A stretch of 64,000 bases of DNA from Coprobacter sp. (GTDB lineage Bacteria > Bacteroidota > Bacteroidia > Bacteroidales > UBA11471), in assembly GCA_017462265.1 (NCBI GenBank), contig JAFTRN010000042.1:1-64000 (forward strand). The letters run 5' to 3'. The notes beneath the pieces were generated by a model that worked only from the letters and a program-made list of their open reading frames with translations, was not told the DNA's origin and did not search any database. Shown piece after piece: positions 1-64,000 of this stretch; the stretch's first letter is position 1, and each line of letters begins with the position of its first letter. Both the position numbers and the translations under genes were made by a program.

Positions 1-172
1 ATACGGGGCTGTAAAAATCGATTACCTAACGGCAATCTTTTTATAACACAAACTCAAGCCCCTCTTTTTATTTTATCGCATAAATTATCTTAAATCATAG
101 ATTTCCGAAGATTTTTAAAATCTTTATCGGACACCAATAAAAATAAACCAGTGTTTATCGGACAGCAATAAT
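1..172. other. Left-edge intergenic stretch
   Basis: AT-rich sequence with no convincing reading frame and no tRNA-like fold. It lies downstream of the pnp terminator. The only structure I see is the pair of direct repeats listed separately. It may belong to the regulatory region of a gene outside the window. Confidence 0.4.
123..170. repeat. Tandem pair of 18-bp direct repeats
   Basis: The word TTTATCGGACAnCAATAA occurs twice, starting at 123 and 153, which puts the copies 30 bp apart. They differ at one base (C or G). The 30-bp period is about three helical turns, so a protein dimer could bind both copies on one face. They lie just beyond the pnp terminator. Function unknown; they could also be part of a dispersed intergenic repeat. 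Confidence 0.5.
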
Positions 173-206
173 AAAAAAATCCGCCCGAATTTCGGGCGGA
201 TTTTTT
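173..206. terminator. Bidirectional terminator after pnp
   Basis: Inverted repeat with arms ATCCGCCCGAA and TTCGGGCGGAT, preceded by an A run and followed by a T run, so it can act on either strand. On the minus strand it ends pnp, whose stop is at 226. Confidence 0.85.
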
Positions 207-225
207 ACGTATTTAGGAGTTGAGA

Positions 226-2433
226 TTAGTCTCTTTTCTCGCGGTTGTCGCGACGGGGACGATTGTTGTTGTGGTGTCCGCCGTTGTTGGGGCGACGCTC
301 GCTACGTTCGGGCATACCCTCGGGACGCGGAGTAAGTTCTTTCATCGAGAGACGGAATTTACCGGTCTTGGGATCGATTTCGAGCAATTTTACGGTTACT
401 TCATCGCCCTCTTTCAATCCCGAATCCTCCATGGTTTCGAGGCGGTTCCAGCTGATTTCGGAGATGTGGAGCAGTCCGTCTTTACCCGGCATAAACTCTA
501 CGAAAGCACCGAATGCGAGAATCGATTTCACTTTACCGGTGTAGGTCTCGCCTACTTCGGGGATAGCTACGATACCTTTGATGCGAGCCAATGCGGCGTC
601 GATAGATTCGCGGTTGGGAGCGGCAATTTCCACGTGGCCCACACCATCGATTTCGTCGATGGTAACGATGGCTTTGGTCTCTTCTTGGATACCTTGTATG
701 ATTTTACCGCCCGGGCCTATTACAGCACCGATCATATCTTTGGGAATATCGAGTACCTCGATGCGGGGAACGTGAGGTTTGAAGTCTTCGCGAGGTTCGG
801 GAATGGTATCGAGTATCTTGCCGAGAATGTGCATACGACCTTCCTTGGCTTGGTTGAGGGCCTGCTCCAATACCTCGTAAGAGAGACCATCGACCTTGAT
901 ATCCATTTGAGTGGCGGTGATACCGTCTTTGGTACCGGTCACTTTGAAGTCCATATCACCCAAGTGGTCTTCGTCGCCGAGAATATCGGAGAGAACGGCA
1001 AATTTTACATTGTCTTTATCGGTGATAAGTCCCATGGCGATACCCGATACGGGTTTCTTTATTTTCACACCGGCGTCCATGAGGGCGAGAGTTCCGGCGC
1101 AAACGGTAGCCATAGACGATGAACCGTTTGATTCGAGGATATCCGATACGATGCGTATAGCGTAGGGGTAGTTGTCGGGAATCATGCTCTTCAAGGCGCG
1201 GTTGGCCAAGTTTCCGTGGCCGATTTCGCGACGACCTACACCGCGACTGGCTTTAGCCTCGCCGGTAGAGAACGGGGGGAAGTTGTAGTGGAGCAGGAAA
1301 CGATCGTGACCTTGGTTCAATACATCATCTACAATCTTCTCGTCGAGTTTGGTACCGAGGGTTACGGTCGAGAGCGATTGTGTCTCACCGCGGGTGAATA
1401 CCGACGAACCGTGAGGTCCGGGAATATAATCTACTTCGCACCAGATAGGACGTATCTGTGTAGTGGTACGGCCGTCGAGACGTTTTCCTTCGTCGAGGAT
1501 ACAACGACGCATGGCCTCTTTTTCTACATCGTGGTAGTAACGTTTTACGAGAGCTTTTTTGGCATCGGCCTCTTCGGGGTCCATGGCGGCGAGATATTTA
1601 TCTACGATGGCTTCGAAAGCCTCACCGCGAGCGTGTTTGTTGGTGTTGCCCGAGCGAGCTATCGCATAAGCTTCGTCGTAGCATTTAGCCCACACGTCTT
1701 TGCGCAATTCTTCGTCGTTTACCTCGTGGCAGTATTCGCGTTTCACGGTAGAACCAACCTCCTCGGCAAGTTCCATTTGGGCTTTACATTGTACCTTGAT
1801 GGCGTCGTGAGCGAACTTCATGGCGGCGAGCAGATCGGCCTCCGATACTTCGTTCATTTCGCCTTCGACCATCATGATGTTGTCGTAGGTGGCACCTACC
1901 ATAATGTCCATATCGGCACGTTCCAATTCCTCAAAAGTGGGGTTTACGCGGAACTGTCCATCAACGCGAGCTACACGCACTTCCGAGATAGGACCGTTGA
2001 AAGGTATATCCGATACGGCGAGAGCGGCCGAAGCGGCAAGACCTGCCAATGCGTCGGGAATATCTACACCGTCGGTCGAAAACAACATTACGTTTACGAA
2101 CGTGTCGGCGTGGTAGTTATCGGGGAAAAGGGGACGCAACGCACGGTCCACAAGGCGCGAGGTGAGGATTTCGTAGTCCGAAGCACGACCTTCGCGACGG
2201 GTGAAACCGCCGGGGAAACGTCCAAATGCTGAATAACGTTCTTTGTACTCTACTTGCAAAGGCATGAAATCTACGCCTTCGCCGGCCTCTTTTGCCGAGC
2301 ATACGGTGGCGAGCAACATGGTATTTCCCATGCGTACCTCTACGGCACCGTCGGCTTGTTTGGCCAATTTACCTGTCTCGATGGTGATGGTTCTTCCATC
2401 GCCCAAATCGATAGTTTTCTTTACAATTTTCAT
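226..2433 (-). CDS. pnp: Polyribonucleotide nucleotidyltransferase (PNPase)
   Basis: Phosphorolytic 3'-5' exoribonuclease that degrades RNA and can add 3' tails, acting as a cytoplasmic trimer. The 735-residue protein has two RNase PH-type domains, a KH domain with the GxxG loop as GPGG near residue 568, and an S1 domain at about 622-687. It ends in a disordered Arg/Asn-rich tail (many RP, RR and NNN) that may bind RNA. An upstream in-frame start at 2532 would add 33 residues unlike the family and would run through the -7 box at 2467-2474. I therefore use the ATG at 2433, where the sequence begins [13 protein letters not shown]. It is a single-gene unit ending at the hairpin at 173-206. Confidence 0.97.
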
Positions 2434-2466
2434 CTTATAATATTTTCTCTTCTGTCTAAAATCGTG

Positions 2467-2474
2467 CAAAGATA
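2467..2474 (-). promoter_or_regulatory. Promoter -7 box for pnp
   Basis: On the minus strand the sequence is TATCTTTG, an exact match to the Bacteroidetes -7 box TAnnTTTG. Transcription would begin near 2461, about 28 nt before the pnp ATG. I see no clear -33 TTTG. Confidence 0.6.
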
Positions 2475-2603
2475 AGCAAAGTTTGTCGGTAATCGAGTGA
2501 AAATGAAAGAAAATCTTTGTCGATTTAACCACTTTTCGCCTTTTCGATGTATTTTTTCACCCTCTTTCTCCTAAAAAATTCCGCATTTTGACAAAATGTA
2601 TGT

Positions 2604-2611
2604 TATCTTTG
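2604..2611 (+). promoter_or_regulatory. Promoter -7 box for the thioredoxin-fold lipoprotein
   Basis: TATCTTTG, an exact -7 box about 60 nt before the ATG at 2670. It diverges from the pnp promoter. The -33 region is not a good match. Confidence 0.6.
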
Positions 2612-2669
2612 CGGAAAAAGTGGGACGATACACAGATACACTCACTCTTGAATTTGTAAAATGATTGTT

Positions 2670-3821
2670 ATGAAAAAATTATCGATACTGTTTGTACTGG
2701 CCTTGCTGGTGTGCGGTTGTGCCAAGGAACGGTTTCACATAACCGGTCACGTAGCCGGCGGAGAGGGTAAAATGCTTTATTTCGAGGCAATGGAATTGAC
2801 GCGTACCACGTTGCTCGATTCGTTGCGACTGCCGGCCGACGGGGCTTTTGCGTTTGAGGCTCCGACAACGGAATATCCCGAGTTTTATCGTTTGCGGCTC
2901 GAAGGCTCGTATATACATCTGGCGGTAGATTCTACCGAGACGATAAATGTGGAGGTGGCTCGATTGCCTATTGCTGCCGATTATAGCGTCACGGGGTCGG
3001 CCGAGAGCGAGAAGATACGTGTCATCGCCGAGGCCGGTAATCGGTTGAAGAGTGCCTATGACGTTGCTACTCGGCGAGTAGCGAATACTCCGGCCGAGCG
3101 TGCGCAAAAAGCCGAAACCTTGCAAAAGGAAATAGATCTTTACAAAGCGAAGGTAAGTCCCTATATCTATGAAAATCCGGCCTCGCAAGCGGCCTATTTC
3201 GCCATATTTCAGCGAGTGAACGGTCTTGATGTGTTCGACCGTACCAATCGCAAAGATAGTCGCGCCGTACTTGCCGTGGCCAATGCCTATCACTCGTTCA
3301 TGCCCGAGTCGCCTCGTTCTAAGCATCTTTATGATGTGGGTGTGGCTATATTGCAACACGATCGTGCCGCGCGTATGGCCCAAAACGATACCGTACCGGC
3401 TGCCAAGGAGGTGTCGCTTATCGATATAGTGTTGCCCGACCAATATGGAAAGAAACATAGCTTGCATGAGCTGAAAGGAAAAGTCGTGTTGCTCGATTTT
3501 ACCGCCTATACCGCCGAGGGGGCACCCGATTACAACCGCGCCTTGGTGGCTCTGCACGACCGTTATCACTCCGAGGGCTTCGAGATATACCAAGTATCGG
3601 TCGATACCGATGAGAATCAGTGGCAGGTCTCGGCCGATAATCTGCCGTGGGTATGTGTGCGCGGTTCGGAGAGTGAAAATATCAGAGCGCTGCGCTCATA
3701 CAACGTGCAGAACCTGCCTACGGCTTTCCTTATCGACCGCGATGGCGTGTTGCAACAACGTGTGGAGGCGATGAAAAATCTGCCCCGCGACATCGAAAAA
3801 TTACTCAAACAGAAGAAGTAA
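2670..3821 (+). CDS. Thioredoxin-fold lipoprotein (DUF4369 + TlpA-like), no CXXC
   Basis: A lipoprotein of 383 residues with a signal peptide and lipobox ending LVCGC (lipid Cys about residue 17). The N-terminal half (about 20-115) resembles DUF4369 and a coiled middle follows. The C-terminal part (about 245-380) is a TlpA/ResA-like thioredoxin fold with the cis-proline segment NLPTAF. The active-site position reads FTAYTAEGAP, where active relatives have a WCxxC motif, so no redox pair is visible. It probably acts in the periplasm or on a membrane as a binding or scaffolding protein rather than a disulfide reductase. An in-frame ATG nine bases upstream (2661) is an alternative start. Confidence 0.85.
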   Translation: MKKLSILFVLALLVCGCAKERFHITGHVAGGEGKMLYFEAMELTRTTLLDSLRLPADGAFAFEAPTTEYPEFYRLRLEGSYIHLAVDSTETINVEVARLPIAADYSVTGSAESEKIRVIAEAGNRLKSAYDVATRRVANTPAERAQKAETLQKEIDLYKAKVSPYIYENPASQAAYFAIFQRVNGLDVFDRTNRKDSRAVLAVANAYHSFMPESPRSKHLYDVGVAILQHDRAARMAQNDTVPAAKEVSLIDIVLPDQYGKKHSLHELKGKVVLLDFTAYTAEGAPDYNRALVALHDRYHSEGFEIYQVSVDTDENQWQVSADNLPWVCVRGSESENIRALRSYNVQNLPTAFLIDRDGVLQQRVEAMKNLPRDIEKLLKQKK

Positions 3822-3855
3822 GGAGCGATAGCAGATTAAAATTTCAGGGATTTTA

Positions 3856-3887
3856 TTTGCAAATCTCGAAAATAAGTTCTATCTTCG
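3856..3887 (+). promoter_or_regulatory. greA promoter (TTTG-N20-TATCTTCG)
   Basis: TTTG at 3856-3859, a 20-nt spacer and TATCTTCG at 3880-3887 match the Bacteroidetes promoter pattern, with one mismatch in the -7 box. Transcription would start near 3894, giving greA a leader of about 145 nt that contains the hairpin at 3905-3945. Confidence 0.6.
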
Positions 3888-3904
3888 CAACTGTATAAGA
3901 TACT

Positions 3905-3945
3905 AAAAAGGAGTTCCGATTGTTAAACAGTCGGGCTTCTTTTTT
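3905..3945 (+). terminator. Terminator-like hairpin inside the greA leader
   Basis: Nested stems: the A/G-rich segment 3905-3913 pairs with the C/T-rich segment 3936-3944, and CCGATTGT pairs with ACAGTCGG around a TAA loop, with G-U pairs allowed. A T run follows directly. It lies downstream of the predicted greA promoter, so it may be an attenuator. It could equally be the terminator of the lipoprotein gene that stops at 3821. Confidence 0.55.
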
Positions 3946-3956
3946 GTTATCTTAAA

Positions 3957-3993
3957 AGCCGTTTCAAAAAAATCTTAAAAAAGGCTGAAACGG
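3957..3993 (+). promoter_or_regulatory. Second leader hairpin before greA
   Basis: CCGTTTCA (3959-3966) pairs perfectly with TGAAACGG (3986-3993). AGCC (3957-3960) can instead pair with GGCT (3983-3986), and the two pairings share bases and exclude each other. This is a possible switch between two folds, 50 nt before the greA start. Confidence 0.4.
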
Positions 3994-4039
3994 TTTAAAA
4001 TATGAAAATATTAAAAATTAAAATATAGGAGATATAACT

Positions 4040-4510
4040 ATGGCAGTTGTGTACATGACCGAAGAGGGGTATAAGAAAATGATGGACGAAATCGTCTATC
4101 TCGAAACTGTGCAACGCCCCGAAATTTCTCGTCAGATAGCCGAGGCTCGCGACAAGGGCGACTTGTCGGAGAATGCGGAATATGATGCAGCGAAAGAGGC
4201 GCAGGGATTGTTGGAAATGAAAATTGCCCAGCTCAAAGACAAAGTGGCGAATGCTCGCATTATCGACGATTCGAAACTCAACACCGATGAGGTGCAAATA
4301 CTCAATCGTGTGAAGATACGTAACGTGCAGAACAATATGACGATGACCTATACCATCGTTACCGAGAGCGAGGCCAATCTGCGTGAGGGCAAGATTGCGT
4401 CGAGTACCCCCATCGCACAGGGATTGCTGGGTAAGAAGGTTGGCGATATTGCCGAAATCAAGGTCCCCGCAGGTGTTATGAAATTTGAGATTGTAGAGAT
4501 TTCCATTTAA
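4040..4510 (+). CDS. greA: Transcription elongation factor GreA
   Basis: Binds the secondary channel of RNA polymerase and stimulates cleavage of backtracked transcripts. The length of 156 residues is normal. The N-terminal coiled coil (about 1-75) carries the acidic tip region with GDLSENAEYDAAKE, and the C-terminal FKBP-like domain follows (about 80-156, ending VMKFEIVEIS). The start is supported by AGGAG at 4027. It has its own promoter and a structured leader, and the HIT-family gene follows 14 nt downstream, probably co-transcribed. Confidence 0.97.
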   Translation: MAVVYMTEEGYKKMMDEIVYLETVQRPEISRQIAEARDKGDLSENAEYDAAKEAQGLLEMKIAQLKDKVANARIIDDSKLNTDEVQILNRVKIRNVQNNMTMTYTIVTESEANLREGKIASSTPIAQGLLGKKVGDIAEIKVPAGVMKFEIVEISI

Positions 4511-4524
4511 GAACGGAGGTAGAT

Positions 4525-4917
4525 ATGCCTACTATTTTCAGTCGTATAGTAGCCGGCGAAATACCCTGCTACAAAATTGCCGAGGACGAGAAATATTTCG
4601 CTTTCCTCGATATAAATCCTCTCTCGAAGGGTCACACGCTGGTGATACCCAAAGCCGAGGGTGATTATATATTCGATATGGACGATGAGGCCTATGTGGG
4701 TTTGCAATTGTTTGCCAAGAAAGTGGCTCATGCCATAGAGAAGGTCGTACCGTGCAAACGTGTGGGTGTGGCTGTCATGGGGCTCGAAGTGCCTCACACG
4801 CATATACACCTTATCCCCATCAACAGTGAGAGCGATATGGTGATTTCAAATCCCAAGTTGAAGCTTGCTCCCGAGGAGATGCAGGCCATAGCCGATGCTA
4901 TCGTCACACAAATGTAA
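4525..4917 (+). CDS. HIT-family nucleotide-binding protein
   Basis: Histidine-triad protein of 130 residues, the Hint/HinT branch of nucleotide phosphoramidases and hydrolases in the cytoplasm. The triad HTHIHLIP lies near residue 92, and the N-terminal FSRIVAGEIPCYKI and PLSKGHTLVIPK blocks are typical. It follows greA closely and ends before a strong bidirectional terminator. The physiological substrate cannot be told from sequence. Confidence 0.93.
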   Translation: MPTIFSRIVAGEIPCYKIAEDEKYFAFLDINPLSKGHTLVIPKAEGDYIFDMDDEAYVGLQLFAKKVAHAIEKVVPCKRVGVAVMGLEVPHTHIHLIPINSESDMVISNPKLKLAPEEMQAIADAIVTQM

Positions 4918-4936
4918 ACAGCTTAAAATCCATGAA

Positions 4937-4980
4937 ACAAAAACGAGCGCATCGCCATAGGGAGGTGCGCTCGTTTTTGT
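4937..4980. terminator. Bidirectional terminator between HIT gene and permease gene
   Basis: Perfect 15-bp stem with arms ACAAAAACGAGCGCA and TGCGCTCGTTTTTGT around a 14-nt loop. It has T runs on both strands and serves the two convergent transcripts. Confidence 0.9.
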
Positions 4981-4996
4981 ATGATATGGTGCGGGT

Positions 4997-6235
4997 TTAC
5001 TCCTCGTCGCGAGAGAGCAGACGATGGCGGAGGGATTTCACAGGGTACCACGAGGCGATAAAGCCTATGAGCACGACTACAATCAATACCACAAGGGCGT
5101 CGCTCCATAGTAAATGCACGGGGTAGGCGTCGATGATAAATGCCCCCGATGTGCCCCCCATACGCAATAGCCCGAAAGCCTCTTGCAGACGGCATAAAAT
5201 AATACCGGCTGTCAGTCCGCCTCCGGCACCGAAAGCCGATATGAGCCACCCCTCCGTGAGGAATATGCGCGATATGAGCGTATCGTCGGCGCCGAGGTTG
5301 CGCAGGGTAAGTATGTCCTCTTTTTTGTCGATGATGAGCATCGACAGCGATCCGATGACGTTGAACGTGGCAATCATGAGTATGAAGAGCAGAATGAGGA
5401 AGGTAATCCATTTCTCGATTTGCATCATACTGAACGCCGCGGATTGTTGTTGCAGACGGTTTTGTACACGGTAGGCGGGGCCGAGGTGCTGTTGCAGCCG
5501 TTTTATTACCGCTCGTTCGTCGGCGGTATCGGTGAGGCGTAGCTCGAGAGCCGAGGCTTCTATCGTATAGTCATATAATTGGCGCACCAACGCGAGGGGG
5601 GCGAGTACCCAAGTCTCGTCGTATTCTTGCTGATTGACTAAGAATATGGCCGAAGGTCGCACTTGTTCCTCGCGAAAGGAGGTGGAGGGGTTGGCCAGAT
5701 TGACACGAGCTTTGCGTTTGGGAGCGAATATCCTTACGGGACGCGAGAACAGTGCGCCGGTCTCAAGGTGAGAGGCTACTCCTATTCCCAGGGCCAATCG
5801 GTATTCGGTGGTATCGCTCAAGTGAAATTCTCCGGTATAAAGAATGTCGTCGATAGTGGGATGTACGTCGGTATATTCGGGGGAAACCCCTTTGAGAAAT
5901 ATCGGCATTTGATTTTTTCCGAAAACAGCCAACGCGTTTTCCTCTATCACCGGGGCAATAGCGGCAATATCGTTCCAGTGGTATATCGCGGCGATTTCGG
6001 GGGCGGAGGTATCGAGCGTTTTCCCCGATACAGGAGCGATTTTTACTTGCGGGTCGAGTTGAGAGCAGAGGGTTGCCACAAGCCCTTGAAATCCGTTATA
6101 TACCGACAATGTGCAGATGATAGCCATTGTGGTCACGGCCACACCGAGTACCGACACGAGCGATATAAGGTTTATGGCACTGTGCGATTTCTTGGCAAAA
6201 AGGTAGCGTAGGGCTATTTTTAAGGGAAGTGGCAT
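4997..6235 (-). CDS. LolC/LolE-type ABC transporter permease
   Basis: Inner-membrane permease of 412 residues in the FtsX/MacB/LolC family. There is one membrane helix at about 22-45, a large periplasmic domain (about 48-265), then three helices at about 275-300, 315-345 and 375-400 forming the FtsX domain. By family it is likely to help move lipoproteins toward the outer membrane. No ATPase partner gene is adjacent. It is the last gene of the aroQ-pyk-OMT-rbfA operon, 9 nt after rbfA. Confidence 0.88.
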   Translation of the reverse strand: MPLPLKIALRYLFAKKSHSAINLISLVSVLGVAVTTMAIICTLSVYNGFQGLVATLCSQLDPQVKIAPVSGKTLDTSAPEIAAIYHWNDIAAIAPVIEENALAVFGKNQMPIFLKGVSPEYTDVHPTIDDILYTGEFHLSDTTEYRLALGIGVASHLETGALFSRPVRIFAPKRKARVNLANPSTSFREEQVRPSAIFLVNQQEYDETWVLAPLALVRQLYDYTIEASALELRLTDTADERAVIKRLQQHLGPAYRVQNRLQQQSAAFSMMQIEKWITFLILLFILMIATFNVIGSLSMLIIDKKEDILTLRNLGADDTLISRIFLTEGWLISAFGAGGGLTAGIILCRLQEAFGLLRMGGTSGAFIIDAYPVHLLWSDALVVLIVVVLIGFIASWYPVKSLRHRLLSRDEE

Positions 6236-6244
6236 ACCCGGAGG

Positions 6245-6580
6245 TTATTTATTCAACAGGGAGTCGATGTTTTCGATGTAATCGAGCGAGTCGTCGAGGA
6301 AAAACATCAATTCGGGAGTTTTGCGCAGTTGGAAGCGCACTCTTGCAGCAAGGTCATAACGAATACTCTTGGCGTTGTTGCGTACCGATTCCAATATCTC
6401 GGCCGCTTTTTCCGAGGGGAAGATGCTGAGGTAGGCCTTGGCCACGCTCAGGTCGGGACTTACCCTCACGACGCTTACCGATACCAATGTACCGGGCATT
6501 TTGCGGGTTTCTGCCAGAAATATTTCGCTTAATTCTTTTTGTAGCAGACGGCTTATTTTACTTTGTCTTGTTGTTTCCAT
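6245..6580 (-). CDS. rbfA: Ribosome-binding factor A
   Basis: Small KH-fold protein (111 residues) that binds the 30S subunit during 16S rRNA 5'-end maturation and cold adaptation. Typical features are the N-terminal RQSKISRLLQKELSEIF and the central VSVVRVSPDLSVAKAYLS. It sits between the O-methyltransferase and the permease on the minus strand. Confidence 0.94.
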   Translation of the reverse strand: METTRQSKISRLLQKELSEIFLAETRKMPGTLVSVSVVRVSPDLSVAKAYLSIFPSEKAAEILESVRNNAKSIRYDLAARVRFQLRKTPELMFFLDDSLDYIENIDSLLNK

Positions 6581-6646
6581 AGTTGTAATTTGCTAAAAAA
6601 GGCTCTAAGATAATCAATATCTTGTGTAAATCCAATTCGAAAATGA

Positions 6647-7276
6647 TTATTTTTTCCAAATAACGGTGAGACCGTCGCGCAGGGGCAGTATCACTTTCTC
6701 TATGCGGTTGTCGGCGGCAATCTTGTCGTTGAAGGCCATGACGGCAAGTGTCTGTGTGTCGTGCGACCGGCCATCGCATACCTTGTTGTCCCACAGAGTG
6801 TTGTCGGCGAGAATCACTCCGCCCGGAGTTACAAGGTCGAAAATCATGTTGTAATAATCGCTGTATCGGCGTTTGTCGGCATCGATGAATACGAGGTCGA
6901 ATGTAAGCCCGAGCCGGGGTACCAGCTCCAACGCGTCGCCCATGTGCAGGTGTATGCGTTGGGCCTGTGGGGCTTGCTCCAAATGTGCCCGAGTAAAATC
7001 TTCGATTTCATCGTCGATTTCCACGGTATGCAATTCGGCATCGTCGGGCATACCCTCGGCGAGGCACAGGGTGGAGTAGCCTGTAAAAGTGCCTATTTCC
7101 AATATGCGACGGGGGCGTTGCATACGACACATCATTTTGAGAATACGCCCCTGTAAGTGCCCCGACATCATACGCGGTCGCAGCGTATGTATGTGGGTGT
7201 CGCGACAGAGAGTCGATAGCAGTTCTCCCTCTGCGTCGATATGGTTCAGAATGTAATCGTCGAGAGGTGTAGGCAT
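6647..7276 (-). CDS. Class I O-methyltransferase (caffeoyl-CoA OMT-like)
   Basis: SAM-dependent O-methyltransferase of 209 residues. The SAM-binding motif EIGTFTGYSTLCLAEG lies near residue 60. The metal-binding region DADKRRYSDYYN and a later DNTLWDNKV segment follow, as in divalent-cation-dependent catechol-type methyltransferases. The substrate is unknown. Its start is adjacent to the pyk stop (1-nt gap), so the two are translationally close. Confidence 0.9.
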   Translation of the reverse strand: MPTPLDDYILNHIDAEGELLSTLCRDTHIHTLRPRMMSGHLQGRILKMMCRMQRPRRILEIGTFTGYSTLCLAEGMPDDAELHTVEIDDEIEDFTRAHLEQAPQAQRIHLHMGDALELVPRLGLTFDLVFIDADKRRYSDYYNMIFDLVTPGGVILADNTLWDNKVCDGRSHDTQTLAVMAFNDKIAADNRIEKVILPLRDGLTVIWKK

Positions 7277-7277
7277 A

Positions 7278-8747
7278 TTATCGGTTGTCGTCGAGGTTGG
7301 GCAATATATAGCGGTCGTAATCTTTCAAGATGAGGCCGGCCTTGTTTATTTCGAGGAAAGTACTTCCATACTCTTCGCCGAGCGCACCACCGATATAGGC
7401 TATGAGGTCTTCTTTCTTGATGAGCCCGTCGTGTATGAGCGACGACAGCCCGTGGAAGAGGTAGTTTCTCGATGAAGCCATTTCATTCTGATAGAAGGCT
7501 ATGACACCATACGAAAGAGCCAACTCGCGCATGGTGCGCTCGCTGTAACATACGGCCAACACAGGGTCTTTACCCCTATATGCGGCCAGGTTGCGGGCGG
7601 TACGTCCCGAATATCCGTCGGTGACAATGGCTTTTACGCCCAATGTTGTTGCCGATTCTACAGCTTGTTTGGCCAGGAACGAGGTTGTATCGATGACTTC
7701 GCCCTCGACATTTACCTGTATGTCGTTGTCGGATAGCTTTGTGACCTCGGCCTCTTTGGCAATGCGCGACATGGTGGCGATAGCCTCTACCGGATATTTT
7801 CCGTATGCTGTTTCTCCACTCAGCATCAGAGCATCGGTGCGGTAATAGATGGCGTTGGCGATATCGGTCACTTCGGCCCGGGTAGGACGGGGATTTTTTA
7901 TCATCGAGTGCAACATCTGGGTGGCGACGATTACCGGCTTTTTGGCCTGTACGCATTTCTTGATGAGGCGACGTTGTATGCCGGGAATTTTTTCTTGAGC
8001 CACCTCTATACCGAGGTCGCCTCGGGCAATCATCACGCCATAAGCCACCTCGAGTATCTCGTCGATATTATCGACACCCTCTTGATTCTCGATTTTAGCG
8101 ATGATTTTTATCTTGCTGTTGTGAGCATCGAGTATCTCTTGTATAGCGAGAATATCTTGTTTGCTCCGCACGAACGAGTGGGCGATGAAGTCGATGTCTT
8201 TCTCTATGGCATAGAGTATGTTACGGCGATCTTTCTCGGTGAGAGCGGGTAGGTTGATGCGTACACCGGGAACGTTTACACTCTTGCGCGAACCTAATTC
8301 GCCGGCGTTTTGGGCTACACACAACAGATAGTCGTCGTGCTTTTCCAATACTCGGAATTCCAACTCTCCGTCGTCGATGAGCACGACGCTTCCTATCGAT
8401 AAGTCCTTGGCGAAATCGAGGTACGACACACATATCTCACTCTGGGAGGTGTATGCGTCGGGATTGCCTTTCATGCGCACAATATCTCCGGCCGTGAAAG
8501 AGATGTTTTCGTCATTTTCGATAAATGTGGTGCGTACCTCCGGGCCTTTGGTGTCCATCAGTATGGCTATGGTGTTGGATACGGCTCTTACGTTGCCGAT
8601 GATACGGTCGAATCCTTCGGCATTGAGGTGCGCCGAGTTCATACGCACGACATTCATACCATTCTCGTAGAGGGCGCGAACGAAATCTATCTCGCAACGT
8701 TTGTCCGATACGGTAGCGACTATTTTGGTCTGTTTCGATGTAATCAT
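7278..8747 (-). CDS. pyk: Pyruvate kinase
   Basis: Converts phosphoenolpyruvate and ADP to pyruvate and ATP in the last step of glycolysis. The 489-residue protein begins with KQTKIVATVSDK and has the barrel motif VRMNSAHL and the Mg/PEP-binding signature IMIARGDLGIEV, followed by the C-terminal regulatory domain. It lies between aroQ and the O-methyltransferase in a compact minus-strand operon. aroQ makes a shikimate-pathway intermediate, and that pathway uses PEP. Confidence 0.97.
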   Translation of the reverse strand: MITSKQTKIVATVSDKRCEIDFVRALYENGMNVVRMNSAHLNAEGFDRIIGNVRAVSNTIAILMDTKGPEVRTTFIENDENISFTAGDIVRMKGNPDAYTSQSEICVSYLDFAKDLSIGSVVLIDDGELEFRVLEKHDDYLLCVAQNAGELGSRKSVNVPGVRINLPALTEKDRRNILYAIEKDIDFIAHSFVRSKQDILAIQEILDAHNSKIKIIAKIENQEGVDNIDEILEVAYGVMIARGDLGIEVAQEKIPGIQRRLIKKCVQAKKPVIVATQMLHSMIKNPRPTRAEVTDIANAIYYRTDALMLSGETAYGKYPVEAIATMSRIAKEAEVTKLSDNDIQVNVEGEVIDTTSFLAKQAVESATTLGVKAIVTDGYSGRTARNLAAYRGKDPVLAVCYSERTMRELALSYGVIAFYQNEMASSRNYLFHGLSSLIHDGLIKKEDLIAYIGGALGEEYGSTFLEINKAGLILKDYDRYILPNLDDNR

Positions 8748-8768
8748 ATAATGTAAGAAGGGTTGTTC

Positions 8769-9197
8769 CTATAACGAATTGTCGGAGATGAGGGCCTCCA
8801 CGGCCAATCGATACGAGTCGAGCCCGAAACCTATGATAGATCCTCGGCAAGCCGCTGCTATCATCGATGTGTGGCGGTACTCCTCCCGAGCGTGAATGTT
8901 GGAAATATGTACCTCTATCACCGGAGCTGTTATGGCGCGTATAGCGTCGGAGAGGGCTATAGAGGTGTGGGTATAGGCACCGGCGTTGAGTATGATACCT
9001 ACCGATGAAAATCCCAACTCATGTATCTTGTCTATCAGTTCACCTTCGATATTTGACTGATAGTAATGTATGTGATGAGAGGGGTATCGAGTTTGCAGAT
9101 TTTCTAAATAGGCCTCGAAAGAGGTATCGCCATATACACTCTTTTCTCGCTTACCCAACAAATTGAGGTTGGGACCGTTGATAATCCATATATCCAT
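8769..9197 (-). CDS. aroQ: Type II 3-dehydroquinate dehydratase
   Basis: Dehydrates 3-dehydroquinate to 3-dehydroshikimate in aromatic amino acid synthesis. The type II enzyme is a small flavodoxin-like dodecamer, here 142 residues. The N-terminal INGPNLNLLGKRE carries the lid residues, NAGAYTHTS is the substrate loop, and EVHISNIHAREE includes the catalytic His region. It is the first gene of the operon running to the permease and uses the divergent promoter region shared with xerD. Confidence 0.97.
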   Translation of the reverse strand: MDIWIINGPNLNLLGKREKSVYGDTSFEAYLENLQTRYPSHHIHYYQSNIEGELIDKIHELGFSSVGIILNAGAYTHTSIALSDAIRAITAPVIEVHISNIHAREEYRHTSMIAAACRGSIIGFGLDSYRLAVEALISDNSL

Positions 9198-9213
9198 AAA
9201 TCAAAAGATTTTG

Positions 9214-9221
9214 TACCTTTG
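9214..9221 (+). promoter_or_regulatory. Promoter -7 box toward xerD
   Basis: TACCTTTG matches TAnnTTTG. Transcription from about 9228 would give xerD a leader of about 130 nt. It lies about 60 bp from the oppositely directed aroQ box, so the two promoters cross each other. Confidence 0.5.
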
Positions 9222-9275
9222 TCCTATCGAAAACCTTTCGCCGGACAAATGTGGTTTGACAGGCAAAATTTTCGA

Positions 9276-9283
9276 CAAAAGTA
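9276..9283 (-). promoter_or_regulatory. Promoter -7 box for the aroQ operon
   Basis: The minus strand reads TACTTTTG, matching TAnnTTTG. The predicted start is near 9270, about 70 nt before the aroQ ATG. Confidence 0.5.
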
Positions 9284-9304
9284 CAAAATATTGCGGAATA
9301 TTTT

Positions 9305-9331
9305 AGAAGCTGTTTTGAAAATTCTTGAAAA
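9305..9331 (+). repeat. Sequence resembling the left end of the TIR element
   Basis: AGAAGCTGTTTTGAAAATTC continues into TTGAAAA and closely matches the left end of the element at 58972 (AGAAGCTGTTTAAAATTTTC then TTGAAAA). It stands alone in the xerD leader with no matching right end nearby. Confidence 0.4.
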
Positions 9332-9360
9332 GGAACGACTTTATTTCAGAGGAGTTGGAT

Positions 9361-10278
9361 ATGATTGTTGAAGAGACCGGTTTATTAAAATCATTTTCTC
9401 GATACCTGAAACTCGAAAAAGGGCTGTCGGGCAATACGCTCGATGCCTATCTCAACGATGTGCGTAAACTCTTTCAATACCTGTCGCCCGAAGCCGATCC
9501 TACGGTAGATCAGCTTGTGGCAGCAGATATTACCAACTTCGTGTGCCAATTGCAGGATATTGGTATTCAAGCCCGTTCGCAGGCTCGTATCTTGTCGGGG
9601 TTACGGGCATTTTATGCCTTTCTGCGCATAGAGGGGTATAGCACGACCGACCCGATGGAGCTGATAGAAAGTCCGAAGTTGGGCCGTAAACTGCCCGAGA
9701 TACTTACCGTGGAGGAAATCGATAACATTCAAAACTCGTTTGACCTGTCCGAGCCCGAGAGCCGTCGCAATAAGGCAATAATAGAGACGATGTACAGCTG
9801 CGGACTGCGGGTGTCGGAGTTGGTGGGGCTACGTATTTCGCAGTTATATCCCGATGAAGAATATATCGTCGTAGAGGGTAAGGGGGGGAAGCAACGTCTT
9901 GTACCTATATCGTCGAGGGCACTTCACGAGATAGCGCTTTATATGCAAGATCGTCGCCGGCTTACCCCCAAGAAGGGCGATGAGGATATATTGTTTCTCA
10001 ATCGTAGAGGGCGACATTTGAGTCGGGTGATGATATTTTATATTATAAAGGAGCGATGTGAGGTGTGCGGTATCAGAAAGAATATCAGTCCCCATACGTT
10101 GCGGCACAGCTTTGCTACGCATCTGCTCGAGGGTGGCGCCAACCTGCGAGCCATACAGCAGATGTTGGGCCACGAGAGCATCACCACCACCGAGATATAT
10201 GTACATCTCGACAATGAGTACCTTCGTAGCGAGATACTCCTGCATCACCCCCGCAACAACCGTTCCAAAAGTATGTAA
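9361..10278 (+). CDS. xerD: Tyrosine recombinase XerD
   Basis: Site-specific recombinase that resolves chromosome dimers at dif with XerC. The protein is 305 residues: an N-terminal SAM-like core-binding domain (about 8-95) and a C-terminal catalytic domain. The catalytic residues are visible: R150 in CGLRVSEL, H245 and R248 in HTLRHSF, H271 in GHES, and nucleophile Y280 in TEIYVHL. An in-frame TTG at 9325 would extend it. I chose the ATG at 9361 because AGAGGAG lies at the correct distance before it, which is unusual here and so informative. Confidence 0.95.
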   Translation: MIVEETGLLKSFSRYLKLEKGLSGNTLDAYLNDVRKLFQYLSPEADPTVDQLVAADITNFVCQLQDIGIQARSQARILSGLRAFYAFLRIEGYSTTDPMELIESPKLGRKLPEILTVEEIDNIQNSFDLSEPESRRNKAIIETMYSCGLRVSELVGLRISQLYPDEEYIVVEGKGGKQRLVPISSRALHEIALYMQDRRRLTPKKGDEDILFLNRRGRHLSRVMIFYIIKERCEVCGIRKNISPHTLRHSFATHLLEGGANLRAIQQMLGHESITTTEIYVHLDNEYLRSEILLHHPRNNRSKSM

Positions 10279-10352
10279 GTGAGAGCTATGTAGTTGCGTA
10301 TAGACTTAATTATTTGCCGAGTTGGGCCAAATCAATCACACGGGAATCAACA

Positions 10353-10375
10353 GATGTTTTTATTTACATCTTTTC
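10353..10375 (+). terminator. Probable terminator after xerD
   Basis: AGATGT and ACATCT form a 6-bp stem around an AT-rich loop, followed by TTTT. It is weak but well placed about 75 nt after the xerD stop. Confidence 0.4.
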
Positions 10376-10420
10376 AAAAAAATCACAATTTAGACAAATC
10401 GAATGATTAAATGTCTCAAA

Positions 10421-10452
10421 AAACACCAACGCGATGAATGTTCATCGCGTTG
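10421..10452 (-). terminator. Terminator after the DUF2795 gene
   Basis: Perfect 12-bp stem CAACGCGATGAA / TTCATCGCGTTG with a 2-nt loop. On the minus strand it is followed shortly by a run of T, which fits termination of the gene stopping at 10478. Confidence 0.75.
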
Positions 10453-10477
10453 AGATTTCTTGACCTGTATAAAGGTA

Positions 10478-10699
10478 TTAATATTCCTCTTCGTTGAAGA
10501 AGAAGTCCTCTTTGCTGGGATAGTCGGGCCAAATATCCTCGATACATTCGTATATTTCGCCTTCGTCTTCCATTTCTTGCAAGTTTTCGATGATTTCGAG
10601 GGGTGCGCCCGAACGCATGGCATAGTCGATGAGTTCGTCTTTTGTGGCAGGCCACGGTGCGTCTTCGAGTTTCGACGCAAGTTCCAAAGTCCAGTACAT
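10478..10699 (-). CDS. DUF2795-family small acidic protein
   Basis: A 73-residue, strongly acidic protein (MYWTLELASKLEDAPWPATK at the start) of the DUF2795 type, common and well conserved in Bacteroidales. The segment PATKDELIDYAMRSGAP is the family core and the tail is rich in Glu, Asp and Phe. No enzyme motif, signal peptide or membrane segment is visible. It stands alone, with a possible -7 box (TACTTTTG, minus strand, 10801-10808) about 100 nt upstream. The function is not known. Confidence 0.85.
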   Translation of the reverse strand: MYWTLELASKLEDAPWPATKDELIDYAMRSGAPLEIIENLQEMEDEGEIYECIEDIWPDYPSKEDFFFNEEEY

Positions 10700-10800
10700 A
10701 ATTTGCGGTATTAGTATGGTTGTTTTTTAATTTTTAATTAGAATGAAACCTCGAACAGTATCTTAATCTGATTTTTAAGGATTGCTGTTGAAATTTCGCG

Positions 10801-10808
10801 CAAAAGTA
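10801..10808 (-). promoter_or_regulatory. Promoter -7 box for the DUF2795 gene
   Basis: The minus strand reads TACTTTTG. The resulting leader of about 96 nt contains no ORF that I can support. Confidence 0.4.
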
Positions 10809-10848
10809 GATGAAATAATTTTTATGTGCAATAGCTGAACAGATTTTA

Positions 10849-11415
10849 TTAACTTCTTTTGTCCCAACAAATTTCGGCGACACCCTCGGCGGTATTGCAT
10901 AGACGTGAAAGAATGAACAGATAATCGGACAATCGATTGACGTATTGCAGTATTTCGGTATCGATAGGTTGGTGCGCGAGCAGGGCACAGATGGCGCGTT
11001 CGGCGCGACGACACACGGTGCGGCATATATGGGCTTGTGCCGATGCAGGAGTACCTCCCGGCAGTATGAAGTTGTGTAGGGCAGGTAATGTGGCGTCGAG
11101 GGTATCGATGCGATGCTCTATGTACTCGATGTCGGTAGGCTCGATGCGACTTGCCTCACGCAGGGCGGTGTCGGTCACGTCGGTGGCCAAGTAGCCCCCT
11201 ATGGCGAAGAGCCGGTGCTGAATGACGCGTAGCGGAGCCAATTCATCTTGTATCGACTGGGGTAATAGTGCTGTGAGCATACCAATATGCGCGTTCAGCT
11301 CGTCGATGGTGCCATAGGCATCGAGGCGTATATCGTGTTTTGCGACACGTTTACCACCTACGAGCGAGGTCTCGCCGAGGTCTCCGGTACAGGTGTATAT
11401 CGTGCTTTTCTTCAT
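10849..11415 (-). CDS. Cob(I)alamin adenosyltransferase, PduO type
   Basis: Transfers adenosyl from ATP to cob(I)alamin to make coenzyme B12. The 188-residue protein has the N-terminal TCTGDLGETSLVGGKRVAK loop that binds ATP, then DAYGTIDELNA, and the C-terminal CRRAERA block of the PduO/trimeric family. It follows the methyltransferase gene by 12 nt on the minus strand, so they are probably co-transcribed. No other cobalamin gene is adjacent. Confidence 0.95.
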   Translation of the reverse strand: MKKSTIYTCTGDLGETSLVGGKRVAKHDIRLDAYGTIDELNAHIGMLTALLPQSIQDELAPLRVIQHRLFAIGGYLATDVTDTALREASRIEPTDIEYIEHRIDTLDATLPALHNFILPGGTPASAQAHICRTVCRRAERAICALLAHQPIDTEILQYVNRLSDYLFILSRLCNTAEGVAEICWDKRS

Positions 11416-11427
11416 CGTATTATATGT

Positions 11428-12129
11428 TTAGAATGCTACAATGTAATTTTGCTTGTTGAGTTTAGGGTTACAAAACGCTATACCTATATTATAGAGGTCG
11501 AATGTGACGCGTATGTGTTCGTCGCGGGTGAATTGTTGCCATATGTGTAGCATTTCTTTGCGTCGGCGTATGCCATCGACCACCACCACGCTGTGGGCCG
11601 AGAGTGCAGGTCGTAAGGTATAGAGTATCTCCAGATATTGCTGTGCCGAGGGTTGCGTGTGTATGAAAACGAAATCAAGTGATACACCGGTGTCGATAAG
11701 GTGTTTTACGCCTTGCGCTGTCGGCATATTTATAAAAGTGGTATTCCCGGGCATTCGCATGAGTAGCTGTTCGGCCGCGGCCCGGTGTATGTCGCGCTCC
11801 TCTATACATAAGATGTGTGCCGAGGGGCAGCCCTGTTGCATATAGAGCGTGGAATAACCGCCTTTACTGCCACATTCGATAATATAGGCCGGCTTGAATC
11901 GATTGGTGAGCCTGAATAGTAAACGACATTTATTCTTGCCAAAGTCATACTTGTCGTGCAATGTGCGATGCAAGTCCTCTATACGTTGGTAGGCATAGTA
12001 GCCCGATTTTTCTTCTATGACCTTGGTGATGAGGCTGTAGGCAAATGGCGAGTGTACACCATAGCCTTTGCGATGGCGTATCTTGCGTATTTTTCGCAGA
12101 CAGTATTGTTTCACGGCGGGTCGTGGCAT
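11428..12129 (-). CDS. Predicted SAM-dependent methyltransferase
   Basis: 233 residues with a Rossmann-like core. YIIECGSKGGYSTLYM near residue 83 is in the position of methyltransferase motif I, and LDFVFIHT and VVVVDGIRRR correspond to later strands. The first 20 residues are very basic (KQYCLRKIRKIRHRKG). Related Bacteroidetes proteins are annotated as class I methyltransferases. The substrate is unknown. It is first in a two-gene unit with the cobalamin adenosyltransferase. No functional link between the two is evident. Confidence 0.75.
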   Translation of the reverse strand: MPRPAVKQYCLRKIRKIRHRKGYGVHSPFAYSLITKVIEEKSGYYAYQRIEDLHRTLHDKYDFGKNKCRLLFRLTNRFKPAYIIECGSKGGYSTLYMQQGCPSAHILCIEERDIHRAAAEQLLMRMPGNTTFINMPTAQGVKHLIDTGVSLDFVFIHTQPSAQQYLEILYTLRPALSAHSVVVVDGIRRRKEMLHIWQQFTRDEHIRVTFDLYNIGIAFCNPKLNKQNYIVAF

Positions 12130-12153
12130 ATATTAGTGTAAGTTTACGTATAA

Positions 12154-12161
12154 CAAAAATA
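12154..12161 (-). promoter_or_regulatory. Promoter -7 box for the methyltransferase-adenosyltransferase unit
   Basis: The minus strand reads TATTTTTG, matching TAnnTTTG, with a leader of about 20 nt before the ATG at 12129. AT-rich surroundings raise the chance of coincidence. Confidence 0.4.
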
Positions 12162-12231
12162 AGTTATTTATTTCATATACTAAAATATACCATAAAAAAG
12201 TTTGCTTGCCGGCAATAATGTGAGCAGTATA

Positions 12232-12273
12232 TATCCGTTTCCCCTAAAAAAAAGAAATGTATGGAAACGGATA
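12232..12273 (+). repeat. 11-bp inverted repeat overlapping the start of the NUDIX remnant
   Basis: TATCCGTTTCC (12232-12242) and GGAAACGGATA (12263-12273) form a perfect 11-bp stem with a 20-nt loop. The second arm overlaps the original ATG at 12261 and the following codons. A 10-bp palindrome TTGCCGGCAA lies just upstream at 12206-12215. Confidence 0.6.
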
Positions 12274-12640
12274 AGAACTGGACGGTATTGTCGAGAAAAT
12301 ATTTGTAGCAGAAACCTTGGTTTACAGTGCGAGAAGAACACGTGAAACTACCCAATGGGAAATGAGATACCCTCGTATTATGTGATTGAATATCCCGATT
12401 GGGTGAACGTGATAGCCATCACCCGGGACGGGAAGTTCGTTTTCGAGCGAAAATACCGCCATGCCATGGGGCTTATCCACATATCTTTTTCGGTAGAAAA
12501 TAAAGAACAGGTCGATGCGATGGCCCGTAGGCTTACGGCTGATGGTTACTCCTTGCTGATGGCCCCGTACTACGGGCGACGGCTACTACGAGTGTACTAT
12601 CTCCGGACCCGAAGATCTGTATATAGAGATTGTAGAGTAA
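12261..12640 (+). pseudogene. Composite remnant: NUDIX hydrolase front fused to VOC/glyoxalase back
   Basis: From the ATG at 12261 the sequence reads METDKNWTVLSRKYL, then an in-frame TAG (12306-12308), then QKPWFTVREEHVKLPNGK. A single extra base near 12363 shifts the frame to EIPSYYVIEYPDWVNVIAIT and RDGKFVFERKYRHAMG. This is the N-terminal part of a NUDIX ADP-sugar hydrolase, ending before the Nudix box. It runs straight into IHISFSVENKEQVDAMARRL, the C-terminal half of a glyoxalase/bleomycin-resistance (VOC) protein. A second frameshift near 12560 restores RTTGDGYYECTISGPEDLY, ending IEIVE at the TAA at 12638-12640. A deletion between two neighbouring genes plus later decay explains it. 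An intact 107-residue frame (12355-12678) crosses the scar but matches no real protein. Confidence 0.82.
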
Positions 12641-12654
12641 ATGTAAATATATTC

Positions 12655-13410
12655 TTAGAACTTCCAGCCCAATCGTAATATGGGAGTAGCGTTGAATTTA
12701 GTTTCTACGGCGTAGTCGGTATTATCAGTATTTAATTTATATGACTTATATGACTCGTAATTGGTTTTAATTTCTATGTCATTGGCAAACATACTATTAA
12801 TGCCAAGACCTATTTCGGTGCCTATGTATAGCCCTTTATAGAAGTAGAAATCTACACCGAAGAAAATATCTGCATTAAATCCTATGGCGCTTCTTTGTCC
12901 ATAACTATTAATGCCATTTTGAATTAATATTATATCGTCAGAATCGAAATCTTTATATTTGTCGGAGGGCTCATTTTTTATTCTTTCTTTGGATTTTGCC
13001 CAGTGTTTTTCAAATCCGATTTGAGCTCCGATGTATAGATTGGTGCGTTCGTGTACTGAATAATGTCGTTCGTAGCCTAATCCTAACTTGAAAGCGCTAA
13101 ATGAGTCTTTGGTGTATCCGTTATCTAAGCAGTATTCTTGTAGAGATTCATTTGTTATATAATCGGGTAGCGTGAGATCGTTTCTTGTTTTGGCTTTGGC
13201 AATTGTAAATCCGATATTTAATCGTAAGGCTTGCTTGTCTGATAAGAAATAACGAATTTTTAATCCGTCTAATGAGAATTGATCGTTTTGATTAAAGGGA
13301 TTAAAAGAGAGTTCGGTGCTAAAATCTCCTTTTGTAGGTGTATATTGTGCGTGTATAGTTCCTGGTAAGCACAAAATGCCAATAAGAAAAAAGATAATTT
13401 TTTTGTTCAT
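12655..13410 (-). CDS. Outer-membrane beta-barrel protein
   Basis: 251 residues with a signal peptide (MNKKIIFFLIGILCLPGTIH, cut near HAQ). The mature part is full of alternating beta strands (for example LRLNIGFTIAKAK, LGLGYERHYSV, LYIGTEIGLGIN) and ends in the typical aromatic ...RLGWKF. Its codons are clearly more AT-rich than those of neighbours, which suggests recent acquisition or relaxed selection. I start at 13410, since the longer frame from 13440 overlaps the -7 box at 13438-13445. It is convergent with the pseudogene. No known ligand. Confidence 0.8.
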   Translation of the reverse strand: MNKKIIFFLIGILCLPGTIHAQYTPTKGDFSTELSFNPFNQNDQFSLDGLKIRYFLSDKQALRLNIGFTIAKAKTRNDLTLPDYITNESLQEYCLDNGYTKDSFSAFKLGLGYERHYSVHERTNLYIGAQIGFEKHWAKSKERIKNEPSDKYKDFDSDDIILIQNGINSYGQRSAIGFNADIFFGVDFYFYKGLYIGTEIGLGINSMFANDIEIKTNYESYKSYKLNTDNTDYAVETKFNATPILRLGWKF

Positions 13411-13437
13411 AATATTTGTTTTATAAGTTATATATCG

Positions 13438-13445
13438 CAAAGATA
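13438..13445 (-). promoter_or_regulatory. Promoter -7 box for the beta-barrel gene
   Basis: The minus strand reads TATCTTTG, an exact match, with a leader of about 20 nt before the ATG at 13410. Confidence 0.6.
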
Positions 13446-13516
13446 ATTAAACATAGGCGGTTAAGAAAAATGTTTTTAGGAAAAATTTTGAAAAATAAAT
13501 TATTGAGGAATTTATA

Positions 13517-13560
13517 TACACCACGTCGCCCCGACAGAAATGCCGGGGCGACGTGGTGTA
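13517..13560 (-). terminator. 17-bp stem hairpin after ribH
   Basis: Perfect 17-bp inverted repeat, arms 13517-13533 and 13544-13560, GC-rich core GTCGCCCCG / CGGGGCGAC, 10-nt loop. It lies just after the ribH stop (13576, minus). There is no T run on either strand, so it is a non-classical terminator or RNA-stabilising hairpin. Confidence 0.65.
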
Positions 13561-13575
13561 TAATAGTGCGATGTT

Positions 13576-14067
13576 TTATTTCATGCGGGCATTGAAGGCT
13601 GCCATTTTGATGGCGGTGACTGCCGCTTCGTCGCCTTTATTGCCATGTATACCGCCGGCACGGTCGGTGGCTTGTTGCATATTGTCGGTGGTGAGTACAC
13701 CGAAAATGACCGGAATATCAAGTATGGTATTGAGGCGTGTGATACCTTCGGTCACGCCTTCGCACACATAGTCGAAGTGGGGGGTATCGCCTTTTACTAC
13801 GCAGCCGAGTACGATAATGGCATCGGGGCGGTAATGAGCCGCCATGCGTTGCGCTCCAAATGTAAGCTCGAATGTGCCGGGCACATGCTCTACGAATATA
13901 TTATCGGCTTTTACCCCATGGCGTTCGAGGGTGTCGCAAGCTCCACGGAGCAGGCTTTCGGTGATAGATGCATTCCACTCGGCACATACGATAGCTACTC
14001 TTAGCAGTGGCGAGTGAGGTACGGTATTGGGATCGTACGACGATAGGTTCTGATATGCGGTTGCCAT
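13576..14067 (-). CDS. ribH: 6,7-dimethyl-8-ribityllumazine synthase
   Basis: Condenses 5-amino-6-ribitylamino-uracil with dihydroxybutanone phosphate in riboflavin synthesis, as a large icosahedral or pentameric assembly. The 163 residues include the substrate-site segments [31 protein letters not shown] (with the catalytic His) and PVIFGVLTT. It is followed by a strong hairpin. Upstream is the TPR gene, separated by a terminator, so ribH may have its own promoter in that short gap. Confidence 0.97.
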
Positions 14068-14083
14068 ACTGTTATTTTATAAG

Positions 14084-14122
14084 AAAGAGGCTGCAACAAC
14101 GATGTGATGCGACAGCCTCTTT
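14084..14122 (-). terminator. Terminator after the TPR gene
   Basis: Ten-base arms AAAGAGGCTG / CAGCCTCTTT around a 19-nt loop, between the TPR gene (stop 14143) and ribH on the minus strand. Confidence 0.75.
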
Positions 14123-14142
14123 GGTGTGTAATAATGCTATTA

Positions 14143-14826
14143 TTAGATTTTTGCTTGTGCGCGCTCGATGTATTTATCGATGTCGCGAGCGATAGATGAG
14201 GTGGCGTAGTCGTCCTTTATTTGATTGTAAAGGGCGAGAGCCTTGGCGTAGTTACCGGCAGCTTCAGCGATGGTAGCGGCTTTTTGCAGATAGTAGGGCG
14301 ACAGTAAGATGTTGTCGGCTTTCTGCGCGGCTTTTTCGAATGTAGCCAATGCCTCATTCAGTTGATCCATGTTGGCATAGCAGTTACCTATCATACCGAG
14401 CACGTTGGGCGAAACGAATTTATCATCGGCCGAGAAGGCTTTGAAATAGTTCAAGGCCTCGTTGTTGTTGCCGAGGTTATAGGCGCATATACCTGCATAA
14501 GCGTTGGCCAAGTTGGCGGCATCAGTGCAAGAATAGTCGTCGATGATGGCTTTGAAACCGATATAGTCGGCTCCGTTACCATTGAGAGCTATCTCGAAAG
14601 AGTCGGTATCGAGGTAGAATTCGCCTTTGAACATTTCGGCGTATGCGGCTTTTTCGCGCGGTTCGAAATAGAAGTGGCTTACGCCTAACCATGCGGCTAC
14701 CACGAGTATGATAACCAACAATACTACTGAGATACGTTTTTGGTTTTTCTCGATAAATTGTTCCGAAGTAGAGAGCACCTCGTTTACTTTGTCGAGTTCA
14801 TCGGGAGTGTTTTGTTTTTGTGCCAT
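14143..14826 (-). CDS. Membrane-anchored tetratricopeptide-repeat protein
   Basis: 227 residues. A cytoplasmic N-terminus, one membrane helix at about 33-52 (ISVVLLVIILVVAAWLGV), then a periplasmic region with about three to four TPR units (for example ANLANAYAGICAYNLGNNNE and NVLGMIGNCYANMDQLNEA). The layout resembles YfgM-type proteins, which associate with the Sec translocon and chaperones in E. coli. The same role here is only inference. The gene is divergent from recF. Confidence 0.85.
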   Translation of the reverse strand: MAQKQNTPDELDKVNEVLSTSEQFIEKNQKRISVVLLVIILVVAAWLGVSHFYFEPREKAAYAEMFKGEFYLDTDSFEIALNGNGADYIGFKAIIDDYSCTDAANLANAYAGICAYNLGNNNEALNYFKAFSADDKFVSPNVLGMIGNCYANMDQLNEALATFEKAAQKADNILLSPYYLQKAATIAEAAGNYAKALALYNQIKDDYATSSIARDIDKYIERAQAKI

Positions 14827-14866
14827 ATTTTATTGTTTTTTATTGCTAATGGGTATTTTGGGCAGA

Positions 14867-14874
14867 CAAAAGTA
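14867..14874 (-). promoter_or_regulatory. Promoter -7 box for the TPR gene
   Basis: The minus strand reads TACTTTTG, about 40 nt before the ATG at 14826. Confidence 0.5.
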
Positions 14875-14991
14875 CGCTTTTATCTTTATAAATAAAAAAA
14901 TCAGCCTGTTTTTTTGACCTTTTAGGGTGTTGATTTTGAAATATTATGCTTTTTGAAGGCTTTTAGGGGTGGAAAAGTGGAAAAAATTGTG

Positions 14992-14999
14992 TACGTTTG
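14992..14999 (+). promoter_or_regulatory. Promoter -7 box for recF
   Basis: TACGTTTG matches TAnnTTTG and lies about 34 nt before the recF ATG. No -33 TTTG at the right spacing. Confidence 0.5.
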
Positions 15000-15032
15000 C
15001 TCTCCGATTTAAAGACTATGTTATAGAAAAAT

Positions 15033-16133
15033 ATGATACTCTCCCGATTGTCGATAGTCAATTTTAAGAATATCGCTCAGACCGATTTGGAATTTTCACC
15101 GGGACTGAATTGTTTCCTCGGAAACAATGGTATGGGTAAGACCAATCTGCTCGATGCGTTGTATTACTTGTCGTTCTGCAAAAGCGCGACAATGGTTATC
15201 GACTCGCAAAATATACGCCATGGTGAGGATTTCTTTATGTTACAAGGCCTCTACGATTGTGGCGACGACACTTCCGAGGAGATTTATTGCGGTATGAAGC
15301 GCCGGCAGAAAAAGGTGTTCCGGCGCAACAAGAAAGAATATACACGCCTATCCGACCATATAGGGCTTATCCCGCTGGTTATGATTTCACCCTCCGACTC
15401 GATATTGATACAAGGAGGTAGCGATGAGCGTCGCCGATTTCTCGATATGGTGATTTCGCAGTTCGATAAGGTATATCTCGACTGCCTTATTCGCTATAAC
15501 AAAGCCCTACAACAGCGTAACGCTTTATTGAAACAAGAAATCACCGATCCTACCATGTATGAAATATGGGAGGAGCAGATGGCGCAGGCTGCTACCGGTA
15601 TATATACGGCTCGCCGACGATTCTTAGATGAGTTTATTCCTGTGTTTCAGGAGTTCTATACGCTTATATCGGGAGGTGACGAGCCGGTGGGGCTTACCTA
15701 TGTATCGCACATGGAGCGGGGCGATTTATGTCCGTTGCTGGCCGAGGTGCGCAATCGCGACTTGATATTGGGTTATACCTCTCGCGGCGCGCATAAAGAC
15801 GAACTTGAAATGATGCTGGGCGAGTATCCGATGCGGCGTATCGGTTCGCAAGGACAAAACAAAACATTTTTGGTGGCACTGAAATTGGCGCAATTCGACT
15901 ATCTCAATCGTAATGGTCACACCACGCCACTGTTGCTACTCGATGATATATTCGATAAGCTCGACTCGCGGCGTATGGAGCGTATTATATCGTTGGTGTC
16001 GCAGGAGCGTTTCGGACAGATATTTGTGACCGATACCAACAGGGAATATCTCGACGCCATAGTGCGTCGTACAGGTGGTGACTATCGCCTGTTCGGGGTA
16101 GAAAACGGAGCCTTTACGATTATAACAGAATGA
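15033..16133 (+). CDS. recF: DNA replication and repair protein RecF
   Basis: SMC/ABC-like ATPase that helps load RecA at gapped DNA with RecO and RecR. In the 366-residue protein the Walker A motif is GNNGMGKTN (residues 30-38) and the late ABC-type signature and Walker B region reads LLLLDDIFDKLD. The C-terminus has IFVTDTNREYL. Here it is not next to dnaA/dnaN. It is followed, with a 4-nt ATGA overlap, by the DUF721 gene. Confidence 0.96.
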   Translation: MILSRLSIVNFKNIAQTDLEFSPGLNCFLGNNGMGKTNLLDALYYLSFCKSATMVIDSQNIRHGEDFFMLQGLYDCGDDTSEEIYCGMKRRQKKVFRRNKKEYTRLSDHIGLIPLVMISPSDSILIQGGSDERRRFLDMVISQFDKVYLDCLIRYNKALQQRNALLKQEITDPTMYEIWEEQMAQAATGIYTARRRFLDEFIPVFQEFYTLISGGDEPVGLTYVSHMERGDLCPLLAEVRNRDLILGYTSRGAHKDELEMMLGEYPMRRIGSQGQNKTFLVALKLAQFDYLNRNGHTTPLLLLDDIFDKLDSRRMERIISLVSQERFGQIFVTDTNREYLDAIVRRTGGDYRLFGVENGAFTIITE

Positions 16134-16429
16134 TTATTATGGAGCGTAGAGAGACTAAACGATTGGGTGAAATACTTCCCCAAATATTATCGGACCAGAA
16201 ACTCGATAAGCGTCTCGATGAGACACGTGCCGTGGCATTGTGGCATCAATTGTTAGGCGAAGCGGTGGTGAAATATACAACCCGGGTGCAAATGCGTGCC
16301 GGGGTGATGTATGTGTCGTTGTCGTCGGCTGTGTTGCGCAACGAGTTGCTCTGTTGCAAGGCCTCGTTGGTGCAACGCCTCAACGAGGAGGTGGGAAAGC
16401 CCATAATTAGAGATATAATATTCAAATAA
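16130..16429 (+). CDS. DUF721-family protein
   Basis: 99 residues of the DUF721 family, which overlaps with DciA-type proteins thought to interact with the replicative helicase. Typical blocks are a basic N-terminus, ALWHQLLGEAVVKYT in the middle and VSLSSAVLRNELLCCKASLV. The start overlaps the recF stop. A second ATG at 16139 (MERRETKRLG) is equally possible. The pairing with recF suggests a role in DNA metabolism, but this is inference. Confidence 0.85.
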   Translation: MIIMERRETKRLGEILPQILSDQKLDKRLDETRAVALWHQLLGEAVVKYTTRVQMRAGVMYVSLSSAVLRNELLCCKASLVQRLNEEVGKPIIRDIIFK

Positions 16430-16433
16430 ATAT

Positions 16434-16865
16434 ATGGTGTACGAGATACAATACAAACATTCTGTGCCCGTGCAGTTGCGGTTCAACGATATCGATTCGC
16501 TCGGGCATGTCAATAATTCTATTTATTTCTCTTTCTACGACTTGGGAAAAATACGATACTTCTCCACGGTCCGTCCCGAGATGAAAGAAATACGCGACAT
16601 CGATTTGGTGGTGGCGAATGTAAATGCCAATTTTTTAATGCCCATATTTTTGCAAGAAAATGTCTCGGTACAGACGACTACCGTGTCGATAGGTAACAAA
16701 AGCGTGAAATTGGCCCAGCAGATAGTTAATGATAGTGGCGATATAAAGGCCGTATGCGAGACGATATTGGTAGGATTCGATTTCAAATCGGGCGAGACGA
16801 AACTTATTTCCGATGAGTGGCGGCGAGCCATAGAAGCATATGAGGGCCGCACGTATGCCCGATAG
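16434..16865 (+). CDS. Acyl-CoA thioesterase, hot-dog fold
   Basis: 143-residue protein of the 4-hydroxybenzoyl-CoA thioesterase/YbgC branch. The catalytic loop RFNDIDSLGHVNNSIYFSF is near residues 16-34, with the conserved Asp before the GHVNN helix. Acyl specificity cannot be told. It starts 4 nt after the DUF721 stop, so it is probably in the recF transcript, and is followed by a bidirectional terminator. Confidence 0.9.
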   Translation: MVYEIQYKHSVPVQLRFNDIDSLGHVNNSIYFSFYDLGKIRYFSTVRPEMKEIRDIDLVVANVNANFLMPIFLQENVSVQTTTVSIGNKSVKLAQQIVNDSGDIKAVCETILVGFDFKSGETKLISDEWRRAIEAYEGRTYAR

Positions 16866-16901
16866 GAACAACTCCTTATTCCTCGATGGAAGGGTGAAAA
16901 G

Positions 16902-16938
16902 AAAGTGGCTGTCTCCGAATGAAGACAGCCACTTTTTT
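16902..16938. terminator. Bidirectional terminator
   Basis: 13-bp stem AAAGTGGCTGTCT / AGACAGCCACTTT with T runs on both sides, between the convergent thioesterase and glsB genes. Confidence 0.88.
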
Positions 16939-16955
16939 CGATGAAATCGCCATTT

Positions 16956-17897
16956 TTATGCTTTTGTCGGTATTTCGTAAGTATCGATATGGCGTTTCTT
17001 TTTTTCGTCGAGGATTTCGTCGATGGCAATGAGAATACCCGACTCTTCGACGTCGCCAAACTCATCGTTGATGGCGGTACCAAACATGCGCATGGTGGGA
17101 GACAAGCTCATATAGCTGTTTACCAATGGGGGTATGTTGAATCCTAATGCACGTACCTCTTGGTTGAGAATCTTATAGTCATCTTTGAATGAATTTCCGG
17201 CAGGGAATAGTTGGCTCAACTCTTCGTAGTTGCTATGTGTCTCAAGGGGTGTACGAGGCCATACCAATTTGTCGCTGTCGACAAAATGTTTATTGAGGAA
17301 ATAGAGTATCATATTGCGTCCCGGCACTGAGAAAGTGGGGTACATGGTCACTTTCCCAAAGAAATATTTGATTTGCGGATAGTTTACGGTCAGCGCACCG
17401 AGACCGTCCCATAGATTGTCGAGGGCAAAGAGGCCTTTGGCTCCGGCCTTGCTCGACTGGTATTCCACCGATACAAACGAACGTCCCAATTCTATGGTGT
17501 AGGGCATATATTCTTCGATAAATTTCGGTGAGAAGTCGAACATATGCGATGTGGCGATAATGGGGCGTCCCTGTTCGTCGTAGTGCATATTCTCGCCCAA
17601 CAAGAAGCGGTACCCTCCGATAATCTCTTGCGCATCGGGGTTCCACACGATTAATTGCTGGCAGGGGTCTTCCATCGTATCGTACATATCGATGTCGATT
17701 TCCTTACCGGTACCACCGCCGGCCATTCTGAAGGCGATTTCTCTCAGTCGGCCTATCTCGCGCATGGTATTCGGCGCGTTCATATAGTCGATGATATAGA
17801 TTTGGTTTCCTCCTTTATTGGTGTTTCTCAGGAAGCGTTCAGGTGTCAGTTCGGCTATTATCAGATCTTTCTCAACGGGGGCAATGATTTCTTTCAT
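16956..17897 (-). CDS. glsB: Glycine lipid N-acyltransferase GlsB (OlsB-like)
   Basis: 313-residue GNAT-fold acyltransferase of the OlsB/hemolysin-like family. Visible family segments are LREIAFRMAGGGTGKEIDID, IIGGYRFLLG, IELGRSFVSVEYQ and the long PGRNMILYFLNKHF. In Bacteroides thetaiotaomicron the paired genes glsB and glsA make glycine lipids: GlsB attaches a 3-hydroxy fatty acid to glycine. The gene overlaps glsA by 4 nt (ATGA), so the two are translationally coupled. Without the B. theta precedent the call would be a general GNAT acyltransferase. Confidence 0.85.
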   Translation of the reverse strand: MKEIIAPVEKDLIIAELTPERFLRNTNKGGNQIYIIDYMNAPNTMREIGRLREIAFRMAGGGTGKEIDIDMYDTMEDPCQQLIVWNPDAQEIIGGYRFLLGENMHYDEQGRPIIATSHMFDFSPKFIEEYMPYTIELGRSFVSVEYQSSKAGAKGLFALDNLWDGLGALTVNYPQIKYFFGKVTMYPTFSVPGRNMILYFLNKHFVDSDKLVWPRTPLETHSNYEELSQLFPAGNSFKDDYKILNQEVRALGFNIPPLVNSYMSLSPTMRMFGTAINDEFGDVEESGILIAIDEILDEKKKRHIDTYEIPTKA

Positions 17898-18742
17898 ATC
17901 CGCGTGGGTTTGTTTAGACTATCTCTTATACTATAAACTTGCTCTTTGACGTATTGCGCCCATTCAGACCGGCTGCGACTTTTGTCGAATGTCTGCCAGG
18001 GTATAGGCTTGCCAAAGTGTATGGTGAATGTTTTGTTTTCGCTCTTAAACATTTCGTCGGGAAGGTATATAAGCTCGATATTGAACTTGAGCCCCAGACG
18101 TTTGCGCCAATGGGCAAAGTTGTAAAAAAATCGGGAATTATAACCTTCGAACCAAATGGGAATAACATCTCTCCTGTGTTGTACGCTTTTGGTGATGAAT
18201 GCTTTGTTCCACGTAAGGTCGCGTATTTCCTTGCCTTGTCGGCGCGAAACCAGTCCGGCGGGGAATACGGCCATCTGTCCATCGCCTTCGTAGGCTTGGG
18301 TGAGGGCGTCGGCGTTGTTCTTGTCCTGTTTTCCATATTTGTTGATGGGCAGAAAGTGCTCGGTAAGTGGTTTCATGGCCATGAGCAAGTCATTGACAAG
18401 AACCTTGAAGTTGCGATTGTACTTCTTCCCTAAAACGGAAATGAGAGCCACGCCGTCCATGCCACCGAGCGGGTGGTTGGAAGCGAAAATAAATCGACCG
18501 GTTTCGGGAATATTTTCTATCCCGTCGAGTTGTATGTTGATGTTGAGGTACGACAGCAGGGCATCAGCAAAATCCACGCCTTTCTCATCGGGGTGTTTCG
18601 ACAAGAAGTCGTTCATGCGATCTTGCTGAATGGTGCGCTTGATGTAATTGAACACAAAGCCGGGAATCTTCTTGGCGATTCTCGGGGATTTGGCTCTTAC
18701 GACAGCTTCGACGTCAACATGTAGAGTTTCGTTTTCTCCCAT
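17894..18742 (-). CDS. glsA: Glycine lipid O-acyltransferase GlsA (PlsC-like)
   Basis: 282-residue acyltransferase. The acyltransferase motif appears as SNHPLGGMDG, one residue longer between His and Asp than in standard PlsC. The second block reads VFPAGLVSRRQG in place of FPEGTRS, as in the GlsA/OlsA-like branch. It would add the second, ester-linked acyl chain to the product of GlsB. An in-frame ATG at 18766 falls inside the -7 box at 18764-18771, so I use 18742. It diverges from the division cluster. Confidence 0.85.
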   Translation of the reverse strand: MGENETLHVDVEAVVRAKSPRIAKKIPGFVFNYIKRTIQQDRMNDFLSKHPDEKGVDFADALLSYLNINIQLDGIENIPETGRFIFASNHPLGGMDGVALISVLGKKYNRNFKVLVNDLLMAMKPLTEHFLPINKYGKQDKNNADALTQAYEGDGQMAVFPAGLVSRRQGKEIRDLTWNKAFITKSVQHRRDVIPIWFEGYNSRFFYNFAHWRKRLGLKFNIELIYLPDEMFKSENKTFTIHFGKPIPWQTFDKSRSRSEWAQYVKEQVYSIRDSLNKPTRI

Positions 18743-18763
18743 TGTTTCAGAATAAAAAGCGGA

Positions 18764-18771
18764 CAAAGATA
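18764..18771 (-). promoter_or_regulatory. Promoter -7 box for glsA-glsB
   Basis: The minus strand reads TATCTTTG, an exact match, with a leader of only about 16 nt before 18742. It fixes the glsA start. Confidence 0.65.
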
Positions 18772-18970
18772 GTCATTCTTTGTGGAAAAGCACTTTTTAA
18801 GAAAGAAAAATGTTCTTTAATAGTAATATTTTGTCTGTTTTGTCGGCTATATTGCATAAATGTGCGTCACAACAAATAGTAAATTGTTGAAAAAAAAACG
18901 AGAAAGATTGCGACAATCCGTGTTTTTATTACTACTTTTACCCTCTAAAAGTTTTTACTTTAATATAATT

Positions 18971-19879
18971 ATGCAACAGTCTGTATATCATATACCTGCA
19001 TTGTTCGACGCTTGTATGGACGGATTGGCGATTCGCCCCGATGGTACTTATGTAGATGTAACATTCGGCGGGGGTGGTCATTCTCGGGGTATTTTGTCGC
19101 GCTTGAACGATGAGGGCAGGCTGTATGCGTTCGACCAAGACGAGGACGCTTGCGCCAATATTGTAGATGACGCGCGGTTTACCTTTGTTCGAGGAAATTT
19201 CCGCTTCTTGAAAAACTTTATGCGTTATCACGAGGTGGAGGAGATTGATGGATTGTTGGCCGACCTGGGTGTGTCGTTTCATCATTTTGATGCGTCGGAG
19301 AGGGGATTTTCGTTCCGCTTCGATGGTCGGCTCGATATGCGCATGAATTGCCGGGCCCGGGTGTCGGCGGCCGATGTGGTGGAGAGTTATACGCAAGAAC
19401 AACTGGCCGATATGTTGTATCTCTATGGCGAGTTGCGTACATCGCGCAAAATCGCCGCGGCAATAGCGGAGGCTCGCAAGAGCGCCAAGATAGAGACTAC
19501 GAGCCGTCTCGTGGAGGTGGTATCGCCCTATATCGACAAACGACAGGAAAAGAAGGAGCTGGCACAGGTGTTCCAAGCGTTGCGTATAGAGGTAAATCAT
19601 GAGATGGAGGCGCTGCAACGTATGCTTCTATCGGCGTGCGAACTTCTACGTCCCGGTGGACGCATAGCGGTGCTTACCTATCATTCGCTCGAGGATCGAC
19701 TGGTGAAAAACTTTTTTAAAACCGGCAACTTTGAGGGGCGTGCCGAGAAAGATTTTTTCGGGCGTGTGTCGGCACCGTTGCGCCCGGTGAACAATAAGGT
19801 GATAGTCCCCGATGAAGAGGAAATAATAAATAATCCGCGGTCGCGTAGCGCAAAACTGAGGATTGCCGAAAAACTATAA
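18971..19879 (+). CDS. rsmH: 16S rRNA m4C1402 methyltransferase RsmH
   Basis: N4-methylates cytidine 1402 of 16S rRNA using SAM. The protein has 302 residues from the ATG at 18971, beginning QQSVYHIPALFDACMDGL. Motif I is DVTFGGGGHSRGIL and a later block is LADLGVSFHHFDASERGFSF. The longer in-frame start at 18860 would add 37 residues of poly-Lys and hydrophobic sequence unlike the family. It opens the division and cell wall cluster. Unlike many bacteria, no mraZ lies in front of it. Confidence 0.96.
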   Translation: MQQSVYHIPALFDACMDGLAIRPDGTYVDVTFGGGGHSRGILSRLNDEGRLYAFDQDEDACANIVDDARFTFVRGNFRFLKNFMRYHEVEEIDGLLADLGVSFHHFDASERGFSFRFDGRLDMRMNCRARVSAADVVESYTQEQLADMLYLYGELRTSRKIAAAIAEARKSAKIETTSRLVEVVSPYIDKRQEKKELAQVFQALRIEVNHEMEALQRMLLSACELLRPGGRIAVLTYHSLEDRLVKNFFKTGNFEGRAEKDFFGRVSAPLRPVNNKVIVPDEEEIINNPRSRSAKLRIAEKL

Positions 19880-19883
19880 AGAA

Positions 19884-20276
19884 ATGGACGAGAACAAGGA
19901 ACAAAATAATGAAACTCCGGATTTTGTAGAGCGCTCACGAGGCTTCTTCAAGAAGTATTGCGGGGTGGATTTGTCCGGAGGCGAATGGATCTCGGTGGAG
20001 CATCTCTTGCGACACTGGAAATCGTTGCTCTTTATTCTGGCGGTATTGCTGTTGTATATAGGAAACAGATATAACTGCTCCAAAAATATGCAAGAGGTGC
20101 GCCGACTGCAAGATGAGATTCGTGATTTGCGTTACGAATCGGTGGCTTTGTCGTCGGAACTCACCGGTATAGGGCAGCCTTCGCAGATAGAGAAATTATT
20201 AAAGGAGAAAGAGATAGAAATAGCCCCCGCTCACACTCCTTCTTATGAAATAGTACGAAAAGATTATGACCGATAA
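19884..20276 (+). CDS. ftsL: FtsL-like division protein
   Basis: 130-residue bitopic membrane protein with an acidic N-terminus, one membrane helix at about 51-68 (WKSLLFILAVLLLYIGNRY) and a periplasmic coiled coil (LQDEIRDLRYESVALSSEL). Position between rsmH and ftsI, size and topology match FtsL of Bacteroidetes, which would help recruit and activate FtsW-FtsI. Sequence similarity in this family is always low, so the name rests mainly on topology and context. It overlaps ftsI by 11 nt. Confidence 0.8.
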   Translation: MDENKEQNNETPDFVERSRGFFKKYCGVDLSGGEWISVEHLLRHWKSLLFILAVLLLYIGNRYNCSKNMQEVRRLQDEIRDLRYESVALSSELTGIGQPSQIEKLLKEKEIEIAPAHTPSYEIVRKDYDR

Positions 20277-22467
20277 GAGAGGGATATATACGCGCTATAT
20301 AATCATAGTGCTTTTCATCGTGGTGGTGTGTGTGGCCATTTTCTATAAGATGAGTCGCACCATTTTTGTGGAGCGCGATGATTGGCGACATAAGTCCGAC
20401 TCGGTGCGGTACGATACGACATTGGTACCGGCTATGCGCGGAGATATATTGGCGGCCGACGGTCGATTGTTGGCTTCGGCGGTACTCCAATACAACCTGT
20501 ATGTCGATGCGAAAATATTATTTGCAAACAAATGGGAAGATGCTAAAAAGACCAAGGTGGATACCTTGTTTGAGGGACGTTTGGATACCTTGTGTATGCA
20601 ATTGTCTGAAATCTTGGGCGATCGTACTCCGGCCGAGTATGAGCGACATCTGAGGGCCGGTTTGCAGAGTGATAGCCCACACTTTTATCGTCTGTCCAAA
20701 AAACGCGTTTCACATTTGACGCTCTTGCAGTTGCTCGATTGCAAAATTTTCAATCAGCGCAACCAGAACAAGTCGGGATTTATTGTTACCGGAGAAGATG
20801 TCGTTAAAATAGTGAGAGAACGCCCGTTTGGCGATATGGCACGTTCTACATTGGGCGGCTTGAAACGTGATGGGTGGGTCGGTTATGAGGGGAGCGGTCA
20901 TGGTGTGACCGGCTTGGAATTGACCTACGACTCTCTGTTGTATGGCGCCGATGGCGAGAAGGTGCGTATGCGGGCCCGTATGTACTCGATGAGCGTGGAT
21001 AAAACGATACGCGAACCGATACCTGGAAAAGATTTGGTGACTACCCTCGATGTAGATATACAGGATATGCTCGAGTCGTCGCTTAAAAATAGGCTGATCG
21101 ATGTAGATGCCGACTATGGTACGGCGGTGATAATGGAGGTGGAGACCGGAGCGATACGGGCGATGGCCAATCTCAATAGAGATGCCAACGGGCAATATAG
21201 CGAAGGTATGAACCATGCCGTGTGTGATCTCATAGAGCCCGGCTCGACCATCAAGACCGTGTCGATGATGATAGCCTTGGATTCGGGCGTTGTGCGCCCC
21301 GACGATATAATCGATACAGGTAATGGCGTATATCGATATGGCGGACGTGAAATACGAGACCACAACTGGCGTAGAGGTGGATATGGAGAACTTACGGCGG
21401 CGCAGACTATATGGTACTCGTCGAATGTGGGAATATCTAAAATCATATTGAAAGGATTTGAGCATAGACCGGCCGATTTCATCGATGCGATTTATGCCCG
21501 GGGGTTGAATAAAAAAATAGATATACCCCTCCCTATACATCACACCATACGGCCCGAAATAAAACATCCGAAGAAAGATGGAAAACCCAACCCTACATGG
21601 TGGAAAACCTCTCTTCCGTGGATGAGTTTCGGCTATGAAACGTCGTTCCCGCCGATTTATACACTGATGTTCTACAATGCCATAGCTAATAACGGTAAGA
21701 TGGTGAAACCCTATCTTGTGGCCGGTATCAGTGAGAATGGAGAAATGATAGAGGAGTATGAAACGGAGGTAATTACAGAGCAGATATGCAAACCGCAGAC
21801 GTTGAAAGAGATACACCAAATGTTGTTGGGCGTGGTAGAGCATGGAACCGCTCGTGGCGCTAACTCGGCAAGCTCCGATTATGTGCAGATTGCCGGTAAG
21901 TCGGGTACGGCTCAGATATATGACGAAGCCACCGGGCGTCACACAAACCGTCACCGCGTATCGTTTTGTGGCTATTTCCCGGCCGAGAATCCTCAATATA
22001 CCTGTATCGTGGTAGTGTCGAATCCGCGAAAGGGATTCCGCGGCTCGGTACCATGCGCAGTGTTGCGCGAGACTGCCGAGCAGATGTATGCCCGAGGATT
22101 TTTAGGGGGAGAGAATTCCCTGCCGGTAGATTCGGTATCGGTCAAGATGCCTCGTGTGAAAAAAGGCGATTATCAAGCTACGAAGATAGTTTGTGAGGAG
22201 TTGGACCTCACTTATGTGTCGCCGGCCGATGATGCCCGGTGGGTATCGGTCACATCGAGAGATCACACCATGGCGATGGAGGAATATACCCCGCGCTCCT
22301 ATCTTATACCCTCGGTGGTGGGTATGGGCGCTTCCGACGCGCTCTATCTGCTTGAATCCTACGGACTACGCGTAGGAATATCGGGTAGTGGCAAGGTGGT
22401 GCAACAATCCATACCGGTAGGTAGCCGTGTGCGAAAAGGTGATTATATACGAATAGTGTTGAAGTAA
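20266..22467 (+). CDS. ftsI: Division transpeptidase FtsI (PBP with PASTA domain)
   Basis: 733-residue class B penicillin-binding protein that cross-links septal peptidoglycan. One membrane helix at about 10-28, a pedestal domain, then the transpeptidase domain with the nucleophile motif STIK (S327-K330), SSN (385-387) and KSGT (545-548). The last 60 residues ([18 protein letters not shown] to GDYIRIVL) form one PASTA-like domain. The start overlaps ftsL. Confidence 0.95.
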
Positions 22468-22477
22468 AGAAAGAGAT

Positions 22478-23941
22478 ATGCAACTGAAAGAATTACTCCG
22501 GACATTGACGATAACAAATGTTGTCGGGAACGAGGATATTGATATAACATCGGTCGTGGTCGATTCGCGACAAGTGACTGCCGGCACATTGTTTGTGGCC
22601 GTGCGGGGTACGGCGGTCGATGGACATACATTTATAGAAAAAGCTGTGGCGCAGGGTGCTGTGGCCATCGTATGTGAAGAACTTCCGGTCCAACTTGCAC
22701 CCGATGTGGCCTATCTGGTAACACCCGATACACGAGAGGCCCTCGGTCTCCTGGCCTCGGCGTGGTATGGTAATCCCTCGCACCAATTGACACTCGTGGG
22801 GGTAACGGGTACCAACGGAAAGACTACCATTGCAACGCTCTTGTACGAGATGTTCCGCCTGTTTGGCGAGAAGGTGGGCCTATTATCGACGGTATGTAAT
22901 TATATTGACGATAAGGCGGTGCCTACGACACATACCACGCCCGATCCATTGACACTCAATCGATTGTTGCGTGAAATGGTTGATGCCGGTTGCCGATATG
23001 CCTTCATGGAGGTGAGTTCACACTCGGTCGATCAGCGTAGAATAGCCGGCCTCGAATTCGACGGCGGTATTTTTACCAATCTTACGCGCGATCACCTCGA
23101 CTATCACCAGACTGTGCAGGCCTACCTCGCGGCCAAAAAACGCTTCTTCGACGACCTGCCGGCCGAGGCCTTCGCACTGACCAATGGTGATGAGAAGAAT
23201 GGTGCTGTCATGTTGCAAAACACCAAGGCCTCGAAATATGCCTATTCGATGAAATCTCTGGCCGATTTCGAGGGTAAACTCATAGAGAGTCGTCTCGATG
23301 GTACCTCGCTCAATATAAATGGTCGCGATGTAGAGGTGCAGTTTGTGGGGGAATTTAACGCCTATAACCTGCTTGCTGTCTATGGCGCGACATGTTTGTT
23401 GGGCGAAGACCCCGAAAAGGTATTGATAAACCTCAGTTTACTGGTGCCGGTCTCGGGTCGTTTCCAGACATTACATTCACCCCACAAATATACGGTAATC
23501 ATCGATTATGCCCATACACCCGACGCCTTGGACAATGTGCTGACCTCTATCCGCAAGGTTGTGGGGCGCAAAGGCAGGATAATAACCGTCGTAGGTGCCG
23601 GCGGAAATCGCGACAAAGGAAAACGTCCGCTGATGGCGCAAGAGGCGGTGAAGTGGAGCGACAAGGTGATACTCACCTCCGACAATCCCCGATTTGAGAA
23701 ACCGCAAGATATACTCGATGATATGATAGCCGGTCTCGATGCGACGGCTCGACGCAAGACATTGATGATTTCCGATAGGCGAGAGGCCATACGCGCCGCC
23801 AATCAGTTTGCTCAGCCCGGCGATGTGGTGCTTGTGGCGGGTAAAGGTCATGAGGATTATCAAGAGATAGAGGGCGTGAAACATCATTTCAACGACAAAG
23901 AAGAGGTGTTACGCATCTTCGACGAACAAAAAGAGGTTTAG
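22478..23941 (+). CDS. murE: UDP-MurNAc-tripeptide ligase MurE (meso-DAP type)
   Basis: ATP-dependent ligase adding the third stem-peptide residue. The 487-residue protein has the ATP loop GTNGKTT with T112 and K115, the mur ligase block [11 protein letters not shown], and the specificity motif DNPR at 402-405. DNPR is typical of enzymes that use meso-diaminopimelate rather than lysine. It follows ftsI by 10 nt. Confidence 0.96.
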
Positions 23942-23959
23942 TAAAAGGAGGTTCACATT

Positions 23960-25213
23960 ATGCTGTATCCATTGTTTCAATATCTCGACGGGCTCGACAT
24001 TCCCGGCATGGGCGTGTTTCGCTACATCTCGTTCCGCTCGGGACTGGCATTGATATTATCGTTGTTTATATCGACTATAATAGGCCGTCGTATCATATCC
24101 CGATTGCAAAAAATGCAGATTGGCGAGATAGTGCGTAATCTGGGTTTAGAGGGGCAGATGAGTAAGAAAGGCACACCTACGATGGGCGGGATAATCATTA
24201 TCATATCGATATTGATACCCTGTCTGTTGGTGGCCAGGCTCGACAATATATATATAATATTGATGTTGGTTACAACCGTGTGGCTGGGTGCCATCGGCTT
24301 CCTCGACGATTATATGAAGTTGAAATACCACAACAAAGAGGGCCTGCATGGGAAATTTAAGATTTTCGGACAGGTGGGCTTGGGTCTCATCGTGGGTGTG
24401 ACACTCTATTTGAGCCCCGACGTGGTGATTCGCGAAAATATAACGGTGCAGCACGACGATACAATGGAGGTGCAGTATATGCCCGAGAATATAAAATCGA
24501 CGCAGACCACCATCCCATTTGTGAAGAATAACAACTTTGACTATGCCGATCTTGTGCCCTTTCTCGGGGAGCACGCACAGATGGCCGGTTGGATAATCTT
24601 CATCTTGGTAACGATATTTGTGGTGACGGCCGTATCCAATGCGGCCAATCTTACCGACGGGCTTGACGGACTTGCTACCGGAAGTTCGGCTATCATAGGG
24701 GTGGCGTTGGCCATATTGGCCTATCTCTCGGGACATATCGCGTATGCCTCTTACCTCAATATCATGTATATACCCGGTACGGCCGAGCTTGTAGTATTTT
24801 CATGCGCCTTTATCGGTGCCACAATCGGTTTTTTGTGGTATAACGCTTTCCCGGCACAGGTGTTTATGGGCGATACCGGCAGCCTTACGCTCGGTGGTAT
24901 CATCGCGGTATTTGCCGTGATTATACATAAAGAGTTGCTCATACCGCTTCTTTGCGGAATATTCTTGATAGAAGCCTTGTCGGTGCTGATGCAGGTATCG
25001 TATTTCAAATATACCAAGCATCGATATGGCGAGGGCCGTCGCATATTCAAGATGACACCGTTACATCACCATTTCCAGAAATCGGGCGAGGGCGTCGATG
25101 CTGTATGGAAAAAACCTTTTGCCCCTATACCGGAATCGAAAATTGTAATCCGTTTCTGGATTGTGGGTATAATATTGGCGGTATTAACATTGGTAACATT
25201 GAAAATCCGATAA
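23960..25213 (+). CDS. mraY: Phospho-MurNAc-pentapeptide transferase MraY
   Basis: Polytopic membrane enzyme (417 residues, about ten helices) making lipid I from UDP-MurNAc-pentapeptide and undecaprenyl phosphate. Signature segments are [45 protein letters not shown] with the catalytic Asp residues, and [13 protein letters not shown]. It contains an extra loop of about 60 residues (about 155-205, from [14 protein letters not shown] on) that I associate with Bacteroidetes versions. AGGAGG before the ATG supports the start. Confidence 0.96.
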
Positions 25214-25218
25214 AAGAT

Positions 25219-26559
25219 ATGAGTAAACGTATTGTCGTATTGGGAGCCGGAGAGAGCGGTGCCGGAGCAGCCGTGCTGGCAAAGGTGAAGGGCTTCGACG
25301 TTTTTGTCTCGGATATGTCGTCGATAAAAGATGTTTATAAACAACAACTCGACGAGTATGAAATAGAATGGGAAGAAGGGGTACATACCGCTTCGAAAAT
25401 ATTAAATGCCGATGAGGTAATCAAGAGCCCCGGCATACCCTCGACAGCCCCGATGATTCAAGCGTTGGAGGCGCAAGGCACGCCGATAATCTCGGAAATA
25501 GAGTTGGCCGGACGCTATACCGACGCGCGTATGATATGTATTACCGGTAGTAACGGAAAGACTACCACTACATTGCTTACATATCATATACTGAAAAGAG
25601 CCGGATTGAATGTAGGTCTTGCCGGTAATGTGGGTAAAAGCCTCGCATTGCAAGTGGCGACCGAACAATATGATTATTATGTCATAGAGTTGAGCAGTTT
25701 TCAACTCGATAATATGTATCAGTTCAAGGCCGACATCGCCGTACTGCTCAATATCACGCCCGACCATCTCGACCGATATGGATATGAAATGCAGAACTAT
25801 GTAGATGCGAAGTTTCGTATCACGCAAAATCAGACCGAGAACGACGCGTTTATATTCTGGAACGACGATCCCATTATAGGACGGGAATTGGGGAAATATG
25901 CGTTGAAATCGCGTTTATATCCTTTCTCCGAGGAGAAAGAGCCCGGTGTGAAGGCCTATACCGAGGACGAACACCTGTATATCGAAACCGACGACAGCGA
26001 TATATTCGATATGGCCGAGAGCGAGTTGGCGCTGTCGGGGCGTCATAATCTCTATAACTCGATGGCAGCCGGTATATCGGCCCGTATTCTCGAGATAAGA
26101 AAAGAGGAGTTGCGTGCGGCATTATCGGACTTTACCGGGGTGGAACACCGTTTGGAAAAGGTGGCAAGTGTGCGTGGTGTGGAGTTTGTAAATGATTCCA
26201 AGGCAACCAATGTAAACTCTTGCTGGTATGCGATGGAGAGTATGACCACGCCGGTGGTGTTGATACTCGGCGGCAAAGATAAGGGTAATGACTATACCGA
26301 GATAGAGCAATTGGTAAAAGACAAAGCTCATGCCATCGTGTGTCTGGGTGTGGATAACACCAAATTACATGCCTTTTTCGATGGTAAAGTGCCCTATATC
26401 TGTGATGCGCTGTCGATGCAAGAGGCCGTAGAGAAGGCATTTGCCGTGGCTCAACCGGGTGATACGGTGCTGCTCTCGCCCTGCTGTGCCAGTTTCGACC
26501 TGTTCAAAAGTTATGAGGACCGAGGCCGACAATTCAAGGATTGTGTGCGAAAATTGTAA
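25219..26559 (+). CDS. murD: UDP-MurNAc-L-Ala:D-Glu ligase MurD
   Basis: Adds D-glutamate to UDP-MurNAc-L-alanine. The 446-residue protein starts MSKRIVVLGAGESGAGAAVL. The ATP loop GSNGKTTTT begins at residue 110, ELSSFQLD and NITPDHLDRYG are mur ligase blocks, and VEHRLEKVASVRGVEFVNDS is typical of MurD. The open frame extends back into mraY as far as 24952, but only the part from 25219 fits the family. It lies 5 nt after mraY. Confidence 0.96.
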   Translation: MSKRIVVLGAGESGAGAAVLAKVKGFDVFVSDMSSIKDVYKQQLDEYEIEWEEGVHTASKILNADEVIKSPGIPSTAPMIQALEAQGTPIISEIELAGRYTDARMICITGSNGKTTTTLLTYHILKRAGLNVGLAGNVGKSLALQVATEQYDYYVIELSSFQLDNMYQFKADIAVLLNITPDHLDRYGYEMQNYVDAKFRITQNQTENDAFIFWNDDPIIGRELGKYALKSRLYPFSEEKEPGVKAYTEDEHLYIETDDSDIFDMAESELALSGRHNLYNSMAAGISARILEIRKEELRAALSDFTGVEHRLEKVASVRGVEFVNDSKATNVNSCWYAMESMTTPVVLILGGKDKGNDYTEIEQLVKDKAHAIVCLGVDNTKLHAFFDGKVPYICDALSMQEAVEKAFAVAQPGDTVLLSPCCASFDLFKSYEDRGRQFKDCVRKL

Positions 26560-26571
26560 AAAACTGTATTG

Positions 26572-27813
26572 ATGAGTGAAAAAAATTCCATATTGAAAGG
26601 TGACGGCTATCTATGGGGTGTCTATATCGTATTGTGTATAGTCTCGATAATAGAGATGTTCAGTTCTACGAGTTATCTTATTCGCAACAGTCAGAATTTT
26701 ATGTGGCCTGTGATGCGTCAGATAGCGTTTGTCGTCGCCGGCATATCGGTGGTGACGATAATGCATAACTTTCATTATAAATGGGTGAAACTGATAATGA
26801 TTCTATTATTTCCGATAACGACGATACTATTGATAATCACATTGTTCGTGGGTCGCTGGTTGGGGGGCGAAGGACTTGGGTTCACACTGCAACCGTCGGA
26901 ATTGGCCAAATTGTGTATGATTATCACTTGCGCTTTCATATTAGCCAAGTATCAAGACAAGGAGCGTGGTGGCGCGAGTACCGAGGCATTTAAGTGGTGC
27001 CTGATAGTTACCGGCGGATTATGTGTCGTGATAGCGGTAGGTAATTTATCGACCGCCTTGTTGATGGGGTTGGTATGCTTCTGCATGATGATGATAGCCC
27101 GGGTAGAGTCTAAGAAACTGCTGATGTTATTCTCGATAGCCGCAGCTGCTGTAGCGATTTTGCTTACGGTATCGGTCGCAGTATATAAGTATGAAGAAAA
27201 GACCGGTGAACAGGTTTGGCTGTTGGGCGATAAATTGCGTCTCGAGGTGTGGGGTGAGCGATGTGTGAACTTCTTCAGCAATGATACCCCCCCCTGTAAA
27301 CAGCCTATCACCGATGAAAACCGCCAGGTACAACATGCCTATATGGCAGTGGCTAATAGTGGTGGTGTGGGAGTGCTTCCGGGCAACAGCCGCGGCCGCG
27401 ATTTCCTCCCCGAGGCCTACTCCGATTATATGTATGCCATCATTATCGAAGAGTGGGGGATAGTGGGTGCCATATTTATAATGGGTATCTATCTGTCATT
27501 GCTTTTACGAGCGGGGATTATAGCCCGCCGATGCGAAAAAGCTTATCCTGCATTCCTTATTACGGGATTGGCTATGATGATAGGTTTCCAGGCATTGGTC
27601 AATATGGGGGTATCTGTCGGCTTGTTTCCGGTTACAGGTCAGCCTCTCCCGTTGATAAGCCGTGGTGGAACGGCATTCCTCGTCATGAGTTCGTATTTCG
27701 GAATTATGTTGAGCGTGAGTCGATTTGCCAAGCAGGTGGGAAAAGATGATGCAAAAGAATTGGTAGAGGCGGACACTGTCGATTTGTCGGCGCCGAATCC
27801 GGTACAAAAATAG
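26572..27813 (+). CDS. ftsW: Septal peptidoglycan polymerase FtsW
   Basis: SEDS-family glycosyltransferase (413 residues, about ten membrane helices) that polymerises lipid II at the septum with FtsI. Family segments are QPSELAKLCMIITCAF, the loop with NSRGRDFLPEAYSDYMYAII (carrying the catalytic Asp/Glu region), EEWGIVGA and LPLISRGGTAFLV. I use the ATG at 26572 (MSEKNSI) and not the TTG one codon upstream. It starts 12 nt after murD. Confidence 0.95.
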   Translation: MSEKNSILKGDGYLWGVYIVLCIVSIIEMFSSTSYLIRNSQNFMWPVMRQIAFVVAGISVVTIMHNFHYKWVKLIMILLFPITTILLIITLFVGRWLGGEGLGFTLQPSELAKLCMIITCAFILAKYQDKERGGASTEAFKWCLIVTGGLCVVIAVGNLSTALLMGLVCFCMMMIARVESKKLLMLFSIAAAAVAILLTVSVAVYKYEEKTGEQVWLLGDKLRLEVWGERCVNFFSNDTPPCKQPITDENRQVQHAYMAVANSGGVGVLPGNSRGRDFLPEAYSDYMYAIIIEEWGIVGAIFIMGIYLSLLLRAGIIARRCEKAYPAFLITGLAMMIGFQALVNMGVSVGLFPVTGQPLPLISRGGTAFLVMSSYFGIMLSVSRFAKQVGKDDAKELVEADTVDLSAPNPVQK

Positions 27814-27843
27814 GAGGCTGTTTTTAGGAATTCTTACAGCTTC
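27814..27843 (+). repeat. Short imperfect inverted repeat between ftsW and murG
   Basis: GAGGCTGT and ACAGCTTC bracket an AT-rich core. Both halves resemble the two ends of the element at 58972-59306, so this may be a collapsed relative, or simply a small hairpin. Confidence 0.3.
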
Positions 27844-27858
27844 ACAAATACAAAGAAT

Positions 27859-28965
27859 ATGGCAAAATTAAGAATGTTGGTCAGCGGAGGCGGCACAGGA
27901 GGGCATATATTCCCTGCAATCTCTATCGCCAATGCTGTGAAAGAGAAATGTCCCGATGCCGAAATCCTTTTTGTCGGGGCCGAAAACCGTATGGAGATGG
28001 AAAAAGTCCCGGCAGCGGGATATAAAATCGTAGGTCTTCCGGTAAGTGGATTTTCTCGCAGACAGATATGGAAAAATTTCAAGGTGCTGTATCGTTTGGC
28101 AAAAAGTATCTCCCGGGCAAAAAAGATTGTGAAAGATTTCAATCCCGATATTGCTGTGGGTGTGGGAGGGTATGCCAGCGGTCCTACCCTGTGGGCGGCG
28201 GCTTGCAAGGGTGTGCCTACGCTTATACAAGAGCAGAATTCTTATGCCGGTGTCACCAATAAACTATTGGCTTCGAAAGCCGTGAAGATATGTGTGGCGT
28301 ATGAAAATATGGAGCGATTTTTCCCCAAGGAGCGAATAGTCATGACGGGAAATCCTGTGCGTCAGGCGTTGCAAGAGGTTACTTGCACTCGCGAAGAGGC
28401 GGTTCGATTTTTCGACCTCGATCCGGCGAAGAAGGTAATTCTCATCGTGGGCGGAAGTTTGGGGGCACGCACCCTCAATCAGAGTGTAATTGCGTCGCTC
28501 GGCGAGATATCCGATGAGGTGCAAATTATATGGCAGAGTGGTAAATATTACGATGAATCCGCACGTCAGGCGTTAGCCGGTGGCGAATATCCGCATATCA
28601 AACAAATGCCCTTTATTTCTCGCATGGATATGGCCTATAAGGCGGCCGACTTGGTAATATCCCGGGCCGGGGCGGGTTCTATATCCGAGCTCTGTCTGCT
28701 GGGAAAACCGGCAATACTTGTGCCGTCGCCCAATGTGGCAGAGGATCATCAGACTAAGAATGCGCAGGCACTCTTGGAAAAGGGCGCGGCACTGCTCATA
28801 CCCGATGTCGAGGCGGTATCGCGCCTTATGCACACGGCCCTGGATATCGTGCGGAATGATGTGTTGCTGGTGAATATGCAACAGCGCATACAAGCCTTGG
28901 CACAACGCGATTCGGCGGCACGTATTGCCGATATTATTCTCGAAATAGTAGGAGAGAAAGCATGA
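27859..28965 (+). CDS. murG: Lipid II synthase MurG
   Basis: Membrane-associated GT28 glycosyltransferase adding GlcNAc to lipid I. The 368-residue protein has the N-terminal GGGTGGHIFPAI loop, VGVGGYASGPTLWAA, and the C-terminal UDP-GlcNAc site SRAGAGSISELCLLGKPAIL. murC follows with a 4-nt overlap. Confidence 0.97.
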   Translation: MAKLRMLVSGGGTGGHIFPAISIANAVKEKCPDAEILFVGAENRMEMEKVPAAGYKIVGLPVSGFSRRQIWKNFKVLYRLAKSISRAKKIVKDFNPDIAVGVGGYASGPTLWAAACKGVPTLIQEQNSYAGVTNKLLASKAVKICVAYENMERFFPKERIVMTGNPVRQALQEVTCTREEAVRFFDLDPAKKVILIVGGSLGARTLNQSVIASLGEISDEVQIIWQSGKYYDESARQALAGGEYPHIKQMPFISRMDMAYKAADLVISRAGAGSISELCLLGKPAILVPSPNVAEDHQTKNAQALLEKGAALLIPDVEAVSRLMHTALDIVRNDVLLVNMQQRIQALAQRDSAARIADIILEIVGEKA

Positions 28966-30341
28966 AACCGATAACAGCATATACGTCGCTCTATTTTGTC
29001 GGAGCCGGTGGTATAGGAATGAGCGCGTTGGTGCGCTATTTCCTTGCTAAGGGTTATGCCGTGGCCGGATATGACAAGACGCCATCGGCGCTGACCACGG
29101 CATTGGAAAGCGAGGGCGCCCGATTGGTATATGACGAGGCGGTGGAGCTGATTCCTGCGGATTTCCGGAATCCTGAAACGACGTTGGTCGTATATACTCC
29201 GGCCGTACCCGATACGCATGAGGGATTGTCCTATTTTCGAGCATCGGGTTTCACGGTCGTGAAGCGTGCCGAGTTGTTGGGATTGATAACCCGGTCGAGC
29301 CGAGGGCTGTGCATTGCCGGTACTCATGGTAAGACCACGACATCGAGTATGGTGGCCCACATTTTGGCACAATCCTCGATAGGATGCAGTGCCTTTTTGG
29401 GGGGGATACTCAAGAATTATGATAGCAACCTCATACTCTCCGATGATAGCGATTTGGTAGTGATAGAGGCCGATGAGTACGATCGTTCGTTTCATCATTT
29501 GCGCCCCTATATGGCGGTAATCACGGCTACCGATGCCGACCATCTCGATATATATGGTACCTATGAAGCCTATCTCGAAAGTTTTCGCTATTTCACCTCG
29601 CTAATATGCGAAAATGGCGTATTAATCGTAAAAAAAGGACTTCGTCTGCAACCCGATGTCGCTCCCGGGGTGACGGTTTATACCTATTCGCTCGATGCCG
29701 GAGGCGATTTCTATGCTCGCAACATCAGGATAGGCGATGGCCGTATCGTGTTTGACTTTGTGACGCCCGAGGGGGAAATTTCCGATATAGAACTCGGCGT
29801 GCCGGTACGCATCAATATAGAGAATGGTGTAGCCGCCATGGCTATAGCCCTGCTCAATGGTGCGACACCCGACGAAATACGCCGAGCCATGAAGAGTTTT
29901 TCGGGTGCGCGTCGCCGATTCGACTATTGGGTGCGCGAGAAAGATGTGGTACTTATCGACGATTACGCCCATCACCCCGATGAAATATCGGCCAGTCTCT
30001 CGTCTGTGCGGGCCTTATATCCCGATAAAAAAATTTCGGTGATATTTCAGCCGCATTTATACACTCGCACACGCGATTTTTGCGATGAATTCGCCAAATC
30101 GCTATCGTTGGCCGACGAATTGATATTGCTCGAAATATATCCGGCACGCGAATTGCCCCTGCCCGGAGTGACCTCGCAAATAATATTTGACAAGGTAAAA
30201 TGCGAAAAGAAAGAACTTTGCTTGAAAGAAAAGTTGCTCGAAACAATAAAAGAGCGTAACTTTGAGGTCTTAATTACATTGGGTGCCGGCGATATAGATC
30301 GTTTGTTGCCCGAAATACGCGATATTCTGCTGAAAAAATGA
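28962..30341 (+). CDS. murC: UDP-MurNAc:L-alanine ligase MurC
   Basis: Adds the first stem-peptide residue. The 459-residue protein has the N-terminal Rossmann loop GAGGIGMSALVRYFL, the ATP loop GTHGKTT beginning at residue 120, and IEADEYDRSFHHLRP and DYAHHPDEISASL. It overlaps murG and ftsQ by ATGA junctions, so the three are translationally coupled. Confidence 0.97.
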   Translation: MKPITAYTSLYFVGAGGIGMSALVRYFLAKGYAVAGYDKTPSALTTALESEGARLVYDEAVELIPADFRNPETTLVVYTPAVPDTHEGLSYFRASGFTVVKRAELLGLITRSSRGLCIAGTHGKTTTSSMVAHILAQSSIGCSAFLGGILKNYDSNLILSDDSDLVVIEADEYDRSFHHLRPYMAVITATDADHLDIYGTYEAYLESFRYFTSLICENGVLIVKKGLRLQPDVAPGVTVYTYSLDAGGDFYARNIRIGDGRIVFDFVTPEGEISDIELGVPVRINIENGVAAMAIALLNGATPDEIRRAMKSFSGARRRFDYWVREKDVVLIDDYAHHPDEISASLSSVRALYPDKKISVIFQPHLYTRTRDFCDEFAKSLSLADELILLEIYPARELPLPGVTSQIIFDKVKCEKKELCLKEKLLETIKERNFEVLITLGAGDIDRLLPEIRDILLKK

Positions 30342-31066
30342 GAAAAACGTTAGCTTACATATTTGCCGTCGTGCTTTCGTTCTACTTGTTGGTATCATAC
30401 TGGTGGGGCGATTCGAAAGCGCACAGCCGTGAATATGCAGGTTTGCGGGTAGAGGTGAAAGACAGCGCCCGTGCCCGATATTTATCGGCGTTGGAATTGA
30501 AAACCTATATCGAGAAACGAATATCGATGCGGAAGGGTGAGCCGGTCATTACGATTTCTACCGACTCTATTGAGACGATATTGTCGGAAAATCGGTTGAT
30601 AAGCCGAGTCAATTGCTACGCCACCCCATCGGGATTGATACGAGTGGATATATGGCAACGTATTCCCATCTTGCGGGTAATGGACGGCGAGAAATCCTAT
30701 TTTATCGATGAAACCGGCATTATCATACCCGGGCCCATGCCTGTGGCCGTGCATGTGCCTGTCGCCACGGGCAATATATCGCAAGAGTTTGCCTGTACCG
30801 AATTATACGATTTTGCCCGATTCTTGCAGAAAAACAAGTTCTGGCATGCGCAGATAGCTCAGATATATATTACCGACAAGCACGAGGTAGAAATCATACC
30901 CCGGGTAGGCGAGCACCGTATAGTGATGGGTGATCTCGGTAATTATGAGGAGAAACTCAATAATCTGCGCTGTTTCTACGATCAGGCACTTTCGCGGTGT
31001 GGCTGGAACAAGTATCATACAATCAATCTGAAATACAAAGATCAGATTGTGGCCACACGAAAATGA
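30338..31066 (+). CDS. ftsQ: Cell division protein FtsQ
   Basis: 242-residue bitopic protein: short cytoplasmic N-terminus, one helix at about 5-22 (LAYIFAVVLSFYLLVSYWW), then POTRA and beta domains (for example RVNCYATPSGLIRVDIWQRI and VEIIPRVGEHRIVMGD). It links early and late division proteins. The context between murC and ftsA is standard. Confidence 0.9.
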   Translation: MRKTLAYIFAVVLSFYLLVSYWWGDSKAHSREYAGLRVEVKDSARARYLSALELKTYIEKRISMRKGEPVITISTDSIETILSENRLISRVNCYATPSGLIRVDIWQRIPILRVMDGEKSYFIDETGIIIPGPMPVAVHVPVATGNISQEFACTELYDFARFLQKNKFWHAQIAQIYITDKHEVEIIPRVGEHRIVMGDLGNYEEKLNNLRCFYDQALSRCGWNKYHTINLKYKDQIVATRK

Positions 31067-31111
31067 TAAGATACGAAAATTAAAAATCAACACAACGACC
31101 AACATCACGAT

Positions 31112-32446
31112 ATGAAAGAGGAACAAAAGAAAAAATATATCGTAGCCGTAGAATTTGGCTCGAGTCGTATATCCATGGCTGCCGGCTATCACGATGAGAA
31201 AGACAACAGGTTTGTCGTCGATGCAATAGAGACTGTAGAGAGTGGTGGTTGTGTAAAACGCGGTAGGGTTATCAATGTGGCCGATGCTGAGTATAAAGTA
31301 TCGTCTCTGAAAAAACGGCTCGAAAATCGTATATCTCCCTATAAAATAACCCAAGTGTATGTGGGGGTAGGCGGTCAATCGATACGCTCGGTAGAGCATC
31401 GCTTGGTTTACCCCATTTCATCTGATATTGCCATTGACGAAACGTTGCTTCAAGAAATGGCACAAGAGGTGGGAAAGCGTGTATTGGGCAACAACCTGAC
31501 AGTGTTTGATGTCGTAATGGGTGAGTGCCGTGTCGATGACCGTGTAACCGCCAATCCTTGTGGAGAATATGGCTCAGAGATACAGGTGTCGTATCGCTTG
31601 ATAGTCGGCAATGAACGCCATAAACGCAACCTCGAGAAGGTGTTTTCTAATCTGAAATTTTCTGTGGCCGGATATATCGTGACGGCAGTGGCAACGGCAA
31701 AGGCGGCCGTATCGGCCGAAGAACGTCGTCAAGGTCTCGCGATACTCGACTGTGGAGCCGAAACCACCACATTGTCGATATTTCGTGACGGATACCTCTC
31801 ATACCTGGTGACAATTCCGTTGGGTGGAAAAAATATCACCCGGGATATCTGCGACTTACATATTACCGAGAATGAGGCCGAGGAGTTGAAACGGGTGTAT
31901 GAACCGCGTCGTTCCGAAGGCCTGTCATTGCCCGAGGCCTGGCAACAACAGGGTTATATACTTGATATTAAGCCCGAAACACTGGAAGAGGTGATTGTGG
32001 CGCGTCTCGGCGAGATTATAGCCAACGTAACCCACCAAATCGATGAGTCGCGACAAAAACAATTCCTCAACGGAGGAATGACATTGGTGGGAGGCGCGGC
32101 TCTGCTTAAAGGCTTGCGAGAACAATTGAAGAGAGAGACGGCACTTGACGTAATTATTGGTACGGTAGTAGATGTGTCGATGCCTCGCGGACGTGGAGCC
32201 GGCACGATATACGCCCCTATCGTAGGCTTGTTGCTGTCGGGCGACAAGGAGTGCGCAACTTGCGAGGTCGCCCAACCGCAGAAACAGGACACTCCACAAG
32301 AGGGAAAATCGCAAATAGTCTCCGAGACACAGTCCGTAACGGAAACGCAAAGTGTTCCCAAGGATAAATCACAGAGAAATCCACGTGCCGGCATTTCTAC
32401 TCTTTTTGAGATAGCAAAGGGTTGGGTAAACGATGAAGATAACTGA
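31112..32446 (+). CDS. ftsA: Cell division protein FtsA
   Basis: Actin-like ATPase that tethers FtsZ filaments to the membrane. The 444 residues include the phosphate-1 loop VAVEFGSSRISMAAGYH, ILDCGAETTTLSIF (phosphate 2) and GGAALLKGLREQL. A Gln/Ser/Thr-rich linker (about 385-425) precedes the C-terminal amphipathic membrane-targeting helix STLFEIAKGWVN. The end overlaps the first codons of ftsZ by 14 nt if ftsZ starts at 32433. Confidence 0.95.
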   Translation: MKEEQKKKYIVAVEFGSSRISMAAGYHDEKDNRFVVDAIETVESGGCVKRGRVINVADAEYKVSSLKKRLENRISPYKITQVYVGVGGQSIRSVEHRLVYPISSDIAIDETLLQEMAQEVGKRVLGNNLTVFDVVMGECRVDDRVTANPCGEYGSEIQVSYRLIVGNERHKRNLEKVFSNLKFSVAGYIVTAVATAKAAVSAEERRQGLAILDCGAETTTLSIFRDGYLSYLVTIPLGGKNITRDICDLHITENEAEELKRVYEPRRSEGLSLPEAWQQQGYILDIKPETLEEVIVARLGEIIANVTHQIDESRQKQFLNGGMTLVGGAALLKGLREQLKRETALDVIIGTVVDVSMPRGRGAGTIYAPIVGLLLSGDKECATCEVAQPQKQDTPQEGKSQIVSETQSVTETQSVPKDKSQRNPRAGISTLFEIAKGWVNDEDN

Positions 32447-33668
32447 TAAACATTTACGACGTATGGAAGTAGAAAGACCGCAAATAATAGTGGATAACCA
32501 TCGGGAATTGCCAGCCGTAATCAAGGTCGTAGGTGTAGGTGGTGGTGGCGGAAATGCCGTTGAGAATATGTATAAGACGGGTATAAAAGATGTGTTCTTC
32601 ACTCTTTGTAATACCGATCGTCAGGCGATGCAAAATACACTGATACCTCAGACATTGGTGTTAGGTCCGGGCTTGGGAGCCGGTGGAGTCCCTGAAAAAG
32701 GTCGTCAATTGGCCGAGGATAGCGTGAAAGATATCAAGACCTTGTTCGAAGGGGTGGATATGACCTTTATTACCGCCGGAATGGGTGGTGGTACCGGTAC
32801 CGGAGCATCTCCTGTCGTGGCTCGTGTCGCCAAGGAAATGGGAGTACTTACCGTAGGTATTGTGACGTTGCCTTTTTATTTCGAGGGCGATATCAAAATA
32901 CAACAAGCTATAGACGGTGCCAAAGAGTTGGCTAAGAATGTCGATGCGTTACTTGTCATTTGTAATGAGAATTTGCAGAAAGTATATCCCGATTTGGGTT
33001 TATGGAATGCTTTTGCCAAGGCCGATGATATACTGACTATAGCGGCCAAAAGTATCGCCGAAGTGATAACCGTGAAGGGGTATATCAACGTCGACTTCAA
33101 TGATGTGAAATCGGTTCTGCAAGATGGTGGGGTAGCGGTGATGAGTACGGGTTATGGTGAAGGGCATAATCGTATCACCAAAGCTCTCGATGACGCTCTA
33201 CATTCTCCGCTGATGGCGTCGAGTAATATCCATAAGGCGAAAAAGATACTTATCAACCTCTATATGTCACGACAGGATAGTGATGAGCAGGTGGTTGTAA
33301 AGGAACTTCGACAACTGAATGATTTTGCCAAGAAATTCAAGGACGCCGGGGTAGCAGTAAAAACCATTACAGGAATGACGCAAGACGACACCCTGGGAAA
33401 CAAGGTGAAAATTACAATTCTTGCATCGGATTTTGTTGATGGCGGATCGTTAGATGATATTGGTACATTATATGAAGAGGAAAAAGAATATGTGGTGTTT
33501 ACCGCAGCTCAGCTCGACGACAATGCCGTGCTCGAAATGGTGGATCGTTCGCCGACTTATAAACGCTCGTCGGATTTCCTTGATCAGTTGGCCAATATAG
33601 CTGTTGCGGAGCCTGTCGCAGAGACACCGGTGATAAGAGCCGATGGAGCCATACAATTTGGAGATTAA
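32433..33668 (+). CDS. ftsZ: Cell division protein FtsZ
   Basis: Tubulin-like GTPase that forms the Z ring. Visible are [14 protein letters not shown] (nucleotide loop) and [15 protein letters not shown] (GTP-binding T4 loop). The T7 region near residues 195-215 is less certain by eye. The 411-residue protein has only about 80 residues after the GTPase core and ends [11 protein letters not shown], with no standard IPAYLRR-like tail. [18 protein letters not shown] around 365-382 may serve as the FtsA-binding tail. The ATG at 32433 overlaps ftsA; an alternative in-frame ATG is at 32463. Confidence 0.95.
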
Positions 33669-33708
33669 GAAATCAAGGTAGATATAAAAAGATTAAAAAT
33701 ATAGAATT

Positions 33709-34158
33709 ATGAGTTTGTTCGATCAAATCAGTAATGACATCAAAGCCGCCATGTTGGCCCGCGATAAGCAACGTCTCGAAGCCTTGCGCGGTATCAAAAA
33801 AGAATTTATCGAAGCCAAAACCGCCAAGGGAGCCGATGGTGAACTTGCCGATGACGTGGCGATGAAAATACTCGCTAAAATGGCAAAACAACGTAGGGAA
33901 AGCGCGCAGATATATACCGAGCAGAATCGTCCCGACCTGGCTGAGCCCGAACTTGCCGAGGCTGCTGTCATAGAGTCGTATCTGCCCCAACCTATGAGCG
34001 ATGAGGAACTCTCGGCTGTCATCAAGGAAATTATAACCGAGGTGGGGGCTTCGTCGATAAAAGAGATGGGTAAAGTCATGGGCGTGGCTTCCAAAAAATT
34101 GGCCGGTAAAGCCGACGGAAAAGCTATATCCGACAAGGTAAAAGCCTTGTTGGCATAA
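33709..34158 (+). CDS. GatB/YqeY domain protein
   Basis: 149-residue all-helical protein of the YqeY family, which resembles the tRNA-binding tail of GatB. Typical segments are KAAMLARDKQRLEALRGIKK, RRESAQIYTEQNRPDLAE and ESYLPQPMSDEEL. A role in tRNA amidation or tRNA binding is suggested by the family but not proven. It lies 40 nt after ftsZ and the same distance before serS. Confidence 0.9.
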   Translation: MSLFDQISNDIKAAMLARDKQRLEALRGIKKEFIEAKTAKGADGELADDVAMKILAKMAKQRRESAQIYTEQNRPDLAEPELAEAAVIESYLPQPMSDEELSAVIKEIITEVGASSIKEMGKVMGVASKKLAGKADGKAISDKVKALLA

Positions 34159-34197
34159 GCGTATAAAAAATCAAAACAACTTCTAAAATTATAGATT

Positions 34198-35469
34198 ATG
34201 CTTACACTTGCCGCTATTAAAGAGAATCCCGAAGAGATTATTCGGAAGTTGGCAAAAAAACATTTCGATGCCCGTGAAGCCATCGAAAAAGTGTTGGAAC
34301 TCGATAAGGTGCGTCGTGCGTCGCAGGTCGAGCTCGATGCAAGCCTTTCCAATCTGAAAGGTTTGGCCGCACAAATCGGTAAACTGATGAAAGAGGGCAA
34401 CGTGGCCGAGGCCGAAGCCGTGAAACAGCAAGTTGCCGATATAAAAGAGGCCAATAAGAAACTCGAGGAGAATATGACTTCGGCCGAGAATGGTATTACC
34501 GAGATATTGCTTTCTGTACCCAATACCCCTTGTGATATGGTGCCCGAAGGTCGTACCGCCGAAGACAATCTGGTAGAACGCTCGGGTGGTGTGGTACCCG
34601 CACTTCCTGCCGATGCTATGCCTCACTGGGACTTGGCTCGCAAATACGATCTCATCGACTTCGAGCTCGGTGTGAAGATTACCGGTGCCGGTTTTCCTGT
34701 ATATAAAGGAAAGGGAGCCCGCTTGCAACGTGCCCTCATCAGTTTCTTCCTCGATAATGCCCGCGAAGCCGGCTATCTCGAAATACAACCTCCTTATGTG
34801 GTAAATGCCGCGTCGGGATATGGTACGGGACAACTGCCCGATAAAGAGGGCCAAATGTATCACTGTAATGATGACGACCTCTATCTCATTCCTACTGCAG
34901 AAGTCCCAGTCACGAATATCTATCGCGATGTGATACTCGATGAGGCACAACTCCCGATACGCAACACCGCCTACTCGGCCTGTTTCCGTCGCGAGGCCGG
35001 CTCTTACGGAAAAGATGTACGAGGTCTCAACCGTCTGCACCAATTCGATAAGGTGGAAATTGTGCAAATACAGCACCCCGACCACTCATACGAGTCGCTG
35101 ACCGAGATGGTAAATTACGTACAGACCTTGGTCGAGAAACTTGAACTTCCGTGGCGTATCTTGCGCCTGTGTGGTGGTGATATGAGCTTCACGTCGGCCA
35201 TAACCTTCGACTTTGAAGTGTTCTCGGCAGCCCAACAACGCTGGCTCGAGGTAAGCTCGGTATCGAACTTTGAGAGCTATCAAGCCAATCGCTTGAAATG
35301 CCGTTTCCGTGGTGCCGATAAGAAGATACGCCTCGCTCATACCCTCAACGGTAGCGCCTTGGCATTACCTCGTATCGTAGCCGCTCTGCTCGAAAACAAC
35401 CAGACGCCCGAAGGTATTCGCATACCGAAGGCCCTTGTCCCCTACACCGGTTTCGACATTATCGATTGA
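34198..35469 (+). CDS. serS: Seryl-tRNA synthetase
   Basis: Class II synthetase charging tRNA-Ser. The 423-residue protein begins with the long antiparallel coiled-coil arm (about 25-105) that contacts the tRNA variable arm. Motif 2 is FRREAGSYGKDVRGLNRLHQF, beginning around residue 262. Motif 3 is NGSALALPRIVAALLEN near residue 385. It is followed by a strong terminator, ending the long plus-strand block that begins at rsmH. Confidence 0.97.
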   Translation: MLTLAAIKENPEEIIRKLAKKHFDAREAIEKVLELDKVRRASQVELDASLSNLKGLAAQIGKLMKEGNVAEAEAVKQQVADIKEANKKLEENMTSAENGITEILLSVPNTPCDMVPEGRTAEDNLVERSGGVVPALPADAMPHWDLARKYDLIDFELGVKITGAGFPVYKGKGARLQRALISFFLDNAREAGYLEIQPPYVVNAASGYGTGQLPDKEGQMYHCNDDDLYLIPTAEVPVTNIYRDVILDEAQLPIRNTAYSACFRREAGSYGKDVRGLNRLHQFDKVEIVQIQHPDHSYESLTEMVNYVQTLVEKLELPWRILRLCGGDMSFTSAITFDFEVFSAAQQRWLEVSSVSNFESYQANRLKCRFRGADKKIRLAHTLNGSALALPRIVAALLENNQTPEGIRIPKALVPYTGFDIID

Positions 35470-35489
35470 TCGTAGTTGAATATATAATG

Positions 35490-35520
35490 ATGGGAGGTGC
35501 TATGTGCCTCCCATTTTTTT
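35490..35520 (+). terminator. Terminator after serS
   Basis: ATGGGAGG / CCTCCCAT stem with a 9-nt loop, followed by seven T. Confidence 0.9.
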
Positions 35521-35552
35521 GCAGATGAAGTTGCTTTTATATATAGAACGAT

Positions 35553-35560
35553 TACCTTTG
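35553..35560 (+). promoter_or_regulatory. Promoter -7 box for the short-chain dehydrogenase
   Basis: TACCTTTG, 23 nt before the ATG at 35584, with a weak -33 candidate TTGC at 35531. Confidence 0.55.
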
Positions 35561-35583
35561 TTGTGTAAATCAAAAATACAGAT

Positions 35584-36321
35584 ATGAAACGTATAGTGAT
35601 AGTGGGAGCGACTTCGGGTATAGGTATGGAGGTGGCTCGGCTGTATATCGCCGCCGGTTGGCGAGTGGGTGTGGCAGGACGTCGTGTCGAACGATTGGAA
35701 CCATTACGTGAACTTGCACCCGACAGGGTTGTTATCGCTCGCATAGATATTACAACCGACGACGCTCCCGAGGCGCTGATGGCATTGGTCGATGCCGTGG
35801 GTGGAATGGATACCTATTTTCACGTTTCCGGAATTGGAAAACAGAATATCACGCTCGATCCCTCGGTAGAGATGCGAACGATGGAAACTAATGTGTCGGG
35901 GTTTACCCGCATGGTAATGGTGGCATATAATTATTTTGCCGAACATACCGGCGGACATATTGCCGTGGTATCGTCGATTGCCGGCACGCAGGGCCTTGGT
36001 GTGGCTCCGGCCTATTCGGCGACAAAACGATTTCAGAATACTTATATCGACGCGCTCGCCCAGCAGGCACACATACGCAAATTGAATATAATGTTTACCG
36101 ATATACGACCGGGATTTGTGGCCACCGATTTGCTCGATGGTGATAACCATTATCCGATGATGATGTCGGTAGAGCCTGTGGCGCGAAAGATTTTCCGAGC
36201 TGTCGAACATCGTCGCCGTCGTGCGGTAATCGATTGGAAGTATGGCATATTGGTATTCTTCTGGCGGCTTATACCGGCTTATATATGGCAACGTCTCCCC
36301 ATAAAGACACGCAAGAAATAA
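35584..36321 (+). CDS. Short-chain dehydrogenase/reductase
   Basis: NAD(P)-dependent oxidoreductase of 245 residues. The cofactor loop is VGATSGIGMEVARLY, the catalytic Tyr-Lys pair is in APAYSATKRFQ, and an upstream VVSSIAG segment gives the catalytic Ser. A C-terminal hydrophobic stretch (YGILVFFWRLIPAYIWQRL) may associate with a membrane. The substrate is unknown. It is alone between terminators, with its own promoter. Confidence 0.92.
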   Translation: MKRIVIVGATSGIGMEVARLYIAAGWRVGVAGRRVERLEPLRELAPDRVVIARIDITTDDAPEALMALVDAVGGMDTYFHVSGIGKQNITLDPSVEMRTMETNVSGFTRMVMVAYNYFAEHTGGHIAVVSSIAGTQGLGVAPAYSATKRFQNTYIDALAQQAHIRKLNIMFTDIRPGFVATDLLDGDNHYPMMMSVEPVARKIFRAVEHRRRRAVIDWKYGILVFFWRLIPAYIWQRLPIKTRKK

Positions 36322-36359
36322 AATGCAGAAAGCCTCCACAAGGAGGCTTTCTGCATTTT
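36320..36359. terminator. Bidirectional terminator
   Basis: 18-bp perfect stem (AAAATGCAGAAAGCCTCC and its complement) with a 4-nt loop. It serves the SDR gene on the plus strand and the epimerase unit on the minus strand. Confidence 0.92.
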
Positions 36360-36368
36360 ATATAAAGG

Positions 36369-36470
36369 TTAAAAATCAAACCACATTAAAAACAAACCAA
36401 TAATAAATATTATTATCTTAATAATTATCGGCAATGCTATAATAAAAAGTAAAATTTGAATTAACCTCAT
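36369..36470 (-). CDS. Possible 33-residue single-pass membrane peptide
   Basis: ATG at 36470 to TAA at 36369-36371, reading MRLIQILLFIIALP at the start and GLFLMWFDF at the end. Almost all residues are Ile, Leu or Phe, with a single Lys in the middle. It starts 13 nt after the epimerase stop and ends about 10 nt before the shared terminator, so it would be the last cistron of that transcript. AT-rich DNA easily gives hydrophobic frames by chance, so this is tentative. No function can be named. Confidence 0.3.
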   Translation of the reverse strand: MRLIQILLFIIALPIIIKIIIFIIGLFLMWFDF

Positions 36471-36483
36471 ATATCAATAGGAA

Positions 36484-37485
36484 TTATATGTTCTCGCAGA
36501 TGTAGAGGCGGGTTTCGGCACAGAATTCCTCTCCCGGAGCAATCGATTGGAAACCATATGCGTCGGGGTTTGAAAGGTTGGGCGCGTTGATGGCCCAGGT
36601 CTGCGGTTCGGGACAAGCATAGGGCACATTGCCGCCGTTGTTCCAGAAGGTCCAGTATTTGAATTGGTCATCGACCTCGTAGCATACCGACATACCGCTC
36701 TCGGTGTCGGTAACGATAGCGCCGCTGAAAGGCTCGTCGTCGATGAGGAGCGGCTTGTTCACAAGGGCCCACTCCATAGCATTGTCACAGGGCTTGATGC
36801 CGGCTTCGCGTAGCGGTGCGGCGTCGTGATTGAGGGTAAAGACCACCTCGGTAGGCAGTCCGCGCTCATTTATCTCCATCAGGCCATCGACCGACATACG
36901 CAGGCGATAGTTGTCGGCGTTTCCATCGGCGGTGAAAGGAATGTTTATGGGCGTGTGGAATCCCATGCCCACCGGCATATTCTCATTACCGAGATTCACA
37001 AAGATAGTGGCTTGGTGCAAGCCGTCGCTGTCGAGCCTGAATATCATGTGGCAAGAAAATTCGTGGGGGAAATTGTGATATATGGCATCGTTTATGGCGT
37101 TGCAATAGTACACGGCCTCTACCTCGGCGTAGTCGTCGCCCTCCTCGGTGCGGCATACGGTGAAAGGTTCGCTCTTGATAATGCCGTGATGATAGTTGTT
37201 TTGTGCGGGAATGGTGATGGGGTATTGGTATGTACGCCCCTCGAACGTGTATTTACCATCTTCGATGCGGTTGGGCGGGAACAACAAAGGCAGACCATAG
37301 ATTTGCGGACGCTCTTTGAAGTTGGCCATTTCCTCGGCGGTGGGGGTACGCAGTATATTTATACCGGTTGCGATGTGCTTGAGTGTGACAACATTGGCTC
37401 CTACAGAGGGAACCATGACGGCTTCATAACCTCCTGCGGCGAATTGTACGGCAGGCAGACCGTTGAAATCGATTTTTTTGATCAT
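36484..37485 (-). CDS. Aldose 1-epimerase family protein
   Basis: 333-residue galactose-mutarotase-like protein with a beta-sandwich fold. Expected motifs are NNYHHGI (His of the active site), GFHTPINIPF (second His region) and PYACPEPQTWAINAPN near the C-terminus. It may act on free sugars or on sugar phosphates; sequence alone does not decide. It lies alone on the minus strand between mdh and the shared terminator. Confidence 0.9.
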   Translation of the reverse strand: MIKKIDFNGLPAVQFAAGGYEAVMVPSVGANVVTLKHIATGINILRTPTAEEMANFKERPQIYGLPLLFPPNRIEDGKYTFEGRTYQYPITIPAQNNYHHGIIKSEPFTVCRTEEGDDYAEVEAVYYCNAINDAIYHNFPHEFSCHMIFRLDSDGLHQATIFVNLGNENMPVGMGFHTPINIPFTADGNADNYRLRMSVDGLMEINERGLPTEVVFTLNHDAAPLREAGIKPCDNAMEWALVNKPLLIDDEPFSGAIVTDTESGMSVCYEVDDQFKYWTFWNNGGNVPYACPEPQTWAINAPNLSNPDAYGFQSIAPGEEFCAETRLYICENI

Positions 37486-37573
37486 GGTATAGGGTGTTAA
37501 TAATTCTCACCCAAATGTATGAATTTTTTTAATCGTAAATATCACTGATGTCGTAAATTTTAGGTTTTTTCAT

Positions 37574-37602
37574 AAAAAAACGGTTGCACCGGAGTGCAAC
37601 CG
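37574..37602 (-). terminator. Terminator after mdh
   Basis: Stem CGGTTGCAC / GTGCAACCG with a 4-nt loop and, on the minus strand, a run of seven T. Confidence 0.9.
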
Positions 37603-37630
37603 TCGGATATTCTTTCTTGTGAAGTCGAGA

Positions 37631-38560
37631 TTAGAGGTTGAGGGCGGCGTTGGTTTTACGCACGGCTTCGGCACTGGCTTTGAAGAGGGCTTTTTCTTCG
37701 TCGTTGAGTTTGAAATCAACTACTTTTTCCCAACCGGTGCGGCCCAATACTACGGGTACGCCTATGCAGATGTCGCTTTCGCCATATTCGCCTTCGAGAT
37801 ATACGCTGCAAGAAACGATCTTCTTTTGGTCGCGGATAATCGACTCTACTACGTATGCGGCAGCTGCGCCGGGAGCATACCAAGCCGAGGTTCCGAGCAG
37901 TTTGGTGAGGGTTGCACCGCCTACCATGGTGTCGGCAGCCACTTTGGCGAGAGTCTCTTTGTCGAGCAATTCACTGGCGGGAATACCTTTGTAGGTAGCC
38001 AAGCGGGTGAGGGGTATCATGGTGGTGTCGCCGTGTCCGCCTATTACTACGCCTTCGATTTCGTTGGGGTTGGCGTTGAGGGCTTTGCTCAAGTAGCATT
38101 TGAAACGTGAGCTGTCGAGTGCGCCACCCATACCTATAACGCGGTTTTTGGGGAGACCGGTGGTTTTCTGTATGAGGTAGGTCATGGTGTCCATGGGGTT
38201 GCTTACGCACACGATGATAGCATTGGGCGAGTGGGCCAATACATTATCGACAACCGATTTTACGATACCTGCGTTTACACCGATAAGCTCTTCGCGAGTC
38301 ATACCGGGTTTACGGGGAATACCCGAGGTGATAACTACCACGTCGGAACCGGCGGTTTTGGTATAATCGTTGGTTACGCCGTTCACTTTAGAATCGAAAC
38401 CGAGGAGGGTTGCGGTCTGCATCATATCGAGGGCTTTACCTTCGGAAACGCCTTCTTTGATGTCGAGTAATACGACTTCGTCTGCAACTTCGTTGAAAGC
38501 CAATACATTGGCACAAGTAGCGCCTACGTTACCGGCACCTACAACTGTGATTTTTGCCAT
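37631..38560 (-). CDS. mdh: Malate dehydrogenase
   Basis: NAD-dependent interconversion of malate and oxaloacetate. The 309-residue protein is of the LDH-like type. The cofactor loop is VVGAGNVGATCA, substrate-binding Arg lies in TSGIPRKPGMTREEL, and the catalytic His is in GGHGDTTMIPL. In Bacteroidales this enzyme works reductively in the fumarate/succinate branch. It is divergent from gapA, with its own promoter and terminator. Confidence 0.96.
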   Translation of the reverse strand: MAKITVVGAGNVGATCANVLAFNEVADEVVLLDIKEGVSEGKALDMMQTATLLGFDSKVNGVTNDYTKTAGSDVVVITSGIPRKPGMTREELIGVNAGIVKSVVDNVLAHSPNAIIVCVSNPMDTMTYLIQKTTGLPKNRVIGMGGALDSSRFKCYLSKALNANPNEIEGVVIGGHGDTTMIPLTRLATYKGIPASELLDKETLAKVAADTMVGGATLTKLLGTSAWYAPGAAAAYVVESIIRDQKKIVSCSVYLEGEYGESDICIGVPVVLGRTGWEKVVDFKLNDEEKALFKASAEAVRKTNAALNL

Positions 38561-38612
38561 AATTCTATAAATTAAATGTTGTACAATCTCTTTTACAATA
38601 TTATTTCGCAGA

Positions 38613-38620
38613 CAAAGGTA
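38613..38620 (-). promoter_or_regulatory. Promoter -7 box for mdh
   Basis: The minus strand reads TACCTTTG; the leader is about 47 nt. Confidence 0.6.
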
Positions 38621-38854
38621 GTAAGCTTTTTTGTTTATGGAAAAATTTCCGTATTTAATTTTGGTGAAAAATCAATGAAAAAATGATTACTGAGGGCTTA
38701 AAGTTTTTTTGCCATATTACAAATCATAAGGGAAAGGTCTGTTTTGTAAGGTAAAGGTGTCAAAACAGTATATAAGGTGAAAATTTTCAGGGCGATAGGG
38801 AATTTTATGACTTAAATTTTCTAAATAAAAATATGAGAATAAAGATAAAATAGC

Positions 38855-38862
38855 TACCTTTG
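38855..38862 (+). promoter_or_regulatory. Promoter -7 box for gapA
   Basis: TACCTTTG, giving a leader of about 80 nt to the ATG at 38949. A poly-A tract region lies upstream in place of a clear -33 box. Confidence 0.6.
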
Positions 38863-38936
38863 CCCCCGAAAAATCGAAAGTCGGTATCGACTCTCGAACA
38901 AATACGAGAAATAAACGTTATTACATAACCATTTAA

Positions 38937-39956
<1,020 letters not shown>

Positions 39957-39978
39957 TAACTCTTTGTTATATAGCTCG

Positions 39979-40013
39979 ACCGGCAGCCCCTTGAGGGTTG
40001 CCGGTTCTTTTTT
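39979..40013 (+). terminator. Terminator after gapA
   Basis: ACCGGCA...TGCCGGT stem extended by GCCC/GGGT around a CTTGA loop, followed by a T run. Confidence 0.9.
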
Positions 40014-40179
40014 AAGGATATTCACATTCTATAATCTGAAATTGTTGATTTGATATTTATACGTTCGGGTGGCTTATTGGTTATTTGTTTAGATGTTTGG
40101 CGTAAAAGAAAGATTTTGACAACTTATTTTTCATAAGTCGAACTTTTGGATTTGGATATTGCCAGTTTAGATACAAATA

Positions 40180-40211
40180 TTTGAGATGTAACACTTTTTT
40201 ACTTATATTTG
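40180..40211 (+). promoter_or_regulatory. Promoter of the SusCD-ABC operon
   Basis: TTTG at 40180-40183, a 20-nt spacer and TATATTTG at 40204-40211: a full match to the Bacteroidetes consensus at ideal spacing. Transcription from about 40218 leaves a leader of about 24 nt before the ATG at 40242. It is the only promoter I can see for the next eleven genes. Confidence 0.75.
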
Positions 40212-40241
40212 CATGTCTTTTATCGAGAACCTAAACAGATA

Positions 40242-42707
40242 ATGAAAATAATATCTGCCCATAAGACGTGGATTGCTATAGGCCTGTTCGTTTGTGCCTA
40301 TACATTTTCTTTTGCGCAGAATAGTTTGCAAGTACCTCCTTCCGATACCATACCTACATATACAAATGTTTCCGACGATAGAGTGTTGTCGGGCGAGGAG
40401 TTGCGCAAAGTCAGCATCGGAAACTTGTGGAGCGCGATAGTCGCCCTCGAGCCTTCGCTGTTGTCGGGTATGGAGGCTCTTTATGGTGATATGCCGGGTA
40501 TGACGCCGAGCGGGATTGTACAAGGAACGCAAGCGTGGAGTATCGAAGGTGTCGCACAGTCATTCTTGTTGCTTGTAGATGGGACCGAAGTTTCCGATTA
40601 TCAATTCTCTTGCTTGAATATCAATGATGTGGAGCAGGTGATTGTGTATAAAAGTCCGGCATCACTTTCACGCCTTGGCATAGATGGCGGTTGCGGTGCT
40701 ATAGAGGTGATACTGCGAGAGCCCGAAAAGGGGAAGTTGCGTATAAACTATCTGTTCGATGCTCAGTTTCAGTCGGCCGATAAGGCGGTAAGACGAGAGT
40801 CGTCTTATGCAGGACTGTCGGGGCATAATTGGCTTGATGAGCCGTTGCGCATGGGTTTTGCTCATCGCCATAAACTCGACATCAGTGGTGGTGACGACTA
40901 TGTGCGATATAGTTTCTCGGTAGAGGGCGATCCGTCGGGGCAAGGCGTGATGAAAGACGACTACCACAAGACGCTCGGACTGAGCAACTATATATCTTAT
41001 CGAAAAAAGGCGATTTCTATTTCCAATCGGCTCTCCTTTTATCAGACCAAAAACAGTGCTTCGCCTTATGGTACATATGATTATTATCGGACACTTTCAC
41101 CGGAACTGATTCCGACCGGAAACGCGGGTACACCCCTTTCGTTGTTGCCCGACGGCTCGATAAATCCGTTGCATGAGGTATCGACCGGTAGTTTCAATCG
41201 GGATAAAATACATACTATACAAGACCATTTGCGGGTGGAAGTGGCGTTGCCTTGCGACCTATCCCTCGATGGCGCGTTTACCTTTATCCGGGAAACAGCA
41301 CGTAACAATCAGTATGTATCGCCCTCGTCGGGCCGTTATGATGATGTCGAGGCCGGAACATATACAGGTCGTTATGATATAACCCGCGATAATCAATTGT
41401 CGTTTGAGAGCGGTCTCGGACTGACCTATGACAAAACTATAAAATCGCATCATATACAGGCTTTGGGCGAAGTTTCGGTATATAGTAATAAGGTGTATGA
41501 TGAAACCTATGGTGGGGTGGGAATATCTACCGACCGCATGGCGCATATATCATTTACCAAGAGCTATAATATCGAAGAGGCTGCCGTGGCACACCGATAT
41601 TACAATAGGGATATATCGGGAAGATTGTCGGCCTCGTATTCCTATGCCGATCGTTATGGAGCGTCGGCAGGGGTGTCGTTTGAGAAATCGTCGTTGTTGG
41701 CGAGTGAGTCACGTAGGGCAATATTCTATTCTGTAGGTGCCTATTGGAATATTCATAAAGAGGCGTTTATGCACGATGTGGCTTTCGATCGACTGACGTT
41801 GTCTTTTACCCGAGGTACGAGCGGGGGTGTGGGATTTGACGATAACGCCTATACTGTGACGTACGATACGAATGTGGGTAATGAATATATCTACAATTAC
41901 TATCTGATAGGTTCGTCGATAGTGATGATGCCTAATAACCGATTGCGTCATTACACGGTGACACGCAACAATGTGTCACTTGCGGCGCAATATCGCGGCG
42001 TGTCGTTGTCGTTGCTGGGCTATGCCCATCGTACGACCGATATGTCTGTTATCAATCCGTTGCCTTTGGCGACGGGCTATCCCCACACGTTCGATAATGG
42101 CGGTGAATTGACCAATCGAGGCGTGGAATTGTCGGTAGGTGCTGATTTGTTACCCCGGGATAGAGTTTGGTCGTTATACTCCTATATGAGTCTTGCGCAC
42201 AATCGTAATTGCATAACGGAACTTCCGCTTTATTTTGCAAACCTTTATAATACTACGCTGGCCGATAATTATGCCGGTGTGGTATCAGATTATAAAACAC
42301 CCTGTTTTTTGCAAGAAGGTCACTCTGTAACGGAGTTGTATCGTCGCGATGAGGCCGGAACCCTTATCGCCATAGGTTCTACGTCGCCCAAAATACAGGG
42401 AAATTGGGGCATTTCGGCAGCCTATAAGCAGTGGCAAATGAATGTCGTAACGACCTTCTCGGCAGGAGCGGTGGCCTTCAATCCCGATGCAACATCGCCG
42501 GCCGATACGGAATTGAGTAGTAAGGACAATCGGTTTACTTTGCGTACTGTACAAATATCCTATACGTTTGCCCCGTGGAAAATATCCCGATTGCAGTTAT
42601 TGGCATCGGGTGAGAACTTGGCGCGATATACCTCGTCGGTGTATGGATTGGGACGTCTATACCCTTGCGCTCGAACATTTACTTTGTCACTCCGCTTACA
42701 ACTCTGA
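40242..42707 (+). CDS. SusC/RagA-like outer-membrane protein, reduced form
   Basis: 821 residues with a signal peptide (cut after FSFA). A plug-like region (about 45-155) includes LSGEELRKVSIGNL and LLLVDGTEVSDYQFS, then IDGGCGAIEVILRE. A beta barrel with many alternating strands follows and ends SLRLQL. It is about 200-300 residues shorter than a standard SusC, with no carboxypeptidase-like N-terminal domain, and I see no clear TonB box. It may be a partner or accessory channel for the full-length SusC two genes on. The start at 40242 was chosen because the upstream frame overlaps the promoter. Confidence 0.82.
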   Translation: MKIISAHKTWIAIGLFVCAYTFSFAQNSLQVPPSDTIPTYTNVSDDRVLSGEELRKVSIGNLWSAIVALEPSLLSGMEALYGDMPGMTPSGIVQGTQAWSIEGVAQSFLLLVDGTEVSDYQFSCLNINDVEQVIVYKSPASLSRLGIDGGCGAIEVILREPEKGKLRINYLFDAQFQSADKAVRRESSYAGLSGHNWLDEPLRMGFAHRHKLDISGGDDYVRYSFSVEGDPSGQGVMKDDYHKTLGLSNYISYRKKAISISNRLSFYQTKNSASPYGTYDYYRTLSPELIPTGNAGTPLSLLPDGSINPLHEVSTGSFNRDKIHTIQDHLRVEVALPCDLSLDGAFTFIRETARNNQYVSPSSGRYDDVEAGTYTGRYDITRDNQLSFESGLGLTYDKTIKSHHIQALGEVSVYSNKVYDETYGGVGISTDRMAHISFTKSYNIEEAAVAHRYYNRDISGRLSASYSYADRYGASAGVSFEKSSLLASESRRAIFYSVGAYWNIHKEAFMHDVAFDRLTLSFTRGTSGGVGFDDNAYTVTYDTNVGNEYIYNYYLIGSSIVMMPNNRLRHYTVTRNNVSLAAQYRGVSLSLLGYAHRTTDMSVINPLPLATGYPHTFDNGGELTNRGVELSVGADLLPRDRVWSLYSYMSLAHNRNCITELPLYFANLYNTTLADNYAGVVSDYKTPCFLQEGHSVTELYRRDEAGTLIAIGSTSPKIQGNWGISAAYKQWQMNVVTTFSAGAVAFNPDATSPADTELSSKDNRFTLRTVQISYTFAPWKISRLQLLASGENLARYTSSVYGLGRLYPCARTFTLSLRLQL

Positions 42708-42713
42708 TGTAGT

Positions 42714-44195
42714 ATGAAAAAAACGCTGTTATATATATTATCCCTGCTGTTGTTGCTTCCGGCCGTGGCTTGTAGCGATTGGTTCGATGCGCCATCGGAT
42801 GGTGAAACTATTCCCGACCATAAATATTTCAATGACGAGAACGCCTTTTACAACGCTCTTGTGGGGGTATATACTCAACTGCGTGATGCCGACCTGTATG
42901 GAGAGAATCTCACCTTGGGTATGCTCGAATATATGGGACAAAATATGGTGCCGGGCGACGACGAGACTCGCAGTATGAGCGAGTATGACTACGCCTCGTC
43001 CGCCGTGCAAGCCCGTATTTCCACGATTTTGCGGGAGATGTATCGCAACATTACCTCGTGCAATAGGGTCATCGACGAGATAGAGACTACCGATGTCGTG
43101 TTTTATAACACCGGACAGAAAGAGATTATCACCGGCGAATTGTATGCCTTGCGTGCAGCCCTGCATTTCGATTTGGTGCGCCTGTTCCATCCGGCTTATA
43201 GTGTAAACGCCTCTTTCGTAGGACTATCCTACGAGACCACTTTCGGTACATCGGTGGGCGCTCCGCTGACTACAACGGAGATACTCGACCTTATAATACA
43301 TGATATGACCTATGCGGCGACATTGCTACAAAAGTACGACCCTGTGGTGACGGGAAAAGGCAGCTATATCGCGTCGCCGGGAGAAATCGATAGTCGCACA
43401 CGCACGTTTTATCTCAATTATTATGCGGTGACGGCTCTGCTTGCGCGTATATATATGTATAAGGGCGATTATACCAATGCCTATATATATGCCGATGAAA
43501 CCTTCAAGCATATTCGCAATCTGGCGACAAACGCGCAGATATTCTACTACGTGTCGCCGGGTAAATACATCAGCGACTTCTGCTTCTCACGCGAGCATAT
43601 ATGGGGTATCGCATCACTGCCCGATGGTTTTACAGCACTTTCTGATACCTTGTTTTCCTCTCGCAAGATAAGGGTGCGTGCCGATGTGGCGGCGATCTAT
43701 CCCGATGTGAATGATACCCGTTTCAGAGAGTGGTTTACCCGCCAAAGCGATGCCTCCTATACATTACAACACAAGTTTGGCGCGAGCACCCTGCTTACCG
43801 ACTATGTAACCAATACCAGTGGTACGGCCACCGATCTGCCGGCACGTATTCCGGTTATAAAGATGGGTGAAGTGGCCCTTATTGCCGCTGAGTCGCTCAA
43901 TGAACAAAACAATCCCACCGAGGCAGCCGAATGGCTTATCGAGATGCAAAGCTCTAAGCGAAACAGCATCGTGACCGAGATGAAGACTGCCGGACAACTG
44001 ACGGTGGAGAATATACGTGAGGCTATTCGTGATGAGTATCACCGGGAATTTTTCGGCGAGGGTCAGCTCTTCTATTATCATAAGAGAATGAATGACAAGA
44101 CTATCTCCTCTTGTGTCGGCGAAGAAATCACAATGACTGCCGACAAATATACATTCCCGATACCGACTACAACATACAAGGAGGAGACTGAGTAG
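42714..44195 (+). CDS. SusD/RagB-family surface lipoprotein (first)
   Basis: 493 residues with lipobox Cys at about residue 20 (LPAVACSDWFD). The N-terminal helical TPR-like units and the block YFNDENAFYNALVGVYTQL are typical of SusD. Near the end EAIRDEYHREFFGEGQLFYY is the conserved family signature. SusD proteins form a lid on their SusC partner and capture ligand at the surface. It starts 6 nt after the reduced SusC and ends directly against the next SusC (no gap). Confidence 0.93.
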   Translation: MKKTLLYILSLLLLLPAVACSDWFDAPSDGETIPDHKYFNDENAFYNALVGVYTQLRDADLYGENLTLGMLEYMGQNMVPGDDETRSMSEYDYASSAVQARISTILREMYRNITSCNRVIDEIETTDVVFYNTGQKEIITGELYALRAALHFDLVRLFHPAYSVNASFVGLSYETTFGTSVGAPLTTTEILDLIIHDMTYAATLLQKYDPVVTGKGSYIASPGEIDSRTRTFYLNYYAVTALLARIYMYKGDYTNAYIYADETFKHIRNLATNAQIFYYVSPGKYISDFCFSREHIWGIASLPDGFTALSDTLFSSRKIRVRADVAAIYPDVNDTRFREWFTRQSDASYTLQHKFGASTLLTDYVTNTSGTATDLPARIPVIKMGEVALIAAESLNEQNNPTEAAEWLIEMQSSKRNSIVTEMKTAGQLTVENIREAIRDEYHREFFGEGQLFYYHKRMNDKTISSCVGEEITMTADKYTFPIPTTTYKEETE

Positions 44196-47100
44196 ATGAA
44201 GACGCGGGCACTATGTATTCTGTTGATAATCTTGTTGGGCGGACTATTCTTCCCGACAGGAGAGGCTTACGCGCAAAAATACATTTCGTTGTACGTACAA
44301 GACAAGCCGTTGGGCGATGCTCTTATAGCTGTGCGTAACTTGTCGGGGTATAACCTATATGTATCGCCGATGGTCGATGTGGAAAAACCGGTATCGGTGA
44401 CGGCCAATCATGTGGAATTATTGACACTTCTGAATTCGTTGGACCGCACCCTGTCGTATAAAATCATTGACAAAACGATAGTGATTACCCCTAAAAATCA
44501 CCCCTTATCAGACAACAGATTATATGGTGTGGTGGTCGATGAGGATAATCTCCCGGCCATAGGTGTAGTGGTGCAGTGTGCCGGTGGCGCGACTGTGACC
44601 GATGGCGATGGCCGCTTCGAACTGCCTCTTACAGCCGAGGCCGAAATGTTGTCGGTGTCGTTTATAGGCTATCGCAAAGAGCGTATATCCATCGATGGAA
44701 AACATTTTCATACCATACACCTTGTACCCGAAGCCAATGAGCTCGAAGACGTGGTAGTGACCGGATATGCTCCGAAAGCCAAAAACAGTTTTACCGGTAC
44801 GGCAGTGCAGGTAAAAGGCGAAGAGCTGAGAATGATTAATAACAGCAGTTTCTTTGATGCGTTGAAAGTCTTTGACCCCTCATTCAAGACGGTCGATACC
44901 CGGGGAATGTTTGGCTCGGATCCCAATCATGTGCCGTCGCAAATCGAAATTCGCGGACAAAACAGTTTCCCCGATATATCGGAAAGCAACCTCAAAACCG
45001 AGACCAGCCTGCCTGTCTTTATCCTCGATGGATTCGAGGTGAGCGTGGAAAAAATCTACGACCTCGATATGAATCGCATACAGAGTGTGACGATATTGAA
45101 AGATGCGTCGGCATCGGCAATCTATGGTTCGCGAGCAGCCAACGGCGTGATTGTTATCGAGAGCAAAAGTCCCGAGGCCGGCAAATTGCAGGTGAGTTAT
45201 TCGCTTACAGCCGGTATGCAGATTCCCGACCTTACCTCGTACAACCTGATGAATGCGGCAGAGGTGTTGGAGTTCCAGCAAGCCGCCGGTGTGTTCGATG
45301 CCTATGTGGCAGGACAAGACCCCGGTACTCGCCTTAACTCTTACAATGTGATAAAGAAGGAGATTATGAGCGGAACCGATACCTATTGGTTGTCGAAACC
45401 CCTTCGTGTCGGACTACAGCATAAACATTCCCTTATCATCGATGGCAGTGTGAACAATGCCGAGAAAGAAACAGGCAATGTGCGTTACTCGGTAAACTTG
45501 GCTTTCGGTCAGAATAATGGCGTGATGAGAGGTTCGGATCGTACGACCTACGAGGCCGGTACCAAATTGATATACAACAGCAAAAAGCTGTATGTTACCA
45601 ATGATTTGCAGTTCAGTATGGTCAATAGCAGTGAGTCGCCTTACGGAACCTTCTCGAATTACACACAGGCGTTGCCCTATCATCGCGAGAAAGATGAGAA
45701 TGGCGATTATTACCGCTATCTGTCGTTGGCCAACGTTGCTCCCGCAGGAATGAGTCTGGGTATATTGGCACAACAGCGCTCGCCAATGTATGAGGCAAAG
45801 TATCTCAATTCCTATTCGGTAAAAGAGAATTACAATATCAGCAACCGCACCAGCGTAAATTGGGAAGTGTTTTCCGACTTGCGTATTCGGGCCAATTTTG
45901 CCGTCAATTACGATGTGAATCGCACCGATGCGTTCGTGTCGCCATTGAGTTATACCTATACCAATACCAGCGACAACTCATCGACATCGCCGAGCGTATT
46001 ATATTCCCGGGGTAAATACAGCCTGAGTAATAGTAACTTGTTGGGTTACGATGGCAATATAGTCATATCCTACTCTCATTCGTTCGGGGTGCACGATTTG
46101 CAGGCGATATTGGGCGGAGAGGTAAGTCAGGACGATTACGATAGCGACGGATATAACCTGACGGGCTTTTTGGGCGATGCGCTCGACTATCTCTCGTATG
46201 GCATACAGTATGAGCTGTACGGCCGTCCGTCGGGTAGTGAAAACTTGGTGCGTAATGCCGGTGCGTTTACCAATATCAACTATTCATACGACAATCGTTA
46301 CCTCGTGGATCTTACCGGTCGCATCGATGGTTCATCGGTTTATGGAAAAAATCAGCAGACCGCGCCCTATTGGTCGGTAGGTTTCAGATGGAACGCGCAT
46401 AATGAGAAATTTTTGAAAGGTAATGAGATTGTGCAAAAGCTGGCCTTGCGTGCCAATATCGGAACGACCGGAAATCAGAATTATTCCAAAAATCAAGCGA
46501 CCAGTCTCTATACTTACCTTACCTCGGTGTATGGAGGCTATTTCGGAGCGTTGATAACGACCTTGGGTAATCCCGATTTGAAGGGGCAGCTCACCTTCAA
46601 TCGCAACATCGGTGTAGAAGGTACATTGTTCAAAAACAAACTCAACCTCGACTTCAACTACTATTACAACACCACAGAGGGCAACCTTACCGATATATCC
46701 ATCGCGCCCTCTATCGGCTTCGACTCGTACAAGACCAATATGGGCAATCTCACCAATCAGGGTGCGGAGTTCAGCATCAGTTATGTGCCTGTGCGCACAA
46801 AGGATATGACACTCAATTTCACGCTGAATGGCGCGCACAATAGCAATAAAATCACGAAAATATCGGATACGTTGCGCAAATACAACGAGCAGATAAGCGC
46901 CGAGGCCGAGGAGGGTACGGCCAATGTGTTCCTATTCAAGGAGGGCGAGTCGATGAATACTATCTATGCCGTACGCAGTCTCGGTATCGACCCCGGAACG
47001 GGTAAAGAAATATACCTTACCAAAGATGGCGAGAAAACCTACACTTGGAACTCGGTCGACCAAGTACCTGTGGGGGTGAACGAACCGACATTGCAGGGTT

Positions 47101-47534
47101 ATATGGGGGCGAATTTCAGGTACAAAGCTTGGGAGTTGGGCGCTACGTTCAATTACTCATTCGGAGCGGATAAATACAATTACACGCTGCACGAGAAGAT
47201 AGAAAATGTCGATTATATGGTCAATAACGACCGACGTGCATTGACCGAACGCTGGAAACAACCCGGCGATATAGCTCGCTATAAGGCGATAAACGATAAC
47301 AGTGTGACACGCTCTACCTCTCGCTTTGTGCAACGCGAGCGATTGCTGAGCCTCACCTCGGTGCGCCTGAGTTACACCCTGCCTCGGGAGATATTGCGAG
47401 GTAAAAGCCTTTCGATGTTGAAATTGGCGGTGACTTGCAATGAGATATTTTATTGTTCCACCATCAAGCAGGAGCGTGGATTGTCGTACCCGTTTGCCCG
47501 CTCGGTCAATTTCTCGGCATACATAAATTTCTAA
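44196..47534 (+). CDS. SusC/RagA TonB-dependent receptor with STN domain
   Basis: 1112-residue outer-membrane receptor. Order: signal peptide (to about residue 27), STN domain (about 28-105, ISLYVQDKPLGDALIAVRNL onward), carboxypeptidase-regulatory-like beta domain (about 108-175), a TonB-box-like stretch near VVVTGYAP, plug with FILDGFEVSVEKIYDLDMNR and AIYGSRAANGVIVI, then the barrel ending NFSAYINF. STN domains usually contact an anti-sigma factor of the FecR type, yet no such gene is visible here. Confidence 0.95.
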   Translation: MKTRALCILLIILLGGLFFPTGEAYAQKYISLYVQDKPLGDALIAVRNLSGYNLYVSPMVDVEKPVSVTANHVELLTLLNSLDRTLSYKIIDKTIVITPKNHPLSDNRLYGVVVDEDNLPAIGVVVQCAGGATVTDGDGRFELPLTAEAEMLSVSFIGYRKERISIDGKHFHTIHLVPEANELEDVVVTGYAPKAKNSFTGTAVQVKGEELRMINNSSFFDALKVFDPSFKTVDTRGMFGSDPNHVPSQIEIRGQNSFPDISESNLKTETSLPVFILDGFEVSVEKIYDLDMNRIQSVTILKDASASAIYGSRAANGVIVIESKSPEAGKLQVSYSLTAGMQIPDLTSYNLMNAAEVLEFQQAAGVFDAYVAGQDPGTRLNSYNVIKKEIMSGTDTYWLSKPLRVGLQHKHSLIIDGSVNNAEKETGNVRYSVNLAFGQNNGVMRGSDRTTYEAGTKLIYNSKKLYVTNDLQFSMVNSSESPYGTFSNYTQALPYHREKDENGDYYRYLSLANVAPAGMSLGILAQQRSPMYEAKYLNSYSVKENYNISNRTSVNWEVFSDLRIRANFAVNYDVNRTDAFVSPLSYTYTNTSDNSSTSPSVLYSRGKYSLSNSNLLGYDGNIVISYSHSFGVHDLQAILGGEVSQDDYDSDGYNLTGFLGDALDYLSYGIQYELYGRPSGSENLVRNAGAFTNINYSYDNRYLVDLTGRIDGSSVYGKNQQTAPYWSVGFRWNAHNEKFLKGNEIVQKLALRANIGTTGNQNYSKNQATSLYTYLTSVYGGYFGALITTLGNPDLKGQLTFNRNIGVEGTLFKNKLNLDFNYYYNTTEGNLTDISIAPSIGFDSYKTNMGNLTNQGAEFSISYVPVRTKDMTLNFTLNGAHNSNKITKISDTLRKYNEQISAEAEEGTANVFLFKEGESMNTIYAVRSLGIDPGTGKEIYLTKDGEKTYTWNSVDQVPVGVNEPTLQGYMGANFRYKAWELGATFNYSFGADKYNYTLHEKIENVDYMVNNDRRALTERWKQPGDIARYKAINDNSVTRSTSRFVQRERLLSLTSVRLSYTLPREILRGKSLSMLKLAVTCNEIFYCSTIKQERGLSYPFARSVNFSAYINF

Positions 47535-47538
47535 CGCT

Positions 47539-48981
47539 ATGAAATCGATAAGAAACATATTATATATCTTGTTGTGCCCTATACTGTTTTCGGCATGCTC
47601 ATGGCTCGATGTGGGTACGAAATCGGAGATCGATGCCGATGAAATGTTCCAAACGACCGAGGGCTATTATACGGCACTTACCGGCGTGTATGTGAATATG
47701 GGTGGTACGGCGCTATATGGAGGAAATATACCGTTGTTGGCCACAGAACCTTTGACACGACAATATACGGTACCGAGCGATGATACCGACCGTAGCAAGT
47801 GGAGTCAATACGATTATACGACACCGGGAGCCAAAACCTTCATCGATGAGGTATGGGGTGAGATGTATAATACCATCGTGAATTGTAATTTGTTGCTCGA
47901 GAACCTGCAAAAAGAGGACTGTCCCGAATTTGAGCCCGGGGTATGGGAAATACTCTCCGGCGAGGCTCTCGGCTTGCGGGCCTATATGTTTTTCGACCTG
48001 TTGCGTATATACAACGAGGCATACAGCGTGAACCCCGAGTGTAAGAATGTGCCGTTGAAAAAGGACTTTGGTTTTGCTCTCGGCGAGCAGGCTACGACCG
48101 AGCAGGTGCTTACATCTCTGGTGTCGGATTTGAAATATGCGCAGGAGCTGTTGAAACCCAATGATCCCATTTCATCGGGGAAAAACTACGACAACAAGTA
48201 TCTTGCGTATGCCCGTAATCAGCGTATGAACTACTATGCCGTGACCGCTTTGTTGGCCCGTATAGAGCTGTATCGGGGCGATTATACCGCGGCGTATGAA
48301 TATGCCGATGAAATCATCTCCTCTACGCAATTCCGATTTATCGAGGAGGAAGAGATTATCGAGACCGATATGTATGGCAAAGAGTTGAAAATCGATCGTA
48401 TATTTATGCCCGAAATGATTTTTGCCCTTGCTAATGAGAATATACTATCAACCTCCCGCTCATCGTATGAGAGCTTGAATGGCGACTTCGTAAAATCCGA
48501 AAGTTGTTACGAGAGTGGTGATGTGCGTCGTAATTGGCTCTACATCAATCCCAGTGCCAATAATAAAATAAACCTTATCAAGTATCAACGCTCTACCTTG
48601 GCCGAAGATTCATATAAATATGAGGTCTCGACAGTGCCTATGCTGAAACTTGGCGAGATGTATCTGATAGCCGCCGAGGCGGTATTGAAAGATGCGTCGG
48701 CAGGGGGTGTCGCACCGATTGAGAATTTGAATATACTCAAAGGCGAACGAAATACGACGCAACTATCGACCGATGCCGATGCCACGACAATCGAGGCCCA
48801 GATTACACGTGAGTATATATGCGAATTTAAGGGCGAAGGGCAGCTCTTTTTCTATTACAAGCGTCGTAATGAACAGTCGATAGACGATGGATACTATTCC
48901 GGAAATACGACGATGATGCAGACGGCAAATTATACTTGGCCGTTGCCCGAGTATGAACAGGATTTCGGATATGGAAACTAA
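47539..48981 (+). CDS. SusD/RagB-family surface lipoprotein (second)
   Basis: 480 residues with lipobox Cys at residue 20 (LFSACSWLD). It has MFQTTEGYYTALTGVYVNM near the N-terminus, EALGLRAYMFFDLLRIYNEA in the middle and REYICEFKGEGQLFFYYKRR near the end, all typical of SusD. It pairs with the STN-type SusC, which ends 4 nt upstream. It is clearly related to the first SusD of this operon. Confidence 0.93.
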   Translation: MKSIRNILYILLCPILFSACSWLDVGTKSEIDADEMFQTTEGYYTALTGVYVNMGGTALYGGNIPLLATEPLTRQYTVPSDDTDRSKWSQYDYTTPGAKTFIDEVWGEMYNTIVNCNLLLENLQKEDCPEFEPGVWEILSGEALGLRAYMFFDLLRIYNEAYSVNPECKNVPLKKDFGFALGEQATTEQVLTSLVSDLKYAQELLKPNDPISSGKNYDNKYLAYARNQRMNYYAVTALLARIELYRGDYTAAYEYADEIISSTQFRFIEEEEIIETDMYGKELKIDRIFMPEMIFALANENILSTSRSSYESLNGDFVKSESCYESGDVRRNWLYINPSANNKINLIKYQRSTLAEDSYKYEVSTVPMLKLGEMYLIAAEAVLKDASAGGVAPIENLNILKGERNTTQLSTDADATTIEAQITREYICEFKGEGQLFFYYKRRNEQSIDDGYYSGNTTMMQTANYTWPLPEYEQDFGYGN

Positions 48982-48993
48982 ACAAGGATTGGC

Positions 48994-49707
48994 ATGAAGA
49001 GGTACTTATATATCGTATTGTTGGTGTTTATCGCAGTGGCGTGTAAGGAGGATAAGCTCGACCTATATGAGGCGTCGCGTCCGGCGTTGAATATTGCCAA
49101 GGGCGATTTCAATCCCGGGGAATATCCCGAGGCGTATTCGTTCAACGCTTATTTTCTGGGGGTAGGAGCGGGCGATTATGTACTGCATATTCCGGTACGC
49201 TTGTCGGGGGTAATCGATTACGACCACGACCGCTACTATGAGATTGCTGCTGATGCCGATTCGAGCCGCAATGCCGTGAATGGCGTGCATTATACCTTCT
49301 CCACCGAGCAGGTATTTCGTAAAGGTTTGTATCAGGACACTATCGCTGTAACCATACATGTTGGGGCACTCAATACCGTCGATGATTATCGTATATGGCT
49401 CAAATTGCAGCCCGGTGAGACTTTCGATGCCGGTATTCCCGAGTATCAATATGTGGTGATAGATTTTATGAAAAATCTGAATTCCCAACCGGCTTTCTGG
49501 GAAAACAACAGTAAGTTGGCAAAGATTCCTTATCACCCCAAAAAGTGTGAGGTATTCCTTGAAATAAGCGGAATTACAGATCCCGACTGGACCGATGCGG
49601 GAGGAACCATACAACTCGAATATTGGATAAACCTCTGTAAACAATATTTCCTCGAAAATGAGATATACGACGAGGAGACAGGTAATCGTATCTATTTTGA
49701 CCTCTAA
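48994..49707 (+). CDS. DUF4843 lipoprotein
   Basis: 237 residues. Lipobox Cys at 17 followed by KED, which fits the Bacteroidetes surface-export signal for lipoproteins. The body is beta-rich (YVLHIPVRLSGVIDYDHDRY, VHYTFSTEQVFRKG) and is of the DUF4843 type, found next to SusCD pairs. No enzyme motif is visible. It is probably a surface-exposed binding or structural partner of the SusCD complex. Confidence 0.82.
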   Translation: MKRYLYIVLLVFIAVACKEDKLDLYEASRPALNIAKGDFNPGEYPEAYSFNAYFLGVGAGDYVLHIPVRLSGVIDYDHDRYYEIAADADSSRNAVNGVHYTFSTEQVFRKGLYQDTIAVTIHVGALNTVDDYRIWLKLQPGETFDAGIPEYQYVVIDFMKNLNSQPAFWENNSKLAKIPYHPKKCEVFLEISGITDPDWTDAGGTIQLEYWINLCKQYFLENEIYDEETGNRIYFDL

Positions 49708-49711
49708 AGTT

Positions 49712-51211
49712 ATGAGACGTATAATTTATACTATTTGCGCGATAATGACCATCAGTCTCGGGGCCTGTTTGCGGAACAAGGACAAGACCGCGACATGGGA
49801 CCCCGATCATGTAGAAGCCGTAACCGGTATCTCGGACGAGGGATATACCGTGTACTTGGGCGACCGATTCTCTTGCACTCCCGAGGTGCTATTCTCGGAC
49901 AGTACTCATGCCGATGACTATGAATATCGCTGGGTAATAGGTAATAGTGAGACTATAGGAGATAAACGCACCTTGGACTGGGAGATAGAGCTCCCCACGG
50001 GCTATAAACTCAATAATGCCATTCCCGGTGTCTTTGTGGTGCGCAACAAGGTGAACGAATTGGAATTTCGCCAGCCCTTTACATTGACGATACTTACGGG
50101 CTATACACCGACCTATATCGCTCTGTATGAAACACCCGAGGGTATGCTCGAATGGTCCTCGTTGCAGGGGGAGCCGCGAGAATTTTCCCGTTGGTTTGAC
50201 AATATGATAGATCGTGTAAATCACACTACGATACCGGGCCCGTTTGTCGGGGCGTTTAATTCTACCGATGAATTGGCGATTTTTACCGACTCACAACCCG
50301 ATTACGGCTATACGGTGAGTATGATCGACGCTGAAGAGGGTGATGATTTTGTAGCCAATGTGGGTGAAATTGTGGGGAGAATCTATGGTAGGGTGTATCA
50401 TGGCAGTGCCTCGCAACTCGATATTTCGAACGTCGTGTATGGGGTAGGGGCAAGTAAGTATCTGATAAGCAATGGTACGCTCCATGTTTTCAACGGCCTC
50501 GAAAAGCGCCTCCCGATGTATAACGAGGCTACTTATGTGAAAAGTCGTGACGTAGTGCAAGCCATATCGTCGAAACAATTCATGCGCTTCAAAAAGGCCA
50601 CTTTTGTGCGCCATACCGATAATCGTATAGGTTGCTTCCATGTGTATAACGACCAGATGGAGTGGGTGCAAGACGGGGAGAGTGTGTTGCAGTTGGATAC
50701 TTTATGCGGGGCCTTCACGCAATCGACCGGCGAAGGTTCGAACAAGCCCTATGATATATATCTTGTAGCCGGTGTAGCCGGTGGGTATGAAATGATACGT
50801 TTCCATGTGGATTATATAAAGACCACGGTACAACCTATCGTACTCGAAGAGCGATTTCCTATGCCGACCGAGTTGGTGGAGAGTGCCCGGTACTGGTTTG
50901 GCTCGTTCGGTGAGGAGTATGCTTTTTATACGACACGTAACGCCGTATATCGGTTTGACTATCACGACATGACCGCCTTTACCCCGGCCACGACACCTCT
51001 GATACAATTTGCCGACGATGTGGAGATCGTAGATATATATCCCTTGCAAGGCAGTACGTTCCGCGATGAGGACGATTGTACAGTCGCCTTCCTCTATAAC
51101 GCGCAGAGACAGACTACCACGTTGTATGTATATGACACGGTGACCGGTCGCAAACTGGCCGAATATTCCGATTTGCTGCCCGGAAAAGGTCTCTATTTTA
51201 CCAAACGCTAA
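49712..51211 (+). CDS. PKD-like family lipoprotein
   Basis: 499 residues, lipobox Cys near residue 19 (SLGACLRNKDKT). The N-terminal about 130 residues form one or two Ig/PKD-like beta domains (YLGDRFSCTPEVLFSDSTHA, YRWVIGNSET). The rest is beta-rich and resembles a propeller (repeated strand-turn units, for example GYEMIRFHVDYIKTTVQP). It matches PKD-like proteins that follow DUF4843 in SusCD loci. No catalytic residues recognised. The longer frame from 49658 overlaps the upstream gene and lacks a signal, so I start at 49712. Confidence 0.75.
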   Translation: MRRIIYTICAIMTISLGACLRNKDKTATWDPDHVEAVTGISDEGYTVYLGDRFSCTPEVLFSDSTHADDYEYRWVIGNSETIGDKRTLDWEIELPTGYKLNNAIPGVFVVRNKVNELEFRQPFTLTILTGYTPTYIALYETPEGMLEWSSLQGEPREFSRWFDNMIDRVNHTTIPGPFVGAFNSTDELAIFTDSQPDYGYTVSMIDAEEGDDFVANVGEIVGRIYGRVYHGSASQLDISNVVYGVGASKYLISNGTLHVFNGLEKRLPMYNEATYVKSRDVVQAISSKQFMRFKKATFVRHTDNRIGCFHVYNDQMEWVQDGESVLQLDTLCGAFTQSTGEGSNKPYDIYLVAGVAGGYEMIRFHVDYIKTTVQPIVLEERFPMPTELVESARYWFGSFGEEYAFYTTRNAVYRFDYHDMTAFTPATTPLIQFADDVEIVDIYPLQGSTFRDEDDCTVAFLYNAQRQTTTLYVYDTVTGRKLAEYSDLLPGKGLYFTKR

Positions 51212-51233
51212 TATACTAAACCTTAACAATATT

Positions 51234-52127
51234 ATGAACGAAACCAATCCAGTTATTGAATGTCGTAACCTCACTCATTATTATGGGAAAAAGTTGGTGT
51301 ACGAGAACCTGAACATTGTTGTCCCCGAAGGGCATATCATGGGCCTGTTGGGTAAGAATGGTGCAGGAAAGAGTACGACCATCAATATATTGAATGGATT
51401 TCTCGAACCGCGGGCCGGTAAATGTCTCATCTATGGCGAAGATACTCAAAATCTGTCGCCCGAGACCAAGAAACGTATCGGCTATCTCATCGAGGGGCAC
51501 ATACAGTATAGCTTTATGAATGTACACCAGATAGAGAAATTCTATTCGGGCTTTTATGAGAATTGGAAACGCGACGCCTATTGGGAACTTATAAATAGGC
51601 TGAAAATCACTCCTAAGCAACATATATCGACCATGTCGTGCGGACAACGTGCGCAGGTGGCTCTCGGGCTTATTCTGGCGCAAGATCCCGATTTGCTGAT
51701 TCTCGACGACTTCTCTCTCGGTCTTGACCCCGGTTATCGTCGGCTCTTTGTCGATTATATGCGGGAATATTGTAAGGCCGAGAACAAGACCGTATTCCTC
51801 ACCTCGCACATCATACAAGACATGGAACGCCTTATCGACGATGTGATTATAATGGACTATAATCGTATGTTGGTACAAGGCCCGGTAAAAGATTTTACCG
51901 ACAATTTCAAAGGTTTCTCGTTCGACCTCGATTGTGCCGATGTAGAATTTACCGAGCCCGAGGCGGTAAATATTGAGCATATCAACAATCACTACGAGTT
52001 CTATACCTATGCTTCGGAACAAGATGTAAAAGCCGTTCTCGAACGCAAGGGTGTGACTTATCACAATTTCACCCGATTGTCGCTCACTCTCGAAGATGCC
52101 TTTATCGGTCTTACCGGAAAATATTGA
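51234..52127 (+). CDS. ABC transporter ATPase with altered catalytic residues
   Basis: 297 residues. Walker A GKNGAGKS at 40-47, signature S135-CGQR in place of SGGQ, Walker B LLILDD at 154-159, D-loop GLDP, H-loop His192. The residue after the Walker B Asp is normally the catalytic Glu and here is Asp159, followed by Phe where Pro is usual. The C-terminal about 80 residues are an extra domain as in ABC-2-type export ATPases. It may hydrolyse slowly or act as a regulated switch. It serves the membrane proteins encoded directly downstream. Confidence 0.9.
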   Translation: MNETNPVIECRNLTHYYGKKLVYENLNIVVPEGHIMGLLGKNGAGKSTTINILNGFLEPRAGKCLIYGEDTQNLSPETKKRIGYLIEGHIQYSFMNVHQIEKFYSGFYENWKRDAYWELINRLKITPKQHISTMSCGQRAQVALGLILAQDPDLLILDDFSLGLDPGYRRLFVDYMREYCKAENKTVFLTSHIIQDMERLIDDVIIMDYNRMLVQGPVKDFTDNFKGFSFDLDCADVEFTEPEAVNIEHINNHYEFYTYASEQDVKAVLERKGVTYHNFTRLSLTLEDAFIGLTGKY

Positions 52128-52136
52128 TACTCTGTC

Positions 52137-52820
52137 ATGAAACCGATATTACATCTTTTCTATAAGGAATGGATAAAGACGCGCCTGAGCTTTATCTGCT
52201 CTTTGCTGGTGGGGATAGGGGTAGTGTTCTACATATTTATGATTGTAGAAAACAAGATGACTCTTACCGGGGCAAAGACCTACACGATGAACGTGTTGTA
52301 TAGTAATCCTCCGATTATATACTACTCCTTGTTGCGATATATACCCATACTGATAGCGATATGTGTGGGGGTATCGCAATATATGCCCGAAGTGGTGCAG
52401 AAGCGTATTCGCCTTACACTGCATCTCCCGCTCGATAATCGTCGCCTCTTCCTCTCGATGGAACTCTTTGGCTTGTTGCTTATAACGGTGGCCAATGTCG
52501 TGCTGTTCTCACTTTTCTATTGGAAAAACCACGCATTATTCCCTGCGGAGATTACACACCCGGTAGAAGCTACGGCTCTTGCCTGGTTTTTGGCAGCCTA
52601 TGTGGCCTATAATTATATAGCTATGACGGCTTTGGAACCCAATCGGGTACGACAAGTCGTATATGCTGTCACGGGTGTGGTATTGCTCACGCTCTATTTC
52701 CACGAAGTACCTTTCCATGGAGCTTATGCGGCATCGACACCAGTGCTTGCACTATTGGCGGTAGCGACTTGCCCGCTTATGTTGTTCAGCGGTTTCCGCT
52801 TCAATAAAGGAGAGAGATAG
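52137..52820 (+). CDS. ABC-2-like membrane protein, copy A
   Basis: 227 residues with about six predicted helices (about 17-37, 63-83, 103-125, 142-165, 172-190, 197-217). It begins MKPILHLFYKEWIKTR, an amphipathic start typical of ABC-2 type permeases. The cytoplasmic loop QYMPEVVQKRIRLTLHLPLD recurs almost unchanged in copy B (54069-54755), as does the ending SGFRFNKGER. This is a likely membrane partner of the upstream ATPase; the cargo is unknown. Confidence 0.75.
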   Translation: MKPILHLFYKEWIKTRLSFICSLLVGIGVVFYIFMIVENKMTLTGAKTYTMNVLYSNPPIIYYSLLRYIPILIAICVGVSQYMPEVVQKRIRLTLHLPLDNRRLFLSMELFGLLLITVANVVLFSLFYWKNHALFPAEITHPVEATALAWFLAAYVAYNYIAMTALEPNRVRQVVYAVTGVVLLTLYFHEVPFHGAYAASTPVLALLAVATCPLMLFSGFRFNKGER

Positions 52821-52821
52821 T

Positions 52822-54060
52822 ATGACACACAGAATATTACATATCATAGCCGTATTATTTACAGCTCTTGCGTTGACGTTGATTATCTCGCATGGGCGCG
52901 GACGTGCATCTATGTATGGCGATTATACCGATGTGGTGTATTCGGAGTTATTGCAAGATTTCATCGTCTCGACTTATGAACTTGAGGGCGATAAAGAGAA
53001 TCTGCAAATACATCGAGTGTATAGGAATACCCGAGGCGAGGAAATAGAGGCGTCGCTTATCGACTCGCTGTGCCCGCTGAATAATGCCTCTCAATTGGCT
53101 TTTGAGAGCCGTTTCCCGACAACCGTGTGTGGTGTGGCTGTGACGGCCCGAGAGGCCTCCGATGCCGTATATCAGCATCGAATAGTAGGCGAGGGTCTCG
53201 ATTACGGGCTTTACGACCTTATTGACGCGCATAGTTATCTGTCGCAACAGTTCGCGACCAAAGATTTGATGCGTTTCACCGATAAGGGGGTAGAGTTTAT
53301 ATTGCCCGAAACAAACAGGGTAGATGAGGAAAAGACCGCACTATTTAATACCGCCTTGCACGAGGCCGGTTTCTGCCCCGAAGAAACAGGAGTATGGAAC
53401 CCGATAAGTCGCACGGATATAGAGCGCTACGGTTTTTTTGTAACCGATGCAAACGGCTCGTTGTTCCGACTGTCGATGGTAGAGGGAAAACCGGTGGTCG
53501 AAAAGTTGCCACAACCAGCCGACAAGCAGATAAAACACATAAGTTTTGTCGATAGAGCAGACTATCTGGCATTTGTGGTGACCACCGATGGCGCTTGTTA
53601 TGTGCTCTCGCGGGAAGGGTATGATTACAGACAATTGCCATTGCCTTCACTGGGTGGGTATAGTGTAGAGTTGCAAGCCAATCTCTTGTACAATACGTTT
53701 GTATTGACGACCTCGGACAATGTACTCTATATTGTTCTCGATAAGGATTGGAATCCGGTGGCGCAATATGAGCGCGAGCGTAAATTTATGCGTCACGTCG
53801 ATTTGAAGCCTTATTATATGCCGGTGTTTATCTATGACACGACGCACGGCGGAGTTTCTATAGATTTCTCTCCGATAGGAAAATTTATGGTACTGAATCT
53901 GATATTGGCGGCAATAACTTTCTACATTCGTCGTCGCAACGGATATGTACCGGCCGTGCAGATAATAGATACATTGATAGTGGCCGTGTGGGGTCTTGTC
54001 GGTATGATTGCGGCGCTGGCTATACCCTACCGACGTGTAGATAAACAGCTTCTTAAATAA
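52822..54060 (+). CDS. DUF4857 membrane protein, copy A
   Basis: 412 residues. One N-terminal helix (about 5-24), a large extracytoplasmic domain (about 30-345) rich in beta strands, then two C-terminal helices (about 352-370 and 380-402). It belongs to the DUF4857 type, for which I know no function. It starts 1 nt after permease copy A and is repeated in the second module, so each permease seems to have its own DUF4857 partner. Confidence 0.72.
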   Translation: MTHRILHIIAVLFTALALTLIISHGRGRASMYGDYTDVVYSELLQDFIVSTYELEGDKENLQIHRVYRNTRGEEIEASLIDSLCPLNNASQLAFESRFPTTVCGVAVTAREASDAVYQHRIVGEGLDYGLYDLIDAHSYLSQQFATKDLMRFTDKGVEFILPETNRVDEEKTALFNTALHEAGFCPEETGVWNPISRTDIERYGFFVTDANGSLFRLSMVEGKPVVEKLPQPADKQIKHISFVDRADYLAFVVTTDGACYVLSREGYDYRQLPLPSLGGYSVELQANLLYNTFVLTTSDNVLYIVLDKDWNPVAQYERERKFMRHVDLKPYYMPVFIYDTTHGGVSIDFSPIGKFMVLNLILAAITFYIRRRNGYVPAVQIIDTLIVAVWGLVGMIAALAIPYRRVDKQLLK

Positions 54061-54068
54061 TTAAGACT

Positions 54069-54755
54069 ATGATACCATTACATATAAAACATCTTATATA
54101 CAAAGAGTGGATAAAAACGCGTTGGTATGCTACACTGGGGTTGATACTCACATTTGCCTTTTCCGTATATATGGCCATCGGTACGGTGCTGACGTTTCAT
54201 CACATGGACAGCGCTATGTATTACTCGATGCTGATGACGGGAAACATCTCGTTGTTTACTGCTCTTAAATTCAAATATTGGGCGTTGCTGGTGGCCCTGC
54301 TGATAGGCCTTCCGCAATTCTTGCCCGAGGTTTCTCATAAGCGCATACGTCTCACCTTGCATCTGCCTGTCGATACTACGACCATCGTCTATTCCACGGT
54401 GCTTTATGGCTTGATATTGTGCTTTGCCGTGTTGTTACCTGCATTGCTTGTAGTGCTGGTGACGCTGGTAGCAATGTTTCCAGCAGAGATAGTCGTTCCT
54501 ACGTTACAGACCATGCTTCCATGGCTGTTGGGGGGGATTACCGGCTATTTCTTTATTGCGATGATAGCCTTCGAGCCTATTGCTAAGTTCAGGTTTTTGT
54601 ACATCATCGCGGCCTATTTCATATTGCGATTTTTCTATATCTCGTATGGTGTAGGAAACGCGGTAACGGTCTATCCGCTATTACTTGTCATCACGATAGT
54701 AGCCGGACTGTCGGTACTTTATACGTCTTACCGATTCAATAAAGGAGCGCGCTGA
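54069..54755 (+). CDS. ABC-2-like membrane protein, copy B
   Basis: 228 residues, paralogue of the protein at 52137-52820. It shares HLIYKEWIKTRWYA at the start, QFLPEVSHKRIRLTLHLPVD in the loop, FPAEI before the fourth helix and SYRFNKGAR at the end. The two could form a heterodimeric membrane core with the single ATPase. It lies 8 nt after the first DUF4857 gene. Confidence 0.75.
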   Translation: MIPLHIKHLIYKEWIKTRWYATLGLILTFAFSVYMAIGTVLTFHHMDSAMYYSMLMTGNISLFTALKFKYWALLVALLIGLPQFLPEVSHKRIRLTLHLPVDTTTIVYSTVLYGLILCFAVLLPALLVVLVTLVAMFPAEIVVPTLQTMLPWLLGGITGYFFIAMIAFEPIAKFRFLYIIAAYFILRFFYISYGVGNAVTVYPLLLVITIVAGLSVLYTSYRFNKGAR

Positions 54756-54757
54756 TT

Positions 54758-55975
54758 ATGATAAAGATTGTAAGAATACTACTGATACTTGTTACCATCT
54801 TTACGATGGCATTTTATCTTCCCTCGACCTATCGTAAGGCGGTGGAGAAACGTCCTATGAAGACGATGATATATTACAGTGAGGTGTCAAACGACTTTGT
54901 CATAGCTCGCGAGACAGGCGACTCACTCGATACACAGGCGGCTATGCGCTATTATACCCCGGCCGGTACTCAGCTCACGGAAGAGGAGTATATGCGACTG
55001 TTGCCGTTTAATAACCGACGTAAGTTGAAACTTATGGGCAATATGCCCGACTCGTTGCATGGTGTGGCACTCACTACCGATGTGCTGAAAAACGTGAAAC
55101 GTAGTATGTTGTTGGCCCCTCGTTCATCGGAATATCACCTCTATCCGCTATTTGAGTCGGCCCCAGAGCGTCTTGGCGTATCACTTCCCGATGATTTGTT
55201 CCGCTTCACAGGCGATGGGATAGAGTTTGTCGATTGTAAGACCGGCGATATACTTGCCGAGAAGAGCGCTCGATTCCGTTCGGCGATGGCGGCTTGTGGT
55301 TTTACGGCGCCGGCTCGCGATGTGTATGGAATACCCTCGGTCTTGAAACGATGGGACAGCGGATATTTTGTGGTCGATGTCACCGGTGGACTTTATCACT
55401 TGATGATGGTGAAAGGTGTACCTTTCTGCCGTAAAATCGACACGGATATAGCGATAAAAAATATGAAGTGTCATACCGACGAGGAGGTGTTTGCTCATAT
55501 TTTCGATACTCAAAATCGTCTCTATGTGCTCACGACCGATTACACCATAAAACCTCTCGAAACCGATGTGTGTAACGGACGTTTCTTTATGACCTCCAAC
55601 TGTTTCGCTCGTACCTATAAGACGAGCGAGGCCGACAGCAGTATTATGTATGTATTCTCCCCCGATTTCGAACCGTTGGGCCGTTATGCCGAGGTGGTCG
55701 ATCATTACAGTCATACCGATGAGGCGAAATGGGAACAGCGTATATTCCCCTTCTCGGTGATGAAAACACCGGGTTATGCTCATTTTATACCGCTATTTAA
55801 TGCGCCTGCGATGTTCTGGCTTACCAATCTGCTATGCGCTATACTATGGGTAGGTCTCAAGGTGTATCACCGTCGTCGCTTGACTCGTCCTGAGAATATA
55901 GCCGACTTCGTGGTCGTGCTTCTGGCCGGTGTATATGGACTGATGGCGGTACTACTATACCCCAACCGTAAATAA
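54758..55975 (+). CDS. DUF4857 membrane protein, copy B
   Basis: 405 residues with the same layout as copy A: N-terminal helix, a roughly 320-residue extracytoplasmic domain, two C-terminal helices. Shared landmarks with copy A are FRFTGDGIEF / MRFTDKGVEF, the GYFVVDVTGGLYHLMMVKGV / GFFVTDANGSLFRLSMVEGK block and the YVFSPDFEPLGRYAE / YIVLDKDWNPVAQYE block. Overall identity looks low, so the duplication is old. Confidence 0.72.
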   Translation: MIKIVRILLILVTIFTMAFYLPSTYRKAVEKRPMKTMIYYSEVSNDFVIARETGDSLDTQAAMRYYTPAGTQLTEEEYMRLLPFNNRRKLKLMGNMPDSLHGVALTTDVLKNVKRSMLLAPRSSEYHLYPLFESAPERLGVSLPDDLFRFTGDGIEFVDCKTGDILAEKSARFRSAMAACGFTAPARDVYGIPSVLKRWDSGYFVVDVTGGLYHLMMVKGVPFCRKIDTDIAIKNMKCHTDEEVFAHIFDTQNRLYVLTTDYTIKPLETDVCNGRFFMTSNCFARTYKTSEADSSIMYVFSPDFEPLGRYAEVVDHYSHTDEAKWEQRIFPFSVMKTPGYAHFIPLFNAPAMFWLTNLLCAILWVGLKVYHRRRLTRPENIADFVVVLLAGVYGLMAVLLYPNRK

Positions 55976-56013
55976 AATTTAAACAATTTCTAACCTCTAA
56001 ATACTATACAATT

Positions 56014-56889
56014 ATGGAAACAACAACGAAACAACCTCAACGCTCGTTTATAGGAATTGCGGCGTTTATGATTGTACTATTTACAATGCCATTGGGCCAT
56101 GCTGCGATGATAGCCATGGAGAATGTGCTCGAAGGTTCGGCCTTGACGCTCGGAGCCTTCTTGCTCGGCCTCATCGGCGCCGCATGGACTATATGGGGTT
56201 TCTACATGAAGAGCGAGAATGCCGCTACATTTGCCGGCCTGATGGGCGGATTGCTTGTGTGGACCGGCTGGATAGAATTTACATTTGTGTATTATGCACA
56301 TCGTTATAATGTAGCCCCGCTCACTGATGCTGCCGGTGAAATCGTTACCAAACCCGAGTATTTGATTATGATGTCGTCAATAGGCTTCTTGGCGATAGTG
56401 ATGCTGTTTTATACATTCAGTGCTCGCACCAAGTGCGTATTCTTCTGCTGGCTACAAAAGAAATTGCGCATCGACCGTCATCAAGACTCGATGCAGGTGG
56501 TAACACGCAATAACTCCATGACTACGTTTATGGAAATCTCCGTACTGTTGTGGGTGAGCTATCTGGTGCTGATGTTTGCTTACGACGATCATCTGTTGGG
56601 CGATCGTCACCCCGTTACCGCCTTTATCGCATTTGGTAGTCTTGTATGGTCGGGCTATCTCTTTGTGAAACTCATGAAAATACGTAAAATAGGCTATGCC
56701 ATACGATATGCGATACCTACGGTTATTATATTCTGGACTTTCGTAGAGATATTGGGCCGCTGGAACCTCTTCAGTGAGATATGGACCGAACCGGGTAAAT
56801 ACAAAGTAGAGATGATTACCATGTTTGTGGTATTTATTCTCTTCTCGGTATATCTCTTTATACACAAGAGACATCATACTCAAAAATAA
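56014..56889 (+). CDS. Polytopic membrane protein of unknown function
   Basis: 291 residues with about seven helices (roughly 12-32, 43-63, 70-92, 112-135, 170-190, 200-218, 230-248, plus a last one at 265-283). A cytoplasmic basic loop KKLRIDRHQD lies near 149-158. I do not recognise the family and see no catalytic motif. It starts 38 nt after the second DUF4857 gene and is the last gene before a new promoter, so it probably belongs to the same envelope system. Confidence 0.7.
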   Translation: METTTKQPQRSFIGIAAFMIVLFTMPLGHAAMIAMENVLEGSALTLGAFLLGLIGAAWTIWGFYMKSENAATFAGLMGGLLVWTGWIEFTFVYYAHRYNVAPLTDAAGEIVTKPEYLIMMSSIGFLAIVMLFYTFSARTKCVFFCWLQKKLRIDRHQDSMQVVTRNNSMTTFMEISVLLWVSYLVLMFAYDDHLLGDRHPVTAFIAFGSLVWSGYLFVKLMKIRKIGYAIRYAIPTVIIFWTFVEILGRWNLFSEIWTEPGKYKVEMITMFVVFILFSVYLFIHKRHHTQK

Positions 56890-56894
56890 AACAC

Positions 56895-56902
56895 TATCTT
56901 TG
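56895..56902 (+). promoter_or_regulatory. Promoter -7 box for the LRR protein
   Basis: TATCTTTG, an exact match. The predicted start near 56909 puts the 30-bp palindrome inside the leader. Confidence 0.6.
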
Positions 56903-56919
56903 CAAAAACATCTAATAAT

Positions 56920-56949
56920 AAGGCACACGCCCATATGGGCGTGTGCCTT
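56920..56949. repeat. Perfect 30-bp palindrome in the LRR gene leader
   Basis: Left arm AAGGCACACGCCCAT and its exact complement, centre at 56934/56935. As RNA it gives a strong hairpin ending 15 nt before the first ATG. There is no T run after it. It might terminate the upstream operon, protect the 5' end or control translation, or be a protein-binding site. Confidence 0.75.
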
Positions 56950-56964
56950 GAATACAAAATCATT

Positions 56965-58020
56965 ATGCGTATGAAAAAATTGTTACTCTTATTTGTTTTT
57001 ATTGGCTGTATAGGAGCTGTATCGGCACAGACCAAAACGGTAGATGTGGCTACTGCCGGTACATTGAGCTTTTCCGATGATGAAAAGGCGTCGATTACCA
57101 CTCTCACCGTGACCGGTTCTATCAACCATACCGATATGTCGGCGATAAAAACGCTTACGGCCGTAGAGCACGTCGATCTCAGCGGTGCTGATATTGTGGC
57201 CGAGGGCGACTATCCCGCCAATACGATACCGGCAGAAATATTTAGAGAAAATGCTACCATAAAAACGTTTATATTGCCCAATTCTATTGTGCTGATAGAT
57301 GAATATGCGTTTTATATGTGTAAGGCAATTACAAAATTGGATTTCAGTAATTGTAAGAAACTGAAAAAGATAGGCTATTATGCCTGTGGCTCGATACAAG
57401 AAACACTGACCTCGGTTTCGTTCAATGGTTGTGCGGCGTTAGATACCATAGACAACTATGCTTTTGCTCAAAGTAAGGTATTGGAAACAATCGATTTTAC
57501 CGGCTGTGTGGCATTGAAATCGATAGGAAATAGAGCGTTCTTGAATTGTTTGGCGGTGAAATCCCTTGATCTTTCGCCTTGCACCGCGCTTACGGAGATT
57601 ACAGCCAATGGATTTCGTCAGATGAAAGGTGTGGAAACATTGAAACTTCCCACTACTGTGACGACAATAGCCGATAACGCATTTTATCAGTTCTCGGCGC
57701 TCACCTCGGTCGTATGTATGAATACGATTGTACCTACCGTTGCGAGCGATGCGTTCAAAAGCTCGCCCATAACCGGTTGCACCCTGACGGTACCCGTAGG
57801 CAGTAAATCGGCATACGAGGCCGACGCCGTATGGGGTACGTTTGCCTCGATAGTAGAGTCGGCATCGGTAGAGGCTGCAACAGTAGAAAAGATTGTAGCT
57901 GAAAGCATAATCTATTCGATAAGCGGTTCGCAAATATCGACACTCACATCCGGTGTGAATATTGTGAAAACCATCTATACCGATGGCAGTGCCGATGTGA
58001 AGAAAGTCATTGTACGATAA
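56965..58020 (+). CDS. BspA-type leucine-rich-repeat surface protein
   Basis: 351 residues with a signal peptide (MKKLLLLFVFIGCIGAVSAQ region). It has about seven LRR_5-type units, each with a pattern like LxxIxxYAFxxCxxLxxLDFSxC (YAFYMCKAITKLDF, YAFAQSKVLETIDF, RAFLNCLAVKSLDL, NAFYQFSALTSVVC). The end IYSISGSQISTLTSGVNIVK to DVKKVIVR looks like the C-terminal sorting-type domain found in Bacteroidetes secreted proteins. Such proteins often bind host or partner surfaces. A second ATG at 56971 is an alternative start. Confidence 0.85.
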   Translation: MRMKKLLLLFVFIGCIGAVSAQTKTVDVATAGTLSFSDDEKASITTLTVTGSINHTDMSAIKTLTAVEHVDLSGADIVAEGDYPANTIPAEIFRENATIKTFILPNSIVLIDEYAFYMCKAITKLDFSNCKKLKKIGYYACGSIQETLTSVSFNGCAALDTIDNYAFAQSKVLETIDFTGCVALKSIGNRAFLNCLAVKSLDLSPCTALTEITANGFRQMKGVETLKLPTTVTTIADNAFYQFSALTSVVCMNTIVPTVASDAFKSSPITGCTLTVPVGSKSAYEADAVWGTFASIVESASVEAATVEKIVAESIIYSISGSQISTLTSGVNIVKTIYTDGSADVKKVIVR

Positions 58021-58033
58021 TGATATATCGATA

Positions 58034-58074
58034 AAGAAAGGCTGTCACATCATAGGGAGTGAACAGCCTTTCTT
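58034..58074 (+). terminator. Terminator after the LRR gene
   Basis: 12-bp stem AAGAAAGGCTGT / ACAGCCTTTCTT with a 17-nt loop; T-poor on its 3' side. Confidence 0.75.
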
Positions 58075-58174
58075 ATATTCCGACGGAGCCATAAATCTGG
58101 TAATACAAACTTGTATATAGGTATAAAACCATATTTCTATAATTGTTTCTAAATGAAAAATATCCGTAATAATA

Positions 58175-58206
58175 TTGGGAGATTACGAATAAATCATATA
58201 CCTTTG
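58175..58206 (+). promoter_or_regulatory. Promoter of the S24 regulator, with possible operators
   Basis: TTGG at 58175, a 20-nt spacer and TACCTTTG at 58199-58206. Nearby palindromes ATACAA-AC-TTGTAT (about 58104) and TGGTAATATAACCA (about 58221) are candidate binding sites for the encoded repressor. That is inference. Confidence 0.5.
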
Positions 58207-58280
58207 CCGGTGTAAATATGTGGTAATATAACCATTGTATTTGCAGGTATTATCAATAAGGAACTTCTAAAGATTCGGCT

Positions 58281-58967
58281 ATGTCAAATGATGTACTTAT
58301 AAGTCGTGTGCGGGAGTTGATACGTATATTGCAAGTATCACAAAATGAGTTTGCCGATCGCATCAAGACCGATCGGTCGAACTTTTCCAAGCATATCAAT
58401 GGGAAATTGCCCATCAACGATTCGCTCATCAATAAGATAGTGGTGGGACTGGGTGTGTCGAAAGAGTGGCTCACTACCGGTGAGGGTAATGTGTTCTACA
58501 TGATACCATCGCAACGAGGCTCTATGGTGTCGTTGCCCACATCGGCAATACATACCGATACGATAAAAGGAGCCAAGGTATATGATGTAGATGTGACGGC
58601 AGGCAGTATGGGGCGCAGTATGATGTTCTCGAACGAACGGCTCATCGGTACGATAGATATGCCCTTTATCAGTCCCGATTGCAGTGTGGTGCGTGTGAGC
58701 GGTGATAGTATGCAACCGGTAATATGCAACGGCGATATGGTAGCCATACGCGAGGTGCGTAATCCCGACCTTATATTTTGGGGACAAATATATGTGGTGT
58801 TGCTCGAAGACTATCGCATGGTGAAGTATATACGTAAACACCCCGACGCATCGATGGTGATATTGCGTAGTGCCAATACCGAATACGACGATATAGAGAT
58901 ACGCAAGAGCGATATTCGCGACTTGTTTGTGGTAGAACATATTATACGGTTCGACAGCCGTATGTAA
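58281..58967 (+). CDS. XRE/S24 LexA-like transcriptional regulator
   Basis: 228 residues. N-terminal helix-turn-helix (about 8-62: NEFADRIKTDRSNFSKHING), linker, then an S24 peptidase domain with nucleophile S143 in SGDSMQPVICNGD and general base K182 in RMVKYIRK. This is the layout of phage CI and LexA-like repressors that self-cleave under DNA damage. A cleavage Ala-Gly pair may be at TAGSMGRS (about 107). No phage genes lie nearby, so it is probably a chromosomal stress regulator. Confidence 0.9.
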   Translation: MSNDVLISRVRELIRILQVSQNEFADRIKTDRSNFSKHINGKLPINDSLINKIVVGLGVSKEWLTTGEGNVFYMIPSQRGSMVSLPTSAIHTDTIKGAKVYDVDVTAGSMGRSMMFSNERLIGTIDMPFISPDCSVVRVSGDSMQPVICNGDMVAIREVRNPDLIFWGQIYVVLLEDYRMVKYIRKHPDASMVILRSANTEYDDIEIRKSDIRDLFVVEHIIRFDSRM

Positions 58968-58971
58968 TATA

Positions 58972-59306
58972 AGAAGCTGTTTAAAATTTTCTTGAAAAAA
59001 TTATTACGGCTTCAAAAAACAACGTTTCGGCTTATTTAAGGTTCTTTTGGACCGATTTTTCATCAAATTGCTGGGGAATTTATGCAATAGAATACTCTCA
59101 CGCTCGGCCTAACCCATACAAGTATGGTTCTGCTCTCGCTTATCGAGTATTTGCCCGCTATTTCCGGCGTATTTTGATAAAAATCCATTCCAAAATACCT
59201 CTTAAATAATCTCGAAAGATGGTGCCAACGAGCGCAATGTAAACTTGTTTACAAATTGCACAGCGAGTGCAGCCTATCTTCTAAAAACAAAATTCAAACA
59301 GCTTCT
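58972..59306. repeat. 335-bp element with terminal inverted repeats (MITE-like)
   Basis: Left end AGAAGCTGTTTAAAATTTT and right end AAAATTCAAACAGCTTCT are inverted repeats of about 18 bp. Inside are several hairpins: CCATAC-AA-GTATGG flanked by AATACTC / GAGTATT, GTATTTTG / CAAAATAC, and GTAAAC-TT-GTTTAC at 59239-59252. No transposase frame fits. No target-site duplication is obvious. The right-hand 103 bp recur at 60067-60170. It may be a small non-autonomous mobile element or a structured regulatory RNA leader. Confidence 0.65.
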
Positions 59307-59313
59307 AAGGACT

Positions 59314-60072
59314 ATGGGAAAGAACAAATTACAGAAATTTGATGATATGAGCGGTTATCCGCACGTCTTTCAGTATCCCTTTGCGGTATTGAAAGAGAAA
59401 GGCTTTGAAATGCGCGGACGCTGGAACGCCGACTTTTTCAAAAACGATAATCCTATCGTACTCGAACTGGGTTGCGGTAAGGGAGAATATGCGGTAGGCT
59501 TAGCTCGCAAATATCCGAATAAAAATTTTATAGGTATCGATATAAAGGGGGCGCGTATGTGGACAGGCGCGAAGGCCTCACTACAAGAGGGGCTGACCAA
59601 TGTGGCGTTTCTGCGTACCAATATAGAGCTTATAGACCGATTTTTCGCTCCCGATGAGGTGTCGGAGATATGGATTACATTCCCCGATCCTCAAATGAAA
59701 AAGGTGCGTAAGCGCCTGACATCGACACGCTTTATGGAACTTTATCGCAAACTGTTGCGCCCCGATGGTTTGGTGCATCTTAAGTGCGACAGTCCTTTCC
59801 TCTATACCTATACGTGTGCCATGGTAGAGGCTAATCACTATCCGGTGAATGTGCAGACCGATGACCTCTATCATTCGGGTATCGATGACGATATATTGTC
59901 GATACGCACCTTTTACGAGCAGCAATGGCTCGATCGCGGTATGAACATAAAATACATACAATTTGTTTGTGAACCGCGTGAGACCTTGGTAGAGCCCGAT
60001 ATAGAAATAGAGTATGACAGTTATCGCAGTTTCAATCGCAGTAAACGTAGCGGTGCTGCAAGTGGAAAATAA
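59314..60072 (+). CDS. trmB: tRNA (guanine-N7)-methyltransferase TrmB
   Basis: Methylates G46 of tRNAs using SAM. The 252-residue protein starts [20 protein letters not shown]. Motif I is [15 protein letters not shown], followed by [12 protein letters not shown] and the family signature [18 protein letters not shown]. The frame stays open upstream into the repeat as far as a TTG at 59245, but those 23 residues are not part of the family. The stop codon lies inside the first bases of the second repeat copy. Confidence 0.96.
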
Positions 60073-60170
60073 TCTCGAAAGATAGTGCCAACGAGTGCAA
60101 TGTAAACTTGTTTACAAATTGCAATGCGAGTGAAGCCTATCTTCTACAAATAAAATTAAAAACAGCTTTT
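60067..60170. repeat. Second, partial copy of the element's right end
   Basis: About 104 bp, nearly the same as 59204-59306 (roughly nine bases in ten by eye). It has the same GTAAAC-TT-GTTTAC core (60102-60115), the outer stem AGATAG / CTATCT and the AACAGCTT end. Differences partly keep the pairing (AGATGG in copy 1, AGATAG here). In both copies the TTG in the core is exactly 69 nt before the ATG of the next gene. Confidence 0.75.
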
Positions 60171-60176
60171 AATAAT

Positions 60177-61283
60177 ATGACAATCTATCCCAAATTGATT
60201 CTCGATGCACTGGCAACGGTGCGTTACCCCGGTACAGGGAAAGACTTGGTATCGGCCGGAATGGTGGAAGATGATATACGTATCGAAGGAAACAAAGTAT
60301 CGTTTTCGCTCATATTCGACAAAGTGAATGATCCATTTCAACGCTCGGTGGTGAAGGCCGCCGAGACGGCAATCCTCACCTATGTGGGCGAAGAGGTGGA
60401 AATCAAGGGTAATATCCGGGTAAAGAGCCGACAGGCTCAAGCGCCCGCTCCCAGTAAGATGTTGCCTCAAGTGAAAAATATTATCGCCGTTTCGTCGGGA
60501 AAAGGCGGTGTGGGCAAATCGACCGTATCGGCCAATCTGGCGGTAGCTTTGGCCAAGGCCGGTTATAAAGTCGGACTACTCGATGCCGATATTTTCGGTC
60601 CGTCGATGCCCAAGATGTTTGATGTGGAAGATGCACGACCCTATGCCGAGCAGATCGATGGCAGAGACTTGATAGTACCGGTCGAAAAATATGGCGTGAA
60701 ATTGCTTTCCATCGGCTTCTTTGTCAATCCCGAGAGTGCCGTGGTGTGGCGTGGCGGTATGGCCAGCAATGCTTTGAAACAGCTCATCTCCGATGCGAAT
60801 TGGGGTGAATTGGATTATTTCGTACTCGACCTACCCCCGGGAACAAGTGATATACACCTCACCCTCATACAAAACCTTGCCATCACCGGTGCGATAGTAG
60901 TCTCTACCCCGCAGCAAGTGGCGCTGGCCGATGCCCGCAAGGGTATAGATATGTTTACCAATGAAAAGGTGAATGTGCCGGTCCTGGGCTTGGTGGAAAA
61001 TATGGCGTGGTTTACCCCGGCCGAGCTCCCCGAGAATCGTTATTATATCTTCGGACGAGAGGGGGCCAAACGGCTGGCCGAGGAGCTGAATGTGCCGTTG
61101 TTGGGACAGATACCTATTGTGCAAAGTATCTGCGAAGGTGGCGATAAAGGTGCCCCGGTGGCGCTCGACGAGAATACGGTTACAGGTAATGCGTTTGCTG
61201 CTTTGGCGCAGGCTGTTGTCGATGCTGTGGCACGTCGCAACGAAATAATGCCTCCCACACAAATCGTGGAAACTCATAAGTAA
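60177..61283 (+). CDS. Mrp/ApbC-family P-loop ATPase
   Basis: 368 residues. An N-terminal MIP18/DUF59-like domain (about 5-90) is followed by a Mrp-type ATPase with the deviant Walker A SSGKGGVGKST near 106-116, LLDADIFGPSMP and DLPPGTSDIHLTL. Relatives carry and transfer iron-sulfur clusters using a CxxC pair. Here the matching stretch reads ENMAWFTPAELPENRYYIFG with no Cys, so cluster binding by that route is doubtful. The upstream TTG extension comes from the repeat and was left out. Confidence 0.92.
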   Translation: MTIYPKLILDALATVRYPGTGKDLVSAGMVEDDIRIEGNKVSFSLIFDKVNDPFQRSVVKAAETAILTYVGEEVEIKGNIRVKSRQAQAPAPSKMLPQVKNIIAVSSGKGGVGKSTVSANLAVALAKAGYKVGLLDADIFGPSMPKMFDVEDARPYAEQIDGRDLIVPVEKYGVKLLSIGFFVNPESAVVWRGGMASNALKQLISDANWGELDYFVLDLPPGTSDIHLTLIQNLAITGAIVVSTPQQVALADARKGIDMFTNEKVNVPVLGLVENMAWFTPAELPENRYYIFGREGAKRLAEELNVPLLGQIPIVQSICEGGDKGAPVALDENTVTGNAFAALAQAVVDAVARRNEIMPPTQIVETHK

Positions 61284-61304
61284 AGTCCGGATTATAAAAA
61301 AACG

Positions 61305-61332
61305 GAGCCGCACTCGGTATCGGGTGCGGCTC
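61305..61332. terminator. Terminator between mrp and purT
   Basis: GAGCCGCAC / GTGCGGCTC stem, 10-nt loop. On the minus strand it is followed by a run of seven T, so it mainly ends purT. Confidence 0.85.
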
Positions 61333-61352
61333 TATCGTATAGGTAGGAGCGA

Positions 61353-62543
61353 TTATCGGGGGAGAACATTTATTTTAAGTTTGGCGTAAGCTCGTTCGGC
61401 TTTGGCGAGAGCCTCTTCTACGGTGTCGGCACAAGCGAGAATTACCCCTAATCGACGATGACCGTTTACCTCGGCCTTGCCGAAAATACGCAGTTGTACG
61501 TCGGGCTCGCTCAGCACCTCTTCGAGGTTGTCAAATTCTACTTTATCGGTATCGCCTTCGACAACGATGGCTTTTGAGGCCGACGGAGCGTGGAAACGTA
61601 TGCCGGGAACAGGAAGCCCCAATACGGCGCGAGCATGGAGTGCAAACTCCGAAAGGTCTTGTGAAATCATCGTCACCATACCTGTATCGTGGGGACGGGG
61701 AGATACTTCACTGAAAATTACTTCGTCGCCTTTGATAAACATTTCTACGCCGAAAATACCCCAGCCACCGAGAGCCTCGGTTATCTTGCCGGCAATCTCT
61801 TCGGCGGCTTTCAATGCATTCTCGCTCATGGCTTGCGGTTGCCACGATTCGCGATAGTCGCCATCGACTTGATGGTGGCCGATAGGTTTGAGGAACGTGG
61901 TACCCCCGATATGGCGCACGGTGAGCAGGGTGATTTCGTAATCAAAATCGACGAAACCTTCGACAATGACACGGCCGGCACCGGCACGGCCACCCTCCTG
62001 AGCATATTTCCACGAGTAGTCGATATCGGCTTCGGAGCGAATGACACTCTGTCCGTGGCCCGAAGAACTCATAATGGGTTTTACCACGCAAGGCATACCG
62101 ATTTCTTTCACAGCCGCGTCAAATTCTTCACGCGTGGAGGCGAAGCGGTAGGGCGAGGTTTTCAGTCCCAATTCTTCGGCGGCCAGGCGACGTATTCCTT
62201 CGCGATTCATGGTGAGGAACGTGGCTTTGGCGGTAGGGGTAACGTTGTAGCCCTCTTTCTCCAATTCTACCAATGTGGGAGTGGCAATGGCCTCTACCTC
62301 GGGAATGATGTGGTCGGGTTTCTCGGCCTCGATTATTTCGCGCAGTCTCGCGCCATCGAGCATAGAGAGCACATGTGACCGATGAGCGACTTGCATAGCC
62401 GGAGCGTTAGCATACTTATCGAGTGCCACAACCTCTACTCCGTAGCGTTGCAACTCGATGGTTACTTCTTTACCCAGCTCGCCCGAGCCGCAGAGTACAA
62501 CTTTTTTGCCCACTTTCGACAGGGCGGTTCCTATTTTTGTCAT
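61353..62543 (-). CDS. purT: Formate-dependent GAR transformylase PurT
   Basis: ATP-grasp enzyme making formylglycinamide ribonucleotide from GAR, formate and ATP, in purine synthesis. The 396-residue protein starts [20 protein letters not shown]. The ATP-grasp parts include [15 protein letters not shown] and [20 protein letters not shown]. It is a single-gene unit with a near-consensus -7 box (TATCTTTA on the minus strand at 62584-62591). Confidence 0.97.
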
Positions 62544-62583
62544 AGTTTCAGAAGGTATATATTTTTAGGGTTATTTCGTGGCA

Positions 62584-62591
62584 TAAAGATA
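62584..62591 (-). promoter_or_regulatory. Promoter -7-like box for purT
   Basis: The minus strand reads TATCTTTA, one base off TAnnTTTG, about 40 nt before the ATG. Confidence 0.35.
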
Positions 62592-62610
62592 ATAATAAGC
62601 TGTGATATAA

Positions 62611-62646
62611 AAAAATCCGATACAGATTTTTCTATATCGGATTTTT
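62611..62646 (-). terminator. Terminator after the GH43 gene
   Basis: AAAAATCCGATA / TATCGGATTTTT 12-bp stem with a 12-nt loop and A/T runs on both sides, between the GH43 stop and the purT promoter. Confidence 0.8.
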
Positions 62647-62665
62647 GATAGGGTTTATTTGGAGA

Positions 62666-64000
62666 TTATTTCTTTGTAATGCGGAACCAGTCGGCGTCTA
62701 ACCAACCGCTGTCGTTGCTATGCCATGTGCGGGTGCAGAAAAGGCCCACTTTTGCACCAATCCACTTGCCTTCACGGGCGATAAAGGGTTGGCCGAATTG
62801 GGTGTATTTCTTACCATCGTGGCTGTAATAGAAGGTACATTCACATTTGTAATCGCCTTTTTGAGTGGGATTTTTGGCACCAACCTGTTTCACTTTCACT
62901 CGCAGATATACTTCGTTATTGTCGAGTTTTACAGCGTTGTTTTCCTTTTCGACGTTGCCTTTATCGGCTTTCTTGCAGTCGGCTTGTACGAGGTATATGC
63001 CATCGGCACGGCTGTCGAGAGCCAGTACGGCATAGTCGAGGCCCATCACTACGAGACCGGCACGTTCGCCTTCCATCACTTGACCTTTGTTGTGGCGAGG
63101 CAGGAATTTTACTTTGGTTGTAGCCACGAAATTTTCGGTGGGGAATTTTTGCAACAGGAGGTTAGGCACGTCGTAGAGGCTCTTCATGCCGGGAGTATGG
63201 TGCGAGAAGAGACGCAGGGTAGATGATGCGGCATCGCAGAAGTACCATAACGCGCTGGGGTTGGCGTGCCATTGCCATTGCAAGCCGAGCGTGTTGCTGT
63301 CGAATTCATCGCTGTCGGCCGGGTTGGCTTTGGGGTAGCTCTTTCCGACATTGGGTTTCTTGTAGGTAGCGACTGGTTCTCCACAGCCATCGCCATCTTT
63401 ATCGACGCCGATGACACACCAATCGTTTTCGAGCCATTTCATGGGTTGCAGGTGTACCACACGGCCGTAAGCCCCCTTGTCTTGGAAGTGAACGAACCAG
63501 TGTTCTTGTCCGTCGGGAGTGTCAATCCAAGCACCTTGGTGAGGACCATTCACATCGCTGTTGCCTTGAGCCAAGACGATTTTAGTCTCATAGGGTCCCC
63601 ATACGTTTTTAGAGCGCAAAACGACTTGCCAACCGGTGGCTACACCGCCGGCGGGAGAGAATATATAGTAATATCCGTTACGTTTATACATTTTAGCGCC
63701 TTCGATGGTCTCGTTACCGATGTGGCCGTCGTATATCACGCGGTCTTGACCTATGCAACGTGTTCCATCGGGAGTCATCTCTATCATACCGAGGATACTT
63801 TTCACACCGGCGCGGCTACCGGCATAGCCGTGAGCGATATAGGCACGGCCGTCTTCGTCCCAGAACGGACAGGGATCGATAGAGCCTACGGTCTCATATA
63901 CGAGTATAGGTTCTTCCCACGGACCGGAGGGATCGGAGGTTTTGGATTTTATCATATAGATACCACGGTCGGGGTCGCCGTAGCATACATAGAATATGCC
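62666..64000 (-). CDS. GH43-family glycoside hydrolase (5' end outside window)
   Basis: At least 444 residues; the frame stays open through the window edge, reading GIFYVCYGDPDRGIYMIKSK at the visible start. GSIDPCPFWDEDGRAYIAHG carries the transition-state Asp region, and IEGAKMYKRNGYYYIFSPAGG carries the general-acid Glu. The catalytic-base Asp would be in the missing N-terminal part. The C-terminal about 200 residues (SDEFDSNTLGLQWQWHANPS onward) form a beta-sandwich as in xylosidases and arabinofuranosidases. Exact specificity is not decidable. Confidence 0.92.
   Translation of the reverse strand, partial: GIFYVCYGDPDRGIYMIKSKTSDPSGPWEEPILVYETVGSIDPCPFWDEDGRAYIAHGYAGSRAGVKSILGMIEMTPDGTRCIGQDRVIYDGHIGNETIEGAKMYKRNGYYYIFSPAGGVATGWQVVLRSKNVWGPYETKIVLAQGNSDVNGPHQGAWIDTPDGQEHWFVHFQDKGAYGRVVHLQPMKWLENDWCVIGVDKDGDGCGEPVATYKKPNVGKSYPKANPADSDEFDSNTLGLQWQWHANPSALWYFCDAASSTLRLFSHHTPGMKSLYDVPNLLLQKFPTENFVATTKVKFLPRHNKGQVMEGERAGLVVMGLDYAVLALDSRADGIYLVQADCKKADKGNVEKENNAVKLDNNEVYLRVKVKQVGAKNPTQKGDYKCECTFYYSHDGKKYTQFGQPFIAREGKWIGAKVGLFCTRTWHSNDSGWLDADWFRITKK

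Follow-up and report, generated by a model that had tools for sequence, protein, structure and literature searches.

We propose, with a probability of about one half, that twelve genes of a Coprobacter sp. form a single mobile unit spanning both membranes, in which a NosDFY-like ABC complex is combined with SusC/SusD outer-membrane transporters and handles a ligand that is probably metal-containing. The genes lie in a 64,000-nucleotide stretch (positions 1-64,000 of contig JAFTRN010000042.1, assembly GCA_017462265.1, genome G000), referred to here as the window. A first-pass annotation had spoken of one envelope-spanning machine. From that description the conserved union of the two halves, the ABC-2-like fold and the anchored periplasmic DUF4857 part have stood; co-transcription of the genes, physical coupling of the ABC complex to SusCD and the nature of the ligand are what we infer.

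A twelve-gene cassette with a SusC/SusD outer-membrane half

A check of gene calls, families and coordinates gave twelve genes, all on the plus strand and separated, in gene order, by 6, 0, 4, 12, 4, 22, 9, 1, 8, 2 and 38 nt. The first-pass annotation had the genes, strands, families and gaps of 0-38 nt right, and it listed twelve genes under a title that counted eleven. The promoter that it placed at 40180-40211 on the plus strand is an exact match to the Bacteroidales-type consensus (TTTG-N20-TATATTTG), which occurs three times in the 64 kb against 0.63 matches expected, and two relatives of the same genus, G068 and G296, have the TTTGC element and the leader GAGAACCTAAACA in the corresponding position ahead of SusC1. 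A hairpin search placed the strong terminator of the GAPDH gene (39978-40006) before this promoter. At the other end, a gene for a BspA-type LRR secreted protein (PF13306; 56965-58020, plus strand) is a probable passenger of the cassette. It follows the last gene, TM291, in G296, in Coprobacter secundus and in G068, where the contig end cuts it, and it may be a thirteenth member. In the window, where a perfect hairpin of 15 bp (56920-56949) and also a TATCTTTG element intervene between TM291 and the LRR gene, it is possibly a separate transcript. The cassette holds no glycosidase, peptidase or periplasmic binding protein, as had been claimed, and a Pfam scan of its twelve genes, extended to the LRR gene that follows, found no carbohydrate-active enzyme; it is therefore not a standard polysaccharide utilisation locus.

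The first gene, SusC1 (40242-42707, plus strand), encodes a short SusC-like TonB-dependent transporter of 821 aa that lacks CarboxypepD and STN domains and has a Plug domain just above the cut-off (PF07715, 25.3 bits). Its score of 208 bits against TIGR04056 is under the cut-off of 368, and by that model it is SusC-like and not a full SusC/RagA member, though a SusD gene adjoins it. This gene, SusD1 (42714-44195, plus strand), encodes a lipoprotein with PF07980 and PF14322 above cut-off and the lipobox AVAC. SusC2 (44196-47534, plus strand) is a full-length SusC/RagA transporter (TIGR04056, 553.8 bits against the same cut-off) and, with the adjoining SusD2 lipoprotein (47539-48981, plus strand; PF14322, PF07980), makes up a SusC/SusD (RagA/RagB) transporter. 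A DUF4843 lipoprotein (48994-49707, plus strand; PF16132, 40.9 bits, above cut-off) and a PKD-like (PKD_2) lipoprotein (49712-51211, plus strand; PF16407, 46.8 bits, above cut-off; lipobox SLGAC) complete this half; the start of the latter was chosen from its orthologues, in place of 49658. A sequence search returned no solved relative of the PKD-like protein, and the papers that mention DUF4843 were unrelated by title and abstract. Identities to the orthologues in G068, G296 and C. secundus, respectively, are 58, 58 and 42% for SusC1, 63, 63 and 55% for SusD1, 76, 76 and 68% for SusC2, 73, 73 and 60% for SusD2, 78, 78 and 54% for DUF4843, and 72, 72 and 58% for the PKD-like protein.

The order SusC2-SusD2-DUF4843-PKD_2 is shared with two other units of the same genome (L167 on contig C1 and L168 on contig C11). 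Compared with these, the cassette adds the short SusC1-SusD1 pair in front and the ABC complex behind; an ABC complex of this kind was absent from the operons of the five PKD_2 units examined (L167-L171). The sigma/FecR control of such units is kept in the C. secundus cassette, where an ECF sigma factor and FecR gene lie directly upstream of SusC1 and the STN domain of SusC2 is intact (5e-13), an arrangement that suggests signalling control of one operon. The label STN-SusC, given to SusC2 earlier, holds for C. secundus; in the window the N-terminal STN is degenerate and falls below the Pfam cut-off (E 0.06). The idea that the window's cassette has its FecR/sigma pair at another place in the genome was rejected: the best match, C1:24145, is the FecR of L167. 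SusC2-SusD2 belong to the same superfamily as RagAB and the BT2264-type SusCD systems, although RagAB as described has no ABC partner and the cassette has one.

An inner-membrane half with a NosY-like predicted fold and a duplicated permease-DUF4857 pair

The ABC ATPase (51234-52127, plus strand; PF00005) carries the motifs GKNGAGKS, SCGQR and LLILDDFSLGLD, the last of which has Asp where the catalytic Walker-B Glu is expected. LDD[FY]S occurs in the examined ATPases of this family, which makes the Asp characteristic of the family and not a sign that the window's copy has decayed. The protein is 88, 88 and 85% identical to its orthologues in G068, G296 and C. secundus. Permease A (52137-52820, plus strand) was modelled with AlphaFold2 (pLDDT 75). 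The top eight Foldseek matches of the model were all NosY (probability 0.96-1.00), and the best Z score was 13.7, to NosY 7o0z_E (rmsd 5.3 over 209 residues); the structural matches from Foldseek and VIA comprised NosY, ABCG, ABCA, CcmB, PmtCD and LptF permeases. With a six-helix permease fold in the model and a separate PF00005 ATPase, the inner-membrane half is, by predicted fold, a type V (ABC-2-like) transporter.

Each permease is followed by a DUF4857 protein, and both copies score well above the PF16149 gathering score of 25: DUF4857-A (52822-54060, plus strand) at 184.5 bits and DUF4857-B (54758-55975, plus strand) at 239.8 bits. The A protein has one N-terminal transmembrane segment, a beta-rich periplasmic domain and two C-terminal transmembrane segments, and in the model of the B protein the transmembrane segments are at 2-20, 349-370 and 378-400 with beta strands at 36-313. 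The DUF4857 model was built from six sequences and is of modest confidence (pLDDT 72); its best matches in the PDB were beta-propellers (Z 9.2, rmsd 5.2, 161 residues), all of them generic, with no specific relative. A distant relative, G543, has the permease and DUF4857 fused in one protein. We take DUF4857 to be, on this modelling, a membrane-anchored, beta-propeller-like periplasmic part of the ABC complex.

Permease B (54069-54755, plus strand) is placed as a paralogue of A by the permease tree, and B-type sequences are 31-35% identical to permease A. The A and B permeases form sister groups (92/74), each of them at 100/at least 99, and the DUF4857 tree likewise has A and B as sister groups, each at 100/100. 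The trees indicate that permease and DUF4857 were duplicated in tandem as a pair whose divergence predates the species split. Sister pairs of that age fit a heterodimer of permeases A and B, which the duplication probably serves. The final gene, TM291 (56014-56889, plus strand), encodes a polytopic membrane protein with no known domain, matching nothing in Pfam or NCBIfam; it is 73-75% identical in the three relatives and a sequence search returned no solved relatives. It was rejected as a functional key to the cassette, its homologues elsewhere being stand-alone genes in unrelated settings.

NosDFY is the ABC complex for maturation of N2O reductase (structures 7o0y, 7o0z and 7qba). It has in common with the cassette the permease fold as modelled, a separate large periplasmic subunit and a small ABC-2-class ATPase. 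The periplasmic part of NosDFY is the NosD beta-helix; that of the cassette is probably different, the anchored DUF4857, whose moderate-confidence model resembles beta-propellers. The cassette also has two different permeases and Asp for the Walker-B Glu. The Pfam scan of the cassette genes found neither nosZ nor nosL.

Mobility of the cassette and its relation to iron-starvation loci

The same twelve genes occur in the same order in G000, in G068 and G296 of the window's genus, and in C. secundus, which belongs to another family, with 40-88% protein identity. They occupy three chromosomal sites: between GAPDH and S24 in the window, at tRNA-Gln/TyrS in G068 and G296, and at sigma/FecR in C. 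secundus. At the window's site the segment 40014-58116 (no strand assigned), 18.1 kb in length, stands in place of about 0.5 kb in sister species: in G068, G296, G266 and G297 the GAPDH side and the S24/trmB/mrp side of the site lie directly next to each other, and their homology to the window stops at about 40013 and restarts at about 58117. The three different sites and the empty site in sister genomes indicate that the cassette is horizontally mobile. No integrase was found among the genes of 40014-58116, and a tyrosine recombinase at the window's site was seen only in G173. A scan of genome contigs with two short peptide patterns of DUF4857-A, which was not exhaustive, gave hits in C. secundus and a single MAG and nowhere else.

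The first-pass annotation had proposed a survey of whether the ATPase-permease-DUF4857 block stays with SusCD/DUF4843/PKD-like genes. It does so, collinearly, in the four species with the cassette. Outside the cassette the block is found in single copy. Of the 35 other Bacteroidales loci, 32 have it beside a non-SusC TonB receptor (TBDR) and DUF4876, and it is never with SusD; the single-copy module lies beside TBDR-DUF4876 in another class too. The locus BT3625-BT3633 of Bacteroides thetaiotaomicron, one of the TBDR-DUF4876-DUF6850 kind, shares with the cassette an ATPase with LDDFS.GLD, a permease of about 224 aa and DUF4857, identically ordered, and its TonB receptor unit directly adjoins the ABC genes, as the outer-membrane unit does here. 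This locus is induced 37-128 times by iron depletion, and PG1019-22 is induced 21-214 times (PMC10434189). Against the TBDR-DUF4876-DUF6850 loci, the receptor unit of the cassette consists of two SusC-SusD pairs with DUF4843 and PKD_2, the permease-DUF4857 pair is duplicated and TM291 is added; none of the four species has DUF4876, DUF6850 or the non-SusC TonB receptor in its cassette. Judged by gene content and order, the SusCD/DUF4843/PKD unit replaces the TonB receptor unit. G000 also has a TBDR-DUF4876-DUF6850 locus without the ABC genes, so receptors of this type are able to function in its absence, an observation that counts against our reading.

A working model, its alternatives and what the cassette may mean

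In the arrangement that we favour, the two SusC-SusD pairs and the DUF4843 and PKD-like surface lipoproteins would bind a ligand too large for porins and import it in a TonB-driven manner. At the inner membrane, two copies of the one ATPase would drive a heterodimer of permeases A and B with DUF4857-A and -B and, as in NosDFY, ATP-driven motion of the periplasmic domains would handle the imported ligand by release, transfer or translocation, with no classical binding protein involved. The ligand most likely contains iron or another metal, by analogy with the single-copy module, whose setting is the iron-starvation TBDR/DUF4876 loci. Counting against this model are the other outer-membrane partner of the module to which the iron data refer, the relation of SusC2 to RagA, and the lack in the cassette of PepSY, which is present in many single-copy loci.

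RagA is an oligopeptide transporter, and the cassette could be a RagAB-like oligopeptide or a glycopeptide importer, with SusCD taking in peptides and the ABC complex carrying them across the inner membrane or easing the periplasmic load. RagA (6sli) is the closest solved structure to SusC2, and L167-L171 have SusC2- and SusD2-like genes without evident glycosidases (judged without Pfam). We consider this unlikely: the match of about 190 bits extends along part of the protein and cannot fix the ligand, transporters of the type V ABC fold are mostly exporters or do mechanical work, and the single-copy ABC module is tied to iron-starvation systems, not to peptide SusCDs. That the halves are two independent systems which merely share a mobile, co-regulated cluster is decidedly unlikely. 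Mobile segments can carry unrelated cargo, and each half exists alone elsewhere (PKD_2/SusCD without the ABC, and the DUF4857 ABC without SusCD), but the twelve-gene order is fixed down to 40% identity, the gaps in the window are short, and the SusCD unit holds the very place of the TonB receptor unit.

Very unlikely, in our judgement, is a transporter paired with immunity, in which the ABC complex expels a harmful compound, such as an antimicrobial peptide or toxic metal chelate, for which SusCD is the way in or the target. The permease fold also matches the ABCG, ABCA and PmtD exporters, the best NCBIfam model for the ATPase is PmtA (below cut-off), and the cassette is mobile; against this, genes for a bacteriocin or for immunity are missing from it, the single-copy module responds to iron lack and adjoins receptors rather than resistance genes, and DUF4857 is not known from export systems. 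It is a long shot that the NosDFY-like complex powers the outer-membrane SusCD and lipoproteins mechanically through DUF4857, as a second energy source besides TonB that has spread as a cassette among gut Bacteroidales. Chance adjacency of the halves, the case that the first-pass annotation named for its own refutation, is negligible and was rejected, because the order is conserved in three further species and across two families; nothing was found in its favour.

Gut Bacteroidota take in nutrients mainly through SusCD transporters, and the periplasmic takeover of the cargo of these transporters is mostly obscure. A mobile unit of SusCD and NosDFY-like ABC genes would bear on this directly: the cassette genetically binds SusCD to a defined ABC machine of the inner membrane, at the place that a TonB receptor has in iron-starvation loci, and so offers a concrete, testable case for hand-over from the outer to the inner membrane. 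It also offers a starting point for assigning functions to the DUF4857, DUF4843 and PKD_2 families, and it shows that a machine of this kind is passed on whole from one species to another.

Organisation and transcription of the cassette

Re-annotation of the window found every gene where the first-pass annotation had placed it; all of the genes that it listed are present, but they number twelve and not the eleven that it had counted. The cassette runs on the plus strand from the best start codon of its first gene (40242) to 56889, in the order SusC1, SusD1, SusC2, SusD2, DUF4843, PKD-like lipoprotein (start at 49712, set by orthologs), ATPase, permease A, DUF4857-A, permease B, DUF4857-B and the polytopic membrane protein TM291, with intergenic gaps of 6, 0, 4, 12, 4, 22, 9, 1, 8, 2 and 38 nt. 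A strong terminator hairpin ends the upstream GAPDH gene (39978-40006) and is followed by an exact match (40180-40211) to the Bacteroidales promoter consensus TTTG-N20-TATATTTG, which occurs three times in the 64 kb against an expectation of 0.63. All twelve genes are likely to be co-transcribed on a single transcript. Downstream, perfect hairpins of 15 bp (56920-56949) and 12 bp (58034-58074) lie 5' and 3' of a BspA-type LRR gene; the corresponding gaps in relatives are short (25-28 nt) and have no 15-bp hairpin.

Conservation, duplication and movement

DUF4857 was the bait for the genome search, so its presence is preselected and it is the other cassette genes that carry evidential weight; it was found in 35 of 295 genomes of the order and three of seven in the genus. 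Among the neighbourhoods fetched, the complete cassette is present, its gene order unchanged, in two other species of the genus (G068 and the uncultured Bacteroidales MAG G296) and in Coprobacter secundus strain 177 (G166, contig C22); the C. secundus and G296 copies are the named loci L123 and L124. Identities to the window proteins in G068, G296 and C. secundus, respectively, are 88, 88 and 85% for the ATPase, 76, 76 and 68% for SusC2, 74, 73 and 73% for TM291, 63, 63 and 55% for SusD1, and 51, 50 and 40% for DUF4857-A. The distribution is sporadic: three of seven species in the window's genus and one of five in that of Coprobacter. TM291 homologs lie directly 3' of a GAPDH gene in two other genomes (L102, L103) and are otherwise stand-alone genes in varied settings.

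In trees, permeases A and B are sister groups (support 92/74), as are DUF4857-A and -B (88/89), these relations having moderate support and long branches; each A or B group is itself supported at 100/at least 99 and covers both genera, and thus the permease-DUF4857 pair was duplicated as a unit before the species split, with both copies retained. The ATPase is single-copy despite this duplication, and an obligate permease A/permease B heterodimer would be the simplest reading.

The cassette is flanked by GAPDH and S24/trmB genes in the window, by tRNA-Gln and TyrS in G068 and G296, and by ECF sigma factor and FecR anti-sigma genes in C. secundus. The GAPDH-S24 site is cassette-free and only about 0.7 kb long in G068, G296 and the sister genomes G266 and G297. 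Because homology to these empty sites ends at about 40013 and restarts at about 58117, we interpret the intervening 18.1 kb, in which the BspA-type LRR gene also lies, as a replacement-type insertion in the window's lineage; the window's genome is 79% complete, and the window is nonetheless unbroken across both junctions. No integrase is present among the cassette genes. A sister genome, G173, carries a tyrosine recombinase at the same site (L184 2124-3386, minus strand), which may therefore be an insertion hot spot.

Usual partners of the two halves

It had been proposed that the SusCD and ABC halves belong together: they stay together in G068, G296 and C. secundus, but not at the 35 other ABC-module loci of the order, all of which lack SusD, DUF4843 and PKD_2. 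In 32 of these 35 the ATPase-permease-DUF4857 trio adjoins DUF4876 and a TonB receptor that is not of the SusC type, in most cases together with DUF6850 and often with PepSY (exemplar loci were Pfam-checked, and the remainder assigned by their resemblance to these exemplars); among the three exceptions is a 4.3-kb contig. The same company is kept in another class (L172). Conversely, no DUF4857-type ABC was found at the SusC-SusD-DUF4843-PKD_2 units examined in G000 (the window's genome), G059 and G106, most of which are accompanied by sigma/FecR genes. Since the trio normally accompanies a TonB receptor and SusCD units elsewhere lack such an ABC, the SusCD unit occupies in the cassette the normal place of a metal-type receptor unit. 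A less likely alternative is that the two halves are independent cargo. G000 also has a TonB receptor-DUF4876-DUF6850 unit without an adjoining DUF4857 ABC (contig C5; L198 4839-10732), and G106, a member of the order, has 28 PKD_2 matches, the units read (e.g. L169, L171) being repeats of sigma/FecR-SusC-SusD-PKD, two of them in tandem.

On iron depletion BT3625-BT3633 of B. thetaiotaomicron, a locus with this company, rises 37-128-fold, and the DUF4876/receptor locus PG1019-22 of P. gingivalis 21-214-fold (PMC10434189). In a search that covered literature other than subscription papers and preprints, a single paper was found to name DUF4857, and it concerns the single-copy locus; no description of the present SusCD-ABC cassette was found.

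The ABC complex, and the signalling and possible role of the cassette

The top eight Foldseek matches of the permease A model (pLDDT 75) are all NosY, the best structural match being 7o0z_E (Z 13.7, rmsd 5.3, 209 residues), followed by ABCG, CcmB, ABCA and PmtCD (Z 9-12). On this model a type V fold is well supported, and permease A seems slightly nearer to NosY than to other type V permeases. In the DUF4857-B model (pLDDT 72) a single membrane helix precedes, and two follow, a beta-rich domain that is similar to generic beta-propellers (Z scores reaching 9.2). Direct support for DUF4857 as the partner of the permease comes from G543, in another part of the phylum, where the two are fused in a single 680-residue protein (L174 5006-7048, minus strand); next to that gene are genes for TonB receptors, a cytochrome c-like protein and PepSY. 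The DUF4857-linked ATPases examined (window 51234-52127; L037-L074; L172-L174) read LDD[FY]S.GLD and not LDE, with Asp in place of the Walker-B catalytic Glu, and nearly all have an SCGQR-like signature; the substitution may mean slow hydrolysis.

In C. secundus, ECF sigma and FecR genes lie directly 5' of SusC1 and the rest of the cassette, and the STN domain of SusC2 is intact (E 5e-13). The window's genus has neither sigma nor FecR at the cassette locus and its STN is degenerate (E 0.06 and 0.0014; coordinates for the sigma/FecR/STN observations are L118 4504-6341, minus strand, L123 1266-1640 and window 44196-44545), as would be expected if this lineage had lost trans-envelope signalling. 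A functional tie between SusC2 and the promoter of the whole block is also suggested.

The content, order, conservation, movement, duplication and folds of the cassette are matters of observation; as to its function, peptide import is a less likely possibility, and so is export or immunity. The reading that we propose is metal-related: the SusCD pairs and lipoproteins would bring in a large ligand, probably iron- or other metal-containing, and a heteromeric NosDFY-like ABC would handle it in the periplasm. NosDFY itself has a role in assembly of the copper centre of N2O reductase (PMC7558416), and the cassette ABC would be like that system and not a member of it.
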